Positions 1-64,000 of a stretch of DNA of 64,000 bases are shown here, one piece after another. Origin of the DNA: Boothiomyces macroporosus (lineage: Eukaryota; Chytridiomycota; Chytridiomycetes; Rhizophydiales; Terramycetaceae); the NCBI GenBank assembly GCA_027604185.1, contig JADGKB010000035.1:54847-118846 (forward strand). Direction: 5' to 3'. Position 1 is the stretch's first letter. Every line of letters starts with the position of its first letter. The notes under the pieces are model-generated. The model ran no database searches and had not been told where the DNA came from. It saw only the letters and a list, made by a program, of their open reading frames with translations. The translations under genes were made by a program, and so were the position numbers.

Positions 1-166
1 CAACACCAAGCCATGTCCTAAATGTAAAGTCCTAATTGAAAAGAATGGCGGCTGCTCTTCAATGACTTGTACAATTTGCCATTGTACACTCTGCTGGAAA
101 TGTCTAAAGGTGTACAACCTGCCTCAAGATGGAAGAATAGTGGCATCGAAATACTGCCTGCACTAA
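1..166 (+). CDS. RBR-type E3 ubiquitin ligase, C-terminal end (partial)
   Basis: The window opens inside this gene. The frame begins at base 2 and runs 54 residues to a TAA at 164-166. It shows the RING2/Rcat module of a RING-between-RING ligase: CPKC at residues 5-8, the NGGC motif whose Cys (residue 18) would accept ubiquitin from the E2, then MTC, CHC and CWKC zinc ligands. In ariadne-type ligases this cysteine forms the thioester before transfer to substrate. The protein stops soon after Rcat, so no Ariadne domain follows in this frame. The stop is followed by an overlapping AATAAA (165-170). The gene converges on the next one with only 27 bp between stops. The family call is firm, the subfamily is not. 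Confidence 0.85.
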
Positions 167-193
167 TAAATTGCAATTTTTGATCAGAGGGTT

Positions 194-3100
194 TTATTTT
201 GTAGAGTCTAAGAGGTACTGAATTGCTTCCTGCACATTAAAGGAATATATTTCAAGAGCGTTTAATGCTTGTTCTGCTATTAAGAATAATTACCTTTAGA
301 GAAGCCTAAAGCTATAATTTGTGTCACTTCTGGAATATCTGGTGAGTTTGTGCGTTGAGGTGGTGGTTGGTTAAATGCATTTGAAAAATCTACAGATCCG
401 AATGGATCACCAGTGTCTAATTTCGCATTTGCAGGTGGCGGAGCTCCAAATATATCGTCAAGGTTTGGTGTTGGGGCAGGGAATGCAGGGACACTTGATG
501 CTGGTGGGAAGGCTGGTGTGTTCCCAAATGCTTCATTAAAATCACCAAAGCTAGACTCTTTTGGCGGATTAGAAGCAAAGAACGTATTTCCAGTCTTTGA
601 AGGTGAAATTGGAGCAAAGGAAGTATCAAAGGTGAATTTGGAATCAAAATCTCTGGTATTAGGTCTTTGGACTGTGCCAGCACTACCAGACATGATCGAC
701 CCATCCACAGGTGGTTTTAAATCTTTAGTTTGGAATGCTTTGGCCATTTCAGCTGCCATGTCCAGACTATCTACAGAATTTCCTCTTGCCATGTTTGACT
801 GTTTCAAGCTTGAAACCTTTTCTGTGGGTGGAAAAGCTGCATCAAAGTCGGACATGGAAGATTTTGCAGGCAGTGATTTAGGGGTTTGAACTGTTGCTGA
901 ATTCAAAGTTGGGGTAGCTTCAGGGGCAGATTTTGTACTTTTGGTAGGAGAATTTTGTTCTTTCATGAGGTCATTAGAAGGACTTTTTTTTGGTTTGTTT
1001 GATTCAAGAAGGGAATCTAAATCCATACTATCTCGTTTGACTTTTTCGGCTTTATCTACATTCTTGCTGGTATTGGAAAATAGCGAGCTTGCAGATTTTG
1101 GTCCTTCATCAAGTTTCTTCTCCATGCCAGTAGTGATCGGCTTTAAAGGTTCAGTTTCAACTGAGGTTATTGGCCGAGCTGGTTTTGTATCAGCAGATGG
1201 AATAGCAGGAGGGGGACTATTTGGAAATTCAATATCAGAAACCATGGCAGATATTTGTTCTTTTTCCAAAGCCAGGTTGGTCATTGAGTTGGAGAGCATC
1301 TCGGATTTCTTTAGTTGACTTTGTCGTTCTTTCTCTGCTTGAGCAATTTTTTCTCTTTCCCTGACAATAATAGCTTCTTGCACAGAGGCTTGTTGTTCCA
1401 ACTGAATTACACGTTTGCGTTCCTGTTCCAGCTTATGAGTTTCTTGCTCGAGATTATATTTCACTTGCTTGTAGTCTTGTTGGGTGCTTTCCAACAATTT
1501 CATGTTGACATCAACAAAAGTCTGTTGTTGTTTTACTTCTTGCGCAATCTTGTTTGCTTCAGCTCTCATCATGTTAGCTTCATCTGTTAGTTCAGATATT
1601 TTCTTTTTGTATTCGGCAATATCAGTCTGCTGCTTTTCTTTTTGCTTGGTTAAATTTTCCATTTCAGCTTTTACCATTTTCAATGCTTCCTTATATTGAT
1701 TTAATTCCGCTTCAGCTATTTGCAAAGTTTGGGATTCGCGATAAATGATTGCTTGAGTATCCCTAACCAGTTCTAAATCAGCTTCATAGGTTGCACGCAA
1801 CTGCGATAATTCAACACTGATTGCATTACGTTTTTCTGTTACTGATTTATACTCTGCTTCAACAGCCTCTCTTTTCTTTTTGAGCTCCTCTGCGCTAGGT
1901 TTTAAATCCATTAATTGCGCTTCAAATACTTCCAATTCTTGCTTCCTTACACTTAGGGTTTGTTCTCGTAAAGCAATTTCTTTTAGTTCCAAATTATTAG
2001 TAGGGGCAGTGAAAGAGGTACCCAACGGTCCTAAAGCAGGAACTGAAGATGGAAGACCACCTAGGTCAGCGATGGGATTGAATTTCTTTTCAAGCATCGG
2101 AGTATTCTTTTGTAAAGTTGGCGATAATGGATTAAAAGGTAAACTTGCAGGTGCCAAAGCTGGAGTGCTTAATCCAGAAATGGAAGGAGTACTTGGCGCA
2201 ATAGGATCGGAAAGAGAAAGTAAATCCTGTACTGGTGCAGTGACTTTTGGTCCAGTTGTAGGAATTTGAGCGCCAGTCATACGTTTCTTGATCAAGTGCA
2301 TTGCAGAGATAAATCCATCTTTGTTGATAAACCCAGACTTTTTAGTATCAACTAGCTCCCAAATTTGAGCCAGTTCATTTGGAGGCAGCTTTGATTTTAA
2401 AAAGAATGAAGAGCAATCTCCACCTAAGTTAAAATAGTTTAACCATTTAATAATCCTTTCTTTTCCTTGTCTAGAGTATCGAAAAACCCAGAATATTGAG
2501 ATTTCTCCAAGTCTGTAATCCCTGCTTGCAAGTTGGTGGCAGAAGGTAAAGGTAAGGCGGTAAATGGCAAATTGGCAGAATCAACCGTATTGGATCTAAC
2601 TGGTGTTTTTTCAGGTAGTAATGAACCTGGAGTAGGCAGTAGTATCCCAGGTGGTAATGTGGCAGGCACTCCAGTAAGAGTTCCTACTTTGATTCTGGCC
2701 AAGATGACCATTCCAACAATAAACTGATTCACATTAAATTTCCCATCCTTATCAATCAGCGTCCACACTTTTCCCAATGTTTCCGGAGACAGATTTGACT
2801 TTACGAAGATATCTTTGACTTGCGTTGCGTTTAAATGACCATCCACTGGACTACATTAACAAAAAGTACCCAGCTTGATCAAAAAACATTGTAAATTTCT
2901 GTCTTTCATCCGCAGTAATTGTAAATTCCTTTTCTTCATCATTAAATCCTTTGAATATGGGTAGCGGTGTAGGAAGCGATAAACTAGATGCTGCGATAGT
3001 ACCACCAATTTGACCTAAACTGACATATTTCATTGCTTTGTTGAAATCCGCTTGCTTTAGATATCCCTTCTTGTCTTCGTCGACCAGCTCCCATATCAAG

Positions 3101-3268
3101 GAGAGTTTGGATTGCTCCAACCCTGATTTGGTAAGCAGAGACACCATTTTCTGAGGGGTAATAATCCCCAAGTTTTCTGTATCCAATTGCTTGAACCATT
3201 TTGCATATTGTGCTAGTTCTGTTGGAGTGAAATCTAAGTTAATTCGACGGCGTACTTTCTTGATTCAT
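194..3268 (-). CDS. EDE1: Ede1/Eps15-like endocytic scaffold with three EH domains and a UBA
   Basis: Early endocytic adaptor that binds NPF-motif adaptors and ubiquitinated cargo at the plasma membrane. Four introns are placed at 3234-3255, 2851-2869, 2424-2443 and about 262-281 (22, 19, 20, 20 nt); splicing gives 997 residues. The first exon is only 13 nt. Three EH domains occupy roughly residues 1-75, 105-175 and 230-310, each with EF-hand-like loops. A long Glu/Lys/Gln coiled coil follows (about 380-620), then a Pro/Ser-rich region with DPFG and NPP pieces, and a C-terminal UBA starting near the GFSK motif. Domain order matches Ede1/Eps15. The last intron has two in-frame acceptors (17 or 20 nt); the 20-nt choice leaves a better branch-to-acceptor spacing. 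The stop TAA lies inside AATAAA. Confidence 0.93.
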
Positions 3269-3326
3269 TCCGTAATGAGGTTGAGAAATTCTGGCAGCCA
3301 CAAGTGATACAAACTTAATCAGCATA

Positions 3327-3406
3327 CAAATATTCTTAATACGAATGCAAATGCTCCTAATAGGAATGCAAATGTTCTTAATAGGAGACAAATGGTCTTG
3401 ATTGGA
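3327..3406. repeat. 21-bp imperfect tandem repeat, about 3.8 copies
   Basis: Three 21-bp units begin at 3327, 3348 and 3369 (each starting CAAAT and containing TTAATA or CTAATA), followed by a degraded fourth unit from 3390. The array lies in the divergent region between EDE1 and the Pab2-like gene. Nothing indicates it is translated. Confidence 0.8.
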
Positions 3407-3503
3407 AATTAATTATCATTTGACTGCCCTGGTTTACTACAGAGAAATATTCTTGTAGAGTCCACAAAAGAGAGTACTAGTCTCAATTTGAGACTAACCC
3501 AAA

Positions 3504-3590
3504 CATAATATCGTCATATTATCCGCATAATATCGCTGTATTATCCGCATAATATTCACATATTATCCGCATAATTATGGGGGATAATAT
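3504..3590. repeat. 22-bp tandem repeat, three full copies plus a partial
   Basis: Units start at 3504, 3526 and 3548, each opening with CATAATAT and closing with ATTATCCG; a fourth partial unit starts at 3570. Each unit is a near inverted repeat (CATAAT/ATTATC), so the array could form small hairpins or carry repeated protein-binding sites. It lies 160-250 bp upstream of the Pab2-like start codon. Confidence 0.8.
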
Positions 3591-3749
3591 TAGGAAATTG
3601 TTCTCACCCTCTACTATTGACGTATACTCGTTCTTGCTGTATCAAGAATACTATGCGCATCTCTCTCGTCTATCTAGACACCAGGGAGCAACACCAATCA
3701 GTAGAGAATTTAGAAATCTACAATTTCGTTTTTTTTCAATTCTAAAATT

Positions 3750-4282
3750 ATGGAAGGACAAGTACCATTAATTTAACATCAGCCAGATATAAACAAGAGA
3801 CAACAAGAGTCGGAACAAGAAGCACAGAAAATCAAAGAACTACAAGCCCAAGCCGAACAACAGCAAGCAGACGAACTAGCTCGCCATGAAATAGATTCAA
3901 GATCTATTTACATTGGAAATGTATTCCCTTTTAACTCAGGTTGATTATTCAGCAACTCCGGAAGAGATTCAAGCTCACTTTCAATCCTGTGGGACTATTA
4001 ATAGAGTTACAATTCTATGCGACAAGTATACTGGGCATCCTAAAGGGTAAACTATACTAAACCAGATTTGCGTATGTGGAATTTGCTGACGTTCAATCTG
4101 TAAAGAACTCTATTGCTCTGCATGAAACTATGTTTAAGAATAGGGTCATTACTGTCTCTTCAAAGAGAACCAATGTTCCATTTTTCATGAGAGGAAGAGG
4201 AAGGGGAAGAGGCAGAGGCTTTCCTCGTGGAAGAGCGAGAGGTACTTTTAGAGGTCGCAGAGGGTTCCACCAGCCTTATTAA
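3750..4282 (+). CDS. PAB2: Pab2/PABPN1-like nuclear poly(A)-binding RRM protein
   Basis: A 157-residue protein after removal of introns 3762-3782, 3921-3939 and 4047-4065 (21, 19, 19 nt). The first exon is 12 nt. A short Gln/Glu-rich helix (residues about 8-40) precedes one RRM with RNP2 IYIGNVDY and RNP1 GFAYVEF; each of these two motifs is completed only by splicing. An Arg/Gly-rich tail ([17 protein letters not shown]) ends the protein. Coiled coil + single RRM + RG tail is the architecture of PABPN1/Pab2, which binds nuclear poly(A) and is usually arginine-methylated in the tail. Length is close to yeast-type Pab2. An AATAAA follows the stop about 15 nt downstream. Confidence 0.9.
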
Positions 4283-4486
4283 TTGTAATTTAAAAATAAA
4301 TATAGCAAATAGTATTGATATTGTTGCAATTTGAAAATTCTGTATGACAGTAATAAAGTGTGATTTAGAACTATAGATTGTCGCAGTAATGATAGAATGA
4401 AATATATTAAGGCAATTAGAATGAAAAATACTATTCAGAATGAAATATAAAACAAATTATAATAGAACTAGAGTATGATTTTTCAT

Positions 4487-4911
4487 TTATTCAACTGCGC
4501 GAATAGAGAATTCAGGATTGCCAGCATCGCCAGTAGGATCTAAATGTGGAGCAGAAGCCTTGTACTTGTATCTCTTGTTAATCACTGGTGGTTCAAAACT
4601 ATCCCTAGATTAACAATAATTACCCTTTACCAATCAACTTGACATCATTAGGGCTAAATACAACAGTTTGTGGGTACTGTCTTCTAGTATCCTTTTCGTA
4701 ATATCTATTCTTGAACAGTTTCTCTGTCTTTGGTGGTTGATATTCCGGTTGGTTTCCAGGAGAGACTTTGCGGTATTCGAATGCTTGTGGAGTAGAGTTT
4801 GGTGATTCCGGGTTGACTCTGATTAACCATTTGAGGTCAGAGAATTTCGTTGGAACTGCGTTAATCAGAATTACTTCCTCCAAAATGTTTTGTAATGAAT
4901 CTTGCCAACAT
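4487..4911 (-). CDS. Mitochondrial complex I accessory subunit (NUZM/NDUFA7-like)
   Basis: 128 residues after introns 4856-4874 and 4605-4623 (both 19 nt). Exon 1 supplies a plausible matrix-targeting start (MLARFITKHFGG). The core motif YYEKDTRRQYPQT resembles the Y-Y-x-R-D-x-R-R-x-x-P signature of the B14.5a/NDUFA7 subunit, called NUZM in fungi. If correct, the organism retains complex I. The start at 4911 was chosen because it gives a mitochondrial presequence and a 19-nt intron in frame; an unspliced reading would need a start inside the divergent neighbour. The stop TAA lies in AATAAA. The start faces that of the ZUP1-like gene at about 15 bp. Confidence 0.7.
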
Positions 4912-4926
4912 TTGATTAAGAAAAAA

Positions 4927-5571
4927 ATGAAGGAATGTGAATTTTGTAAAATCATTACTGAAGAGCAAGATCATCGGTGTCAGTACAGTCAATTCATATC
5001 TCTTGGGAAATCCTTACAGTTGATTTGTAGGCCTTGTCTGTTCCATAGAGCTCCAAACAACTGGTCGTGCGGCTACCAAAACTTTCTCACTATAACTTCA
5101 GAATTTACCAATTTACCTAAAAATATTCGCCAAATTCAATATGCTCTCCATGAAGCATGGAAGGCTGGATTCGATATTCAAGGCGGGCAAGACTTTAATT
5201 TTCAAATTATAGATACAAAGAAGTGGATTGGAACTACTGAAGTATCAACTATACTCAACTACCTCTGTATCAAGAATATCATCTATGATTTTCATAATTT
5301 AGTGAACAATACATTGCTGGTTGAATTCCTCCAGAATTATTTCAAAACCAAACAGTACGCACTCTACCTGCAGTACGAAGGGCACAGTAGGACAGTAGTT
5401 GGGATTGATGAAAAGTATGTGTATTACTTTGATCCTGCAAAGAGTGGTTGGAGCAGGGAAACATTTGATAAATTAAACAAAAAGCAATATTCGTGTTTAC
5501 AAATTGTGGGGGAAATGACTAGGGAAGAATCCATCCAATATAAAGTACTACGTTCAGTAAGAATCCCCTAA
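4927..5571 (+). CDS. ZUP1: ZUP1/UfSP-type C78 cysteine peptidase (ubiquitin-like protease)
   Basis: Intronless, 214 residues. An N-terminal zinc-binding stretch (CEFCK...HRCQ) leads into a peptidase family C78 domain: nucleophile Cys in NWSCGYQN, the AWKAGFD and WIGTTE blocks typical of the family, a catalytic His in GHSRTVVGID and Asp in YFDPA. Family members are either UFM1-specific proteases or, for ZUP1, K63-chain deubiquitinases; the zinc finger favours ZUP1. I chose ATG 4927 because an upstream in-frame ATG at 4885 would overlap the divergent complex I gene's first exon. If 4885 is used, 14 residues are added. Confidence 0.85.
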   Translation: MKECEFCKIITEEQDHRCQYSQFISLGKSLQLICRPCLFHRAPNNWSCGYQNFLTITSEFTNLPKNIRQIQYALHEAWKAGFDIQGGQDFNFQIIDTKKWIGTTEVSTILNYLCIKNIIYDFHNLVNNTLLVEFLQNYFKTKQYALYLQYEGHSRTVVGIDEKYVYYFDPAKSGWSRETFDKLNKKQYSCLQIVGEMTREESIQYKVLRSVRIP

Positions 5572-5653
5572 TTGAATATCATATTTTGTAATAAAGTAAA
5601 TAAGGCTGCAGCATTAAAGTTTACGGTTAACCTTAACGTAACTTTTTTTTTAC

Positions 5654-7304
5654 ATGATTCAATCTGTAATCTTTGGGGGAATAAGTTCCCTGTCGATCGA
5701 CTACCTTCTGACTGGTAATACTATATTAATTATAGGTGGAATCAAGAGTATACAATCCTAACATAGATGCGATATTTTGTTTATTCATTCTTACTTACAG
5801 ATCCCAACACAAACAAGTATATTCAACCATTGGAAAAAACAGACTGTATTTCCTTTACCAGATGAACCACTGGTACTTGCTTCATTTGATTTATCCGGAA
5901 TTTGACTTGTACTCGCTCGTATTTCATCTTGGCTTGGCACTTGCCTACGGAATTTATAGAATACAAAAAGACGTTTTAAAATTCCCAACGTTGTGCGGGA
6001 GACTATTCTTTAAAACAAAGAGCATTTGTATTCTAGCGCTTGAAACTGGATTAAAATTCAGTTCTGTTTATACAGTTGGATTCACTCTGTTAAACATTTT
6101 TTTCTATCTGCAAGTTCATTATTAATCATAGGGCTGGATATCAATTTAGTTTGTACAAGATTTCCAAAATGTTTCTATCAGGAGTGAGCAAGGTTTGTAT
6201 TTGGCAGATTTACCATGACCTGATTTCGCTGTATTTCACTTTACCAAAGGACACAATCTCTTTAAATATCAGCAATGATCTGGAAAAGATGAAATTAAAG
6301 GGATACGATAAAGTAACTGCTATTAACATCAGTACATGGCATTCTTCAACTTTTACCAGAAATGTTTCAACAACAAAGTCTATAGGGATATGATTTTCAG
6401 CGACATAAATTCTACTGAAACTAATTGGCAAAAAGTAGTAAACTGTTGTTTGTCTCTTGTTGATGAGCTCTCATTGAATATCGAACTAGATCTCAAAGTA
6501 TTTCGTGTTAATGTTAGGAAAAGAAGCCTGAAAAAGCTCCACCAAAGATTGTTGAAAAAAAGGAATTGATTGAACAAAGAGGCATATACAAAAGGAAAAA
6601 TACACTTGTGCAAGACGCAATGAAGTATTTAGTCGAGCAAGAGCCGGAACTAGAGCAACTACCAGTTCAATTAGCAGGTACATTCATTTTAATCAAGCCC
6701 CAGCGGAAGGTCCGACTGTGCCATCTGTATTCCTTCCTGAAAAGAAGGATGAAGAAGTGCCAAAGGCTGTTGTAAAGAAACAGCAAAAATCACCAGACTT
6801 CCTGGATGCAGTGTCTGACATGGTAAATATTTTGCCTTTGGGAAAGCATATCACAGCAGATACCATTGAGAGGGAAACTAAGCTAATGTTCAAAGATCTT
6901 CAGCTGCTGACTTGGTCTACCCAAGGTTTTTCATTTTAATATCAGCTTTAATCAAGTTATGTAACAGTGTAGATCAAGATAAATATGCCCAAGTACATCA
7001 ATCAATACCAAAAATACTCAAATCATTATTACATTTACATACAATGACTGAGAAATATATCCAGTCCAAAAAGAAATCTACAAAACCAGTAACAAATGAC
7101 ATTGATTTGGATTTCTTGCCTCCTGCACTAGTAAAAAGAAAAAAGACTGGCTGGTGTGTAATTCATCAAAGCGCTTGTGCAATCCGCTTACTCGAAAACA
7201 GCATATATCAGATCATTCGCAACTTTTACCAAGATATCGGGCGTATGGAAATCGATGATGAAGTAGTAGACAAACTCGAGTTATTTATGGATATGCGACA
7301 ATAA
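5654..7304 (+). CDS. NDC1: Ndc1 transmembrane nucleoporin (one frame joint unresolved)
   Basis: Membrane anchor of the nuclear pore and spindle pole body. Introns at 5715-5735, 5748-5766, 6313-6332, 6498-6517, 6678-6697 and 6926-6945 (21, 19, 20, 20, 20, 20 nt). The N-terminal half has several hydrophobic segments. Then come the fungal Ndc1 blocks: an IYHDLISLYFTLP stretch, a YMAFFNFYQ segment, IFSD with a downstream NWQKVV, and near the C-terminus the DKYAQVHQSIPKIL block of the Ndc1 tail. Between about 6097 and 6160 the frames do not join with a normal intron. Either a 46-nt intron (6114-6159) is used, giving 494 residues, or one T is extra in the T7 run at 6097-6103 next to an 18-nt intron (6114-6131). 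The stop is inside AATAAA and 5 bp from the next gene's stop. Confidence 0.8.
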
Positions 7305-7309
7305 AGCCT

Positions 7310-8557
7310 TTATTTCAACTTTGCGATACGTAAATCTTTAGCGATTTGTTTAGCACTCCGGGTATGATTGTTCAATACACCGTAAAAGGATTTAGTGGCA
7401 TCGCTATCAAAGTATTTCTCTAGCAATTCTTTACCGCCCGGATGCTGATCCTTAAACTTTGACACGTCCAAGACAAACTCATCGATAAGTATCAAATCGT
7501 TATACTTGGCTTCTTTTTGAAATTGTTTCATTGTCCACTCTGGTAGCTTTGATTCATCAGTCCAAATCAATTGGCGCTTCTTTTTCTCTAGTTCTTCTTC
7601 CCAAACAGAAATACGAGCTAGATTAGTTGAGAAAACCTTTTTGGACTACTTGATCTTCAATTGATACTAGTCCGTAAGCTTGGCCCAGACACCAATTCAA
7701 ATTGATCAGCCATTTGGTAGGGTCCCAGTGGAACCATCTTATTCCATTTCGATAATCACAGGGAAATTCGTGATGGTAATTATGGTGCCCTTCGCCCATA
7801 GTGAATAATGCCAATAACAGATTGCCTCTACTAGTATTTTCAGTTGAATACTCTTGCGAACCAAATTCATGTGCCCAAGAATTAATAAACCAAGTGCAGT
7901 GCCAGATTACTATTTTTGAAAGGAATACGCCGTAAAACAGACCACCTAGGATATCATTCCATAGCATTGAAAGACAAGCTGGAAGGATGATGTTGGAAAG
8001 TATCAAGATGGGAGTGTAGTATTCATGTTGAAGTCTCACTACAAAATCACTATCAAGGTCAGTCTTTCCAATCCACTTTAATCTAGTGTACTGTTGTTTT
8101 TCCAACATCCATCCTAGATGAGAGTACCAAAATCCTCGTTTGGCATTGTATGGATCTCGTTAAAAACAGCCTACCATGATCTGTATCAGTGAATCGATGG
8201 TGCAAGCGATGTCTTAATGACCACCATTTAATTGAGCCTTGAAACGCCAAGGTTCCCATGAATGCAAGTATAATTCGAAGTAACGGAGTAGCTTTGTAGG
8301 AATTATGCGACCATAATCGATGATATCCCTATATTAGGACCGTATACCATAGTAATCCTATTATGAGTTAAAACATACCCCAATTCACCTAATGTTATGA
8401 TTGCCAAGCATAGTGCGACCGAATATGCTGTAGGTGTGACGAAGAATAATCCATACAAGGCTAGAGTGTGGAATAGCGTAAGAATAGTAATGATTTCCCA
8501 CCAAGGCTTGGCTGTAGATTTCACGTCAGATCCCATTAAATGACAAGTTATTTGCAT
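7310..8557 (-). CDS. OLE1: Acyl-CoA delta-9 desaturase with C-terminal cytochrome b5
   Basis: ER membrane enzyme that makes oleic/palmitoleic acid using electrons from its own cytochrome b5 domain. 389 residues after introns 8358-8378, 8329-8347, 8156-8174 and 7618-7636 (21, 19, 19, 19 nt). The three histidine boxes are intact: HRLWSH, HRLHH and HNYHH. Hydrophobic segments flank them. The b5 domain has the heme-binding HPGG and a second His in NNHTRSA. The first two introns enclose a 10-nt exon (8348-8357), without which the [13 protein letters not shown] block cannot be read. Domain order is that of fungal Ole1. The stop lies in AATAAA, so the mRNA 3' end must overlap the NDC1 3' end. Confidence 0.96.
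8348..8357 (-). other. 10-nt microexon of OLE1
   Basis: Ten bases (GATTACTATG on the minus strand) lie between a 21-nt and a 19-nt intron. They code for the end of Gly plus Ile-Thr-Met immediately before the first histidine box. The neighbouring residues are invariant in fungal desaturases, so the exon is well supported. Confidence 0.88.
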
Positions 8558-8899
8558 TCCTTTTATATTTGTTGTAGTGGGTGCACGGAAAAATCAAACT
8601 GAAATTACACGATATAATACCTAATACCTAGGTGCTTAACAGTGGCTTATCCGGATTAGCTGAATTGCTTTCCGAAGCTAATAAAGTAGTATTTTGTGAG
8701 GTTTTATTGGTATTTCATGAATCACGCGGATAAACTATCTTACATCACCAATGAGAGAACTTGGGTTACACCAATGAAGCAACGTTGTTCATCCAACGCG
8801 CCGTAGCATGTCTATATGCTGATTTTTGGCTCAAGTATGAAAAATTACTAAAAATGAATAAAACCAGCGAGTTTGAATAAGCCCCCATTTATTATCAAA
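8558..8899. promoter_or_regulatory. Intergenic, promoter of OLE1 and 3' flank of the Nop15 gene
   Basis: 342 bp with no convincing open frame. It must contain the OLE1 promoter. An AATAAA for the upstream-lying minus-strand gene is seen near 8884-8889 (reverse strand). I recognise no sterol- or fatty-acid-response motif. Confidence 0.4.
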
Positions 8900-10534
8900 T
8901 TACTTCTTCTTTGGCTTTCCTTTTCCGGCTTTGGAAGGTTTTGGCTCTTCATTAGCTTCAAGTTTTGGATTAGATCTGCTTGATCGCCCAGTCTCCACAG
9001 GTGCAGCCTTTTCTTTCTTTGGAGCAGCTTTTTTGACAGGAGAGGTTTTTTTTGCTTCTGGTTCCTCCAAAGATTCAACTTCAGAGGCTGTTCTTTTAGC
9101 GCCCTTCTTTGATTCTTGTGGAGTAGCAGCTTTTTTTACTTCTTCCTTCTTTGGAGTAGCAGCCTTTTTTGACTTTGCATCTTCATCTTTTTTGGCGCTT
9201 GCTTTTCCGGCCGGTTTAGGTGTTTCTTCCTCTTTCTTTGGAGTAGATTTGGACTTTGGCTTTTCTTCAACCTCCTTTTTTGGGGTAGCAGCCTTTCCTT
9301 TCGCTTTTGGCTCTTCCTTCTTTGGAGTCGCTTTTCCTTTTGAATCTTGCTTTGGAGTTTCATCTACTTCTTTTTTGCCCTTTGTAGTCTTTGGTTCAGG
9401 TTTAGATGCTTCAGCATCCTTTTTTCCTTTTGTTTGTTTTGGCTTTTGTTCAGCTTCTTTTTCAGATTCAGCACCTTTCTTGGATTTGCCAGTCTTTACA
9501 GCTTCTTTAGGAGTTTCTTCTTTCTTGTCCTTGGTTTGTTTCTTGGATTCAGCTTTTTGTTCAGGCTTTCCAGGCACTGGTTTCTCTTCAACAGTTTTCG
9601 AAGCAGCTTTTTCTTGGCCCTTCTTGGCCCCTTTACCCTTCACAGCCTTTGTTTCCTTTGGTTCTTCGGCAGCCTTTTCTTTTGCTTCTGCTGCAGCTTT
9701 TCCTCTTGCACTGGATCTCACAGGTTCAGCTTTTTCAGCAGGTTTTTTAGCAGATCCTTTTTCTTTCTTGGTATCTGGTGATTCTTTTTCAGGGTGATCT
9801 TTCTTCAACTTTTTCTTTGTTGGCTCAGTTGGGAAATCAAACTCATAGTCTAATTCTTTGAGAGCTTCTGCCTTTTTAGCGTTTCTGTCCAAGGTTCGCT
9901 TCAGATTTGCCTCATGTTCTTCAGGAGTTTTAGGCTGTATTAATACAAGCTTACCTTGTTGTGTTTTTGTCGTGCAATTTTGTTTCTTGGGAGAGCCTTG
10001 AATGGACGCTCAGATCCTTTGAATAATTCTGGGTGAACTTTATCATTAGGTACTACTTGGCCTTTGTTAGTCGCCAGATTACATTTTAAAAGGTGATTGG
10101 ACAGTAAATAGTTGTTCATGGTGTCTGCGACAATTTGTGCAACCTCAGCATTTTCGAATTCAATAAATGCATAGTGCTTTGATCTACCAGTCTACGTTAG
10201 CAAAATGTACTTTTTTGCTTCTGGATAATCTAAGTCTAGTTACTGTTCCAAACTGTGAGAAGTAAGACTTCATTTCTTGTTCATAGAAACCATGAGGGAT
10301 TCTTCCAAGGTACACTACGCCTGGAAGCTCAGTTGGGTTGAGTTTTTTGCCTTTCTTTACTGCTTTCAAGTCCTTTGCCTTGATAACTGGTTGTTCATCG
10401 TCTTGATCTTCATCATCATCCTCCTCGTCATTGATATTTTGAAGCGCTTCGTTAAGTTCAGCTTCTTCGTCAACCTCTTCTTCTACTAGAGCGATTTTAT
10501 CCTTTTCGTCCACCTTTTGTTGCTTTTTGGCCAT
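8900..10534 (-). CDS. NOP15: Nop15/NIFK-like nucleolar RRM protein with a long Lys/Ala/Pro/Glu tail
   Basis: 531 residues after introns 10192-10210 and 9935-9954 (19, 20 nt). An acidic N-terminus (residues about 10-55) precedes an RRM with [11 protein letters not shown] (RNP2) and HYAFIEF (RNP1), then the [12 protein letters not shown] block and the HPELFKG and basic segment typical of NIFK/Nop15, which act in 60S pre-rRNA processing. From about residue 230 the protein changes into some 300 residues of low-complexity KKE, TPKKE and AKGKG repeats like a histone H1 tail. Yeast Nop15 lacks such an extension. The tail stays in one open frame and ends in KPKKK. Start at 10534 is the first ATG of the acidic segment. 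Confidence 0.88.
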
Positions 10535-10684
10535 TTGTCCACTTTAAAAAAAAAAGAAAAAAAGAGTACGCGTCTATAAAATACCCGCAAGATAAATAAT
10601 CGTGATCGGTTCAATAGTATTTACAAGATATGTAATCATGAGGACGATCTATGTGCAAATGCACCGCCCGTAAAACAAATGTAT

Positions 10685-11182
10685 TCAAGTGCTGGAATTT
10701 CCTTTATTGAAAGCGTCAATCCACTCCTGTGGAATAGTAATCTTTTGCTTCTTTCCATGATCATAGCTAACGATAATGCTTTCTGCGTCTGCCACTACCA
10801 CCTCTCTCTCCAATGAAACCATTCTGCACCGCTGTATGAATCTGTCTTTTCCTATATTATCCACTGTAGTAGCCAGAACTATATGATCAGGATATTTGGC
10901 CAAGTTGCGGTAGTGCATAGTAATTGATTTTACAATTGGACCTTTCCCTTTCCCATCCAAAAATCCTTTATAGTCTTGTTCATTCATAAATGGTTTCATT
11001 ACTTGTTCAAAGTAAGATATTCTTCCGGTTTCAAAATATCTTAGCAGCAGCACGTTGGATATGCTACCAGTTTTCTACGGTTATGAAATGATTACATCCA
11101 TTTCGCCCCAGTGAACAGGTAATATTTTTACCGCAGGATAGCCTTTGATCAATTCCCTAATAGCTGCTGTTAATTTGGTCAT
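10685..11182 (-). CDS. Hotdog-fold acyl-CoA thioesterase (4HBT family)
   Basis: 158 residues after a 21-nt intron at 11075-11095. The spliced junction rebuilds HWGEMDKTGSISNVLLLRYF, the counterpart of the W-x-D-M-D-x-x-x-H-V-N-N motif of 4-hydroxybenzoyl-CoA thioesterase-like proteins, followed by a FETGRISYFEQ helix. The usual His-Val-Asn is Ile-Ser-Asn here, so activity is not assured. No targeting signal is obvious. The substrate cannot be read from sequence. It is divergent from the heat-shock factor gene (110 bp between starts as drawn). Confidence 0.72.
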
Positions 11183-11291
11183 CTTTATTTCCGCAGTTGA
11201 AAAAAAAGTCTAATGAAACATTAAATGGAAATCAAGTTTGCCGCAACTAGTGAACTGCAGCAAATATCTCATTACTCCTGCACATAGCAGA

Positions 11292-12820
11292 ATGCCGCAT
11301 CATAATTACTCATCAAATGTATATGACCAGGAGAGATGTGAAAGATCTGTTTATTTTACCAGGCAACTAGATCAGCAGACTCTAGAGATCAAGGGTGGTA
11401 GTCCATTGACTAGTAGGAATATTTCTGTGGGGCATTTAGTCCATAAATTGCTTGCGACTTGCCAAATTTTTCCACCTCAGTGTGGCATCCGAATGACAAA
11501 ACTTTCAAAAACAAAAAAACCTTCCAAAATGAAAGGAGAGACAGACCAGAATTTACAGCAGATGATACTGCAACAACTCTTGCAACAGCAGCAAACCAAG
11601 AAGAAGCCTTCAAGGCCAATCCCTGCATTTTTGAACAAGCTATACAAGTAAAAATTTCTAACAATAGCATGGTTAACGACCCTGAAACAGACAAATACAT
11701 CCGCTGGTCTCCTAGCAATGAGTCCTTTATTGTACCTAACCAGGATGACTTTTCAAGAGAAGTGCTGCCAAGGTTTTTCAAACACAACAATTTTACTTCG
11801 TTCATTAGACAGCTCAATATGTATGGGTTCCATAAAATACCGAACGTTCAACAGGGTTCATTACTGTCGGGAAGTCAATCAGAAATATGGGAATTCTCCA
11901 ATGAAAACTTTAAGAAAGATCGGCCAGATTTACTGGAAATGGTGATGAGAAGAAAACATGTACATGAAGAGCCAAAAGATGAAAAAGTGGATATTGGCAG
12001 TTTAGTGATGGAGATGTCTCAAATAAAAAGGCAACAGCTCAATATCTCGAACCAGCTGCAAAAAATCCAAAGGGAAAACCAAGCAATGTGGTCGCAGTCA
12101 CTGCAGTTACAGCAACAGTATGCCAAGCAGAAAGACACTATTGACAAGATCCTTGAATTTCTGGCCCAAGTCTTTTCTGGAAAGAAATTGGAGAGTGCAG
12201 ACACAAAGAAAAGAAAATTGATATTGGAAGACACTAGTGATTTGGATGGTAAGTTGGAGCTCATGTTAGAAGTCTTAAATCACGACTCTGCAGTTGCTTC
12301 TCAGGACCAGGGAAAACTCATCTCCAGTTTGATGCAACTCCCAAATCAATCTTCATTGCCATTAATCAGTAACGTTCCTCAGGCCAAAATCGATACCAGT
12401 AACGTGCTCGCTAATCAAGTCTCAAATATTATTACATCTAATAATCTACCAGTTAATATTCAACAGCCACTTGACCAATTCTCAATCCCAAAAGTCGAGC
12501 CAACCTTTAACTTTGATCCTAACTTCAATACTCAAAACGTTGCAGAAGACATTGATTTGCTTCAAGATCAAATCTATGGACTAGCGCCTTTGGTGGGCAT
12601 CGATCCTGCCCAAGATTTGCACGATTGGAACTTGGAAAACCTGAATCTTTCAAAGCAAATCCAAGGATCCTCTGACGATCATCAAGCTTTGTTGCAATTG
12701 ATGGAGAATGCGAATAAACCAGGAGAAATTACACCAGTGGATACTAAAACCCAAAAAAGAAAGATTGAAGAAACGAAAAGTCCTGAATTGGATTTCGATG
12801 ATTTCTTTAATGATGTTTGA
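11292..12820 (+). CDS. HSF1: Heat shock transcription factor (HSF)
   Basis: 502 residues with one 20-nt intron at 11648-11667. The intron splits the first helix of the HSF DNA-binding domain (FLNKLY joined to NMVNDPE). The domain continues with IRWS, VLPRFFKHNNFTSFIRQLNM, YGFHK and the IWEFSNENFKKDRPDLL block. A Gln-rich heptad-repeat trimerisation region follows (about residues 240-300), then an acidic, Asn/Gln-rich C-terminus ending DFDDFFNDV, likely an activation region. The N-terminus before the domain is uncertain: the ATG at 11292 gives about 108 residues ahead of it, and later in-frame ATGs near 11494 are possible. HSF binds nGAAn repeats as a trimer. Confidence 0.93.
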
Positions 12821-12888
12821 TTCCTTCAATAAAATATTTACAAATTTCAAGTCCTCCTCCAAGTGGAAATTTGGCCGTTATTTTTTTC

Positions 12889-13452
12889 ATGCACAGGATA
12901 CTATCAACCTCAGTTCGACGATATTCCACAAAGCTGTTTGTATCAAATTTAAGCCCGCTAACAACTGAACAATCGCTATACAAAACATTCGACAACTACG
13001 GTGACTTGAAATCAGTTGAGCTCAAACCACCAAGCAACTTTCAAACCCCAACACCATACGCAATAATCGATTACAGCTCTCCAGAAGAAGCGCAAAAAGC
13101 AATAAAGATGCTACCTACGCATACGCTAGATCGCCATCCAATTATATGCAGTAAACCAAAATCAACGGTATACGATTGGAAACTGGTAGGCAGAGACCAC
13201 CATACCAAGGTATACGTCAGCAGTCAAGGTATGAATCAGGAAAAACTAAGAGAATTGGCGAATGGGTATGGGACAGTGAAATCAATGATGGTACGATTTC
13301 CATGGCAAAGAAAGAAGACTGGAACTGGAATTGTTGAGTTTGAAAGAAAGGTTGATGCTGATAGGGCCGCTGTTGGATTGAACTACTCTGAACTAGACGG
13401 TAACTTTATTCAAGTGCAAAAGTTACAAAATGAATACCAAATAATAAATTAA
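12889..13452 (+). CDS. Mitochondrial RNA-binding protein with two RRM-like domains
   Basis: Intronless, 187 residues. The start MHRILSTSVRRYSTK looks like a mitochondrial presequence. The first RRM has KLFVSNLSP (RNP2) and TPYAIIDYSS (RNP1-like); the second, more divergent one has KVYVSSQG and TGTGIVEF. Specific function is not recognisable; candidates are mitochondrial mRNA processing or translation factors. The ATG at 12889 was preferred over an upstream in-frame ATG because it gives the presequence and clears the HSF stop by 68 bp. An AATAAA overlaps the last codons. The gene converges on the SDR gene with 15 bp between stops. Confidence 0.7.
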   Translation: MHRILSTSVRRYSTKLFVSNLSPLTTEQSLYKTFDNYGDLKSVELKPPSNFQTPTPYAIIDYSSPEEAQKAIKMLPTHTLDRHPIICSKPKSTVYDWKLVGRDHHTKVYVSSQGMNQEKLRELANGYGTVKSMMVRFPWQRKKTGTGIVEFERKVDADRAAVGLNYSELDGNFIQVQKLQNEYQIIN

Positions 13453-13467
13453 TACACTAATTTCAAT

Positions 13468-14564
13468 TTATTGAGCAGATTGGTTGACCAGTACTTGGTA
13501 CGCGAGATCGAGCACTCTGTCAGAGAATACCCACCCGAAAAGCCTTGTAAGTTTGGAGTCTATTCCAACCAAATATCTGGATTTCGGGGTTTCGCTTGTA
13601 AGTGCGTGCACAATAGCCCTTGTTGCTACACTCGCTTCCACAGTATGTTCTTTAGTTTCTTTGTCTATTATAGAGACGCTCTTGACCAGTGGCTTGTACA
13701 GAGTTTCTTGTTTTGGTGTAAAATTAGTAGAATTTCTCTTTGTTTCAACAATTGGTCTAGAAAAATTCGAACTGGTATCAACGGCTCCGTAGATAATCAG
13801 CGATACTGAAATGCCAAATCGGAATACTTCATTTCTAAGTGTATGAGTAGCATTTTCCAATGCTTGCTTTGAAGCGGAATAAACACCATGTATTGGACTG
13901 GCGATCATCGTGTTTGCTGAAGATAGATTGATCACTCTGCCTCTACTTTCACGAAGTAGATCCATGAACGCACTAATAACCGCAAATGGCCCAACAGTGT
14001 TAACTTGTAATATATGTGTCCAGTCTTGAGCACTGATAGTTTCCAGCGGACCATCAAATGGCATCCCAACACAATTGATAATCCCAACCAACTGTCTCTC
14101 CCGTTCTGGGGCTTGTGAAAAGTTGTGCAAGACAGTTTGCACCGCATGTTGAATATGGTTCTGATTAGTCACGTCCAGCAGTAACGGAATCAGTCTATGA
14201 TGATTTTTAGGCGAAATAAAAGTCTTTAATCGGTGCGCATCAGGTAAAGCGTTTACTCCCGCAAACACAGTGTAGCCCTGCTCTGCTAATTGAATCGCTA
14301 CTGAACCTCTACAGTCAACAAGACTTACCCTATAGCAGAGGATGCACCGGTGATAAGGACAGATCCGTGGTCATAGGATATAAACTTCAAATCGTATCCA
14401 ACGAGGGAAAATAGAAATACTTGGAGATTGTTGAACATGTATTCCAAGGCTTCAACGATAATCAAGATATCTGTGGTTGGTAAAATTGAATAGACTTTGG
14501 ATGTGATCCATATGAGAGGAGAAAATAAGAGGTACAGAAAAGAGTATGAGGAATTTCTTGCCAT
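13468..14564 (-). CDS. Membrane-anchored short-chain dehydrogenase/reductase
   Basis: 358 residues after a 20-nt intron at 14309-14328. An N-terminal hydrophobic stretch (SFLYLLFSPLIW and a second around residue 40-55) suggests ER or lipid-droplet anchoring. The Rossmann motif TGASSAIGGSVA is completed by splicing. Catalytic Ser in NLSSANT and Tyr/Lys in YSASK are present. The usual NNAG is NCVG. The layout resembles 17-beta-HSD/retinol dehydrogenase-like SDRs acting on lipids or steroids; the substrate is not predictable. The stop TAA lies in AATAAA. Confidence 0.85.
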
Positions 14565-14890
14565 AGGAAAGTTTTGAATGGCTGAAATTAAAAGTCATGT
14601 GATTCTCATTCAACTCTCATTCAATTCAAATGACATTAAATAACAAAGTCAACTATTTATAGAATGAATGGGTAGTCCTATTTCTTTTCAGACCTGCTCA
14701 ATATCCATTCAAATTGCGCTTTTTTGCTGTCTCACGGCAGTTTGAATTCCTTGAATACTGACTCGGAATTCGATTCCGCTAGCTGGGTGCGGTTATAATA
14801 ATACCGTTTTACCCAGGTAATAATGATTCCAAGCTGCTCTGCAGCAAGTGGTGATGATCCAATTTTTCAACATTTTTTTTTCACTCGAAA
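14565..14890. promoter_or_regulatory. Divergent promoter region SDR / TOM40
   Basis: 326 bp between two start codons with no open frame I would defend. It contains short direct repeats of CATTCAA near 14607-14630. No specific factor site is recognised. Confidence 0.4.
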
Positions 14891-16027
14891 ATGTCTTTAT
14901 TGCAAGAAATATTGGATAAATTACATGCGGCTAGAGCAGAGTTACAATCGCCTGGAACCTACGAAGGATTGCACCGAGAAGCTACAGGTTAGCCAATGTT
15001 AATTTAGGAATCTTCCCAGTCAACTACATGATTGACGGTGCCAAATTCGATTTGACTTCAATTCACAGCCAAAACTTTCAAACCACTCATTCGTTGGAAT
15101 GGGGATCAAACCCACAAAAACCAGCCTCCTACAATTTTGGAGCAATGTTCGGAACTAATCAAATGGCTTTACATGGAATGGTCGACGGCCAAGGTAATTT
15201 AAGAGCTCGTGGTCAATACAACTGGATTGAACAAACTGAAGAGCAACAAGAACAAAAATTCTCTTCCATTTCAAAAATACAAGCGCAGTTAGCCACCAAT
15301 TCACCTCAATCAGCTGTTGTTTTGGAACAAGAAATTACTGGAAAGGATTACTCTATTTCATTGAAAGCAGTAAATGCAAACCCAGCAGATGTCCCGCCAT
15401 CATGGGCACCTGGACAGCCTTCAGTAACTGGTATTTTCTCTGCATCTTATTTGCAATCTATTACTAAATCAATTGCACTTGGTGTAGAATGGACTTTACA
15501 AAGACCATACCCAGATACTATTGAGCCAGCCACCTCCTTTGCTTTTAGATATGCGCCTCCACCTTCTGCTTTACCATTACCAACCACCCTTCCAGCCGGA
15601 TCCACCGAATCACCTTACCAACCAGTTAATCCAAAGGATCCTACTGAAATATTTACTGCAACCTATGTACCAGCTGCTGGTATGTTACACTCTTCATACT
15701 GGAGAAAATTGAACCAACGCTTGGAAGTTGGCACTGAAATCCAATGTCTCTTGACCCCATTCTCAAAGGGTGAGCCTGGCCGCAGAGAAGGTAAATAGTG
15801 TTTAAATTTAGCCGTCGCTTCTATTGGTTTCAAGTTAGATACAGTATACGCTACCATCCGCGCTGCAGTTGAAACTACTGGTAAAATCGCAACTGTTCTT
15901 GAAGAAAAAATTGCCCCAGGGCTTTCCTTCCAAGTAAGCAATATCTAACAAATAGTTGAACGGTGAAATCGATTATGCCAAAGGCGGTGCTGGTCGTGTC
16001 GGGTTTGGGTTCACATTTGAACAATAA
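14891..16027 (+). CDS. TOM40: Tom40, mitochondrial outer-membrane import channel
   Basis: 357 residues after introns 14988-15007, 15791-15811 and 15934-15955 (20, 21, 22 nt). Family blocks are clear: YEGLHREAT, GIFPVNYMIDGAKFDL, THSLEWGS, and a C-terminal strand that ends in the GRVGFGFTFEQ beta-signal. Tom40 is the 19-stranded porin-like barrel through which nearly all nuclear-coded mitochondrial proteins pass. Length matches fungal Tom40 (about 350-390). The second intron contains an early in-frame stop, so the open frame without splicing is truncated. Confidence 0.95.
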
Positions 16028-16127
16028 GGTGTCGGTTTATATGTATTTATATAAATTCTATAAATCAATAATAGCGTTTTCATTTATATCTTTATTCGAT
16101 CTTGAAAAAATTAAATTCAAGTATTTT

Positions 16128-17795
16128 TTACATTGTCAAATAGCTACTATCCAACTGTCTTCTTTTCCCAAATTCCTGGACTCTTTTGAAAAAATTACCC
16201 GCATTCTTTTGCAACAATTTGCTCCCACTCTTTCTATGATTTATATCTAACCCAACAGATCTCAAATGATCCAATACCGCACCTGCACCCAGCACATAAG
16301 GCTCGTGTGATTTTACGTATTCCCAAGCTACCTCCAACTGTTTAATCTCGCCTGGATGCAACACAAGAATTAATTCGCCTTGGGTTTTCCCGTCTGGTGA
16401 ACGAACTCTATCTGCCAAATCGCCAGCCAAAAACGATTCCTTCATTTCACCTCCAGGCATTTGTGCACAAAACCGTGTTCCATAAGGTGAGTGTCTGGAC
16501 AATCCTTTTATTCTTAATCCTTGTGTCAGCCCTTCTCGTCCTTTTCTCAGCACCGGTTGTGGATTTTCAATTACAGTGCTGTTATTAACTGGCGTTTCTT
16601 TTTTAACAAGTGGTTTTTTATACACTTTTTGTTGAGGTTTTTTTCTCGTGTATATTTGCTCATCCTGCGAATCTTCCATATCTATGTCCATCGAATCATC
16701 AGTTTGGTCAGCTTGAGCTTCAGGTTCTGGGCTTGGTTCAGGTTCGACGACGCTTGACCAGTCAAATGTCTCGGCAGCTTTGCTAAAGTATTCTACTTGA
16801 TCTTTACGAGCCACCACCATGTTTTTAAGCAGTTCGGTATAAAATGACCCCTTTTGCCATTTTGGACGGGACCAGTCTACCTCCCTTTGGGCATCTAGTT
16901 CTTCCTGGGCTTCGTCACGCCTGATCTGTTCTTGCAATTCAATCTCCATCTTTTCATCTTTCTCTAAATCTTGTTCTATGGATTCCCACAGCTCTTGTTC
17001 ATCAACCTCCTCAATGTCATTTTCTACTACTTCAATTTGCTTCTTGGCCTTTTTTCTCAATGAGCCTAAAATTGTAGCTGCTTGATTCACTTCAGGCTCT
17101 ACGACTGGCTTATGCGTTGGAGTGCAATTCACAAATTCAGATACAATCGGATGATTGATTCTCCTGGCGTGTTCCATCATACGTTTGAAAAAGTTACTTG
17201 CATTTCTTTGCAGCAAGAACACACCATCCCCTTTGCGATAATCAAAATCGCATTTCATTTCTTTTAAATGGTTTAAAACTTCCGAAGGGCCAGGTTTAGG
17301 TAGATTTCGTTTGATTTGATTCTCGTAGAACGCTAGAGCAGTTTCTAGTTGGAACAGTTCGCCCTCGTGAGTAACAAGAACCAGGTCCACCCTGCAGCCT
17401 CTGCCATTCTTTTGACGGGCTCTATTTGCTAAATCGCCGGCGATATGGCTGGTTTTCAATTGGCCATCACGCATATTTGCAGCAAATCTGGTGCCATATG
17501 GAGCGTATCGTGATATTCCCTGTCTGTATTCTCCGCCAGTTCTACTCTTGCTGTATTGAAATGAATTTTCGAGAGGGCTGGTGGAATCCATGTCACCAAA
17601 CTTCCTCTTGTTTGAATCTATAGAGCTACTTGAATCAGTCTGCAAGTCAATTGATGTTGGTATAGAAGCGGATGATTTCAGTATCGATTCAGAAGAAATT
17701 TCGCATTCGTCTGGAACTAGCGTAGTACATGAGAGTATTTGTTCCAGACTTGGTGTTGCTTTAGGATGCGGCGATACTGTTTGGTCAGAATTCAT
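16128..17795 (-). CDS. Protein of unknown family with a duplicated ~115-residue domain
   Basis: Intronless, 555 residues, not recognised. Two copies of one domain are visible: copy A about residues 88-210 and copy B about 432-548. Shared blocks in order are GISRYAPYGTRF / GLSRHSPYGTRF, AGDLANR / AGDLADR, an LxLVxHxGE stretch, a helix QLExAxxYxxxxxxxLxxGxxxxLxHL, and LLQRNASNFFKR / LLQKNAGNFFKR. The linker is acidic (EEVDEQELWESIEQDL) with basic KKP patches, which suggests a nuclear protein. The N-terminus is Ser/Thr-rich. Basic ends of both copies could contact nucleic acid, but this is inference. Confidence 0.8.
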   Translation of the reverse strand: MNSDQTVSPHPKATPSLEQILSCTTLVPDECEISSESILKSSASIPTSIDLQTDSSSSIDSNKRKFGDMDSTSPLENSFQYSKSRTGGEYRQGISRYAPYGTRFAANMRDGQLKTSHIAGDLANRARQKNGRGCRVDLVLVTHEGELFQLETALAFYENQIKRNLPKPGPSEVLNHLKEMKCDFDYRKGDGVFLLQRNASNFFKRMMEHARRINHPIVSEFVNCTPTHKPVVEPEVNQAATILGSLRKKAKKQIEVVENDIEEVDEQELWESIEQDLEKDEKMEIELQEQIRRDEAQEELDAQREVDWSRPKWQKGSFYTELLKNMVVARKDQVEYFSKAAETFDWSSVVEPEPSPEPEAQADQTDDSMDIDMEDSQDEQIYTRKKPQQKVYKKPLVKKETPVNNSTVIENPQPVLRKGREGLTQGLRIKGLSRHSPYGTRFCAQMPGGEMKESFLAGDLADRVRSPDGKTQGELILVLHPGEIKQLEVAWEYVKSHEPYVLGAGAVLDHLRSVGLDINHRKSGSKLLQKNAGNFFKRVQEFGKRRQLDSSYLTM

Positions 17796-18127
17796 AGCTG
17801 GTCGTTAGAGATTAAAAGTTGAAGAGTAGATATCGGAAGTTTATTGGAATGCCGTCATGCCTATTGTATGTTAAACGTCATCAGCACTAACGTGTCCTTC
17901 ATTGTATATTCGAGTCGATACTGAACATGCTTCAATAGAAGAGAATAAAGTAAATGGATGAAAATTTTCAATCGAATACCAATCAACAACAGTGATTCAT
18001 CGTTTCCAACGCGCTTTACAAGTCAATATTGCTATTCTCACAGTTTATCCTCAAACAATGGTTTAAAAGGCCAATGGCTTGTGAAAGATTGAATATATAA
18101 TATAAAGGATTATATTCGGACTGGTTG
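17796..18127. promoter_or_regulatory. Intergenic region upstream of the duplicated-domain gene
   Basis: 332 bp between the start of the preceding minus-strand gene and the COX15 stop. AT-rich, no open frame or structured RNA that I can support. Confidence 0.35.
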
Positions 18128-19548
18128 TTATCTAATTACTCGAAGAGTGTGGATTAACCACATAGCAACAGTTAACAAAGTCAACGACCCACCCTGATGG
18201 GCAGCGGCTAGCGGAATTGGAACAAAGTAGATCAATGTTGAAATTCCAAGTCCCACTTGAATCGCGCATACAGCCATCATCAAATTGCTTGCTATTCTAG
18301 TGTGTCTGCTAGTTCTAATAGTCTTGGAGGCTAAAAATAGAGTTGTAACTAATGAGGCTGTGGTAACGGCTAAAACTCTGTGATTGAACTGTACTGCAGA
18401 AGGGTTCTTGATTAAATTTTCCCACCTATCATAAGCTGAAATTTACCACTCCATTGGCGCAGGGTTTTGGAAAGATTTGGTAGAGTATGCCCACATATCA
18501 GAAGGAACGAAACCTTCTCCCATGTACGGGAATTCATTGTAAATCAGACCTGCATCCAATCCAGCTACCCACGCTCCGGAAATAGCGGTAGCAAAAATAA
18601 ATCCAGCAACTACAACAGAGAACCACTTTAGTTTTGTATGCCGGACTTCCTTTAAAAACGGAGACATGTTTTTAAACTCGTTTTGTTTTAAAATTTCAAA
18701 ACCAGTTGTAAGCATGGTCATATAAATTACAAATGCAGAAGCCAAGTGCGCAGAGAGCCAAAAGTGGTTTACTCTTGGGACTTGCTTATTTTCAATAATA
18801 TCGTCTCCCAGTCCAGATTTAACCTACTATTAGAATTGTGCAACCATAAACCACCCTAGTACACCCTGCGACCCAATCATAGTAGCAACAAGCAAAGATC
18901 GTGCTCTAATCTTTTTGGTCATATAACCCCGAGAAGCAAAGTAAAGACCAGGAATGATGAAAAATAACCCGATTCTACGTTAATAAAGATGTACGCTCTA
19001 CCCCACATTCTGTGCGCCCATTCAAAGTAAAAAATAGTTTTGAATTCATCCAAGCTAATGTTATGATTGAGTAATTTGTATTCCGGAAACTGTTTGTACT
19101 TTTCAAATTCTTCAATCCATTCCTCTTCATTGATTGGGGGTTTCATTCCTTTAATTAGATTCCATTCGACTATAGATAATCCGCTTTCAGTGAGTCGAGT
19201 TACTCCGCCAAGGATTACTATTCCAAAAACAAGAAATGCAGAGGTGAGATACCAGTAAGCAACAATTCGCTTTGAGGGTTCATTCTCTTCAGTCTTTTCA
19301 AATTTAGTTTCAGCCTTCAATTCCTCTGGTTTCTTTATTTCAATGGTGGTTGAAAGTTTTCTTGGGCTGAAAACCTCGTTCCATTTGGATTCAAAGCTAG
19401 TCAGTCGTTTAGCGAACGATATATTTCTATTAAATAGCGGCCGGTATTGAGTTGGTTTGAGTAATTTCAATGGGGAATATAATCCCAATCTCTTTAGTAG
19501 CATTGGCAAGCTGTTTTCAAAGTGAAAAAATTTAGGGTTATGCCGCAT
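18128..19548 (-). CDS. COX15: Cox15, heme A synthase
   Basis: Inner-membrane enzyme that oxidises heme O to heme A for cytochrome oxidase. 452 residues after introns 18975-18994, 18824-18844 and 18426-18446 (20, 21, 21 nt). A long N-terminus with Arg-rich presequence is followed by TM1 with [14 protein letters not shown], the [10 protein letters not shown] heme-ligand region, [12 protein letters not shown] (rebuilt by splicing), the AHL block with its His, a FNHRVLA block and the terminal HQGGSLTLL block. All four conserved histidines can be found. Length is normal for fungal Cox15. Confidence 0.95.
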
Positions 19549-19678
19549 ATGAAGATTAACAATTACTCAGAAGATAAATTATGGTATCGTTCCAGTAGAA
19601 ATGCACAGTGCATTGCGGAGCGCTGAATCCAGCCGGTAGAAAGACGGCAACAGAAAACGTAATTCCAATATCGCAATT

Positions 19679-20572
19679 CTATTTCTTTAAATGCTCCTTG
19701 TTGTATAAAAATGTTCGGATCGCAGAAGATGACAACTTGTCGTCTCCCCCAAGACAGTCCACCAGATAAATATCCAACTGACTGTACCCAGCTTCCTTTC
19801 TTTTCACATTCACTGGATTAATTACAAATACCCATCTCGCACCCTCGCTTTGTTTCCATACTTCCAACTATTGCTTGAATATCTGGATCCGTCCTGGTTG
19901 GCCCATAATCGTCTTGAATGGCAACCACATCCAACACAACTCCAGGTTTGAACTTTGAAAGAAATGCTTTAACCAGGTCAAGTCGCTCATCTAGCGGTTG
20001 AATATACTCGTAATACTTTTTCTTCTTTAGCACTTCTGGTTTGAAATCTAAGTGAATTGGGAATTACCAGTTACCCCACAAATCAATCTTTTGTTGCATA
20101 TCAACACTGCCATCGAAAGTAGAATCTTATGGCCAGCATGCAAGCGGTCAAATGTCCCACCTAGCGCGACATTAGGGTAATATTTTAAATTCTCTTCAGT
20201 TGCACTGGGTTTTGGCAGCTGATATTCCTTGTAATGTTTCAATTGACCAGTTAAAGCATCCAGCTTTTTAGTTTTTGAATTGTAGCGTTGAACTGATCCA
20301 ACGTACTCTAGATCCGGTTGCGGTAGCTGTCCAGCAATTGAATCGATGACTACATCAACTTGAAATGTGGGGTCCTCCAAATCCCAGGACACTTTATTGG
20401 CAATGTCATATATTTCGTGAAGCACAATTTGGGTGTGATGGAATGAAACCGGTTTGTATCCGAGTATAATAGTCAGGTGCGACTGGTTTGCAACTGCATC
20501 TGCAACTGCCTTTTCAATGAACACAGGATGGTTGGAATCTTGCACATCAACATGGAGAAAAGAATTGTGCAT
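19679..20572 (-). CDS. CAB4: Phosphopantetheine adenylyltransferase (Cab4-like, CoA synthesis)
   Basis: 284 residues after introns 20048-20067 and 19813-19831 (20, 19 nt). Catalyses 4'-phosphopantetheine + ATP to dephospho-CoA. An N-terminal region of about 110 residues precedes the nucleotidyltransferase core: GGTFDRLHAGHKILL (T/HxGH motif), an ETKRGCEMVN block restored by splicing, and a KLSSSAIR motif (ISSTxxR equivalent). No dephospho-CoA kinase domain follows, so it is monofunctional like yeast Cab4, unlike animal COASY. Confidence 0.92.
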
Positions 20573-20612
20573 TCAGATTAGGTAAAAATTTCAACTCATT
20601 AGTCTCATTTAT

Positions 20613-22546
20613 TTAGTTTTGGCCAGGCCTCAAACTCGGATTGTTAAACTGATTAAGAAGTGCCTGTAGGTTTGGATTGTTCATAAATGAAGCTGGATTA
20701 TTAAAGCTTTGGGCAGGCTGATTAAATTGTGGTCTAAATGAAGGATTGAATTGATTGAAATTTGGTGGAAACTGTCCGGGCAGTTGAGCATTTTGAGCTG
20801 GGGGTAATTGCGCAAGGTTTTGCATTTGAGGCATACCTTGAAGCATTTGATTCATAAGGTTCTGAGGAGGGAACTGCATTGCTGGATTGGCAGCTGGGTT
20901 CATCATTGAAAATAGTAAATTTGGGTCCATTGCAGGATTTGATATTGCAGGGCCCTTGCCTTTACGAGCATCCTTCTCTCTGGTTATTATCTTAAATGCA
21001 TCGTTGACGCCAATGTTGTCGTATTCTAAATTAGGTAGCAAATACCAGTCAGGCCAAATTGGTTTCTGATTTGCAAGGCGACTGAATCCGTTCTTTCTCG
21101 AGCTCGTTCAAGGAAAATTGTAGCAAAGTGGGATTCATTCTGGATTTCTTCCATCAAAGCTTTAAGGTCTACTCTAGGAGACAAGTTGTTCACCTTAAAC
21201 AAGATACTATTACTTTTACACTTAGATTCAACGTGATATACAAAATTTCTGGACACATCTGGGAAAGCCACTAGCTGGATGTCAGGTAAATCAGGAGTAT
21301 TATTTCGGCGATCTCTATCACGATTAAAGCTGCTTCGGTCTCTAACAGGGCTAGAATCTCTTCTCCGATCACGGTCTCTCGGAGGACTACTGTCTCTTTT
21401 AGCTTTGCTATCACGGTCTCTATTTCGCGTTACACTTTCTCTTGAATCCCGTCTTCGCTCAGGACTATTAGCTTTCTGCGGTCTTCTTGCTGTACGATTA
21501 TTCCTTTCATCCGCGTCTTGCAAATCTGCACATCAAAATTTAAATACCTAGCTTATATCCGCCCGGCATTTCTCTTCGATCCTCTTTCTTGATCGCTTCC
21601 TTTACTGACTGTGGGTTATCAAATTGGACATATCCGTGGGTGGTTCGGCTCATAACTTGAAAGGCTATATCATATATGTTACCATAGTGGGAAAACACTC
21701 TAGCAATTTCATCCTTGTTTGTGTAGTCTAATGGAAGGTTTCCGACAAATAATTTAGATCCAGTAGGCATTTGCTCAATAGTAGTATGTGGAGAGGCATA
21801 TACAACTTTGTTGGCAGGATGAAGCTCTGGCAAAGTAATTGTTTTGGCAGGGGCGTTAGCAAATGTGGGTGTCGCTTCAGAAGTAGGACTTGTAAGCGCT
21901 CCTTCTTCAACCTCGGAAGGATTTGCAGAATCATGGCGTCCCTTATCCTTGACATAACGCTTTCTTTCACCAGATTCCAAGGCAGAGGTAACATCAGGAA
22001 CATCAAGCTTTCTCTTGCGAGATAGATCATCAGGATTCGTATCTATCACGAATTTAGGCAGACTAAGTGGAACAGATCCTTCAGCACAAGTTTCCTCCTC
22101 ATACTCGTCCATTGGATCAGCACCGGCAGGCACCACTTTCGGCTCCTCTAGGGGTATATACTCCTCTTCAATTATTTCACCTTGATCATCTTCTATTTCA
22201 GTCTTAATCTCTTCTTGATCAACAGGATTACTATCATCATTTGCTAAACTTTGGGCAGAGAGTTCGTTTGAAGGAGAGTAAGGCTTTTCATCGACAGCAG
22301 CTTCTTCATGTACTTCCTGATCGCTTTCAGTAAGTGCAACCGACTCCATATCCTCAAATTAGAGCATTTTACCTGCGTATTGTCAATTTCATTTTCCTTT
22401 TCTGTTTGCTCAGTATTTGACTGCGAAAGAGGCTCACCCTTTGCTGATTCAGCTAGACTATTCTGCTTAGCTTTCCATTGTTCTAAAAGTGCGTATGGAG
22501 ATGTTTGAGAGTCAGTGGGTGGTTTGCTATTAGCCTGGTTGGTCAT
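20613..22546 (-). CDS. NAB3: Nab3-like RNA-binding protein
   Basis: 623 residues after introns 22353-22372, 21526-21547 and 21026-21045 (20, 22, 20 nt). Layout: Glu-rich acidic N-terminus, one RRM (KLFVGNLPLDY, then THGYVQFDNPQSVKEAI), an Arg/Ser/Asp-rich linker (RDRDRR type), a second folded block starting DLPDIQLVAFPDVSRNFVYH, and a Pro/Gln/Asn-rich tail with many NPN and QFPP pieces. This order is that of fungal Nab3, partner of Nrd1 in termination of short noncoding Pol II transcripts. The start ATG 22546 sits in a short first exon; the second exon also opens near an ATG, but the 20-nt intron joint is perfect. Confidence 0.85.
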
Positions 22547-22858
22547 TTGGAATGAAAAAAGATTAAGAGAAGCCACTTGGATTTTGGAGACAACTTTGGA
22601 AAATAATCTCCATGGCACTGTTAAAAAATAATGGGAGCTTAACATCAATTGGGGATTTGAGAGTTTGTACTAGAGATTTTCGTGTTTTCATTAACGTGAT
22701 AATTTACCATGAAATGCTCGTTTTGACCAAGTTGAATAAGTGCCCGCATTTTCAATACAGTAGTTCCTGGCCAGTTGAAGGTACGGTAAACACACGAACA
22801 TGCATAATTAGCAAATCGATAGAGTTGGAATCATATAATAATTTTATTGTTTCGATAA
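22547..22858. promoter_or_regulatory. Intergenic region upstream of NAB3
   Basis: 312 bp. A plus-strand open frame covers part of it but shows no protein-like composition. An AATAAA for the next minus-strand gene lies near 22840-22845 on the reverse strand. Confidence 0.35.
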
Positions 22859-23251
22859 TTACCAAGTGTAACCTGAACCTGTCAATGGAATCAAGCCGTG
22901 ATTCTGCGCACGCACAATACATTCCATGGTGTGTGCTAGTTTGACACCTGCGTCAATGACTGGGTCAGTCATTCCTTTTACACAACTGTTCCTAATTTGA
23001 AGAGAAAGAGTTGAGCTGTTGAATTGGTCAAAGTATGCAATTTGTGCTGGGCAGTCTGCAATGGTATACTTTTTGTTCGCATAAGTATTGCACTGATTTT
23101 GGGTAATAGAAGGTTGGCTAATGCATTGGTTTGGAATACCATGAGCAGATACTGGTGGTGCGTACGGATTCAAAGCATTCATTAATGATGTTGGTTGGAA
23201 GGTGAATCCAGACCATTGAGCTACAGCAACAGACACTAGTAAGAAACGCAT
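22859..23251 (-). CDS. Small secreted Cys-containing protein, unknown
   Basis: Intronless, 130 residues from ATG 23251. The first 15 residues (MRFLLVSVAVAQWSG) look like a signal peptide. The mature part has five cysteines (NQC, NQC, ADC, NSC, MEC), compatible with disulfides in an extracellular protein. No family recognised. It could be a secreted effector-like or cell-wall protein. An upstream in-frame ATG at 23389 would bury the signal peptide and is less likely. Downstream AATAAA is about 10 nt after the stop. Confidence 0.65.
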   Translation of the reverse strand: MRFLLVSVAVAQWSGFTFQPTSLMNALNPYAPPVSAHGIPNQCISQPSITQNQCNTYANKKYTIADCPAQIAYFDQFNSSTLSLQIRNSCVKGMTDPVIDAGVKLAHTMECIVRAQNHGLIPLTGSGYTW

Positions 23252-23596
23252 TGGTTTGCTCAGATTTGATCGGGCTATATAACTGCCTCCCATTGTTCCC
23301 AACAAGCCATTTTTTTCCATGCCATTGGGTTTTACATGATCCACGTCCACCCTTGTTTGTTTCATGACTTTGAAACAATGCAAATTCACTCGCGTTTAAG
23401 GTGGTTCAAAAGCAGTGTCACTCTGTATCACAGGATTATGAACTTGAAACCATTGTTGACTTGCTTTAATGTCTGGCACTGTGCCAATTGATTGGAAGCA
23501 ATCACACTAATTGCATTCTATGTTATCAACAATTTGAATGATCATGTGGGAAGATAGCACAACTTTAGATTTTTATCCAATTTTTCGTACATCGAA
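23252..23596. promoter_or_regulatory. Divergent promoter region, secreted protein / HMG-box gene
   Basis: 345 bp between two divergent starts, no defendable open frame. No motif recognised. Confidence 0.35.
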
Positions 23597-24459
23597 ATGA
23601 ATGCACGCTGGTTCTCGAGTGCTAAAAAGCCAATCAAAGTAGATTTGGAATATATTCGCCGCTATCAACTTAAGCATCTTCCAGAACCTCTTGGATCTGC
23701 TCCTCCAAAGGCGACCGTATACTCGCATTTTTGCAAAAAGTTTTGGCAAACAGCTCCCAAAGGGACAGCAGTTACAGATGCAGGAATCAAAAATCAAATC
23801 AAAGAGAAATGGCAATCAATTGATCCTGCAGAGAAAAAAGTAATAGAGTGTTTACTTTAGCAATTGGAAAAGGAAGTTGAAGAATTGAATGCCACCGCCG
23901 CAAAGGGAAAGAGTGACATTGTAAACAAACTATCCGCTGGCGATTATCTTTTGCTGCAATACCGAGCACGTTTATCGAGAGCAGTAGGAAAGAGGGCAGT
24001 AATTCAAAAGGATCCAACTTTACCAGCAAGACCGTCAAGCGTATTTTCAAAATTCGTAAAGTATTCGTTCGACAACGAATCTGATTTGATTTCAAAGTAT
24101 GGATCAGCCTACAGGGACGCCAAAGTCGTGGAAAAGATGAAAATTATCGCCAAGGAATACAAATCTGCCAACTCTGATCTTCTCAAGGTAACTACTTTTT
24201 ATATTAGAAATTCAATGACGAGTACGCAAAGGAAAAGGAAGAATTCGTAAAGCAAACTGAACGCTACAACAAGGATAACGCCGCCAGTGTTGAAAAGACT
24301 CAAAATCTAATCGCGGCAGTAAAAAAGGAAGCAATCGCAAAGTACAAGGCCAAAGTCAGAAAGGAAACTGGAGAAAAGCCAAGAAAGGTCAAGAAGGCGA
24401 CCACAGCAAAAGCCAAAAAGCCAAAGATCAAACCTGCAAAATCTAGCAAGAATAAATAA
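23597..24459 (+). CDS. Mitochondrial HMG-box DNA-packaging protein (Abf2/TFAM-like)
   Basis: 273 residues after introns 23840-23860 and 24188-24207 (21, 20 nt). The start MNARWFSSAKKP suggests a presequence. Two HMG-box-like units are seen: the first includes ATVYSHFCKKFW and IKNQIKEKWQSIDPAEKK, the second RPSSVFSKFVKYSF, followed by AKVVEKMKIIAKEYKS. A Lys/Ala-rich tail ends KSSKNK. Two boxes plus basic tail fits mitochondrial nucleoid proteins; a nuclear HMG role is the alternative. The final two codons (AAT AAA) form the polyadenylation hexamer immediately before TAA. The convergent RidA gene stops 5 bp away. Confidence 0.75.
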
Positions 24460-24464
24460 TGAAT

Positions 24465-24946
24465 TTAGGCTAATGCAGTCGCTTTTATTTCAATGAGTAA
24501 TCTTGGATTTGGTAATTGCTTCACTGCAACAGTTGTTCTACTTGGACCTACAATTAAGAAAGCGTACCATCTTGCTGGTTGAAATATTCGTTATAAACCT
24601 CGTTGAATTCCTGGTAATGCTTCATATCGACCTGTATTAGAGTTACATACCAAGAACACAGTCAAATCAACAATATTTTCCAATGAACATCCTGCTTCAT
24701 TCAAGATTAGCCCAATACTAAATTAGCGCAATTCTACTTTTTGATCACCGCATGCGTTTGTTTTTTGATATCGAGAGTGAACGATCCATCTTCATGTTCA
24801 ATCACACCTTCCCATGAAGAATTGTCTGGGTTTCTTGACGAAATACCAGAAACGAAAACGAATCCGCCTGCCTTTCTTGCATGCGGATAATTGGCTAATC
24901 CTGGAGCTCTGCTTTTGACAACATATCCGATTCCGTTTTTGCTCAT
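24465..24946 (-). CDS. RidA/YjgF-family deaminase
   Basis: 140 residues after introns 24718-24737, 24632-24650 and 24548-24567 (20, 19, 20 nt). Conserved pieces: FVFVSGISSRN, an insert typical of the 2-aminomuconate deaminase-like branch, QQDGPSRTTVAV (catalytic Arg) and PRLLIEIKATA near the end. RidA proteins hydrolyse reactive enamine/imine intermediates; this branch is sometimes assigned to aminomuconate metabolism. The AATAAA on this strand lies about 15 nt upstream of the stop, inside the coding sequence. Confidence 0.88.
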
Positions 24947-25160
24947 TTAAAAAAGTCAGAAGATCGATCGACTCGTCATTAAATCATTCGGCTAATAATT
25001 GCAATCATATTTATTCAAATTTTCATTCGTTGTACATTTCACAGAAGAATGTTGTTGATTTGGCGAGTAGACATTAGTATTCATTGTTGTTCATTCCATA
25101 ATTTGTACTTTGATGCCATTTCTGTAACTTACACCAGAAAATTAGCTTCAGCCATAAAGT

Positions 25161-28100
25161 TTATTCAGTCTTTATTTTCTTTGTTGATCTATCACTATCA
25201 TCTTTACGTTTACGTGACAACCCTTCCTCTACTATACTCTGTTCAATATCTATCCATTTTATCACTTTGGTATTCTTTCTTCGCCATCCATTTTCATATA
25301 ATCTTTCAAAGCTGTTCTTTTCAGAGCGCGTCCTTTTTGCGCCAAATTGCAGTAGGCAAATAGGAGTATCATTGACAATAGTTTGATCACTGTCTGTGTA
25401 CTCAATCATCTCCCATGGCTTGTACTTTAGTTTGGGCTGCAAAGGTAGCAGGATTTCTAGCCTTGTTGGCAACTGCTGGCCCATTAACCATTTGTTAAAC
25501 TCTATGTTTTTCGGTAGTTCGTCCACCAAACAACAGACAAGGTCAAATATCATATCCTGTAAGTGGGGCTCTGTCTCTATTTGGATTAGCGTTTTGATAA
25601 CATCTACATTCTGAACCTGCTTGTGGAACGGGCAAAGAATCCGTATGATGAATTCCAATCTATGCATTAGCAAGACTTACTGGTATACATCCGATTTCCA
25701 ATCTTGCAAGGCTTTAAATATCAAATCGATAAATGAAGAATAGTTGTCGGTTTTGAAATCCGTAAAGATAAACTGTTTACTTGTTTCAACCGCAGTTATC
25801 AAATGCGATAGAAATTGATCATTGTCGCTCCCAAATTTTGACCGAAACTTTTCAATATTGGTAAGTATGTCTATCAAATAGCTGATGGCAAATTCACTAT
25901 AATTGAAATGCGTGAGCGTCAACAATGGCTCATAGTTGAATGAATATTGAAAGCAATTGTCGAGTGCATTTTTGAATCTAGTACTCCATTCAGCTTCCAC
26001 CGAATTCTTTTTCTGAAATGCCAAATAAGCGATGATAGTAATTGTTTCCCAATAGTGGTGCTGTTCCATCAATTTGTCCAGCTGGTCAATTTCAATATCA
26101 AACAATTTAATCAAGAATGAAAACACGTAAGGTGTGGTTGGGGAATCTGTTTTCACCAGATTTAAAAACTTGTAAACTATCAGTTTCGGATTCTTGAGCG
26201 CCATTCGCCTGAACCATCGAGATGATAGGTTTTCAATCACTGCCCCAAGTTGTTTTTGATCTCTGGTATTTACAATATATACTGTCTGAATGAGTGAGCT
26301 GGCAATAGAATATCCTTCTTGGCTATTCATTTCCAAGTTCAAAATAGGCTCATAGTCCCCATTAGTGAATACTATTTCAATAAATTTCGTCCATTGCAAG
26401 AATAGTTCATAGTCATATTGTTTGCCTTCTTTAATGTTCTGGAATAGGGGGACAACATGATTCTTTAATAATTTTATCAACGATACTATCCCGTTCATCA
26501 CCATGAATAACAGCAGCTCTTGGAAATTTTTGGATTTGTTGTGGAATACATTGGTGTAAATGCATTGCTCGAAATAGCCGTTTTGATTCAAGTCCAATAC
26601 TAATCTCATGTAAGGCTTTACATCACTAGCAGAAACTACAAGCTCCGCAATTCGTTGGAATATTTGCTTGATATTTTCAAGGGAGTGGTACTCTTTCAGG
26701 TAATTGAATGTCTTTTGGTAGTTGTTAATATCTAGCATTTTCAAATTGACATTTTTCGTATTTTTAATGTTGATTTCTTGAAACTTTTTGTTTTCCAACA
26801 GACAGATAATCTTTTTCGAAAAATGAGTTTTCTTGATCTTCAAGATTTCATTCTTTCCGAATTCAAAATCATGCTTGAGGAGTGTCTTTAGTAATAATAG
26901 AGACTGCTTGGTTTGTAATTGGGTCAAGACGATTTCCAATAATACAATGTAATTGTGGTAGTGTTCCAAGTAAGATATGATGAATTGCAATTGTTTGTCG
27001 TTTTGTATGTCATAATTTAAAAGCTCTTGCTGTGTTTGGAAATGCATGCAGGTGTTGTAATGATTTAGTTCACTAGGCAACTCTACCTTTTCTAAAATAC
27101 CCAATTCCCCAGTGAGTGTATCCAAAAAAGTAAATACAAAAGCTCGGCACTCTGAATAATCGTCAAATTGCAGGAAATCTATTCTCCTCTTTTTAAATAA
27201 GGGTATCTGCTTTAAGACGTGAATATAATCATTTAAAGTCCCAGATGCAATGAGTTTGATGACGATTTCTTTTAAAGTGAGAATCTCAAAGGCGTCCAGC
27301 ATTCCAAACAGATAGAAAATCTTGTCATTTGGTTTGTCCAGCAAAGCATATAATTCAGGTTTGATATTCTGATCCTGGATAATTTTGATTAGTTCATACA
27401 TGTTTTTTTTCGATATTGATCCTCCCTTTTCCAGTATTTTTGTTTCACCATCCACCTGCATGTCACTTTCACTGTCGTAAAGCGAAGCGATCATGGACTC
27501 TAAAGACACGCGTTCGTGTACTGAGGGGTGATTAACTAGGAATAAGTTTGCTCTTTTTTCAATACTAGATAGATTCATTAATTTTCTGGTCTTGTGGTAT
27601 ACTTTTGGTAAGACAAAAATGTCACTATTCTGTTCATAAATTATCCTGAGCAATTTGATTTGGTTCAAGTGAATTAAATATAATACCAGTTGCTTGGAAA
27701 GAAATCTATTCTTCAAGTAATATGGAACCAGGATCTGAACCATCGGAAGTAATTCCACCTTGTATCAGCTAATATTACCCTTTTTTGAAATGAAATCAAT
27801 AGTTGTTTTAGGAATTCAAAGTGAACCAGCAAATTTTCATCCATCATTCGCTTTACCAAATTTACAAAATAGTTCATTTTCTGGGGGTTGAATTTTGTGA
27901 GGAAGAGCAAAACAATCTTTGTCCAATCCATCGAGTAATCTTCCATGTTATTTCTCTTGTTCTCCGCATACCCTACGCATTTAATGAACCACAGTGCTCG
28001 GTACACTGGTATCTCTCGTTCAACTACAGTTTCCAATAGCTTCTCCTGTTTGAACCCATGGGGGACTCTATCCATCAATTTCAAATCCTTTTGCGATTTC

Positions 28101-28453
28101 AAATCATTCAGCCATTGCTCTCTTTTCGCATCGGGCATAATACGTCTGTCTGGAATTGAAAAGCTGTTCTTTTCAATTGGGTAATGAAACTTTAATAGTG
28201 GTTTACTGAACTGCGATAGCTTGACCAACTTTTTTGATAAATCTTCGATAATCAGGTCGTATGCTGATTGAGATTCGTGGCGAAGAAGAGGTATACTAAC
28301 ATAGCCCTTTTGAATGGTATCCTTGGTGAGAATATCTTCCTGCTGGTCTTGTAATTGCGGATATACATCTGCATATACTGTCTCTGAATCGGTCTTGTAC
28401 AGCCATTTATTGGGAGGAGGCTGTAGCTGGAATGATTTCAAATCCTGATTCAT
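25161..28453 (-). CDS. SRB8: Mediator kinase-module subunit Med12/Srb8
   Basis: 1083 residues after introns 27759-27778 and 25660-25680 (20, 21 nt). The N-terminal Med12 region is clear: KWLYKTDSETVYADVYP, DQQEDILTKDTIQKGYV, then RVPHGFKQEKLLE with IPVYRALWFIKCVG. The remaining 700 residues are Leu/Ile-rich helices without recognised motifs, as usual for this subunit. The tail is basic (SRKRKDDSDRSTKKIKTE), a likely nuclear signal. Med12 activates Cdk8-cyclin C within Mediator. It is shorter than yeast Srb8 (about 1400). ATG 28453 was chosen because it directly precedes the conserved block; an upstream in-frame ATG at 28582 is possible. Confidence 0.88.
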
Positions 28454-28694
28454 TTGGTGAAAATGGAAAAAGAAATCCTGCAACAAAAATGTTGTAGAGT
28501 TCACAATTGCATTGAGATGCAACACGATAAAAGTGGTTGAAGAATTGGCCTGAGATTTGATGATGGATGTTATCAAGGACATTCATGTGATGGATTTCTA
28601 CATGAACGATACGCTCGACAATAGAGACGAAGACAGCGTTTGCCGTAAGCTGTAGATCTGAAATTCGTTTAAATGACATATACTTGCAATCAAT

Positions 28695-29225
28695 TTATTT
28701 TTTTGGATTGATTGGTCTATTGGAACGTAAAATGTTCTTTTCATCACAACGCGCACGATTATATGCACCCATACAGCCATTCGTTAGACATTGGCTGCAT
28801 TTGCGACGACTTTTAATTTTGCTTGGTTGGCTGGTTTGATTTTGAGCATAGCGTGATTCATTTGATTCCGGATCAATAGGAATTTGTTCATTTAAATTAT
28901 TTAGAGTAATACGTGGTGCAATTCTAACCAATTTAGTGGGTAGAATTTGAACTGTTTTTGTAGTAGCTTTTCGAGTCCTTTTTCGAGATTTTGCAGTAGT
29001 TGATATAGTCTTTTGAATATTTACTGATCCAGTGGCAGCTGCGGAAGAAAATCTCGACTCTTTTGCATTATTTGGAGTTATTCGTGGTGCAATTTTAACG
29101 AATTGAGTGGGTAGTATTTGAATTGATTTATGAACCCTTGTTTGAGATTTTGTACTGGCTGATAGAGTCTCTGGGATATCTGCTGTTCTAACTGTCTGAT
29201 CAATGTTTGTTGGGGGAATGTTCAT
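28695..29225 (-). CDS. Hypothetical protein with an internal repeat and a C-terminal Cys motif
   Basis: Intronless, 176 residues, not recognised. Two related segments occur: one around residues 25-57 with IQILPTQFVKIAPRITPNN, the other around 80-115 with VQILPTKLVRIAPRITLNN. Both are preceded by basic Thr/Ser/Lys runs. The C-terminus has KCSQCLTNGCMGAYNRARC, a C-x2-C-x3-GC-x8-C arrangement that may bind zinc. The stop TAA lies in AATAAA, which supports expression. It could be a chromatin- or RNA-associated basic protein; that is a guess. Confidence 0.6.
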   Translation of the reverse strand: MNIPPTNIDQTVRTADIPETLSASTKSQTRVHKSIQILPTQFVKIAPRITPNNAKESRFSSAAATGSVNIQKTISTTAKSRKRTRKATTKTVQILPTKLVRIAPRITLNNLNEQIPIDPESNESRYAQNQTSQPSKIKSRRKCSQCLTNGCMGAYNRARCDEKNILRSNRPINPKK

Positions 29226-29630
29226 GTTGAACCTATTTACAAAATTTTGGGAAATATTTTGAGTGTGGGATTAATTTTTTCAGTAAGCTATGTGGTTCAT
29301 TTACCTAAGCAGTCACTGTTATATTTCGTGTGCAAAGAAAACTTGAATTATTGAGATAGTTGGAGGCTATCCATGGCAGGGTATGCTAAGGATCAACTGT
29401 AAGAGCATGCTGTTTGGAATCTCCATTTGAAGTTGGAACCATTGTATACTGGAAAGAGACTGCGTGAGAAATGGGGCATCTTGATGGGCTGTTTGAGAAT
29501 AGGCTACTTCCCAATTGAAATAATGAGATATAATTTCTTCAAGATTTGCAGGTGATCACTTGGGTAAATATCAGGAGGATACCAGAATATTTCTAAAAGA
29601 TAGGCATAGGTAGGAAAGTGAGGTCGATAC
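29226..29630. other. Gene-free stretch
   Basis: 405 bp between two minus-strand genes. I find no coding exon, tRNA or snRNA signature. It is long for this genome, so an unrecognised noncoding RNA is possible. Confidence 0.3.
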
Positions 29631-30133
29631 CTATTGGTTAGTCTGTTCCACTTCTTGCTTTGTCAATTGAAACAAAAACCCTCTGGATTTATATTCAATG
29701 TTCAACTGATAATCGACATGGAATAATTCGGGTTCAAAATTTACATCTTTTGATCCAAAAATTGTTAATGCGAGTGCACTATTAACTGCTACCACTCCTC
29801 CAATAAGATACATCACGTTCTCTTGCTGAGAGTAGATTAAAACAGATGCCACATAAATTAACAAAAGAAAGTAATAGATAGCCCCGCATTTTCTGATTGT
29901 TGTCGATAGTCAAAGCCATCGCTTCGAATGAATTACCAGCAGAGGATGTTCACTGATGCCGATTTTCCATTCTGGAGTAATGTGACTTAAGTTGTCAAAA
30001 ACAGTATTGATTACCTCTTTCTTGACTTCAATAGGCAAGCAATCTGCCCAGCAATTCACCATATCTCAGTATAAACTTGTATCAAAGGCTTCTTTACATG
30101 GTATCTAATCTTTTCATCAGCAATTTCCCACAT
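29631..30133 (-). CDS. Small membrane protein, exon structure unresolved
   Basis: The last exon (from about 29900 to the TAG at 29631) codes for two hydrophobic helices (YYFLLLIYVASVLIY and MYLIGGVVAVNSALALTIF) and a polar tail ending KQEVEQTNQ. Upstream open pieces in other frames between 29900 and 30133 include MWEIADEKIRYHVKKP and a segment CWADCLPIEVKKEV followed by FDNLSHITPEW. I could not join them with 19-22-nt introns. The start is therefore a lower bound from a candidate ATG at 30133. Family unknown. It is divergent from the transporter gene. Confidence 0.45.
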
Positions 30134-30160
30134 TTCAGCCACTACATTTTAACTTTTTTC

Positions 30161-31479
30161 ATGCATCTCGTGTTGACAACAATTGCATTATTAGGGATTC
30201 AGTTTACCTGTAACAATCGCTAATATAGGGACAGTCGAATTCGCGCACGGAACTAATTATTTGTTATCACTCGGATTATCCAAACCTTTATCTGCGCTTG
30301 TTTGGTTAGCCGGTCCGTTGTCTGGTCTAGTAGTTCAACCGCTAATAGGAACCTTATCTGATCAGTGTACAAGCAAATATGGTAAAAGAAGGTATATATT
30401 ACTAAGAAGGCCGTTTGTTATCCTTGGGTCTATTGCATTGAATATTAGCATTATCCTCATTGCGTATTCGGAACTACTTGCATATTATACTTCTTGGTTC
30501 GGAATCAGCACTGCAAACATGATAATATTCTATGCAGTCGTTGGATTTTACTTGCTAGATTTTAGCATCAATGTAGTACAAGCGAGTTGCAGGAATTTGA
30601 TTGTGGATGTGGTTGAAAGCAGTCAACAAAAGAACGGAAATGCTATGGCTGGAATTATGCTCGGTATTGGTAACTGCGTCGGATATTTTGTGGGATACCT
30701 GGATTTGACAGCGTTTGGTGGTACCCAGTTGCAAGTAATTCTATTTTAATTAGAATCTATGCTGGATTGCAATCTTCATGTTTAATGTCACAGTAGGACT
30801 TACCTGCTATTTTACAAATGAGCAACAACAAGAGGTTGTAGTTATATCTGAAAATCCATTCATATCAATTTACAAGAATATAGAGAATCTACCAAAGAAC
30901 ATTGCCCAAGTTTGTAATATTCAATTCTTTAGCTGGATGGGATGGTTCCCATTCCTCTTTTACAGTGCGACGTGGGCTGGGAATGGCGATGAAAGAGAAG
31001 GTTCATTTGCTCTATTCTTGTTTTCAATAGTATCTTTGATTGCCGGGTTTGCTCTACCAGCTATTCAGTTGCAGATCAAAGCCAGTCTCAGATTAATTTG
31101 GGCATTTGGATTAACCCTTTTCTTTGTAATCAGTTTCTCTACTCTAGTGACAAACTACAGTCAAATCGCAGTAGGATTAATGGGAATCAGTTGGGCCATT
31201 TCTATTTGGATACCATTCACATTGCTTGGAGAACATTTGAACGAGCAAGACTATGTACCGATTGATGGCCAACAACAGCAGCTCTCTGCTGGAGTAATTA
31301 TGGGGATCCACAATATTTATGTGTGTGTTCCTCAGATATTCAGCACACTGTTAAATATGATTATTTTTTCATACATCAAAAATGACCCATTTGGTTGGTG
31401 CATTCGAATAGGCTCACTGTTCTCGCTATTCGCTGGAATCTTGTCTCTCAAATCAAAGTTTCCTTGTAAACAAAATTAA
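30161..31479 (+). CDS. Sucrose/H+ symporter-like transporter (GPH/SLC45 family)
   Basis: 426 residues after introns 30210-30228 and 30735-30753 (both 19 nt). The first exon joined to the second gives GIQFTWTVEFAHGTNYLLSL, and then VWLAGPLSGLVVQPLIG and the R-R-R loop (GKRRYILLRRP) follow; these are hallmarks of SUT/SLC45 carriers. About ten to twelve membrane helices can be counted. SLC45/SUT proteins move sucrose or other disaccharides with protons. At about 430 residues it is short: the usual large central loop and long termini are missing. The AATAAA hexamer overlaps the stop. Confidence 0.9.
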
Positions 31480-31504
31480 TAAATAACTGCTCTGAAAATG
31501 GCTT

Positions 31505-32677
31505 CTATTTGTTTCCAATGATGAATCCACAGCATATGAGTACTTGAGACCAGTAAAATCCAACCGAAGAGTAAAACAATTGCAAAAAAGTGTTTTGGCC
31601 TTCGTGTTCCAGCTTGTAAGCAAAAAACAACCAAACAGCTTGGGTTGCTATCCACCCAATCAACAGCACCAGTCCATACCAGCTTTTCATTCTGTTGTTT
31701 GGTAGAACCAAGGGTATAAAGCAAAGATACCACATAAAGTACTGTGAAGTGATGACTTTGTTGGATAAAACAAAAACAAAAGTTTGTAAAAAGAAGGCCA
31801 TATGTAGATCATTCCAAAAATACAACCCAACCGCTGAATTAGCTAAAAATACCTGCTACTGTTAGAAACTGGGGTAGAAATGTGATTACAGACCACGTGC
31901 CAGTATCCAGATACATGTAGTAAAAGTACAGCGAAAAGTTGTGTCGGTGATCCTTCCTAATTACGTGATACATCAAGGTTTCATACAGGAATTCATCTCC
32001 ATATATCCAATAGAAGAGTCCGGTGAACGCAAGCAACCACGCCAAGCTTTCAATTCCAAATAATATCCTTTTTGTAGAAAATAGCTTCAGGTTTGATGGT
32101 GAAATGTAATTATCCAGACCAAAATATAGTGGGATGCAATAAATAATGGGGTAGATTTTAAAATGAATTGATAATCCGTAAAAGAATGCTGCCAGATGAA
32201 TATTTCTATAATTAGTCATTCTTACTTTTTCAAGTAATGTAATACCAAGAATACTAGGCAGAGTAGAACAGACTCTGCATTTCCTCGAGTAGAAATAACT
32301 ATTACAAATGGATTGACTAGCCAGAACAAAGACCATAGGCCAGCCATGTCATATAAAATCATTCCAACGATTAAATCGCAAATACAAAATAGTATCTTTC
32401 CCCAGTAAATGAAATATACATTAGGAACCAACAGCCATGCAAGCAATGGTGTGTATCGATAAGTCTTGCGCAAATACGGCGACTGGTTATTGGCAACGTA
32501 TTGTGAAGCGTCTGTAAATACTGAATAATCGATATCTGTATATTTAATAACTGGGTGCTGGTCCTGATAATATCCATATACCAAGAATACCAACCGTAGA
32601 GCAATTGATAGTATTAATATCTTGAACTTGTAATCTTGGACATTTGAAACTCTAGATTTGCTTTTTGATTTTTTCAT
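31505..32677 (-). CDS. GPI14: GPI mannosyltransferase 1 (PIG-M/Gpi14)
   Basis: 377 residues after introns 32206-32225 and 31834-31852 (20, 19 nt). ER enzyme adding the first mannose to the GPI precursor from dolichol-P-mannose. Key blocks: IKYTDIDYSVFTDA with the Asp-x-Asp needed for catalysis, SPYLRKTYRYTPLLAWLL, NPFVIVISTRGNAES, and HFKIYPIIYCIPLYF. Multiple hydrophobic helices span the rest. Length is close to yeast Gpi14 (403). The start at 32677 lies 5 bp after the stop of the upstream coiled-coil gene on the same strand. Confidence 0.95.
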
Positions 32678-32682
32678 TAAAA

Positions 32683-33024
32683 CTACACATTCTTCAGACA
32701 GCTTTTTATTGGGTTTTGAAATGAGATAGAATACCGTCTAATCTTGAGTGCAGTCGCTTGATTAGTAATAATTACTCGTTGCTGATTGTTTAATTCTAAT
32801 ACAAGGGAATTTCTTTGGTCCACCAAATCTACTAATTTCTCATACCTGTTCTCCATATCTTGGAACACCTTGTTGTACTTTTCCTTGTGCTTGCTGATTT
32901 TATCCTCAATCTTGCTGGAAAGCTCTTGTAATTTTTGTTTCTTTTTTACTTCAAATTCCTTTTGTCTCTTGACGAGTTTAAGTTTGATTAACTCTACAAA
33001 GTCTTCTTCAGATTCCAGAGACAT
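32683..33024 (-). CDS. Small coiled-coil protein, unknown
   Basis: Intronless, 113 residues. Almost the whole length (about 10-95) is a Lys/Glu-rich coiled coil, followed by a basic RRYSISFQNPIKSCLKNV end. Not recognised; small kinetochore, BLOC-1 or microtubule-associated subunits look like this, but nothing specific supports any. Its stop is 5 bp upstream of the GPI14 start codon on the same strand, so the two either share a transcript or the promoter of GPI14 is inside this gene. Confidence 0.65.
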   Translation of the reverse strand: MSLESEEDFVELIKLKLVKRQKEFEVKKKQKLQELSSKIEDKISKHKEKYNKVFQDMENRYEKLVDLVDQRNSLVLELNNQQRVIITNQATALKIRRYSISFQNPIKSCLKNV

Positions 33025-33098
33025 ACCAAACTAAATAATTTGCTGATTTTATACTTTATTAAACTTTGAAGGCTGTGCTTTTATGCAGAAAGTTAAAT

Positions 33099-35069
33099 TT
33101 ACCAGATTGACACCTGCTTTTCTGGAGAACGGAACATTCTATCTCCTTCTTCAACTCCAAACGCTCTATGGAATTCGGCAAAGTTGGCTAATGGGCCATC
33201 AGTTCTAAATTCATTTGGAGAGTGAGGGTCTGATTTTACCCTCATTACTGCAGTTTCTTTAGTGATCAAGTCTCTCCATCCTTGAGCCCAGGAAATGAAG
33301 AATTCTTGTTCATGAGAAAATCGGTCAGTGAATGGTTTTGATTCAGGATGGTCTTTGAGGTAGAGTTGAAGAGCTTTGAATGCAATCGAAATACCACCAA
33401 GATCAGCAATGTTTTCCCCCGCAGTTAACTTTCCATTTACTTGTTCACCAAAGTAAGTATACTCGTTGAACTGGTCTTCGATAGCTTTAGTTCTAACTTT
33501 GAAGTTAGCTTCATCAGTTTCAGTCCACCAATTCTTCAAATTACCTTCATGGTCGTATTGGGCACCTTGGTCATCATAGCCATGGGAGATTTCATGAGCA
33601 ATAACGGCACCAATACTACCAAATGAAAGTGCTGGATGTCCTTCAGGGGTTTCTGCGGTTGGAGGATAAAAGAATGGCGGTTGGAGAATTGCTGCTGGGA
33701 AAACGATTTCGTTCCCGGATGGATTGTAGTACGCATTTACCATATAAGGAGGCATCATCCACAACAATTTGTCAACAGGCTTGTTGTAAAAGCTGTGTTG
33801 GTATTCAGTATCGAATCTAGCACAATATCTGTAGTTGGTCAAAAGTGGGTTTGTTTGTAATACCTTTCCTTCCAATGAGGAGTAATCCTGCCACTTGTCG
33901 GGATACCCAATTTTGACGATAAATGTAGAGAGTTTCAATTTCGCTTTCTCTCTAGTTTCTGGCGACATCCATTCAATTTCGTCAAATCTTTGTTCAAATG
34001 CTTTGATAATATAATTAACCATATCTGCTGCTGCCTTCTTTGACTCTTTTGAAAAGTGCTTTTCCACATAGATTTCACTAATCAAATCTCCCAATATTCC
34101 TGCCCATCCAGTGGCTCGTTTCCATCTTGGCTGAAGTTCTTGAACACCTTGAAGTGATTTGGAAAAGAATTCAAACTTTGCTTGAACCAATTCGTTGTGA
34201 AGTAAACTTGCTGCGGAAGAAATCAAATTGAATTTCAAATAATCTTTCAAAGTTGTTAAACTAGTTGATGCAATAATCCCAGACAACTTTTCAAAGTATT
34301 CGACGTTGTGTAATACCAATTCGGTGACTTGCAATCCGCAAGTTTCAAAGAACAGCTTCCAGTTAATGGTAGGAGCAATCGCTTGTAATTCAGCCAATGT
34401 TTTCTTGTTGTAGCACTTTACTGGGTCACGCAACTCTGCCGGTGGAATAGTGATTTCAGCAACTAGCTTTTCAAGAGCGTATACTAGCTCACTTTTAGCT
34501 TCAGCCTCCTCCAAACTTGCACCAGAAATAACAAAGATTTTTGCGATATACTTTTTGTAGTCAGCTACTTTGTCTGCCTTTGATTCTTCAAAGTAGTAGT
34601 CACGGGTAGGCAAGCCCAAACCAGATTGCCCCAACATGAGAGTGTTCATTGAAGAATTTCTATCATCAGCGCCTACATAGGTGTACCAAAAGCAGTTTCC
34701 AAGAGTTTCCATGCCCAACTTGGCAGTAAGCATAAAGAAACTGTCAAGAGTGTCGATTGCGTCAACATCATTCACATCGTTGGAAATTGGCGAAAGCCCT
34801 GCTTCTTCGATTGCCTCTTCATTCATTGCAGCAATGTAAAATTCAGCCAACAAGGATGAACTTCCGTCCTTCAACAAGTCATCAAACATTACTTTCAAGT
34901 TTTCTTTACTTTCTTCATGGAGAATTGTAAATGTGTTCCAAGTAGGATATTCCGCTGGAATTTTGTTTTTTGCCAACCAACAACCATTCACATACCTAAA
35001 GAAGGAATCTTTTGGAGATACTGAAAAATCAAAGTTTGTTAAATCAATTGGTGCTTCCTTGACTGGCAT
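33099..35069 (-). CDS. M13 family zinc metallopeptidase (neprilysin/PepO-like)
   Basis: Intronless, 656 residues from ATG 35069. N-terminal M13 domain starts with FFRYVNGCWLAKNKIPAEYP. The catalytic site has VIAHEISHGYDDQGAQYD (HExxH) and the downstream Glu in ENIADLGG; FRTDGPLANFAEFHRAF and a final Trp complete the family signature. No signal peptide or membrane anchor is present, so it is likely cytosolic like bacterial PepO, unlike animal neprilysin. It would cut oligopeptides. The start is 33 bp from the divergent RIIa gene's start; an upstream in-frame ATG at 35114 would overlap that gene. Confidence 0.94.
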   Translation of the reverse strand: MPVKEAPIDLTNFDFSVSPKDSFFRYVNGCWLAKNKIPAEYPTWNTFTILHEESKENLKVMFDDLLKDGSSSLLAEFYIAAMNEEAIEEAGLSPISNDVNDVDAIDTLDSFFMLTAKLGMETLGNCFWYTYVGADDRNSSMNTLMLGQSGLGLPTRDYYFEESKADKVADYKKYIAKIFVISGASLEEAEAKSELVYALEKLVAEITIPPAELRDPVKCYNKKTLAELQAIAPTINWKLFFETCGLQVTELVLHNVEYFEKLSGIIASTSLTTLKDYLKFNLISSAASLLHNELVQAKFEFFSKSLQGVQELQPRWKRATGWAGILGDLISEIYVEKHFSKESKKAAADMVNYIIKAFEQRFDEIEWMSPETREKAKLKLSTFIVKIGYPDKWQDYSSLEGKVLQTNPLLTNYRYCARFDTEYQHSFYNKPVDKLLWMMPPYMVNAYYNPSGNEIVFPAAILQPPFFYPPTAETPEGHPALSFGSIGAVIAHEISHGYDDQGAQYDHEGNLKNWWTETDEANFKVRTKAIEDQFNEYTYFGEQVNGKLTAGENIADLGGISIAFKALQLYLKDHPESKPFTDRFSHEQEFFISWAQGWRDLITKETAVMRVKSDPHSPNEFRTDGPLANFAEFHRAFGVEEGDRMFRSPEKQVSIW

Positions 35070-35102
35070 TTTGTGGAAACAAAAAAGCACATGTTCCTTG
35101 AA

Positions 35103-35421
35103 ATGAGCGGACACAGTTTCCTTTTCAAGAAACGCGAAATGTCACAGCTACCACCAGACACTGTTGAAAAGCTACGACAGGAAAAAGTATGATAGTCATA
35201 ACACAGATTAGACTAAGAGTGGAGAATGAGCTTTATTTACGCAATCATCCTGAAATCAAATTCATTATTCAGTATTTTATGCGCCATGTGTTGATTGAAA
35301 GACCACAGAATGTGGAAAAGTTTGCCGCAGGTTCATTTATATTTATTTAGAATTGTTGGGAATGGAAGAATTAGAGGGATTGGTGTCCAACATGTTTGGC
35401 TTGGATAAACTGGTTGAATAA
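35103..35421 (+). CDS. RIIa/Dpy-30-fold small protein (RIIAD1-like)
   Basis: 92 residues after introns 35187-35206 and 35331-35350 (both 20 nt). Core: KIRLRVENELYLRNHPEI, FMRHVLIERPQNVEKFAA, matching the RIIa dimerisation/docking fold (NxxYLRxHPE...RP.N...FAA). There is no cyclic-nucleotide-binding domain, so this is not a PKA regulatory subunit. Stand-alone RIIa proteins such as RIIAD1 are associated with cilia and flagella in animals and algae. Presence here hints at a flagellated stage, but this is inference from one gene. The stop lies in AATAAA. Confidence 0.8.
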
Positions 35422-35481
35422 ACTAGATTTTTGTTATTTCAGATAACGTCCCGGATATTATACTCCAAGTCTACGTTAATA

Positions 35482-36960
35482 CTAAATTACAGATAAATAC
35501 TGGCTAGAGAATTTGATTTGGGTTTCCAAAAATAGTGTTAGCAGAGTTACTAACGAGGATTTCTGGTCGTGAAGGAATCTGTATTCGTTATATACACACC
35601 ATTCAATAAATCTAGTTCGCGCAACTTGATACTCTTGCTCTCGCTCGTCTTGATTTATGAGATTCGTTATTCTATCTATTTCCTTTTGACCGCCTCCTTT
35701 TGCCGTCACCTCCACCAGCCTATTCTTGTTTCCAGTAATTCTTCTAGCGATATTCTGTGATGCCATGGCAGTAATTGCCATTTCTCTCCTTGTTAGCATT
35801 ATTTGGAATCCAGTCAATAAATCTCGATAAGATTTTAAATCTTCCACGATCTGCATGGACATTGTATAGGCCTGATCCGTATGAGCGTTACAAACACCCT
35901 CCAAGCCATCTGAATATGCATCGCATTGCTCATTTATATTTCCACAATAAGTACATCCTGCAACAAAGCAATTGTTTCCATTCTTTGTTGTGCTAAGCAG
36001 CACAGCCAACTTGCGATAATCCAAAGCAGATTCTGAATTAATTCAAATTACCCATGGATCTATGGGCATATCGTTCCATTATTCCAATCAATTCAAAAAT
36101 GTAGTCTATCTGAGGTTTCAAAGAGGTTTTCAAGTCCAACAACTGACTTTCAAACAACTCTGGGACTGAAGCAAGCTCATCTTCTTGAACTTGATTGACA
36201 TTAAATTCTTCTTCATTTTCTACTACATTGGAGTTTCTATAACTTTGGAAAGTCTACCATTAAAATTAGGTACAGCTTCACAGGTGAAGAATGCGTGGAT
36301 TTGGGGATCTTTGCTAATTACAGGATGGTTGGCAATAAAGTTCATAAATCTGGACAATCCCTTTCTGCGCTGCTCTATGAATGCCGCATCCACTATTTTA
36401 GCGCTTAAATACCTCCTACAGCCTTTTTAGGTGGGATAGAGGTAATAATTCTAAATGGATACTTTTTCAACAAATGATTTTGCAGCCATAATACATCCGA
36501 ATATCTCCTGGACACACTAGAACCATGAAACTGAATTAATACACAGCTACTTTGGATTTAACAATGTAATTCAAATGTCCGAATAATGATACATGCTTTT
36601 CCTCTAACTCCACTGTAATTTGGTCCAACTTTTTCAATTCTATTTGATAACTGATTTCCTTTTGAGTTTGCGGCACATTATCCTCGTGTTTGGAGGGAGG
36701 AAATGGAGGTAAAGTGACAGAATTTGAGAATATTTCATCGCCTGCAACTAAATTTTCATTTGATTTCCAAGGGTCTTGTGCGAGATCAGTGTTTAGTGTT
36801 ATTGAACCCAAGTTTGGTAAATCATCAGAGTAAGATTGAGAGAAAATCATCCCTCGTTCGTTTAGGGATGATGATGGGAGAGAGGGCTGTTCTGGAGTTA
36901 AACAATCTTACCCTCAATAGGTGTTTCGCTGTCCCAAGGGTTTGCAAGGAGATTGTTCAT
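35482..36960 (-). CDS. MVP1: PX-BAR sorting nexin (Mvp1/SNX8-like)
   Basis: 459 residues after five introns: 36892-36911, 36531-36550, 36393-36412, 36254-36273 and 36033-36051 (20, 20, 20, 20, 19 nt). The PX domain is assembled across the splice sites: [28 protein letters not shown], then [20 protein letters not shown]. The C-terminal helical part ([21 protein letters not shown] to [14 protein letters not shown]) is a BAR-like coiled coil. Mvp1/SNX8 acts in endosome-to-Golgi retrieval. A Cys-rich insertion ([18 protein letters not shown]) in the BAR region is unusual. The N-terminus begins [12 protein letters not shown]. Confidence 0.85.
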
Positions 36961-37001
36961 TCAAAAAAGTTAAAATTTCAACACTCTGAAAAACGACTGA
37001 T

Positions 37002-38139
37002 TTATTCAATTTGACAGGTCTCTTTGGAGTCATTTTCTTCATCTTGTTTTTGCCGTTGCACTAGGTAAAACTTTTCATTACGCTTGATTTTTACTCCGCC
37101 ATCAAGCAATGCAGACATCAACTTGGAGTCGGGTTGTGAATCGTTCAATATGGGCTCAATCTTTCTCATCTTGGCTGCCAATGCCCGCTGGCGAGCAACT
37201 GGTGTTTTTTTCTTTCCCAGAATTCTCCTACGAGCTGGATTAATTGGATTTACCATTTGAAAAGAAATCTTCAATCTGGGTTATAGACAACCGCAAAAAG
37301 TAACTGAATTGGAATTTCTTTTCCTGAGTGAGATAGGGATCATCAATGTTCTTTTTCAACCACTCGTACATTATTAGTTTCTTTAATGGGGTTAACTCAT
37401 TTGGAACGTCGTCAATGGGAGAGCAAATATCAGCAGAGGTCCCAGTAGAGTCGCCTTTGTTAGTACATGGTACATTTGATTAGCCTTATCCCTGATGAAC
37501 GCGTGAAACTTCTCTTTGTAGGGCGAGCAGGAGTAGTTACTATTATCAAATACGTTTACCAAACCTTGTCCGTCCTTTACCTTTTCCATCTTTTCCTTGA
37601 GTATAGTCTTCATCTACAGAGTCTTCAGATTCAGAATATTCATCGCTTTCACCGTTGGTTTTAGAAGTATTTCTGCCATCATCTGACAGAGTAGAGCCAT
37701 CGCCAGGGGAAATTGACTTGACTTGCCCGTCAATTTCAAGCCTTGAGTTTCTGCTGTTTGAATTCCAGTTACTCTTTTGAGGTGTTTCTGGGGTGTATAG
37801 ATTGATGTTTATTGGCTCGTGGAACTGGTACAAGGATTGTTGAAGGGGTTCAGAGTGACTTGTATACGAGCTTTTGCTTGGTGTGTGAGCCATAGGAATA
37901 TGAGCTGCGGTTTGACCTCGAACTGCTTTGCTGCACTCTAGAATTTGAATAATCAACCTTTGAGCCTCCATTGATAGTGCACTGGGTGACTCCAACAGTT
38001 CAGCGTTGGATATTACGAGATCCAATAGTGTATCCAAGAGGAGATTCGCCAGCTCTAATGTTGCCGATTGATTCTGGAAATCCGCGAGCAGCTCTCGAAG
38101 TTTACCCAGAATATCGTTTGCATTTGGGTAGGACATCAC
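37002..38139 (-). CDS. TALE-type homeodomain transcription factor
   Basis: 359 residues after introns 37540-37559, 37455-37473 and 37235-37253 (20, 19, 19 nt). The homeodomain appears only after splicing: helix 1 region LKKLIMYEWLKKNIDDPYL, then LSITQIEDFFSNARRRILGKK, where the third intron splits the recognition helix (FFSN|ARRR). The usual Trp of WFxN is Phe. The N-terminal half has a helical LELANLLLDTLLDLV segment and a Ser/Asp-rich acidic patch. Fungal TALE proteins include Cup9/Tos8 and mating-type factors. MSYP at 38136 is an alternative start. The stop lies in AATAAA. Confidence 0.85.
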
Positions 38140-38513
38140 TGGGAAATTTGGTTAGTTTTTGCCTTGGCAAAATAAACCGAGACCTCAATGTTGACATTGA
38201 CATTGTAATTAAAAATGTCAAGTCCGTAGAATTTGGTCGTGAGAATTAACCACTAAAAATCTTGGTTTTATTTTAAATGCCAAAGTAACTCTGTGAAGTG
38301 CGAGTACTAAGATAAGGTGTATTATTCAATTCATTGGAGAAGCCGGTACCCATAAACCGCCTTAGTCATGCGGTCGCTAATCAATAGGTCAGAGCTGAAT
38401 GTTAGTCCTAGTATGCAACCCTTAATTCAGTGTCCAAAGTTCAAAATAAGGAAACCGTGTGGCGCTTATGCCTCCAAATTTTCCTTGCAGAAAACTTGGA
38501 TTGTTACTACCAA
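38140..38513. promoter_or_regulatory. Divergent promoter region, TALE gene / FHIP gene
   Basis: 374 bp with short open frames but no exon I can support. An in-frame ATG at 38430 would extend the FHIP protein by 28 residues with no family support. Confidence 0.35.
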
Positions 38514-40390
38514 ATGGATTTGTTTGGAGATTTCAAATCGAAATTACTTTCAATTAGTAGAGAAGCCGCCAAAGTATTTGAAGAACAAACCCCAATCGAG
38601 CAATTCAAGAGTGCTTGGAAATACGCTTTGGAGGAATTAAAGTCGCCTTATTCAGAGGTGCAGTTGAGGAACTCGTTGGATGAAATGCTAGACTTGCTAC
38701 TAATGGAGCAAGCGAAAAACTCAAAGACGAATGTAGGAGATATTAATGGTAGGAAACTGGGAGCTGTACAGAGTTCTTTTTAAAGAATGAAATCCTGGGA
38801 CAAATGATTTTGGCAGGAAACAACAAGCGGATCATTAGTTTTGCATCCCAATTAGTAAATATGATGGATTCTCATTTCCTGTACAACGCAGCGATTCATG
38901 GACCAATTACAAAGCTGCTCAAAGATCAAAGTTTAGGGGAACAGCTGATTGAATTGGTAATTTGATTGTTTATTGCAGGAGTATCACTTGTCATTGAAAA
39001 TATTGGAATCTCCAGAGCTGCTTCAACTCTTCTTTTTAAAGCCATCAAATGGTCACCCTCAATTTTCAATCTTTGACCACCTGATTCAGTTTGGTAATTG
39101 ATGAATAATCTAGTTCATTTGGATACTGAAAATGGTGATTTCGCCAGGGCAGCCTTTGAGATGCTACTTTGCCAATGTGCAGCAAACAGTGATTTGGAAG
39201 GATATATTTTGCAAACCGAATTCTCTTCAATTATTGTTGCCTCTTTAGCTGGGTTGCATGCCCAATTACCTGTAGTACTACCAAACATCTCTAACAGGAA
39301 CAAACACAACAAGGAAATCTTCGAAGCTGACATGAAGGCATTCATTTCATTCTACAAATTCGTGCACATGTGCTTGACAAAATGCCCAAGCGATAAAATT
39401 GGAGATGCGATTATCAAACAATTCACAGATTTATTCTTGGCTCAAGTTGTATTTTCAACTTTGAATTCATGTTCAGATTTCGATGGTTCAACAGTCACTT
39501 CTTTGTATTACATTCAAACCATGATTGAACTCACAGTGAATCAGAAAATGTTTGAAGCAGTAACCCGATTCCTCCTGGAAAGCAGTAGTATTGATGACTT
39601 GGATGGACTAAGAGCTCGGGATATCCTGCTTTCCAAGTTGAATTCCTTATCTGAAGATGTAGTAACATCGGTGATGCAAATCCTTACTTCAATTTTAACT
39701 CATCAATCCAATTTGGCTGTTTCCTTATTATTTGAAAAGTGCGAATTAGTAGATGTCCACTTGCCAGTGAAAATTTCAGACCACATGGAATTGTTGAACA
39801 AATACATTCCACTACTTCCTAAAGGAACAGGGCCACAAAACTCTAACCTTGATGCCTATCTTGCAGACGCGATTTCGACAATGCTGGTAAACAAGCCGTT
39901 ACAAAAAGACGCCTCAGCTGTTAAAGACACTGATTTTGAAGCAGAGGAAGAAAAGTTGCGGGAAAAGGTAGCACAATTGAAAACAGATCCTACCTTGAAC
40001 AAAATATTGCAAAAGTTTGGTGGGTTCTTCCAGCATTCCATGAAAATCAACCTCGCTCTCACTGGAATTATTACAATCTTGGCTACTCAGCCAAACCAAG
40101 TTCTGTTCTCGTGCCTGTTTGAGGAATCTGACAGCACCACATGTCCTTCTATTCATACAATATTTACAAAACTGATTGGAGAAGTAGAGCAATACAAAGC
40201 TACAATTCCAAACTACGAGATTAGACTACCGTTGATTAAACAAAGCTTGAATGATGATCTGCTGTCTGATTTTGACCAAGAGCGTGAGTTGATTAGAAAC
40301 ATTATCTGCTTTGAAGAATTCATCAAAGAGATTGTTGCTTGTTTGTTGATGAGAGCCGGATCAGCTCAGCAAAGCTTTTCCTTTGTTTAA
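38514..40390 (+). CDS. FHIP/RAI16-family (FTS-Hook interacting) protein
   Basis: 604 residues after introns 38733-38752, 38957-38978 and 39094-39113 (20, 22, 20 nt). The family (FAM160/RAI16) links Hook adaptors and dynein to early endosomes. Seen here: an N-terminal helix MDLFGDFKSKLLS, TGSCTEFFLKNEILGQMIL, FDHLIQFVHLDTENGDFARAAFEMLLC split across the third intron, and ASLAGLHAQLPVVLP. The C-terminal half is helical with an acidic EAEEEKLREKV segment. Length is shorter than animal FHIP (750-1000). Confidence 0.87.
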
Positions 40391-40500
40391 ACGAATAAAA
40401 TATGAAGATTGATATTCCAACTGTTTGTCTAGAAACTGCTCTAAAAATGTGGTGGTGCAAAACTCTGCCCAACAAAAAACCACATACACAAAGAAAGGAA

Positions 40501-41109
40501 ATGCTCTTATCCCTACTTTTACCGCTTGCTTCAGCCGAAATTTCCAAGCGTCATAACAGTCGCAATCCGAATCAACACAAATCCCATTCAACCTACAAAC
40601 ATTCATCAATACAAGATTCCTACAATCTACAGTATACCCAAAATGGTGTGTTTGATTCAATTCCACAAGAGATTAGACCTACAGAGGACACTCTTCTTGC
40701 AAAGACCTTTGCTGTTGGAACTCAGAATTACAAGTGCATTGCCAGTAGATGGGAGCTAGAGTCTGTTGATGCCAACCTATCAAAAGACAGACACACACTA
40801 GAAAACGTTCAAGTGTCATATTACTTTTTGCCAACTAAAGACCCAGATGGCGGTCAGCCAACTTGGATGTATTTAAATGACTATAGTACTTTTACGGGAA
40901 AGCCTGTTGCTAAAAGTGTTGTTGATCCAAATTCTATTCCATGGGTTTTGATAAGTCGTACATCTGGCTCTACATCTGGTGTGATGTCCAAAGTAAGTTC
41001 TGTGCTTCGTGTTCACACTCAGGGAGGGAATCCTCCAGCTTCTGGTTGCCAGGAAGGACAGTCTAGCCGTGTAGGATTTACTGCGGAATACTGGTTCTTT
41101 ACGAAATAA
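40501..41109 (+). CDS. Secreted DUF3455 protein, copy 1
   Basis: Intronless, 202 residues from ATG 40501, chosen because it begins a signal peptide (MLLSLLLPLASA). A KRHNSRNP motif, possibly a Kex2-type processing site, follows. The DUF3455 domain covers about residues 65-200: FAVGTQNYKC, GGQPTWMYLND, a tryptophan in the IPWVLISR segment, SSVLRVHTQGGNPPASGC, and a terminal TAEYWFF. DUF3455 proteins are extracellular and of unknown role. The next gene is a paralogue in the same orientation, so a tandem duplication. Confidence 0.85.
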   Translation: MLLSLLLPLASAEISKRHNSRNPNQHKSHSTYKHSSIQDSYNLQYTQNGVFDSIPQEIRPTEDTLLAKTFAVGTQNYKCIASRWELESVDANLSKDRHTLENVQVSYYFLPTKDPDGGQPTWMYLNDYSTFTGKPVAKSVVDPNSIPWVLISRTSGSTSGVMSKVSSVLRVHTQGGNPPASGCQEGQSSRVGFTAEYWFFTK

Positions 41110-41334
41110 ATTTTTATCTGTATTTTGTTTAAATACAAGCTACGATTAGTTTGCTTTATAAAGTTTCAAACTCAGTTTTTAATTTGCATAATTTTAACAC
41201 AAAGGCAGAATATTATCCTAAATGGAAATTGACATCATAACCACAATTTCAAGCTGAGCGCCATTACGTCATTTTTCAAATTGGAAGGCAAAGTTAAAAT
41301 CTGAAGGCCGTGTTTTTGCACTGCCCACATTAAG

Positions 41335-41340
41335 TATAAA
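41335..41340 (+). promoter_or_regulatory. TATA-box-like hexamer before DUF3455 copy 2
   Basis: TATAAA in an otherwise GC-richer patch, 29 bp upstream of the ATG at 41369. The gap to the ATG leaves room for a very short leader only. Confidence 0.35.
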
Positions 41341-41368
41341 TAGAAATGGTAATTAAATCCAATCTAAA

Positions 41369-42106
41369 ATGCAAATTACTCTTGCTTTACTGTTTACTCT
41401 TATTGCTGCGGAGCCATTGACTAAAAGACATAATAGTCGCTATCCTACAAAGTATTCTTATGGAAGCAGTTCTTGGGATATGCAAGGATCTGGCGAGTAT
41501 GGTCAGTATGGTCAATCCAATGGGCAATGGAACGGTCAATCCAATGGGCAATATGGAGAAAATAGCATGGGTGCTTGGACTGGCAGCAACCAAGGTTCTA
41601 ATCACGACAGCTACCATGACTTTCCCCAACAAATCCGTCCTCCATCTGGAAGTAAACTAATTTCAAAAACATTTGGAGTAGGTACCCAAAACTATAAATG
41701 CTCAGCTGGCAAATGGACGTTGGACTCTGTAAATGCAAACCAATACAGAAACCCTCATGATATTGAACGCGTTGATATTAGCTACTTTTTTTTACCTCAG
41801 CCAGATTCAAACGGCGGGCAGCCAAGTTGGATGTATTTGGATGACTTTAGTGTGTTTACTGGGAAGCCTATTGTTAAAGTCACTGTTGATCAAAACTCTG
41901 TTCCTTGGGTGGTACTGGCGCGTACTTCTGGCTCAAACCAAGGATTTCTTTCAAAGGCTACCACTCTATTACGAGTTCACACTAAAGGAGGTAACCCGCC
42001 AAACACGCCATGTTCCGAGGGTCAATTCATTCGTGTCAGATACTCTGCAGAATACTGGTTCTTTTCTGGGCCATCTAGTTCAAGGCCATCGTACTTTGGA
42101 TACTAA
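41369..42106 (+). CDS. Secreted DUF3455 protein, copy 2
   Basis: Intronless, 245 residues. Signal peptide MQITLALLFTLIAAEP, then the same KRHNSR motif as copy 1. A Gly/Gln/Asn/Ser-rich linker with repeats of the QSNGQ type (about residues 45-80) distinguishes it. The DUF3455 domain is intact: FGVGTQNYKC, GGQPSWMYLDD, PWVVLARTSGS, LLRVHTKGGNPPNTPC, YSAEYWFF. The paralogues share most domain residues by eye but differ in the linker, so the duplication is not very recent. Confidence 0.87.
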   Translation: MQITLALLFTLIAAEPLTKRHNSRYPTKYSYGSSSWDMQGSGEYGQYGQSNGQWNGQSNGQYGENSMGAWTGSNQGSNHDSYHDFPQQIRPPSGSKLISKTFGVGTQNYKCSAGKWTLDSVNANQYRNPHDIERVDISYFFLPQPDSNGGQPSWMYLDDFSVFTGKPIVKVTVDQNSVPWVVLARTSGSNQGFLSKATTLLRVHTKGGNPPNTPCSEGQFIRVRYSAEYWFFSGPSSSRPSYFGY

Positions 42107-42281
42107 TTATCAATAAATGTTGTTTTAAGTAATTGACACATCCAGGTATTTGACATCAATTCTTGTACTCTCAAACTTTTTTAATTCTAGTTCTTTTTAA
42201 TCTGTAAATCTCCTCTTTGAATCATCTAAGTTTTGAAACATCAAATATCTTTGTATCTTTGAGAAAAATTTATTGACCTAA

Positions 42282-43820
42282 TCAAATTTCATCACCTATT
42301 AGACTAATATGCTTGGTTTCTTCACCAATACGGCGAATAACCAAAAAAGGGTTAACCCTATCATAAAATATTAGCCATTCATTTTGAAAACATGGAACCT
42401 TTAATCTTTTTGCACCCTTGAGGTTCTCTTTGTAAACAAAGTTAAGGATGGCATATTCCTCCATAGGAATATTTTTGTATTTTCCACCCGGCTTGAATCT
42501 GTCAGAGTGTTCTTGCAATTTATCACTTTCGCGGACCAATTCTACTCCCCATTTTAAATCAGTGTCAATATAGAAATCCAAAAATCCATTTGCACCAAAT
42601 ATATGACCAACATCAGGAGAGCAATACCCATAACTACCTCCTAGGAGTCCAATCGCGCATCTGTAAAATTCAGTCTGAAATTGGCGTTCATATAACATAT
42701 TATTTCCACTGGCACTTTTTGAATACTTCAAAATGCTTGGTTTGATTTTTGACAATGTCTTTTCCAAAAACATTTCAAAGGTAGAAATAGTTTCTCCTCC
42801 AGAAGATGAAAATAGCCTGTTAATTTGAATAGAACGAATTATCCTTGATGGGAAACCTATCATTCCATTCTTATCAGAATTCAATATGCCACATTTTATA
42901 AGTTGTTGAGTAGCTAACCATAAGTCTCGAGCAGGAGAAAGCGGAATCCGTCCAGAAATACTATTTAATACATTCATAAGTACTTTTTCTTGATCTTTAG
43001 ATAGACTAACTATATCTTGTTTAGGAACTGCACGAGTATGATCAATTTTGTTGTAGTATTTGCTGCTCAGAATGAATGCCGTTATCATTTTATCGTCATT
43101 TTGTTTCGTTGTGGAATGACTATAAAATTCTTCAGCAATATACTGGAGCGTACTTCTTACAAGCCCAATATGACCTTGAGTAATGTTGTATATGAATTTA
43201 CTGACAGTTCCACTTATATAACTGGTTTTTCCGTACTTTGTATTGTTGAATTTTGTAACCATTTCATTTAATTCCTCTTCTGAAAAGTATAGAAACTCGA
43301 GACTAAGAGCATTAGTAAAACTTATTGGAGTTCCTTGGTAGTCTTCACATTGGATATTATTTGAATTTGATTCACCATAAGCTGCCAATAATAGAATATG
43401 TACATTCTTTGGTCCTGTACCTGCATTCATATGATTCTTCAAGATATTCCAAAATTCACTATCAGAATACCTATACGTCATTTGAGTTTCATCAAGTATT
43501 ACTAATATGTTGCATTTATCCTCGAAAAGTTTTGTAAAAGGAGTTTGAAGCTGTTTTTCCAAATACTTGAGAACATCTTCTTCTTTTGAAAGGGTAAGAA
43601 AACTAATTGAATGAATAGAATCATAGCTTTTTGTATCTAGTGCATAATGCTTGAGTAGTGTTGCAAAACTTGTTTTCCCACTGTATGGAGGCGCTCGAAG
43701 CAAAACAACTTTTTCGTTGTCTAAGAGGGAGAAACATTCTTTACATTTCTCTTCACGAAATACTACTAGAGTATCATTTTGTATATCAATTCCTTCTACA
43801 GTTCTTGAAATGTCCGCCAT
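42282..43820 (-). CDS. Crinkler-like protein: P-loop NTPase fused to a REase-type nuclease domain
   Basis: Intronless, 512 residues. N-terminal NTPase: Walker A RAPPYSGKTSF (residues 42-52, first Gly replaced by Ala), Walker B NILVILDE (about 104-111), sensor-like VHILLLAAYG. The middle is helical with winged-helix character. The C-terminal third (about 376-475) has FQTEFYRCAIGLL, GFLDFYIDTDLKWGVELVRE and EHSDRFKPGGKY, which match the restriction-endonuclease-like domain of Crinkler (CR/CRN) proteins described from oomycetes, chytrids and Rhizophagus. Putative metal/catalytic residues are D415 and E427; the Lys of a classical (D/E)xK is not evident. No Crinkler N-terminal ubiquitin-like header or signal peptide is present. 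Confidence 0.75.
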   Translation of the reverse strand: MADISRTVEGIDIQNDTLVVFREEKCKECFSLLDNEKVVLLRAPPYSGKTSFATLLKHYALDTKSYDSIHSISFLTLSKEEDVLKYLEKQLQTPFTKLFEDKCNILVILDETQMTYRYSDSEFWNILKNHMNAGTGPKNVHILLLAAYGESNSNNIQCEDYQGTPISFTNALSLEFLYFSEEELNEMVTKFNNTKYGKTSYISGTVSKFIYNITQGHIGLVRSTLQYIAEEFYSHSTTKQNDDKMITAFILSSKYYNKIDHTRAVPKQDIVSLSKDQEKVLMNVLNSISGRIPLSPARDLWLATQQLIKCGILNSDKNGMIGFPSRIIRSIQINRLFSSSGGETISTFEMFLEKTLSKIKPSILKYSKSASGNNMLYERQFQTEFYRCAIGLLGGSYGYCSPDVGHIFGANGFLDFYIDTDLKWGVELVRESDKLQEHSDRFKPGGKYKNIPMEEYAILNFVYKENLKGAKRLKVPCFQNEWLIFYDRVNPFLVIRRIGEETKHISLIGDEI

Positions 43821-44035
43821 TTTTTGTTATGAAAGAAAAAAAGATTGTTCAACTCAGACAAAATTGATTGTGTCACCTGGATTCTTAATTGACTGATATT
43901 CACGTGAAACTAAAACTCTTTATCAAGACAACTCTCGAATCCTGTTCCATTTGATTTTATTTAATGATTCGCATTCAGACGAGCCTTAGTATGAAAAAGG
44001 AATGAATCGCGATGTATTTTTTTCGAGATCTAAAA

Positions 44036-45365
44036 ATGTTTGGTCAACCAGCAGCAAATACTTTTGGAGCTAATACACAAGGAAATTCTTTATTTGGACA
44101 ATCGAATACCAATACCACAGGCGCATTTGGAGGAACAACGCAGACAGGAGGGTTTGGCCAACCAACAACTGGAACTACTTTTGGACAGCCTGCAACTGGA
44201 ACTACTTTTGGACAGCCTGCAACTGGAACTACCTTTGGACAGCCTGCAACTGGAACTACTTTTGGACAGCCGGCAAATAATACCTTTGGCCAACCCACTT
44301 CAAACACATTTGGAAACCAGACTACTACCGGATTTGGAGCAAGCACATTTGGTCAGAATAAACCAACTCTGACACTAAACACGGGTGTCAATCAACCAAA
44401 ACCAACAACATCACTATTTGGAAATACTCAAACCAATACTGGATTTGGACAAAACAAGACTGGTTTTGGTCAGTCTAACATCTTTGGAGGCCAACCAGCT
44501 CAGCAAACCAATATGTTTGGTCAAAGCACCTTTGGGCAACAGCAGAATCAATTCCAAAGCCAAACTTTTCAAAATAACAGTACTAATTTCTAATCTAGAT
44601 CAACAAGCCCAGGCGTTAGATCAAGTTAAAGCTGCTGCGAGTGCTTTTGATCCTTCAAGTCCTGCCTGTGTGTTTAAAGTACTTTTAGTTAATGTAGCAT
44701 TACTTTTACAACATGGTGCATCAAAGCGAAGTTGGCTTGTATCAACCAAGTCCTAACGAGGACAGGTCACTATATGAACAGGCTCAACAACAAAACCCAG
44801 ATCCCACATGGTAAGTTGGTTTAATAGTAGTATGGTTCCTGTGCTAGCAGTTGGGTTTGACGGACTCAAAAAAAGAAGTGAGATCCAAAATGAGCAATTG
44901 GCAACGCACAAAGAGAAACTAGCAGAAATACAAGAAAAAATAGTCAAGCTCGAACAAACAAGAACAATCTCAACTATAATCAAGATTGAAGAATACAAGC
45001 GAAAACACCGCCAATTGGTGCACAAAGTTTTCCAATTGCTCAAATCTGTTCAATTGTTGAGAAACAAAGGGTATATCCTTAGACCTGAGGAAGAAGCGCT
45101 AATCACTCGCCTCATCAGCATGGATAGAGATTTGGCTAAACCAAGTGTATTTAGAGGCAGAATCAATGAAATATGGGCTCAAGTTCAACAATTCAAAGAC
45201 GTTGAACCTGTATCTGTTTCAATAGATCCGCAGTCAATAAAGCCTCTCTATTCCGCGTTGGAAGGTATGGGCAAAGGCTTAATGGAACTTACCAACGTAT
45301 GCAGAGAAGATGATTCTACGTTGTCGCAGATCGAGAGGGCATACATGGAAGCCTCTCTGAAATAA
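44036..45365 (+). CDS. NUP57: FG-nucleoporin Nup54/Nup57
   Basis: 423 residues after introns 44580-44598, 44679-44697 and 44811-44830 (19, 19, 20 nt). Residues 1-180 are FG/GLFG-type repeats including four near-identical TGTTFGQPA units. The coiled-coil half starts ALDQVKAAASAFDPSSPACVFK, continues HYFYNMV (the Nup54 C-F-Y-Y block rebuilt by splicing), VPVLAVGFDGLKKR, and ends in the alpha-helical Nup54 domain. It forms the central channel complex with Nsp1 and Nup49/58. I use ATG 44036 (MFGQPAAN) rather than 44012. The stop TAA is inside AATAAA, only 24 bp from the next start. Confidence 0.92.
44168..44275 (+). repeat. 27-bp tandem repeat coding FG repeats in Nup54
   Basis: Four head-to-tail 27-bp units starting at 44168, 44195, 44222 and 44249, each coding for nine residues ending in FGQPA. 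Near identity at the DNA level shows recent expansion. Confidence 0.85.
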
Positions 45366-45389
45366 AATATTTTCAAAAAAATTTAAATC

Positions 45390-47100
45390 ATGGGAGATCG
45401 AATACATTTTGGTTCACTAGAAAATACCGCCAGGAACGAAGGAACGGGAGCCAAATTATTAGACAAATATGTACATGCAATTAATCTAGAATTCTGAAAG
45501 CGAAGGAGTGAGCCTAGAAGACCTGGTGGATATGTCTCAACCAGCAAAAATAGTGGATCAAGCAATTCTCCACCAACTAGAGCATAAAAATGTTGCGCGA
45601 ACTGTAGATGTACCAACCAATGATAACAAAGTACGCAATCGGCTGAGAGAACTGGAAGAACCAATGACATTATTTGGCGAAGGGGTAAAAAATAGTAATA
45701 CTAGAGTAAAGAAAGAAGAGAGAGATTAAAAAACATTCTTGCGGATAAATTGCTAAAGGGAGAATCAATTGAATTTGATGATTCATCAGATGAAGATGTT
45801 GGACAATCAGAAGAATATTTTACATATGGAGAGGAGGAACTAAGAAATGCAAGATTGGATATCCTTGATTTTTCAATTAAACATGCCAAAGAAAGACTTG
45901 AACAGCACAAAAAGGAATTGGAAATACCGTTTGTGGAAAGGAAGCAACTGCGACACGAATTCTATACCGGACTACAAGATTTTCAGACAAAGAGTTTGCA
46001 GTTTGGAGATGATAGACCGATTGGCTATTGCCAGTTTTCCCCAAACTCCAAGCTGCTAGCCACAACATCTTGGGCAGGAAATATAAAACTTTGGTCTGTG
46101 CCAGAGTCAGAAGAAGTTTATGTTCTAAAAGGTCACAAAGATAGAGTCAGCAGTCTGGATTTTCACCCGAATGCTACCATATCTCAATCGCCTGGTTCGG
46201 TTAATATTGCTTCTGGAGGTGTAGATGGAGAAGTGCAGTTATGGGCATTAAATAAAGAAGAACCTATTGGAAAACTGGATGGCCACGATATGAGAGTAGC
46301 TAGAGTTGCTTTTCATCCTTCCGGAAGATATATTGGTACAGCATGGTATCTTTATACATAACATAGCTTTGACACTACCTGGAGATTGTGGGATGCGGAA
46401 ACCCGAAAGACGCTGTTATTGCAAGAAGGGCATTCAAGAGAGGTGTTTGCTATAGGATTTCAGAATGATGGTGCACTTGTAGCGACTGGGTAAATGCAAA
46501 CTAATTTAGTGGCTACGATGCAATTGGAAGAGTTTGGGATCTGCGAACTGGACGGTCAATTATGGTGCTTAAATCCCACATAAAGCCAATCTTGGCTTTG
46601 AACTGGTCTCCAAATGGGTATCAACTAGCGACAGGCGGGATGGAGTAAGTTTTGTTGACATTAGCAATTCCATTAAAGTTTGGGACGTTAGACAAGCAGC
46701 CTGTATATATACCATTCCTGCCCATAAAAATGTAGTCACTCAAGTTAAATATTGGTCTGCATCAGAATATTACGAATCGAAAAAGTTTGACGATTGGACA
46801 TTAGCAAACATGGAAATGGAGATTGATGAACATCATGATATTGACGATACTCAAATACAAAAAAGAAATCTTTTGAATGGGAGTTTCCTTGTCAGTAGTT
46901 CTTATGATGGATCATGTAGATTGTGGACAGATGGTGACTACAAACCACTCAAGTCTCTTTCTGGTCTAGAAGGCAAAGTTATGTCTGCTGACGTGAGCCC
47001 CGATTGTCAGTATATTGCTACAAGTTTGTATGATCGAACGTTCAAATTATATTCCCGGCAGTCGTTTACAATTACGGAAGATAAACCCGATAAACAGTAG
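45390..47100 (+). CDS. PRP4: U4/U6 snRNP protein Prp4 (WD40)
   Basis: 536 residues after five introns: 45471-45489, 45685-45704, 46346-46366, 46490-46509 and 46645-46664 (19, 20, 21, 20, 20 nt). The N-terminal Prp4 motif [18 protein letters not shown] joined to [12 protein letters not shown] is diagnostic. Seven WD repeats follow, e.g. [16 protein letters not shown], and FDTTWRLWD restored by splicing. Prp4 (PRPF4) holds the U4/U6 di-snRNP. It starts 24 bp after the Nup54 stop on the same strand. An AATAAA at about 47118 abuts the convergent gene's stop. Confidence 0.95.
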
Positions 47101-47127
47101 TTTTATTAACATAATAACAATAAAAAA

Positions 47128-47879
47128 TCAATTGAAATTGTTCCAAGTGAAGCTTGGGTCCACCTCTGTGAAAGATGGCTCGACTTTCTTGCCTAGTAGC
47201 GGAAACCCTTGGATAAAGTTTGATTGATCAAAAGGTACGTCCATGCTGCTATTTGGTGATTGCATATCGTTAGAGCTGGATAGCAACACTGGTTGACCCT
47301 CGTTTCGAGCATCTTCCTCCACGGAAACTACAGCAGACCTTTGATTAATCCCAATTACCAGCTGTTTATACCAGGAATCAAGCCAATCGGATAAAACGTA
47401 GCGCAGAATTGCGGAACATTAGGTCCCAAGTAAAACAATACGAATGATTGGTGTACATTAGGTGTAAGATTCTTGTACTCTGTGCCTGCAGTGCTGTTTC
47501 TTCTAAGCGCCACTTGTCGCACAGGTTGACGGAGTATGCAATGAGGATGCTGCATAATAGGAGTGAACCAATCTTGTCCAAATTCAGCTCTGACTAGAAA
47601 CATCCCTTGTTGAAACTCGTGTCTGTCGTAGCGATTAAATATCAGGTAAAGCAAGTGCTCGAGGCTATTGGTAAACAAAGGGATAGATCCACACATACGG
47701 CGCATACCTCCAACTTTATCTTTGGTTGAACTTGGCTCTATTTTTGTGAGATCAGCCCAGATGTTGCCCATCCACAAATCTGTTTCGGAGTTGACAAAAT
47801 GTTCTGGCTTGTGTAACACAAGATCAAATCTATTATCAGTGACAGTTTTGGCTAGATCGTAGACTAGGGATAGATCCAT
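47128..47879 (-). CDS. Hypothetical protein, Trp/Phe-rich globular domain
   Basis: 243 residues after a 20-nt intron at 47339-47358. A folded N-terminal region (about 1-175) has DLWMGNIWADLTKIEP, MFLVRAEFGQDWFTPIMQHP and FVLFYLGPNVPQFCATFYP. The C-terminal 65 residues are Ser/Asn/Asp-rich and end in PSFTWNNFN. Not recognised. The acidic, aromatic tail resembles a transcription activation region, but that is inference. It converges on PRP4 (27 bp between stops). Confidence 0.7.
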
Positions 47880-48805
47880 AATTTCTTTTAGATAAAATAA
47901 TTGTGTTCAGAAAGAGTAAATAAGTGGCTTTTGACTACCATATTTTTGTCCTAACATGTCAGTGCATCACGCGAATTGCTGGGATTGTCGAGCTTGGAAT
48001 GCTAAAAGCAGTTGATGTCTGTCTATCCCAAGCCAAGCGTTCTATATATTTAGTATTCCGGTTTCCGGATGACCCTGATTATTATGCTATACAATTTATT
48101 TCCCTTTTCCTTATTTTAATTTATGACACGTTGACCTGATCAAAGATGCAAGACCATTTCTAAAGAATTTTAGCTTTATGTCATCCGCAAATGTAGATAT
48201 CATCTAAATTTAGAGGGACAATGTTGAGGATATAATGTTTTGTCATTTCCATAGCACCAGGGTTATATAAAATATTCCCGCCTTTGGTAAGAAGTCTGTG
48301 GTTTGGCAGACAGATACAAAGAAAGAGACAGTGGCAATAAGGGATTTGGAGAAAGGAACTAACCTAGAATGGATTACATTTGATTTCACAATATGATAGG
48401 TAATGCATTCCTACGCCAGCAATCAACATAATCTAAATGCCTATATAAACTAACCGCATAATTGGCAGCAACCGGGCAGAGTCTCGGCCCTATCAACTAA
48501 AGTGCGAATTCATGCAAATAGGAATTAGTCTAGGTATCCATAACCCATTCTTTAAAATAAAGGAAATGGATATTGTAAGACTACATCATTGATAGCAAGT
48601 AAAGCTGTGCAGATGAAACTCAATATTTGTACCAGCATCGAGTAGGATGATGTTCTCGTACGCTGGTTTCATCACCTCTGTCTGTATCCGATTGACATTT
48701 ACCAATCCCACTATAGAGGATTAAAAGTAGCCCAATTTGTTTTTCTTTGATTAAATTCGCTTTGTTCCCCTTGGCTGTGATTTTTCCCACGCCTATAAAT
48801 CTCAA
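47880..48805. promoter_or_regulatory. Largest intergenic region, divergent promoters of the 47128 gene and SLA1
   Basis: 926 bp, by far the longest gap in the window. It holds a TATA-like TTATATAAAATA at 48263-48274, a stable-looking hairpin at 48631-48667 and no exon I can support. A 61-codon minus-strand frame at 48620-48805 and a 71-codon plus frame at 47924-48139 lack protein character. An uncharacterised noncoding RNA is possible. Confidence 0.4.
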
Positions 48806-51800
48806 ATGAAATGCAAAATTGTAGCCAAAGTGCTATACGACTATGAAGCACAAACGGATGAAGAATTGACGATAAAAGAAGGAGGAATTCTATTGATCAC
48901 TGATGATACTGACCAGGATTGGTGGACTGCCTATGAGCGTCCTCTAGATACTTTCCAAGAAGGCCGAACCGGTCTCGTTCCTTTAACTTATGTAGAAGAA
49001 GTAAAATGCATTTGATGATAGGCAACTCCAATTTGTATAGTGAATGCCATATACGACTATGATGCACAAACTGATGAGGAAATTACCATCAGAGAAGGAG
49101 ATTTAATTAGAATTTACGAAAAGGTTGATGCGGATTGGTGGTTTGGAAAGCATGACCATGATGTCGGTCTCGTACCGTCGACATATGTGGAAGAAGTATC
49201 AAATAATTAATATAGCAACATGATAGTGGACCTGCACCGATACCACCACCAGCGGTAGACCAAGCAGATGCTGAAGCACAAAAGAACCAGCTGCTCAATG
49301 CATTAGGTGGGTTAGGCTTTAAAAAGACGGAAACAAAGGAACAACCATCTGGAATTATTTATGGACCAGATGATATTCCATACTATGCTTTTGTTGATAT
49401 TGACAAGAAAAAGAAAAAGAACAGCGTGAAAGGATTGCTTGGGGTTTCCGCCAAAGAAAAGAAGATTTACTTTTTATACGATGTACGCTAACCTAACGAT
49501 AGACAAAGGAAATCATTTACACTATACCAATCAAAAGCGTCAAAAAATATTCAGAAAAGAAAACAAAGTTGACCATTCAATTGGAAAGTGATACCAAGGA
49601 ATATGAAGCGCAACACAAATCTGAAGTATTGCTGATCATTTCCCAGATCGAAATGGCAATGTCTGCACCAGATAAACAACCTTCTCCTGTAGCCCCTATG
49701 CCCTCTTTACCAACCCCAACGCCCACCCCTCCAGCAGTTGCTAATCCTGCAAGCTCAATTGCAAAAGTGGCCATTGCACTGTACGACTACGAACCAGTAG
49801 AAAGCGGTGAACTGGCAATTGTTGAAAATGATATGCTTATTGTTTTAGATAATTCCGATCCAGACTGGTGGCTGGTGAAGCATTTGAAAAAGCATGGTGA
49901 AGGCTTGGTACCAAAGACTTATGTTGAGGTAATTTGTAATTAATATAGTTACAAACTCCTGGAGTAGCTCGCAAACCACAAGAAGATGCTAAAGAAAAAG
50001 AAAGACAGGAGTTGGAGCGCAAAAGACAAGAGGAACTTCGACGCGAAGAAATGGAGAGGGAAGAAGAACGTCAACGAGAGGAAAGAAGGAGAGCTGAGGA
50101 GCAGCGCAAGCAAGAAGAAAAAAGGAGAGAGGAAGAAAGGCAAAGAGAAGAAGAAAGAAGGAAAGAGGAGGAGCGAAAAGCTGCTATTCCACAGGTTCCA
50201 ACCAGACCTAAATTGGATACGCCTTCTTTACCAACCAGGCCTACTGAAGTTCCAACACTACCAACCAGACCGAAAGTTGAGGCAGTTGCTGTGCCAACCT
50301 TGCCTACTAGACCAGTTGCTAATGTGCCAACCATTCCTAAACGGCCAGAAATTCCAGAATCCAGACCTACTGTTCCAGTTTCTAGACCTAAAGTTGAAAG
50401 TGCTCCAGAAAAGAAAGATTTCCCAGATCCCGCTAAAATTAGAGATTGGACAGATAAAACAGGGAAATTCACAGTTAAGGCTGCATATCACGGAATTTCA
50501 GATAACAAAGTTCAGTTGCACAAGGAAAATGGTGTCATAATTGGTGTACCTTTTGAAAAATTGGACGACACTTCCCTCGATTATTTAAGATCTATTCCTG
50601 GAAATGAAAAGTACGATTTTGGCTCTAAACTGAATGCTCCATTACCCCCACAACAGAAAAAGGCTTCCAGTACCAACCTTCTTTCTCCTGTCGATAATTC
50701 TGCTCACACATTCAATGGATTCGATTGGAAAGACTGGCTGGTAAAAGCTGGTGTAGCATCTAGCGATGCTTCTACTTATGCACAAAAGTTTGTTGATCAA
50801 AGAATGGACTCTTCTATTCTATCCGACATTGATAGGGATGCCTTAAGAGCAATGGGAATCACCGAAGGAGATATTATTAGGATCCGAAAGGCTGCAAACC
50901 TCCCTCAAATATCTGCACAAGTACGTGCAAAGACTGCTCAGAATGAAGCTGAGGCTCAGGCCCGTAACTTGCAGATACTAAATGCAAGAGGACAATCCGC
51001 TAAGCAAATCGCAGACGACGAAGCCCTTGCGAGAGAGTTACAGAATCAGGAATATGCCAGTCATGGAAGGCCCTCTAATGTCAACAAAGTTAACCCTGCA
51101 ACGTTGTTTGAAGCTGGTAATTTGCTCAAAGCTGGAAATAAATCCCCTACAAATGCTCGTGCCGCCACAAACACAACGTCAAACTTTAACAAACCTCCAT
51201 CTACTCAGCATGTTTCCAATGCTTCATCCTTGGGGCTTTCATCCAATGTCAGTTCTTCAGCGAATAATGATCCATGGGGAGCGTTTTCTGGACCTGCTAA
51301 CCCAAGTCCCCAGACAAATACCAGCAGTGCGCATGATCCTTTCCTGAAAGCCAAACAGCAGCAGGAGGAAACTCAAAAAACTTTGGAAACTGCTCGTTTA
51401 GCTATTCAAAAGGCAAATGAACAAGCCAAACAAGCTGCAGCATTGGAGGAGCAGAACCGTTTGGCAAAACAAAGCGAACTAGCCCTTCAGAAAGCTCAAG
51501 AAACTGCAAAACAAGCAATGTTAATCCAACAGCAAGCTCACCAGAAACTAATGGCAGCCCAGCAAGGAGGTATTTCACAGCCTATTCTCCCTATGCAAAC
51601 TATTCCAATGCAGCCTCTACAACCTATGCCAATGCAAACAATCAACCCAGCGCAATTTGCACCTCGTCCATTAGTAGCACCTCTTATTCCTACGCCATCG
51701 GCCAATCCTACACCAGGCTTTGTACCAACAGGAGCTCTTGCTGGAAATGCTTTCAACTCTATGAATCCTACTATGATGACTCCACAACAAACTGGAATCG

Positions 51801-52493
51801 CCACCAAAGTTACCTCAACAGGAGTTGTAAAGCCTAGTTGGAGCAATGCTAGTAAGATTGAAATAACCTTAGCGCCTAATCAACCGTTTGGAAATGTACA
51901 ACAGTCTAATGATCCTTATGCTGCCTTTAAAGATGCTAATCCCAACGCACCTTCCATTTTTTCATCTCCCAGCATGGCATCTTCAGGTTGAAACTTTTTA
52001 ACATTCAGGTGCACTTACACCAAATATGACTGGAAACAGTGGAAATTTTGCTCAAAACCAGTTAGGAAATACATTTAGCAATACTAGGTCATCTTTCCAT
52101 CAGCCAGGATTCCAAAATCAAATGCCTACCGGTCCAGCTATGCAGATGATGAATCAGCCAACTGGAATGATGAATCAGCCAACGGGAATGATGAACAGAC
52201 CAATGATGAGTCAACCATCTGGTATGGGAATGATGCCACAAGGAGGGATGATGAATCCTGGAATGGGCATGACCCAAGGAATGATGAACCCAAACATGGG
52301 CATGATGAATCAGGGCATGGGAATGAATCCAAACATGACTGGAATGAATCAAAATATGACCGGAATGCCAATGAACAACCAAATGAATCCACAGATGATG
52401 TCTGGTAGCTTCAACCAGTCATCCATGTTCCCTAACCAAAACTACCCAAATAACTTTAACCAATCCAATCAGGGCTATAATCAATACCGCTAA
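48806..52493 (+). CDS. SLA1: Sla1, endocytic actin-patch adaptor
   Basis: 1194 residues after introns 49001-49021, 49196-49215, 49483-49502, 49929-49948 and 51987-52008 (21, 20, 20, 20, 22 nt). Order: SH3-1 (VLYDYEAQTDEEL, DWWTAY), SH3-2 (AIYDYDAQTDEEI, DWWFG), a Sla1-specific PH-like block, SH3-3 (ALYDYEPVESGEL, DWWLV), Arg/Glu coiled region, SHD1 (RDWTDKTGKFTVKAAYHG), SHD2/SAM (FDWKDWLVKAGV to GITEGDIIRIRKA), then Gln/Ala helices and a Met/Asn/Gly/Gln-rich tail. Domain boundaries coincide with intron positions for the SH3s. Sla1 binds NPF-type cargo, clathrin and Las17. Its full architecture is fungal, so it is strong taxonomic evidence. Confidence 0.96.
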
Positions 52494-52553
52494 TGATTAA
52501 TACTTGTCGAATATATTGTTTTCATTATAAGTATCCAAGTAATATAAAATATA

Positions 52554-53731
52554 TTAATCCAATTCTGCAGGAATGGGCAGGAGTGTCTCTGCAGTATTGT
52601 ACAAATGATCTACGAAGCCAACAAAGTCGCTCATTTGTACCATTCTAATAGTCAAGCTCTGAAAATTAGCTAATCTTACCTTGACGTCAACTTTACCCAT
52701 TTCTTTATGGTTTAATCGCTTGATAGACTCTCTCACAGGTACCATTACAGCATTTCTGCATAATTCTTTCAAGTCGGCGTTAGAGTATCCATCAGTAATT
52801 GAAGCAAGATAATCAAAGTCAAACCCATCTTCTAGCCCTACTTTTTTCAAAATCAGTTCAAGGACCTTTCTTCTTTGGGCTTTATCTGGTAATTGAACAG
52901 AGAATCTTTTAGGCATTCTTCGAAGAATAGCTTTATCAAGATCGTTTGGTCTATTAGTAGCTCCAAGTATCATAATTTGAGTTGCTTCTCCGGTATTCAA
53001 ACCATCCCAGAGGGTCATGAACTCTGCTTTCATCATTGAAGTTGCTTCATGATCATTTGATTTTCGTTCACGCAAGAAGCAGTCGATTTCATCTAGAATA
53101 AGGAGTATATACCTATAAAGATAATTGTTGGCTGCAACTTTTTTGCTAGTGAAAACAATGCGTTCACTAATTTTTGAGATTCACCAAACCACTTGTCAGT
53201 CCTACGATTAGGATAATTTACATTGTGGAAACATGCAGGTTAATGAATGTAGCTCCAGACTCCTTTGCCAATGCCTTTGCTGTCATTGTTTTTCCACTAT
53301 GTAAACTATTGCTTACCATCCCTGTTGTTAGTTATAATTACTGGTGGCCCATATAGTAATACACCACGAGGTGCTCCTAGTAATCCCGATACTTGTTGAA
53401 ACAATTCCGGATACACTAATGGATAGATTACTGTCTCTCTTAGAGAGTCAATAATTGGTTCAAGACCTCCGATATCACCAAACGTAACAGTCAAGTCTTC
53501 CGGCCAAATAATTTCGCTAGCAATCATTTCTTCATGTTCCGTCAATTCCAAATCGCTCTTTCCCATTTTACTCATTATTTTTGAGCTCTTTATTTTTGCC
53601 AAGTCCTTCTTTTTCCTCTGTGGATCCATTGTATTGAGAATGTATTTAATTCCATAGTACAGACATACTTGAGTGCAGGCCAATAGGGCAATGTCAAATA
53701 TTAGTTTTTTCGATTGCGGAGTTAGTGACAT
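52554..53731 (-). CDS. MSP1: Msp1/ATAD1 AAA ATPase, outer mitochondrial membrane extractase
   Basis: 358 residues after five introns: 53322-53341, 53297-53316, 53202-53221, 53093-53112 (20 nt each) and 52659-52679 (21 nt). An N-terminal membrane anchor ([19 protein letters not shown]) precedes the [21 protein letters not shown] block, Walker [28 protein letters not shown], Walker B IIFIDEID, and [19 protein letters not shown]. Walker A exists only if a 5-nt exon between the first two introns is included. Msp1 pulls mislocalised tail-anchored proteins from the membrane. The last intron is 3n and stop-free; retention would add seven residues. Start chosen at 53731 (MSLTPQSKK). Confidence 0.95.
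53317..53321 (-). other. 5-nt microexon of MSP1
   Basis: GGATG on the minus strand, flanked by two 20-nt introns with GTA...AG ends and TAAC/TTAC branch-like sites. Joined to its neighbours it codes Gly plus two bases of Cys in GPPGCGKT. Skipping it or reading through destroys the Walker A motif and the frame. Confidence 0.9.
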
Positions 53732-53973
53732 GTTTTTTGGAAACAATTTCCCCCACTTAAGATGACCTAAGGAATGGCTATAAATTACTAGAGATCCTTG
53801 GACCGTATTATCATCCGTTCGATCACTGGAAAGTAGGAGTAAATAGTGCAGAATAAGTAGGAGGAGGAAATAGTGCACTTATAATATCTCGTTGTTTTAT
53901 TTTTACGCACAATCCAATCCAAGAGAATGTGCAGAGTGAACAAAGCGAATTTTTCTCACCTTTTAGTTTTCTC

Positions 53974-54795
53974 ATGACGCAAATGGAAAAGCTTGAGCAT
54001 GGAACATACCCCATAAAAATAGGAAATTCCTTTATCGATGGAACAGATACCGCCCTATTATTTCGCTGTACTCTTCCTTTAATCTAGATTCGTTTATACC
54101 TTCATCTGCCAACACCGAAGAGCAAGCAAGACTAATGAATGTAAGGAATCACGGAGAAGGATCCCACTGGGCATTGCAGCTGCAGAACACTTCGGTACAG
54201 CAACTCTAATCCAGGGAATTGAATCAGAATCACATATCTTGCAAGGTGTGCCAGCAACAGTAAAGGATGTTGATTGTGTTTTGATATTCAATCCAGTGGA
54301 ACAATGTTTCACCTTAGAAAAAGTCGGAAGCAGTTTTCAATTCCAAAAGAGTAACACTAGAGCTAGCAGAACGAGACATGTGTCGCCCTCATTGAAACCA
54401 AGTTCACCAAAGAAATTAACCTCTCCATCAATGAAACCAGTTATCAGTACTAAAGCTCGTGCTCAAAAAAAGAAATCTGCTGCTGAGCCAAAGAAGGAAA
54501 GGGAAGACATTCTATCTACTTTGCACTCGCCACCACCTATTCAGGAGCAGGAGGATAACCAAGGAGATGATGATTACGGAATTGAGGATATTCTTGATGA
54601 TTTAGAAAAGGATATGGAAAGTAAACAAGATTCGGTTATTTTAGAAGAAGGAATGAGTAGTAGTGATGACGAAAAAGAGATTATATCACCACCGAAAATA
54701 GGATCCGGCCCAAGGTCATTATTTGGAGTTGGCGAAGAGCCTGATGGTAAGTTTAGTTGACCGTAGAGAGCGGATCTGCCAGCGGCGAAGATTAA
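53974..54795 (+). CDS. ELL-associated factor (EAF) family transcription elongation protein
   Basis: 253 residues after introns 54068-54087, 54195-54214 and 54747-54766 (20 nt each). The N-terminal EAF domain includes HGTYPIKIGNSF, LLFRYSFIPSS (joined by splicing) and DVDCVLIFNPVEQCFTLEKV, the family's best-conserved stretch. The rest is Ser/Pro/Lys-rich and then acidic (DDYGIEDILDDLEKD, SSSDDEKE), as expected for EAF, a partner of ELL that stimulates Pol II elongation. The last exon is short and ends in SGSASGED. Confidence 0.85.
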
Positions 54796-55147
54796 TAATT
54801 GTTTAATAGATTTTTTACTTGTTCTTATTCATCCCCTTCTCCATGATGTTTACAATTGTGCCTACATTTAGAATGTTATAGAGTGTTTAAAATTCGTGTT
54901 ATACATTATTCAAATTGTGCCCTAATTGGTATTTGCAATTACTCGAGCGAGTCACTTCATATAGTGCGATTTCCCTACCATAGCGTAAACCAATACATCC
55001 ATCAAGGGGAGCGCCTTTCAAACATTCTCTATTCAGATATATCACGTGAATTAATTGGTTAGTGAATGCATTTTGTCGCAGTATTTCCAGGGTGTTCTCT
55101 CCTTTAGTCTGCCTCTTAAAAGAAAAAGTTTACAAAGAACAAGCAAA
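54796..55147. promoter_or_regulatory. Intergenic region before the AN1 zinc-finger gene
   Basis: 352 bp. An in-frame ATG at 55055 would add 31 residues to the next protein but the family begins at 55148. No RNA gene recognised. Confidence 0.35.
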
Positions 55148-55621
55148 ATGGAGATGCCACATTTAGGAACAGGATGCGAGCAAAAAGGCTGCAAAGAATT
55201 AAATGATTATCTGCCATTCAAATGCCCTTTCTGCTCCAAAAACTATTGTAAAAATCATTCAAAACCAACCAATATTAATCAAGAGACTGGGCATCTTTGC
55301 CCCAGAATGCCCGCAGACGCTGGAACAGTAGTCTGTCCTGTATGTTCACAGATACTACCTGCAAAAGGAAGAGATCCTAATGAAATTGTTAACCAGCATA
55401 TCAATGAAGGATGCACAAAGAAGGAAAAGATTTACGAGAACGCATGTCATTTCAAGAATTGCCAGAAACGAGAATTGGTGCCGATTACTTGCCACGAATG
55501 TCAATTAACTTTTTGCATAAAGCATCGATTGGAAGCGGACCACCAGTGTCAGGGTAAACCTAAAGGAAAGCATAGAAAGTCAACTTCCAGTCAGAAAAAG
55601 AATGATTGTATAATTTCATAA
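55148..55621 (+). CDS. AN1-type zinc finger protein (ZFAND2/AIRAP-like) with C-terminal CaaX
   Basis: Intronless, 157 residues. It starts MEMPHLGTGCEQKGCKEL, the usual ZFAND2 beginning, with a first AN1 finger (FKCPFCSKNYCKNH ... HLCPR) and a second (CHFKNCQKRELVPITC ... FCIKHRLEADHQC). Between them lies a VCPVCSQILPAKGRDPNEIV linker. It ends in CIIS, a plausible farnesylation box, as in the prenylated AIRAPL branch. These proteins associate with the proteasome and Cdc48/p97 under stress. An AATAAA begins at the last base of the stop. Confidence 0.92.
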   Translation: MEMPHLGTGCEQKGCKELNDYLPFKCPFCSKNYCKNHSKPTNINQETGHLCPRMPADAGTVVCPVCSQILPAKGRDPNEIVNQHINEGCTKKEKIYENACHFKNCQKRELVPITCHECQLTFCIKHRLEADHQCQGKPKGKHRKSTSSQKKNDCIIS

Positions 55622-55810
55622 ATAAATGTAAACTGAATGTGCGGCTTCACCAAATTGGTGGTTGTTGACTTCCCAAAATGGTCTAAAACAGCCATTGATA
55701 AAACAATAATAACAAGATTCTGAATCAAATCTCAATGTATTTTCATTGCTTGAATCAGAATCAAACATTCTTTTGAATAATCTCTTGTACTCTATGGATT
55801 GAGTTACCAT
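55616..55810 (-). CDS. Possible small protein with a Cys motif
   Basis: 64 residues. It contains SCYYCFINGCFRPFW, reminiscent of the KCSQCLTNGCMG motif at the end of the protein at 28695-29225, and an acidic/Ser N-terminus. Its stop overlaps the stop region of the ZFAND2 gene on the opposite strand. No homologue recognised; it may be real, part of a larger spliced gene, or chance. Confidence 0.35.
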   Translation of the reverse strand: MVTQSIEYKRLFKRMFDSDSSNENTLRFDSESCYYCFINGCFRPFWEVNNHQFGEAAHSVYIYL

Positions 55811-55914
55811 TGCTTGTAATGAGACTGTACTTTACATGAAACACAATGAAACACGGTTTCAAGTGAGCAATCACCCCTATTCGTATAAAACCACCACCAA
55901 AAGTTCAATCGAAA

Positions 55915-56115
55915 ATGATAAACCCAGGACTTACCATTGTCACTGTTCCACACGCTCCAGTTTACAAGAAAGTAAAAGAAAGTCCGTTTCCAACTAGAAA
56001 ACTATCTTTGAATACCCACATGGAGACTCCTGTCAGACGTACAATGAATCTTTTGGATCAGTTGTTGGAAGAAATGAATGAAGATTTAAAAGATTTGGAT
56101 ATTGATTTCAACTAG
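55915..56115 (+). CDS. Possible small protein, acidic C-terminus
   Basis: 66 residues: a basic middle (VYKKVKESPFPTRKLSL, PVRRTMN) and an acidic helix (LLDQLLEEMNEDLKDLDIDF). Composition is that of a genuine short regulatory protein rather than random sequence. No family recognised. Confidence 0.45.
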   Translation: MINPGLTIVTVPHAPVYKKVKESPFPTRKLSLNTHMETPVRRTMNLLDQLLEEMNEDLKDLDIDFN

Positions 56116-56566
56116 ATATTTATTAAACTCTAATTTATTTTTAACTTGTTTTTTTCTTGTTTTGAACTGGGCTGTCAATGACTTTTAGGCTCCAACATAT
56201 GCATTCAAGTAGCCTATTCATGCTCCAGATTAGATCGGGGGTTCTCAATTGAGGTGTTTCGTGGTTTGATTGACATATCTTGGAACTATTCAAATGCCAT
56301 CTCAATACACTATGATTTTCAACTTGATCACAATTTCTTATCTAGGAAACGAGAATTAATTGACCAAGGATAAAAAAAGAATAAATTCTCGTGGTATGTG
56401 CAGGGAATTCTAAAGATAAACAATTTCGCTTTGTCTGATTTCAAGACCAGTAGAATCAACTAAACTGCCATTTCACCCACTGGATCTGATCAACACTGCA
56501 TGATCTACGGCACTATCAAGAAAGCAATAGTTGGGGGATAAGAGATCAAACTTTTTACAAGATTTA
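56116..56566. other. Gene-free stretch
   Basis: 451 bp between a small plus-strand gene and the SMD3 stop. No exon, tRNA or snRNA signature seen. Confidence 0.3.
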
Positions 56567-56970
56567 TTAGCCTCTACCGGAATATCCTGGTAATCTCGGT
56601 GGTCCGCCTCTTCCTCTTTGTGCTTGCGCTCTAGCAACAGTGGCCTTACCCCTACCCAAACCAATACCTTTCCCTTTAGCCCCACTAGCAACACTCTTGA
56701 ACATTGGTGCATTCTTCAACATATCCGGAACGATAAAATACCTGACTTGAGATCCGCGAATGTAAACCAACTCTAGCTGAGACACTCTCCCTTCTCTACT
56801 TGTAAAAGTGATATCTTTTAACTGCACGTTCATGTTATCTTCAACATCAACCAATCTCCCCCTGTATATCCCGCCAGTCTTCAACTCGATGGTAACGATA
56901 TGTCCCTGAGATTCATGAAGCAACTACAATTAGTAAAAAATACCTTGATGGGGATACCTATTCCTCTCAT
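56567..56970 (-). CDS. SMD3: Small nuclear ribonucleoprotein SmD3
   Basis: 127 residues after a 20-nt intron at 56924-56943. The first exon codes MRGIGIPIK. Sm1 motif [20 protein letters not shown] with DNMNVQL, Sm2 motif [19 protein letters not shown], then a Gly/Arg tail ([17 protein letters not shown]) that is usually dimethylated. It is part of the heptameric Sm ring of U1, U2, U4 and U5 snRNPs. An AATAAA overlaps the stop. Confidence 0.95.
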
Positions 56971-56995
56971 TGATCAAGTAAAAAATTTTTTGAAA

Positions 56996-57163
56996 ATGTT
57001 GCGGGGGTTTAAAAGAATCAAGAGCTTCAAACCAAGAATCACTTCAGTTAATATTAGACCAGTGCTGATAGTGCCAAAGATAGAGATGAGTACCTTGGTT
57101 GCGCAGACTAGTTGCAGGGGAAGGTTCAATTTCGCACTGAATATCGTGGACGATGATACGTAA
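56996..57163 (+). CDS. Possible small basic protein
   Basis: 55 residues starting MLRGFKRIKSFKPRIT, ending FALNIVDDDT. Its ATG is 25 bp from the divergent SMD3 start, a spacing usual here. After the last codons an ACGTAAGTAACTAATAG sequence could be a 15-nt intron leading to a few more codons; this is below the 19-nt minimum seen elsewhere. Function unknown and existence uncertain. Confidence 0.3.
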   Translation: MLRGFKRIKSFKPRITSVNIRPVLIVPKIEMSTLVAQTSCRGRFNFALNIVDDDT

Positions 57164-57479
57164 GTAACTAATAGTAATTTCTATTTCCTGCAAGGGAAAT
57201 AGAACTTTCCTTTAACAAAAAGTTTCTAATTAAAGGACTTGGTAAGAAAGGCTAATGCGTAGATGAGACTAAACTTAGCTGCTAGACTATGACTATTACG
57301 GAATAAAATATCTTATTATTATCATTTGCTGGGATTTTGTAATTGTCTGTCTGGCTTAATTGTCTTTGGAGGGTGTGTCTATATTCCTTTGTATAATTAT
57401 TTGCATCGTAACAGTGATGGTTGCAATAGCATTAGAATAATTGCTTGTTGGCTATTTCCTATTAAAGAATCGATTTGTC
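57164..57479. other. Gene-free stretch
   Basis: 316 bp without a defendable exon. It includes a short inverted repeat around CTATTTCC/GGAAATAG (57181-57203). Confidence 0.3.
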
Positions 57480-57980
57480 ATGTCAATTTCTGTTTTGACA
57501 ACGTACAGATTGACAACATACAGATTGACAAGGCACAGATTGACAATGCACCAATATATACTACAAAACCTCATTTTCCACATGCTTACAAACTTGATTG
57601 CTCAACTTGAATCAGCATTAAAACCAATTCCTGCCACACCAACTAATTTTAAATCCATCATAAATTTCGACTACAAGATAACTAGTTTATCAACAAAGCT
57701 ATCAATCATGATGCTAGAGACTCTGTCAAAAAAGAAACTCTTGTACACATTCGCTAAACTGTACTTGTTTATAATCTTGAAAGAAGAGTACGAGATTTAC
57801 AACTTGAAGTGTCTAGAGTTTGACTTGTCTTACAAGGAGCTCATTGACCAGTGTCTGGATACGTTGGACTTTTGCGCATTTGAATTGTTTGATGATATGC
57901 CTGTAGAGTATTTTGTGTTGAAAGAAGAATTGAAGAGTAGAGGGTTTGGAAAAAAGTTTATGTTTACCATCTTTGAATGA
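57480..57980 (+). CDS. Hypothetical helical protein
   Basis: Intronless, 166 residues from ATG 57480. The N-terminus is written by a 15-bp tandem repeat (YRLTT/YRLTR type). The remainder is Leu/Ile/Lys-rich helices (KLLYTFAKLYLFIILKEEYEI, split here as KLLYTFAKLYLF then IILKEEYEI) and an acidic ELFDDMPVEYFVL segment. In-frame ATGs after the repeat (about 57549 and 57582) may be the true start. Family unknown. AATAAA near 57998 lies between its stop and the ABP1 stop. Confidence 0.55.
   Translation: MSISVLTTYRLTTYRLTRHRLTMHQYILQNLIFHMLTNLIAQLESALKPIPATPTNFKSIINFDYKITSLSTKLSIMMLETLSKKKLLYTFAKLYLFIILKEEYEIYNLKCLEFDLSYKELIDQCLDTLDFCAFELFDDMPVEYFVLKEELKSRGFGKKFMFTIFE
57495..57554 (+). repeat. 15-bp tandem repeat, four copies
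   Basis: Units TTGACAAcgtACAGA start at 57495, 57510 and 57525, with a fourth variant at 57540. Because the period is a multiple of three, all frames stay open; the repeat lies at the 5' end of the hypothetical gene. Confidence 0.85.
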
Positions 57981-58006
57981 GTAAATTTGCCATCTTTGAA
58001 TAAAGT

Positions 58007-59742
58007 TTATTGAAGCTCCACATAGTTTGCAGGGACTAGGGTTAGTTAATACTTACATAGACCAGTTGAACCTTTACAGGTGCCCATCCACCAATCATCA
58101 GATACAAACTCAATATTTGTGATCACATCGTCAGTTACAAATGTCAACTCGTTTGGTTCTGCTGCGTCATAGTCATATAATGCTACTGCTTGTTTTTGTG
58201 CTGGGACAGCTTGAGCTGGAGGTGGGGCTGGTGCTGGAACATGTTCAGGCTCTCTGGGTGGTAAAGAAACAGGTTGAGGGGCTGCTTGGGTTACTTCAAC
58301 ATAGTTTGCTGGGAATAAGCCAGTTTGCCCATGAGAGTTGGTTCCTTGCCACCATCCTTCATCAATCTCCAAGATATTCTTGATAATTTCACCTTCTGCT
58401 AATGGAATTTCATTAGATTCATCTATATCAATTTAAATTTACCTGGTGTATAATCGTATAGCGCAACAGCTTGCAATCCAGCTGAAGGAGTGTCATCAAC
58501 TCTCAAATTATTGATTCTTTCTTGAACTTTTCTGTCTTCTTCCTGTTGAGCTAGTCTCTGTTCTTCTTGCTTTTGTTGTTCAGCGCGTCTCTGTTGTTCA
58601 CGCTGTTCTTGCAGTCTTTGTTCCTGCAGTCTCTGTTGTTCACGTTGTTCTTGCAGTCTTTGTTGCTCACGGTTTTCATTTGCTTTTCTTCTTTCTTCCT
58701 CGTGCTGTCTCTTAAGCTGAGCTTCTTCCTCTTCTTGTTGTCTTTGATGGGTAAGTCTCTCTTCTTGTTGGCGTTGCAAAGCCAGTTTTTCTTCTTGTTG
58801 TCTTTGAACAGACAATCTACCTTCTACAGGTTGTGTAGGTGGAGTGTAAGCAACTTTAGCAGTCCCTTCATCGTAAAGTGGTTTAGGCGCAAGTTTAATT
58901 GGTTGATATGAGGAAGTAACAGGTGGTTGACTAAAGTTTGCAACTTTACTAGCAACACTTGAAGTAACTGGCGGTGCAGGTTGAGTAGCAGCGGGCTGAT
59001 TGAATGTTTCTCCAAATCTGGATGAAAGAGGTTTCGGGTTTGTTTTGATTGGTTGGTAAGTTGATCCTACTGATTCGTACAAGGCTTTTGGTGATTCGTC
59101 TGTAGTTGGAGGTTTAACTGGAGCAGGTGTAGGTGCAACCGGCGCAGGCTTAACTGGTGCAAATGTATGTGGAGCAGATGCAACAGGAGGTTTTACAGGT
59201 TGTACAAGAGTAGGTTTTGGCGCAAAGCTCTGAGGAGTGTAGCTATTGGTTTTAGGAGGTACAAAAGCAGGTGTCTTTGGTGGAGGCTTATTTACAGATG
59301 GATTGGCAACATTTCCCTGAACTGAATACTTTGCGCCAGATGAATCCCTAACCTTTCCCATAATAAATGCCGGTTCAACATCGTCTTCACTCCTCGCATT
59401 AATATGAACATGGAATCCCTTAAAGTACTGTGCAACATCGTTAACATGGATGTTAAAGAAACCCTTGCGAGCAACAGGCACTCCCTCCCCACACCAAGAA
59501 ATCAAAACGAATTTTGGCAATCCAGATAGCTGTTCGAATACTCTTGCAAATGCATATTGGATTTTACTGCCTTCAAATTCGTCTTTAAGCTCTTCTAAAC
59601 CACCATCTCCCGTTCCAGTAACTTTTAATTCCTGTCCATGTCCGTAGCTGAACATGGCCCAGTTGGTGGGATTTGCCTGGTCGAGGATGCTGTTATAAGC
59701 TTGTTGCAGTTCCGCAGAGTGTGTAGAGAAATTGATTGACAT
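58007..59742 (-). CDS. ABP1: Abp1/drebrin-like actin-binding protein
   Basis: 564 residues after introns 58423-58442 and 58036-58056 (20, 21 nt). An N-terminal ADF-H domain starts [16 protein letters not shown] and contains [14 protein letters not shown]. The middle is Pro/Thr/Ala-rich with YQPIK motifs, then an Arg/Glu/Gln coiled region. Two SH3 domains end the protein: [19 protein letters not shown] (split by the first intron) with [10 protein letters not shown], and [13 protein letters not shown] with [10 protein letters not shown] completed by the second intron. Abp1 couples actin patches to endocytic scaffolds such as those coded at EDE1 and SLA1 here. The stop lies in AATAAA. Confidence 0.95.
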
Positions 59743-59865
59743 TTTCTTGATTCGAAAAATAGCTGTGTTACAGCCAAGCAAAGAGGGGCAGGAACTAAAT
59801 GGAAGGGAAATAATTCGGAAGAGTTTATACGAGCGGATACTCGCGGGTCAAGGTTAAATGATATA

Positions 59866-60849
59866 TTACAACGATAGATTGTATAATCGATTGGCGGTAT
59901 GAAAATAGACTTGCGGTAGATATTCTTCGCTACCTTGGAAGCACTCGCTAAGCACTTCCCTGCTTTGCTCAACACATATACCAAACATTTCAATGCGGGT
60001 GTGGGCATCACTGCTGTACATGATCTTGTTTAGAGGTGCCAATTCCATAAGACTGTTGATGGCATTAATTTGTCCTTTCTTTGATAAATGTGGTATCGCT
60101 AGACCAGTATCAACGTATATATTTGAAAAGATTGATGCCAAATATCCAGCTTCTCTGCAATATGGCCATGATGTGTGCAAAAGTACAATGGGAACATTTG
60201 GATACTTTTTTATGATTGGCGTTAGATACAATGGATTAGCTGCTACCAGATCCAGGTCAGCATCTCCAAATCCAGTATGAAATTGAACTGGCAAAGTTGA
60301 ATTTGTAAAAGTCAAGGCCAATATATGCTTGATTATCACTGGATCCTCTAAGCGATTGCATCCAGACTTGATATAATTCGTCATACTCTCATAAAGTTCT
60401 GTTTCCGAGTATTCATTTTGCAGTTTAATGAATCCGCACCGGTAAGCAGCAATTGACTTGTATCCAACAATAGGATACTCACATGCATCATCTTTAATCA
60501 TTTTCAAGAATCTGGAATCAAATTCATTGATTAAAGCGGGAGAATCGCGTAACCCCAACAGCACTTTTTGTGCAGTTGTTTCTAATCGAAGAATTTGAAA
60601 TGTACGACATAATTGCTTGTATTCACATGGTGCAAATCCGAAATCTACTAGAACGGCTTTTATATTGTAATCATTGAATATGTCCTTTTTCAATAATTTC
60701 AAAGTATCACAACCTCTCTTGTAAGCCAGCGTATGTTCTGTTATATTTGGAGATTCTGAAAACATTTGATGGCGCTCCTTGTCAGTCATTGGTCCGGTCT
60801 TGAACGGGTGGCAGTGATTGTCAATTATTGGGAGGTCATTCAGATTCAT
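59866..60849 (-). CDS. Amidohydrolase family 2 enzyme (FluG N-domain-like)
   Basis: Intronless, 327 residues. TIM-barrel metal-dependent hydrolase features: DNHCHPF at the start (HxH), FHTGFGDADLDL, VLLHTSWPYCREA, IYVDTG, and MYSSDAHTR (final Asp). This arrangement matches the amidohydrolase domain that is fused to a glutamine-synthetase-like domain in FluG; the GS-like half is absent here. Substrate unknown. The start MNLNDLPIIDNHCHP agrees with family alignments. Confidence 0.85.
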   Translation of the reverse strand: MNLNDLPIIDNHCHPFKTGPMTDKERHQMFSESPNITEHTLAYKRGCDTLKLLKKDIFNDYNIKAVLVDFGFAPCEYKQLCRTFQILRLETTAQKVLLGLRDSPALINEFDSRFLKMIKDDACEYPIVGYKSIAAYRCGFIKLQNEYSETELYESMTNYIKSGCNRLEDPVIIKHILALTFTNSTLPVQFHTGFGDADLDLVAANPLYLTPIIKKYPNVPIVLLHTSWPYCREAGYLASIFSNIYVDTGLAIPHLSKKGQINAINSLMELAPLNKIMYSSDAHTRIEMFGICVEQSREVLSECFQGSEEYLPQVYFHTANRLYNLSL

Positions 60850-61127
60850 GAAAAATAATTTGGAAACCAGCGGTTGGTATCTATACAGATTTTATGGATA
60901 GCGCAACAGATTCAGACTGGCTTAACCAGCCCATTTATTGTATCAAATCGCCGTCATATCTTTCAAATTCCTAGCTTGGCGAGTAATCCCAAATCCATGT
61001 TGAGTAATAAAAAGGACAGAGCTATAATCGAATTGAATGGCTCGTCCTTTTAAAAGTAAAATTTGCTGGCTCGATGGCATGTCTGTCAACGAGAAAAACC
61101 CTTGCTCGATTTTTTTAAAATCTCGAA

Positions 61128-62566
61128 ATGAGTCAACCAGCAGAAAAAATGGAAAAGGACTGGTCTGTAGAAGCAGCCGAAGTAATCGCCAAGAGCACAG
61201 CTCTCGCCAAAGTAAATGTATTTAACAGCAGACAAATTTAGGGCAAGCGATCGAGCAATTGTCTCTCATTGAAAAACAAACCAGAACTTCAGCGGATTTG
61301 GCTTCCAACACAAAGGTCTTGCTTGCGATTGTTGAACTCACATACCAAGCCAAAGATTACAAATTATTGAACGAAAATATCGTTCTGCTTACAAAAAAGA
61401 GAGCGCTGTTGAAACAAGCTGTAACAACCATGATTCAAAAAGTAATGACTTTTGTCGATGAAATTACGGATATGAAGATTAAATTGGAATTGATTGACAC
61501 TCTAAGAACTGTAACTGACGGCAAAGTAATCCATTTTTAACCAGATCTTTGTTGAAGTTGAACGGGCTCGATTAACAAGAACGCTTGTGAAATTCAAAGA
61601 AGCCGAAGGAAAGATTGTTGAAGCAGCAGATCTTTTACAAGAATTGCAAGTAGAAACTTATGGCTCAATGGAAAAGCGAGAAAAAACCGATTTCATTCTT
61701 GAACAGTTCCGTCTTTGTTTGGCAAAGAAAGATTACACTCGCGCTCAGATTATCAGCAGAAAGATTTCAATCAAATTCTTTGAAGATAAGGAATACCATG
61801 ATCTCAAAGTCAGATTCTACAAGCTGATGATTGTTCATTCTTTACATGGAAATGAATATCTCAAGACTTGCAAGAACTATAGAAGTTTATACGACACTCC
61901 ACTTGTAAAGGAAGATGAAAAGCAATGGAAAGAGGTATTTATCCCTAACCTAGGCATTGGCAAACATTGTTTTCTTTATTGTCTTGTCACCTTTTGATCA
62001 CGAGCAGTCTGATTTGATTCATAGAATTTACCAAGATCCAAATTTGAAGAAATTAGCGCTGCACAGGGAACTCTTGAAATGTTTCATTACTAATGAATTG
62101 ATGAGATGGCCAAAAATCGAAGAAGTTTACGGTCCTACTTTGAAAGCAACTACAGTGTTTACTCAAGCCAGCGAAGAAGGAAAGAAGAGATATCAGGACC
62201 TACACAAGCGCGTAATTGAACATGTAATTGCCATTGACAATAGAATATTCGCATAATATCCAAGTATTATAAACGTATAACCCTCAAGAAACTCACTACA
62301 CTCTTGGACTTGCCTCTCCAAGTAATTCTGCTTAATGTTAGGATGCAGAAAACTTTTTGTCCGATTTAGTAGTAAAAAAGACTATTTACGCCCGCGTTGA
62401 CAGGATTTCTGGAATTGTTACTTTTGAAAAGAAAAAGGACGCCAACACTGTCTTGAACGAATGGTCCAGCACCATCCACTCCCTGTTGGATTTGATTGTG
62501 AAAACTAATCACTTGATCATGAAGGAGGAAATGGTCCACACTATTACTAAACAAATTACTGAATAA
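61128..62566 (+). CDS. RPN5: 26S proteasome lid subunit Rpn5
   Basis: 446 residues after introns 61212-61231, 61526-61544, 61935-61953, 62224-62243 and 62322-62341 (20, 19, 19, 20, 20 nt). Landmarks: IEKQTRTSADL, FVEVERARLTRTLV, QIISRKISIKFF, SPFDHEQSDLIHRI, and the PCI domain with NIRIISKYYKRITLKKL (joined by splicing), LLDLPLQ and VVKKTIYARVDRISGIV. Length matches yeast Rpn5 (445). The first intron has two in-frame acceptors (17 or 20 nt); the 20-nt one is taken. The stop lies in AATAAA. Confidence 0.96.
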
Positions 62567-62663
62567 ATTCCTTCCTGATGTTCAACTTGTCTTTATGCAT
62601 TATCATTGCTCATGTGAAGGTGGCATTTTTTAAAAATAATCCTTTTGGAAACTTTTTTAGCCG

Positions 62664-63938
62664 ATGGTTACTATAGCGATCCTACTATCAATAGCACATG
62701 CAAAGCAGTATAGTAATTACTATGACTATGATACCACACCTGCAGATGGAGTTCCACTCACATTTCCGTTCAAGTATACACAAAAGTTCTCTAGCTCTGT
62801 GGGCTCTATCCCAGCTGCACAATCCGCATTTACTCTCACTGGCACCATAGGAGTGGGGACGCCTCCGCAAGCGCTATCTGTTTTATTTGATACCGGCTCA
62901 GATATATTCTGGGTTCGATCCAAACAGTGTAAAGCGCAAGAATGCCGTGGCCAACGAACTTTTGATAACAGTGCAAGTTCAACTTACAAGCAAAGCTCTA
63001 GCGCTACTCTAATCGGATTGCAATATGGAGATGGAACTATAGTCAATTGTTCAGTTAATCAAGATACCTTAACTATTGGCACTCTGGTTTTACCGAATGA
63101 AAACGTTTGTGAGGCAATCAATATCGAGACTAATACTTCCTCTACTGATGGAATCATTGGACTTGGTCCTCCAACTTCGTCAAGTGTAGCAAACATCTTC
63201 AAGACTGTAACAGCACTTTCTCCGCAATCTAAAAACGTTGCAGGGTTTTGGTATAACCCTAATATCAATAGCTTGGGTGATACTGCAGGGGAAATATCCA
63301 TTGGCGGTATTGATTCTACGAGAATTCAAGACAACTTGGTATGGTTTGACAGTGTACCTGATTCAACACATTGGACAATCCAACTGCGAGATATAGGTAT
63401 TGGCAATTCCAAAGTATTTTCCAATCCAATAAGTGCTATAATTGATACCGGAACCACTATATTTGCACTCCCAAAGAGTTTAGCGGATAAACTAAACTCG
63501 TATTTTAATGCTGAAATGGATGAAGATGGCAACTATCGTGTAGATTGCAATATCGGTAGTCAATTACCCGCAATTCAGTTCACTTTTGTGAATGGAAAAG
63601 AAGCTATTCCTGTTTCAGTACCGGCAGCAAATCTGATATTCAACTACAACAGCACGTGCATTACTGTTTTTGGAGCGTTGCCAGATACTATTGCTTCTTC
63701 AGAGTTTGTTATCGTTGGGGCTCTGTTTCTGCGCAATTTCTATGTTGTTTTTGACTATGATAACAGCAGGATAGGGTTTGCTAATCCAAGTAATAGCACC
63801 CCAGTGTTCCCTGCAAATAATGGCCCTTCTTCTGTAGATAACAAACCTTCAGAGGCGAATACTAGCAATTCAGCATCTGCGCTTGGTTACTTTGGCTTAC
63901 TTTGTCTCTCCATATTATTGAATATATTGCTAATTTAA
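62664..63938 (+). CDS. Pepsin-family (A1) aspartyl protease, probably GPI-anchored (yapsin-like)
   Basis: Intronless, 424 residues. Signal peptide MVTIAILLSIAHA, propeptide to about residue 50, then the two catalytic motifs FDTGSD (Asp76) and IIDTGTT (Asp261). Flap QYGDGT and FLRNFYVVFDYDNSRIGFA near the end are typical of A1 proteases. Several Asn-x-Ser/Thr sites suggest glycosylation. The C-terminus has a Ser/Asn/Pro-rich spacer and a hydrophobic tail (YFGLLCLSILLNILLI), consistent with a GPI-attachment signal. It would act at the cell surface or wall. Confidence 0.93.
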   Translation: MVTIAILLSIAHAKQYSNYYDYDTTPADGVPLTFPFKYTQKFSSSVGSIPAAQSAFTLTGTIGVGTPPQALSVLFDTGSDIFWVRSKQCKAQECRGQRTFDNSASSTYKQSSSATLIGLQYGDGTIVNCSVNQDTLTIGTLVLPNENVCEAINIETNTSSTDGIIGLGPPTSSSVANIFKTVTALSPQSKNVAGFWYNPNINSLGDTAGEISIGGIDSTRIQDNLVWFDSVPDSTHWTIQLRDIGIGNSKVFSNPISAIIDTGTTIFALPKSLADKLNSYFNAEMDEDGNYRVDCNIGSQLPAIQFTFVNGKEAIPVSVPAANLIFNYNSTCITVFGALPDTIASSEFVIVGALFLRNFYVVFDYDNSRIGFANPSNSTPVFPANNGPSSVDNKPSEANTSNSASALGYFGLLCLSILLNILLI

Positions 63939-63976
63939 GCTATGTTTGTTGCAGTCCACTACCTTTGTATGGCACA

Positions 63977-63997
63977 TTTAGCGGCTGTTTAGCGGCT
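63977..63997. repeat. Direct repeat TTTAGCGGCT at the window edge
   Basis: The 10-mer occurs at 63977-63986 and 63988-63997 with 11-bp period. The window ends here, so whether it is part of a longer array is unknown. Confidence 0.5.
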
Positions 63998-64000
63998 ATT

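Follow-up and report, generated by a model that had tools for sequence, protein, structure and literature searches.

The genes of the chytrid Boothiomyces macroporosus (Rhizophydiales; source genome of 15.2 Mb in 216 contigs) are interrupted by intron-like segments of 19-22 nt, and the locus described here raises the question what these segments are and whether their uniform length is real. The locus is a stretch of 64,000 nucleotides of contig JADGKB010000035.1 (positions 54,847 to 118,846), which we call the window. A first-pass annotation of the window had listed the segments as uniform spliceosomal introns, and the observation is confirmed. Raw spacing of GTA...TAAY...AG intervals, counted independently of gene models, gave 26, 35, 13 and 8 intervals of 19, 20, 21 and 22 nt in the window as compared to means of 4.0, 2.4, 3.0 and 3.0 in shuffled sequence, with 2 intervals at the flanking length of 18 nt and 0 at 23 nt. 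In 200 kb sampled from 20 other contigs the same motif occurred 67, 75, 50 and 20 times at 19, 20, 21 and 22 nt; the background per length between 23 and 399 nt had a mean of 12.8 (sd 3.4, maximum 23), and no second peak was found up to 399 nt.

Gene finding by codon usage alone was too weak, and a phased Markov model was used instead. The first run of the frame-based gene finder applied a flat cost for all lengths up to 200 nt with GT..AG as sole motif. It placed 49 of 120 introns at 19-22 nt, as compared to just 3-7 for six decoy dinucleotide pairs, a comparison in which GT-AG may have a slight advantage because GT-AG introns had already entered the self-training of the coding model. Between 31 and 200 nt, GT-AG showed no excess over the decoys in this run (60 vs 80-94). 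With flat length and a learned motif, 165 of 203 introns fell at 19-22 nt, 1 at 18 nt and 2 at 23 nt. Many of the 35 longer calls (>24 nt) visibly merge two short introns and the exon between them, two are tandem arrays, and the remaining ones were found to be without support when inspected by eye. The final gene model combined the learned motif with a length prior, so the tightness of its length distribution is partly built in. This penalty on other lengths, together with the existence of a 48-nt intron, would favor the explanation that uniformity is a prediction artefact and that a sizeable group of longer introns escaped detection; we consider this improbable in view of the decoy result at 31-200 nt, the merged calls and the single peak in the raw spacing.

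The final model predicted 312 introns in a 264-kb sample on 21 contigs, out of 15.2 Mb; 305 of these are 19-22 nt long, and extrapolation from the sample density gives a genome total of ca. 18,000. The window accounts for 87 introns of 19-22 nt in 32 of its 42 gene models, against 89 in 31 genes in the first-pass annotation, and their lengths (22, 49, 11 and 5 at 19, 20, 21 and 22 nt) bear out the mode of 20 nt given there. Its expectation for a length histogram beyond the window was also borne out: the peak at 19-22 nt recurs in the 264-kb sample and no main peak appears above 25 nt, so that the introns belong to the ultra-short uniform class (<25 nt), and no main class of longer introns is seen on these 21 contigs. 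Exceptions, all outside the window, are a 48-nt intron in SF3B1, a few calls of 18, 23 and 24 nt, and arrays of abutting introns (see below). The short uniform length and the end-to-end units suggest that the splicing machinery is tuned to a single very small intron size.

The signals at the ends of the segments emerge even where neither motif nor length was prescribed. In the frame-only prediction GTA begins 79 of 88 introns of 19-22 nt, TAAY is present in 63 of 88 as compared to 4 of 22 at other lengths, and the donor consensus is AAG/GTAATT, with T at position +5 in 41/88 and G in only 14/88. Among the 310 final-model introns of 18-24 nt, 283 start with GTA and 22 with GTT; a TAAY motif was found in 232, a variant of it in 76 (TGAY, TTAY, TCAY or TAAA in 73), and neither in 2, in agreement with the GTA or less frequent GTT starts and the TAAC/TAAT near the end noted in the first-pass annotation. 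Counted from the first G, the presumed branch A is at a distance of 13-14 nt, close to the ca. 12-14 nt from the 5' site proposed earlier, and another 5-6 nt separate it from the last G. The ends are GT-AG, the donor consensus matches the U1 5' end (ATACTTACCTG), the putative branch site is complementary to GUAGUA of U2, and removal of the segments restores conserved protein frames, except in the 5' half of NDC1. The genome contains U1, U2 and U6 RNAs, with GTAGTA in U2 and ACAGAGA in U6, as well as genes for U2AF65, SF1 and SF3B1, which includes the factors that the first-pass annotation had singled out for inspection; the U1 score is just under the Rfam cut-off, and U2AF, when matched by reading across its introns, stays under the NCBIfam cut-off. 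Minor-class (U12-type) introns carry an ATATCC or GTATCC donor and the branch sequence TCCTTAAC. The emergent consensus differs from these signals, and judged by donor and branch sequence a U12-type identity was rejected.

The segments are thus most probably, at roughly 95%, ordinary major-class (U2-type) spliceosomal introns that have shrunk genome-wide to a tight module of 19-22 nt. It is very improbable that the interruptions are instead non-spliceosomal, i.e. sequences eliminated at the DNA level, sequencing indels or pseudogenes. Such an origin would fit the NDC1 frame that does not close, and the case as a whole is built from DNA sequence; it is at odds with GT-AG ends and a branch-like motif at fixed spacing, with a peak that decoy dinucleotides fail to reproduce and that covers the window and 20 other contigs, and with the presence of U1, U2 and U6 RNAs. 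The modelled genes discussed here, and single introns and one exon within them, are:

194..62566, no strand: intron-bearing stretch with 87 modelled introns of 19-22 nt in 32 genes (gene model and spacing histogram)
6289..7304, plus strand: NDC1, C-terminal half; introns 6313-6332, 6498-6517, 6678-6697, 6926-6945
7310..8536, minus strand: fatty-acid desaturase with cytochrome b5 (Pfam); introns 8329-8347, 8156-8174, 7618-7636
14891..16027, plus strand: Porin_3 (Pfam); introns 14988-15007, 15791-15811, 15934-15955
18128..19503, minus strand: COX15-like (Pfam); introns 18975-18994, 18824-18844, 18426-18446
24465..24946, minus strand: RidA-like (L-PSP; Pfam); introns 24718-24737, 24632-24650, 24548-24567
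31834..31852, minus strand: PIG-M intron, 19 nt, read by eye; the gene model ended inside it
32206..32225, minus strand: PIG-M intron, 20 nt (Pfam Mannosyl_trans on the spliced model)
35423..36960, minus strand: SNX8/Mvp1-like, six introns (Pfam); 36892-36911, 36531-36550, 36393-36412, 36254-36273, 36033-36051, 35471-35490
44036..45365, plus strand: NUP54 (Pfam); introns 44580-44598, 44679-44697, 44811-44830
45390..47100, plus strand: PRP4 (U4/U6 snRNP); introns 45471-45489, 45685-45704, 46346-46366, 46490-46509, 46645-46664
48806..52493, plus strand: SLA1-like; introns 49001-49021, 49196-49215, 49483-49502, 49929-49948, 51987-52008
52554..53731, minus strand: MSP1/ATAD1-like AAA ATPase; introns 53322-53341, 53297-53316, 53202-53221, 53093-53112, 52659-52679
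53317..53321, minus strand: MSP1 micro-exon of 5 nt between two 20-nt introns (sequence, gene model and homologue)
53974..54795, plus strand: EAF-like (Pfam); introns 54068-54087, 54195-54214, 54747-54766
58007..59742, minus strand: ABP1-like, with a cofilin domain and two SH3 stretches (Pfam); introns 58423-58442, 58036-58056
61128..62566, plus strand: RPN5/PSMD12; introns 61212-61231, 61526-61544, 61935-61953, 62224-62243, 62322-62341

All 14 spliced window proteins sent to Pfam, out of 32 intron-bearing models, matched families above the cut-off, and all three sent to a search of solved structures matched full-length homologues. Residues 7-440 of the 446 of RPN5 align with the solved RPN5, four of the five junctions being gapless and the fifth lying beside a one-residue gap, and all five agree with the deposited protein of strain JEL0866. 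PRP4 aligns with the solved hPrp4, with all four junctions within the aligned part gapless; deposited relatives were also compared. In MSP1 four of five junctions are gapless, and a gap of two residues precedes the last one by a few positions. The Walker A motif GPPGCGKT is complete only if the 5-nt exon is included, an exon that the first-pass annotation does not mention. The SHD1 and SAM_4 domains of the SLA1-like gene were detected on the unspliced main ORF. The NDC1 model matches positions 299-606 of 607 of its Pfam family; intron removal gave no in-frame solution for the 5' half, which reproduces the frame exception of the first-pass annotation. For the same contig, agreement between the deposited annotation and the new models is partial. 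The deposited JEL0838 PIG-M protein ends at a TAA within intron 32206..32225, and the protein models examined in the genus include truncated, fused and exon-skipped cases, which we ascribe to the shortness of the introns. Deposited proteins also hint at introns left in the coding sequence, one of 27 nt in Globomyces sp. JEL0801 and one of 21 nt in JEL0866.

The proposed module would open with GTA, carry a YTNAY-like branch site with its A 13-14 nt from the first G, and close with an AG that comes 5-6 nt after this A. With a 5' site reaching to about +6 and a branch site that begins at about -5, the two would be ca. two bases apart, and because of this narrow gap the module is probably near the smallest size that still lets U6 and U2 pair separately. 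The whole intron would be recognised as a single short unit (intron definition). Excision from RNA, the branch nucleotide and the U6/U2 geometry are deduced here from sequence, and the strain that such spacing is predicted to place on models of U1/U2 co-occupancy, as put forward in the first-pass annotation, is a reasonable expectation. Because the spacing is fixed at 13-14 plus 5-6 nt, the smallest geometry in which U6, U2 and the 3' site can be recognised is open to direct testing.

So far, ultra-short introns have been associated with giant ciliates, with nucleomorphs and with reduced parasites, and those of the Bigelowiella natans nucleomorph are 18-21 nt long. That nucleomorph (18 nt is cited in PMC12316389) has nearly the same length range, but it is the relic nucleus of an endosymbiont, whereas the present introns lie in a fungal nuclear genome. 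Mikrocytids (Mikrocytos mackini, Paramikrocytos) also have nuclear, uniform and extremely short introns of conserved sequence; according to the available text of PMC10245619 these intracellular Rhizaria parasites have 224 introns of 16-17 nt and a strongly reduced spliceosome, unlike B. macroporosus with 19-22 nt, an extrapolated ca. 18,000 introns and the tested core splicing proteins present. The tiny introns of Stentor coeruleus measure ca. 15 nt. Similar to B. macroporosus, this ciliate has kept its snRNAs and most of the core splicing proteins, U2AF included, and its lariat turn is 10 nt as compared to the presumed 13-14 nt here (available text of PMC9505925). The first-pass claim that only the Bigelowiella nucleomorph, Stentor and Paramecium are comparable is too narrow, given the mikrocytids and a 23-nt intron in Trichomonas (PMC12316389). 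The introns are far below usual fungal lengths, as it had stated, which fits the mean of 63 bp termed relatively short for Cryptococcus neoformans (PMC8476143); the interpretation as a whole is partly supported. Similar lengths are thus known from ciliates, a nucleomorph and mikrocytids, and in a literature search, in which subscription papers were mostly beyond reach, no title or abstract described introns of this kind for Boothiomyces, Terramyces or chytrids, or for any fungus. A chytrid with ca. 18,000 tiny introns (extrapolated) would bring intron miniaturisation into the kingdom that holds well-studied spliceosomes; since the tested core splicing proteins are intact, miniaturisation appears separable from genome decay.

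Outside the window, introns also abut, the exons between them being of zero length. Two genome scans, when followed up, yielded 25 distinct loci of at least two units, and removal of the whole chain restored the frame in 22 of the 25. Arrays reach six units when tiled by script and eight when tiled by hand: L040, in a PWWP gene, has the eight hand-tiled units, L054 has six, and L036 and L037 have four each. Units join as AG/G, each with a donor, a branch-like motif and an acceptor of its own; the unit definition was preset (18-23 nt, GT[AT], branch-like motif, AG) and this anatomy is hence circular in part. The scan gave 57 strict matches as compared to 34 with reversed patterns, by which control over half of the matches may be chance; 27 of 51 loci chain at least two units and 24 fail to reach two.

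The array units would be excised one by one, each removal leaving exon/GTA ready for the next unit. Alternatively, each array may be a single intron of ca. 40-160 nt that leaves as a whole, cut at the first 5' site and the last 3' site in one step, with the internal units as relics or repeats; this is possible, though we lean against it. The 48-nt SF3B1 intron, apparently genuine, seems to be spliced as one, from which it follows that longer introns are possible in this genome; its 7-bp hairpin is as stable as in shuffles (z -0.01), and looping-out is therefore not claimed. Removal of a whole array restores the frame whichever reading holds, and a complex intervening sequence of L. starkeyi can exit in one or two steps (available text of PMC7138796). 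One-step removal accounts less well for chains of at least three units at 10 of 51 loci, in a scan that required parts of two units only, where ca. 0.3 are expected from shuffled sequence (a unit directly after a unit in 17 of 5,997 cases). A 102-nt "single intron" of the gene finder (L040) can be divided without remainder into five units, each 20-21 nt long, one of which starts with GTC and one with GCA. Among 12,410 GT..AG intervals of 38-45 nt in the genome, just 38 can be split into two units.

Unit similarity bears on the same choice. Neighboring units of array L038 are up to 86% alike, which resembles simple tandem duplication and makes this origin plausible there; it is perhaps also that of L009. 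Mean similarity within arrays is 0.51-0.66 as compared to 0.54 (sd 0.08) between arrays, a calculation that included four of the five L038 units; 9 of 11 arrays exceed the between-array mean and 9 of 11 lie within one sd of it. Tandem duplication was thus rejected as a general origin, and most of the phasing would not stem from recent duplication, which also speaks against relic repeats in one-step introns.

Recursive splicing with zero-length exons has been described for long animal introns. The array anatomy, with AG/GT junctions lacking exon bases, would fit this type of splicing, except that the subunits in B. macroporosus are minimal introns. Similar to the arrays, fungal stwintrons and complex introns have several U2-type introns per site, there removed in consecutive reactions, but stwintrons are nested, an internal intron splitting or adjoining an external element (example units of 158 and 162 nt; available text of PMC7138796), whereas the present units abut without nesting, measure 19-23 nt and number up to eight. 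With AG/G junctions between complete units, a stwintron identity was rejected. The available text of PMC9505925 mentions no abutting arrays for S. coeruleus. Stepwise excision of the arrays leads to a wider proposal that we hold to be evenly balanced: a fungal spliceosome with a near-fixed ruler of 19-22 nt would tolerate longer insertions mostly as head-to-tail trains of up to eight minimal introns, excised singly via zero-length exons, and the introns of this lineage would therefore multiply and lengthen in quanta of ca. 20 nt. Abutting trains and a 5-nt exon between two introns offer a test of intron definition and recursive splicing at the smallest scale. A candidate 3-nt exon and a 27-nt exon were seen at L018 in a gene without assigned identity, for which no claim is made. 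Two motif pairs inside the window, at 21717-21757 and 49908-49948, were left outside the array models.

The first-pass annotation had placed 89 introns in the window, 19-22 nt long and spread over 31 genes; this observation is real, and our final gene model, which combines a learned motif with a length prior, gives a close window count of 87. The length peak is already visible before any gene model is made. When distances from GTA to TAAY..AG were counted on both strands, the window showed 26, 35, 13 and 8 cases at 19, 20, 21 and 22 nt as compared to 2.4-4.0 in shuffled sequences, while in 200 kb taken from 20 further contigs the counts were 67, 75, 50 and 20, the background being 12.8 per length. 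A frame-only gene finder (coding statistics plus GT and AG, with equal cost at every length) predicted 120 introns, 49 of which fell at 19-22 nt; six decoy dinucleotide pairs gave 3-7 there. With this flat cost and a restriction to 12-30 nt, 88 of the 110 introns were 19-22 nt long, and signals emerged unprompted: AAG|GTAATT at the 5' site, TAAY near the end in 63 of the 88, and a terminal TAG. The learned motif with flat length cost gave 165 of 203 introns at 19-22 nt; 35 were longer than 24 nt, many of them spanning two short introns and the intervening exon, and two being arrays of introns standing end to end. The final model contains 312 introns in 264 kb (window plus sample), with 98 of 139 complete gene models intron-bearing. 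The B. macroporosus assembly (G000) comprises 15.2 Mb in 216 contigs, the window being C35:54847-118846; the density of 1.17 introns per kb of sequence extrapolates to ca. 17,850. For the 5' half of NDC1 (window 5654-6289) the gene finder returned no in-frame model.

Removal of the introns restores conserved proteins. Nine spliced window proteins, and then five more, all passed the curated cut-off of a Pfam family. RPN5, a gene with five introns, aligned with the solved RPN5 over residues 7-440 of 446 (E 1.8e-148), with four of the five junctions gapless and the first adjoining a one-residue gap. PRP4, itself a splicing factor, also has five introns and matched hPrp4 with E 3.2e-136, the four junctions within the aligned part being gapless. 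MSP1 (five introns) matched a membrane-spanning ATPase (E 1.9e-102), and its Walker A motif reads GPPGCGKT only if a very small exon is included:

Window 53317-53321, minus strand: 5-nt exon of the MSP1-like gene, flanked on both sides by a 20-nt intron and lying in the Walker A motif.

B. macroporosus is a free-living saprotroph of the Terramycetaceae (Rhizophydiales). A peptidase encoded in the window shares 98% identity with a Boothiomyces sp. JEL0838 protein. A deposited JEL0838 model is a fusion:

Window 31839-35069, minus strand: region of HDV04_000034 (JEL0838), a fusion of M13 peptidase, coiled-coil-like protein and truncated PIG-M.

The window counterparts of the fused parts are three adjacent genes, and the JEL0838 model terminates at a stop within a 20-nt PIG-M intron. 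The RPN5 of JEL0866 has all five junctions of the present model. The deposited B. macroporosus RPN5 shares two, carries two extra residues at one other and skips the exon of 26 residues between the last two introns; a 41-residue exon is likewise skipped in the deposited PRP4. In Globomyces sp. JEL0801, RPN5 has a nine-residue insertion, starting with V and ending with K, exactly at intron 2, which is what a retained 27-nt intron would give. Because of this resemblance, short introns may predate Boothiomyces.

The anatomy was examined on 310 introns of 18-24 nt, of which 283 start with GTA and 22 with GTT. The branch motif is TAAY in 232 and a variant in 76. Among 308 introns, 277 have the inferred branch A 13 or 14 nt past the first G and 274 have it 5 or 6 nt ahead of the last G, with the search confined to 12-16 and 3-8, respectively; with TAAY alone and the 5' side unrestricted, it is at 13 or 14 in 210 of 233. 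The corresponding splicing machinery includes a U1 with canonical 5' end (68.8 bits, slightly below the 69.5-bit cut-off), two copies of U2 with the GTAGTA element, and a U6 with ACAGAGA, identified by eye on the reverse strand. The two U2 snRNA copies, at C80:60682-60874 and C178:9607-9797, are diverged and have the branch-recognition element in common. SF1 and SF3B1 domains scored above their cut-offs. The U2AF large subunit, read across its own five introns of 19-21 nt, reached 230.7 bits against a cut-off of 310.3, and its spliced model has three RRM stretches. One intron departs from the length rule:

L034:2405-2452 (locus outside the window): 48-nt intron of SF3B1, with a gapless match to the solved SF3B1 over the junction.

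In view of this match the intron is apparently a real exception, and longer introns are not impossible. Its internal 7-bp hairpin is no more stable than those of shuffled sequences.

Base-pairing of the 5' site with U6 extends to about +6, and that of the branch site with U2 begins at about -5. A branch A at nucleotide 14 would thus leave about two free bases between the two pairing regions, so the 19-22-nt module looks like the minimum that holds the U6 and U2 helices separate. The spacing is not the absolute limit, since Stentor goes further, with a lariat turn stated as 10 nt in PMC9505925.

Abutting introns were found in a METTL6-like gene of the 200-kb sample (three 19-nt units; the junction lies outside the part aligning with the solved METTL6) and in MCM7 of the same sample (21+22 nt). 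A genome scan with two strict patterns, AG|GTA flanked by two branch motifs, gave 23 and 34 matches; because the reversed patterns gave 18 and 16, over half of the matches may be chance. All 57 matches were retrieved as 51 loci, in which a unit had to measure 18-23 nt and to contain GT[AT], a branch-like motif and AG. Chains of at least two units occur in 27 loci and of at least three in 10, the longest found by the script having six; 17 loci have a single unit and seven have none. After shuffling, 17 of 5,997 units are succeeded by a further unit, as compared to 8 of 1,335 in the real 264 kb. Two array loci duplicate others, leaving 25 distinct ones, of which 22 regain their reading frame once the entire chain is removed (binomial P 2.3e-8 against one third). 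The misses are L038, L040 and L057. The first two hold units beyond the count of the strict scan: L038 has five by gene model, and hand tiling of L040 gives eight over 162 nt, of which one starts with GTC and one with GCA.

Loci at which three to eight introns of 19-23 nt abut in a train: L036:443-524; L037 (minus strand); L038:424-524; L039 (minus strand); L040:380-541; L054 (minus strand).

All five arrays examined at 1 kb are inside domains (MATH, the PH domain of TFIIH p62, ING, PEX-1N of PEX1, and PWWP), and five of the six trains sit within these conserved domains; the TFIIH p62 PH match has 25.9 bits, slightly below the cut-off of 27.1.

Introns of 15-25 nt are already known in other organisms, as described in PMC10245619, PMC12316389 and PMC9505925. 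A literature search on Boothiomyces, Terramyces and chytrids found neither a fungal case of such short introns nor abutting trains of minimal introns. Stwintrons, as presented in PMC7138796, are nested and longer, whereas the B. macroporosus units abut and measure 19-23 nt. The size class is therefore known elsewhere, and the fungal host and the abutting trains are without precedent in the literature searched.

The units of an array would leave stepwise. This order of events is favoured over excision of the whole array in one step, a possible but less probable route, since chains of at least three units far exceed chance and since for 9 of 11 arrays the dissimilarity among units is about the same within the array as between arrays. 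Judged by the sequences of these nine, recent duplication is not the explanation of the unit phasing. The phasing is no proof of selection on each unit, since the search partly required unit length and motifs. Identical array sequences occur in pairs at C20:66652 and C20:111719 and at C49:16735 and C100:18330, which suggests recent segmental duplications or uncollapsed haplotypes.
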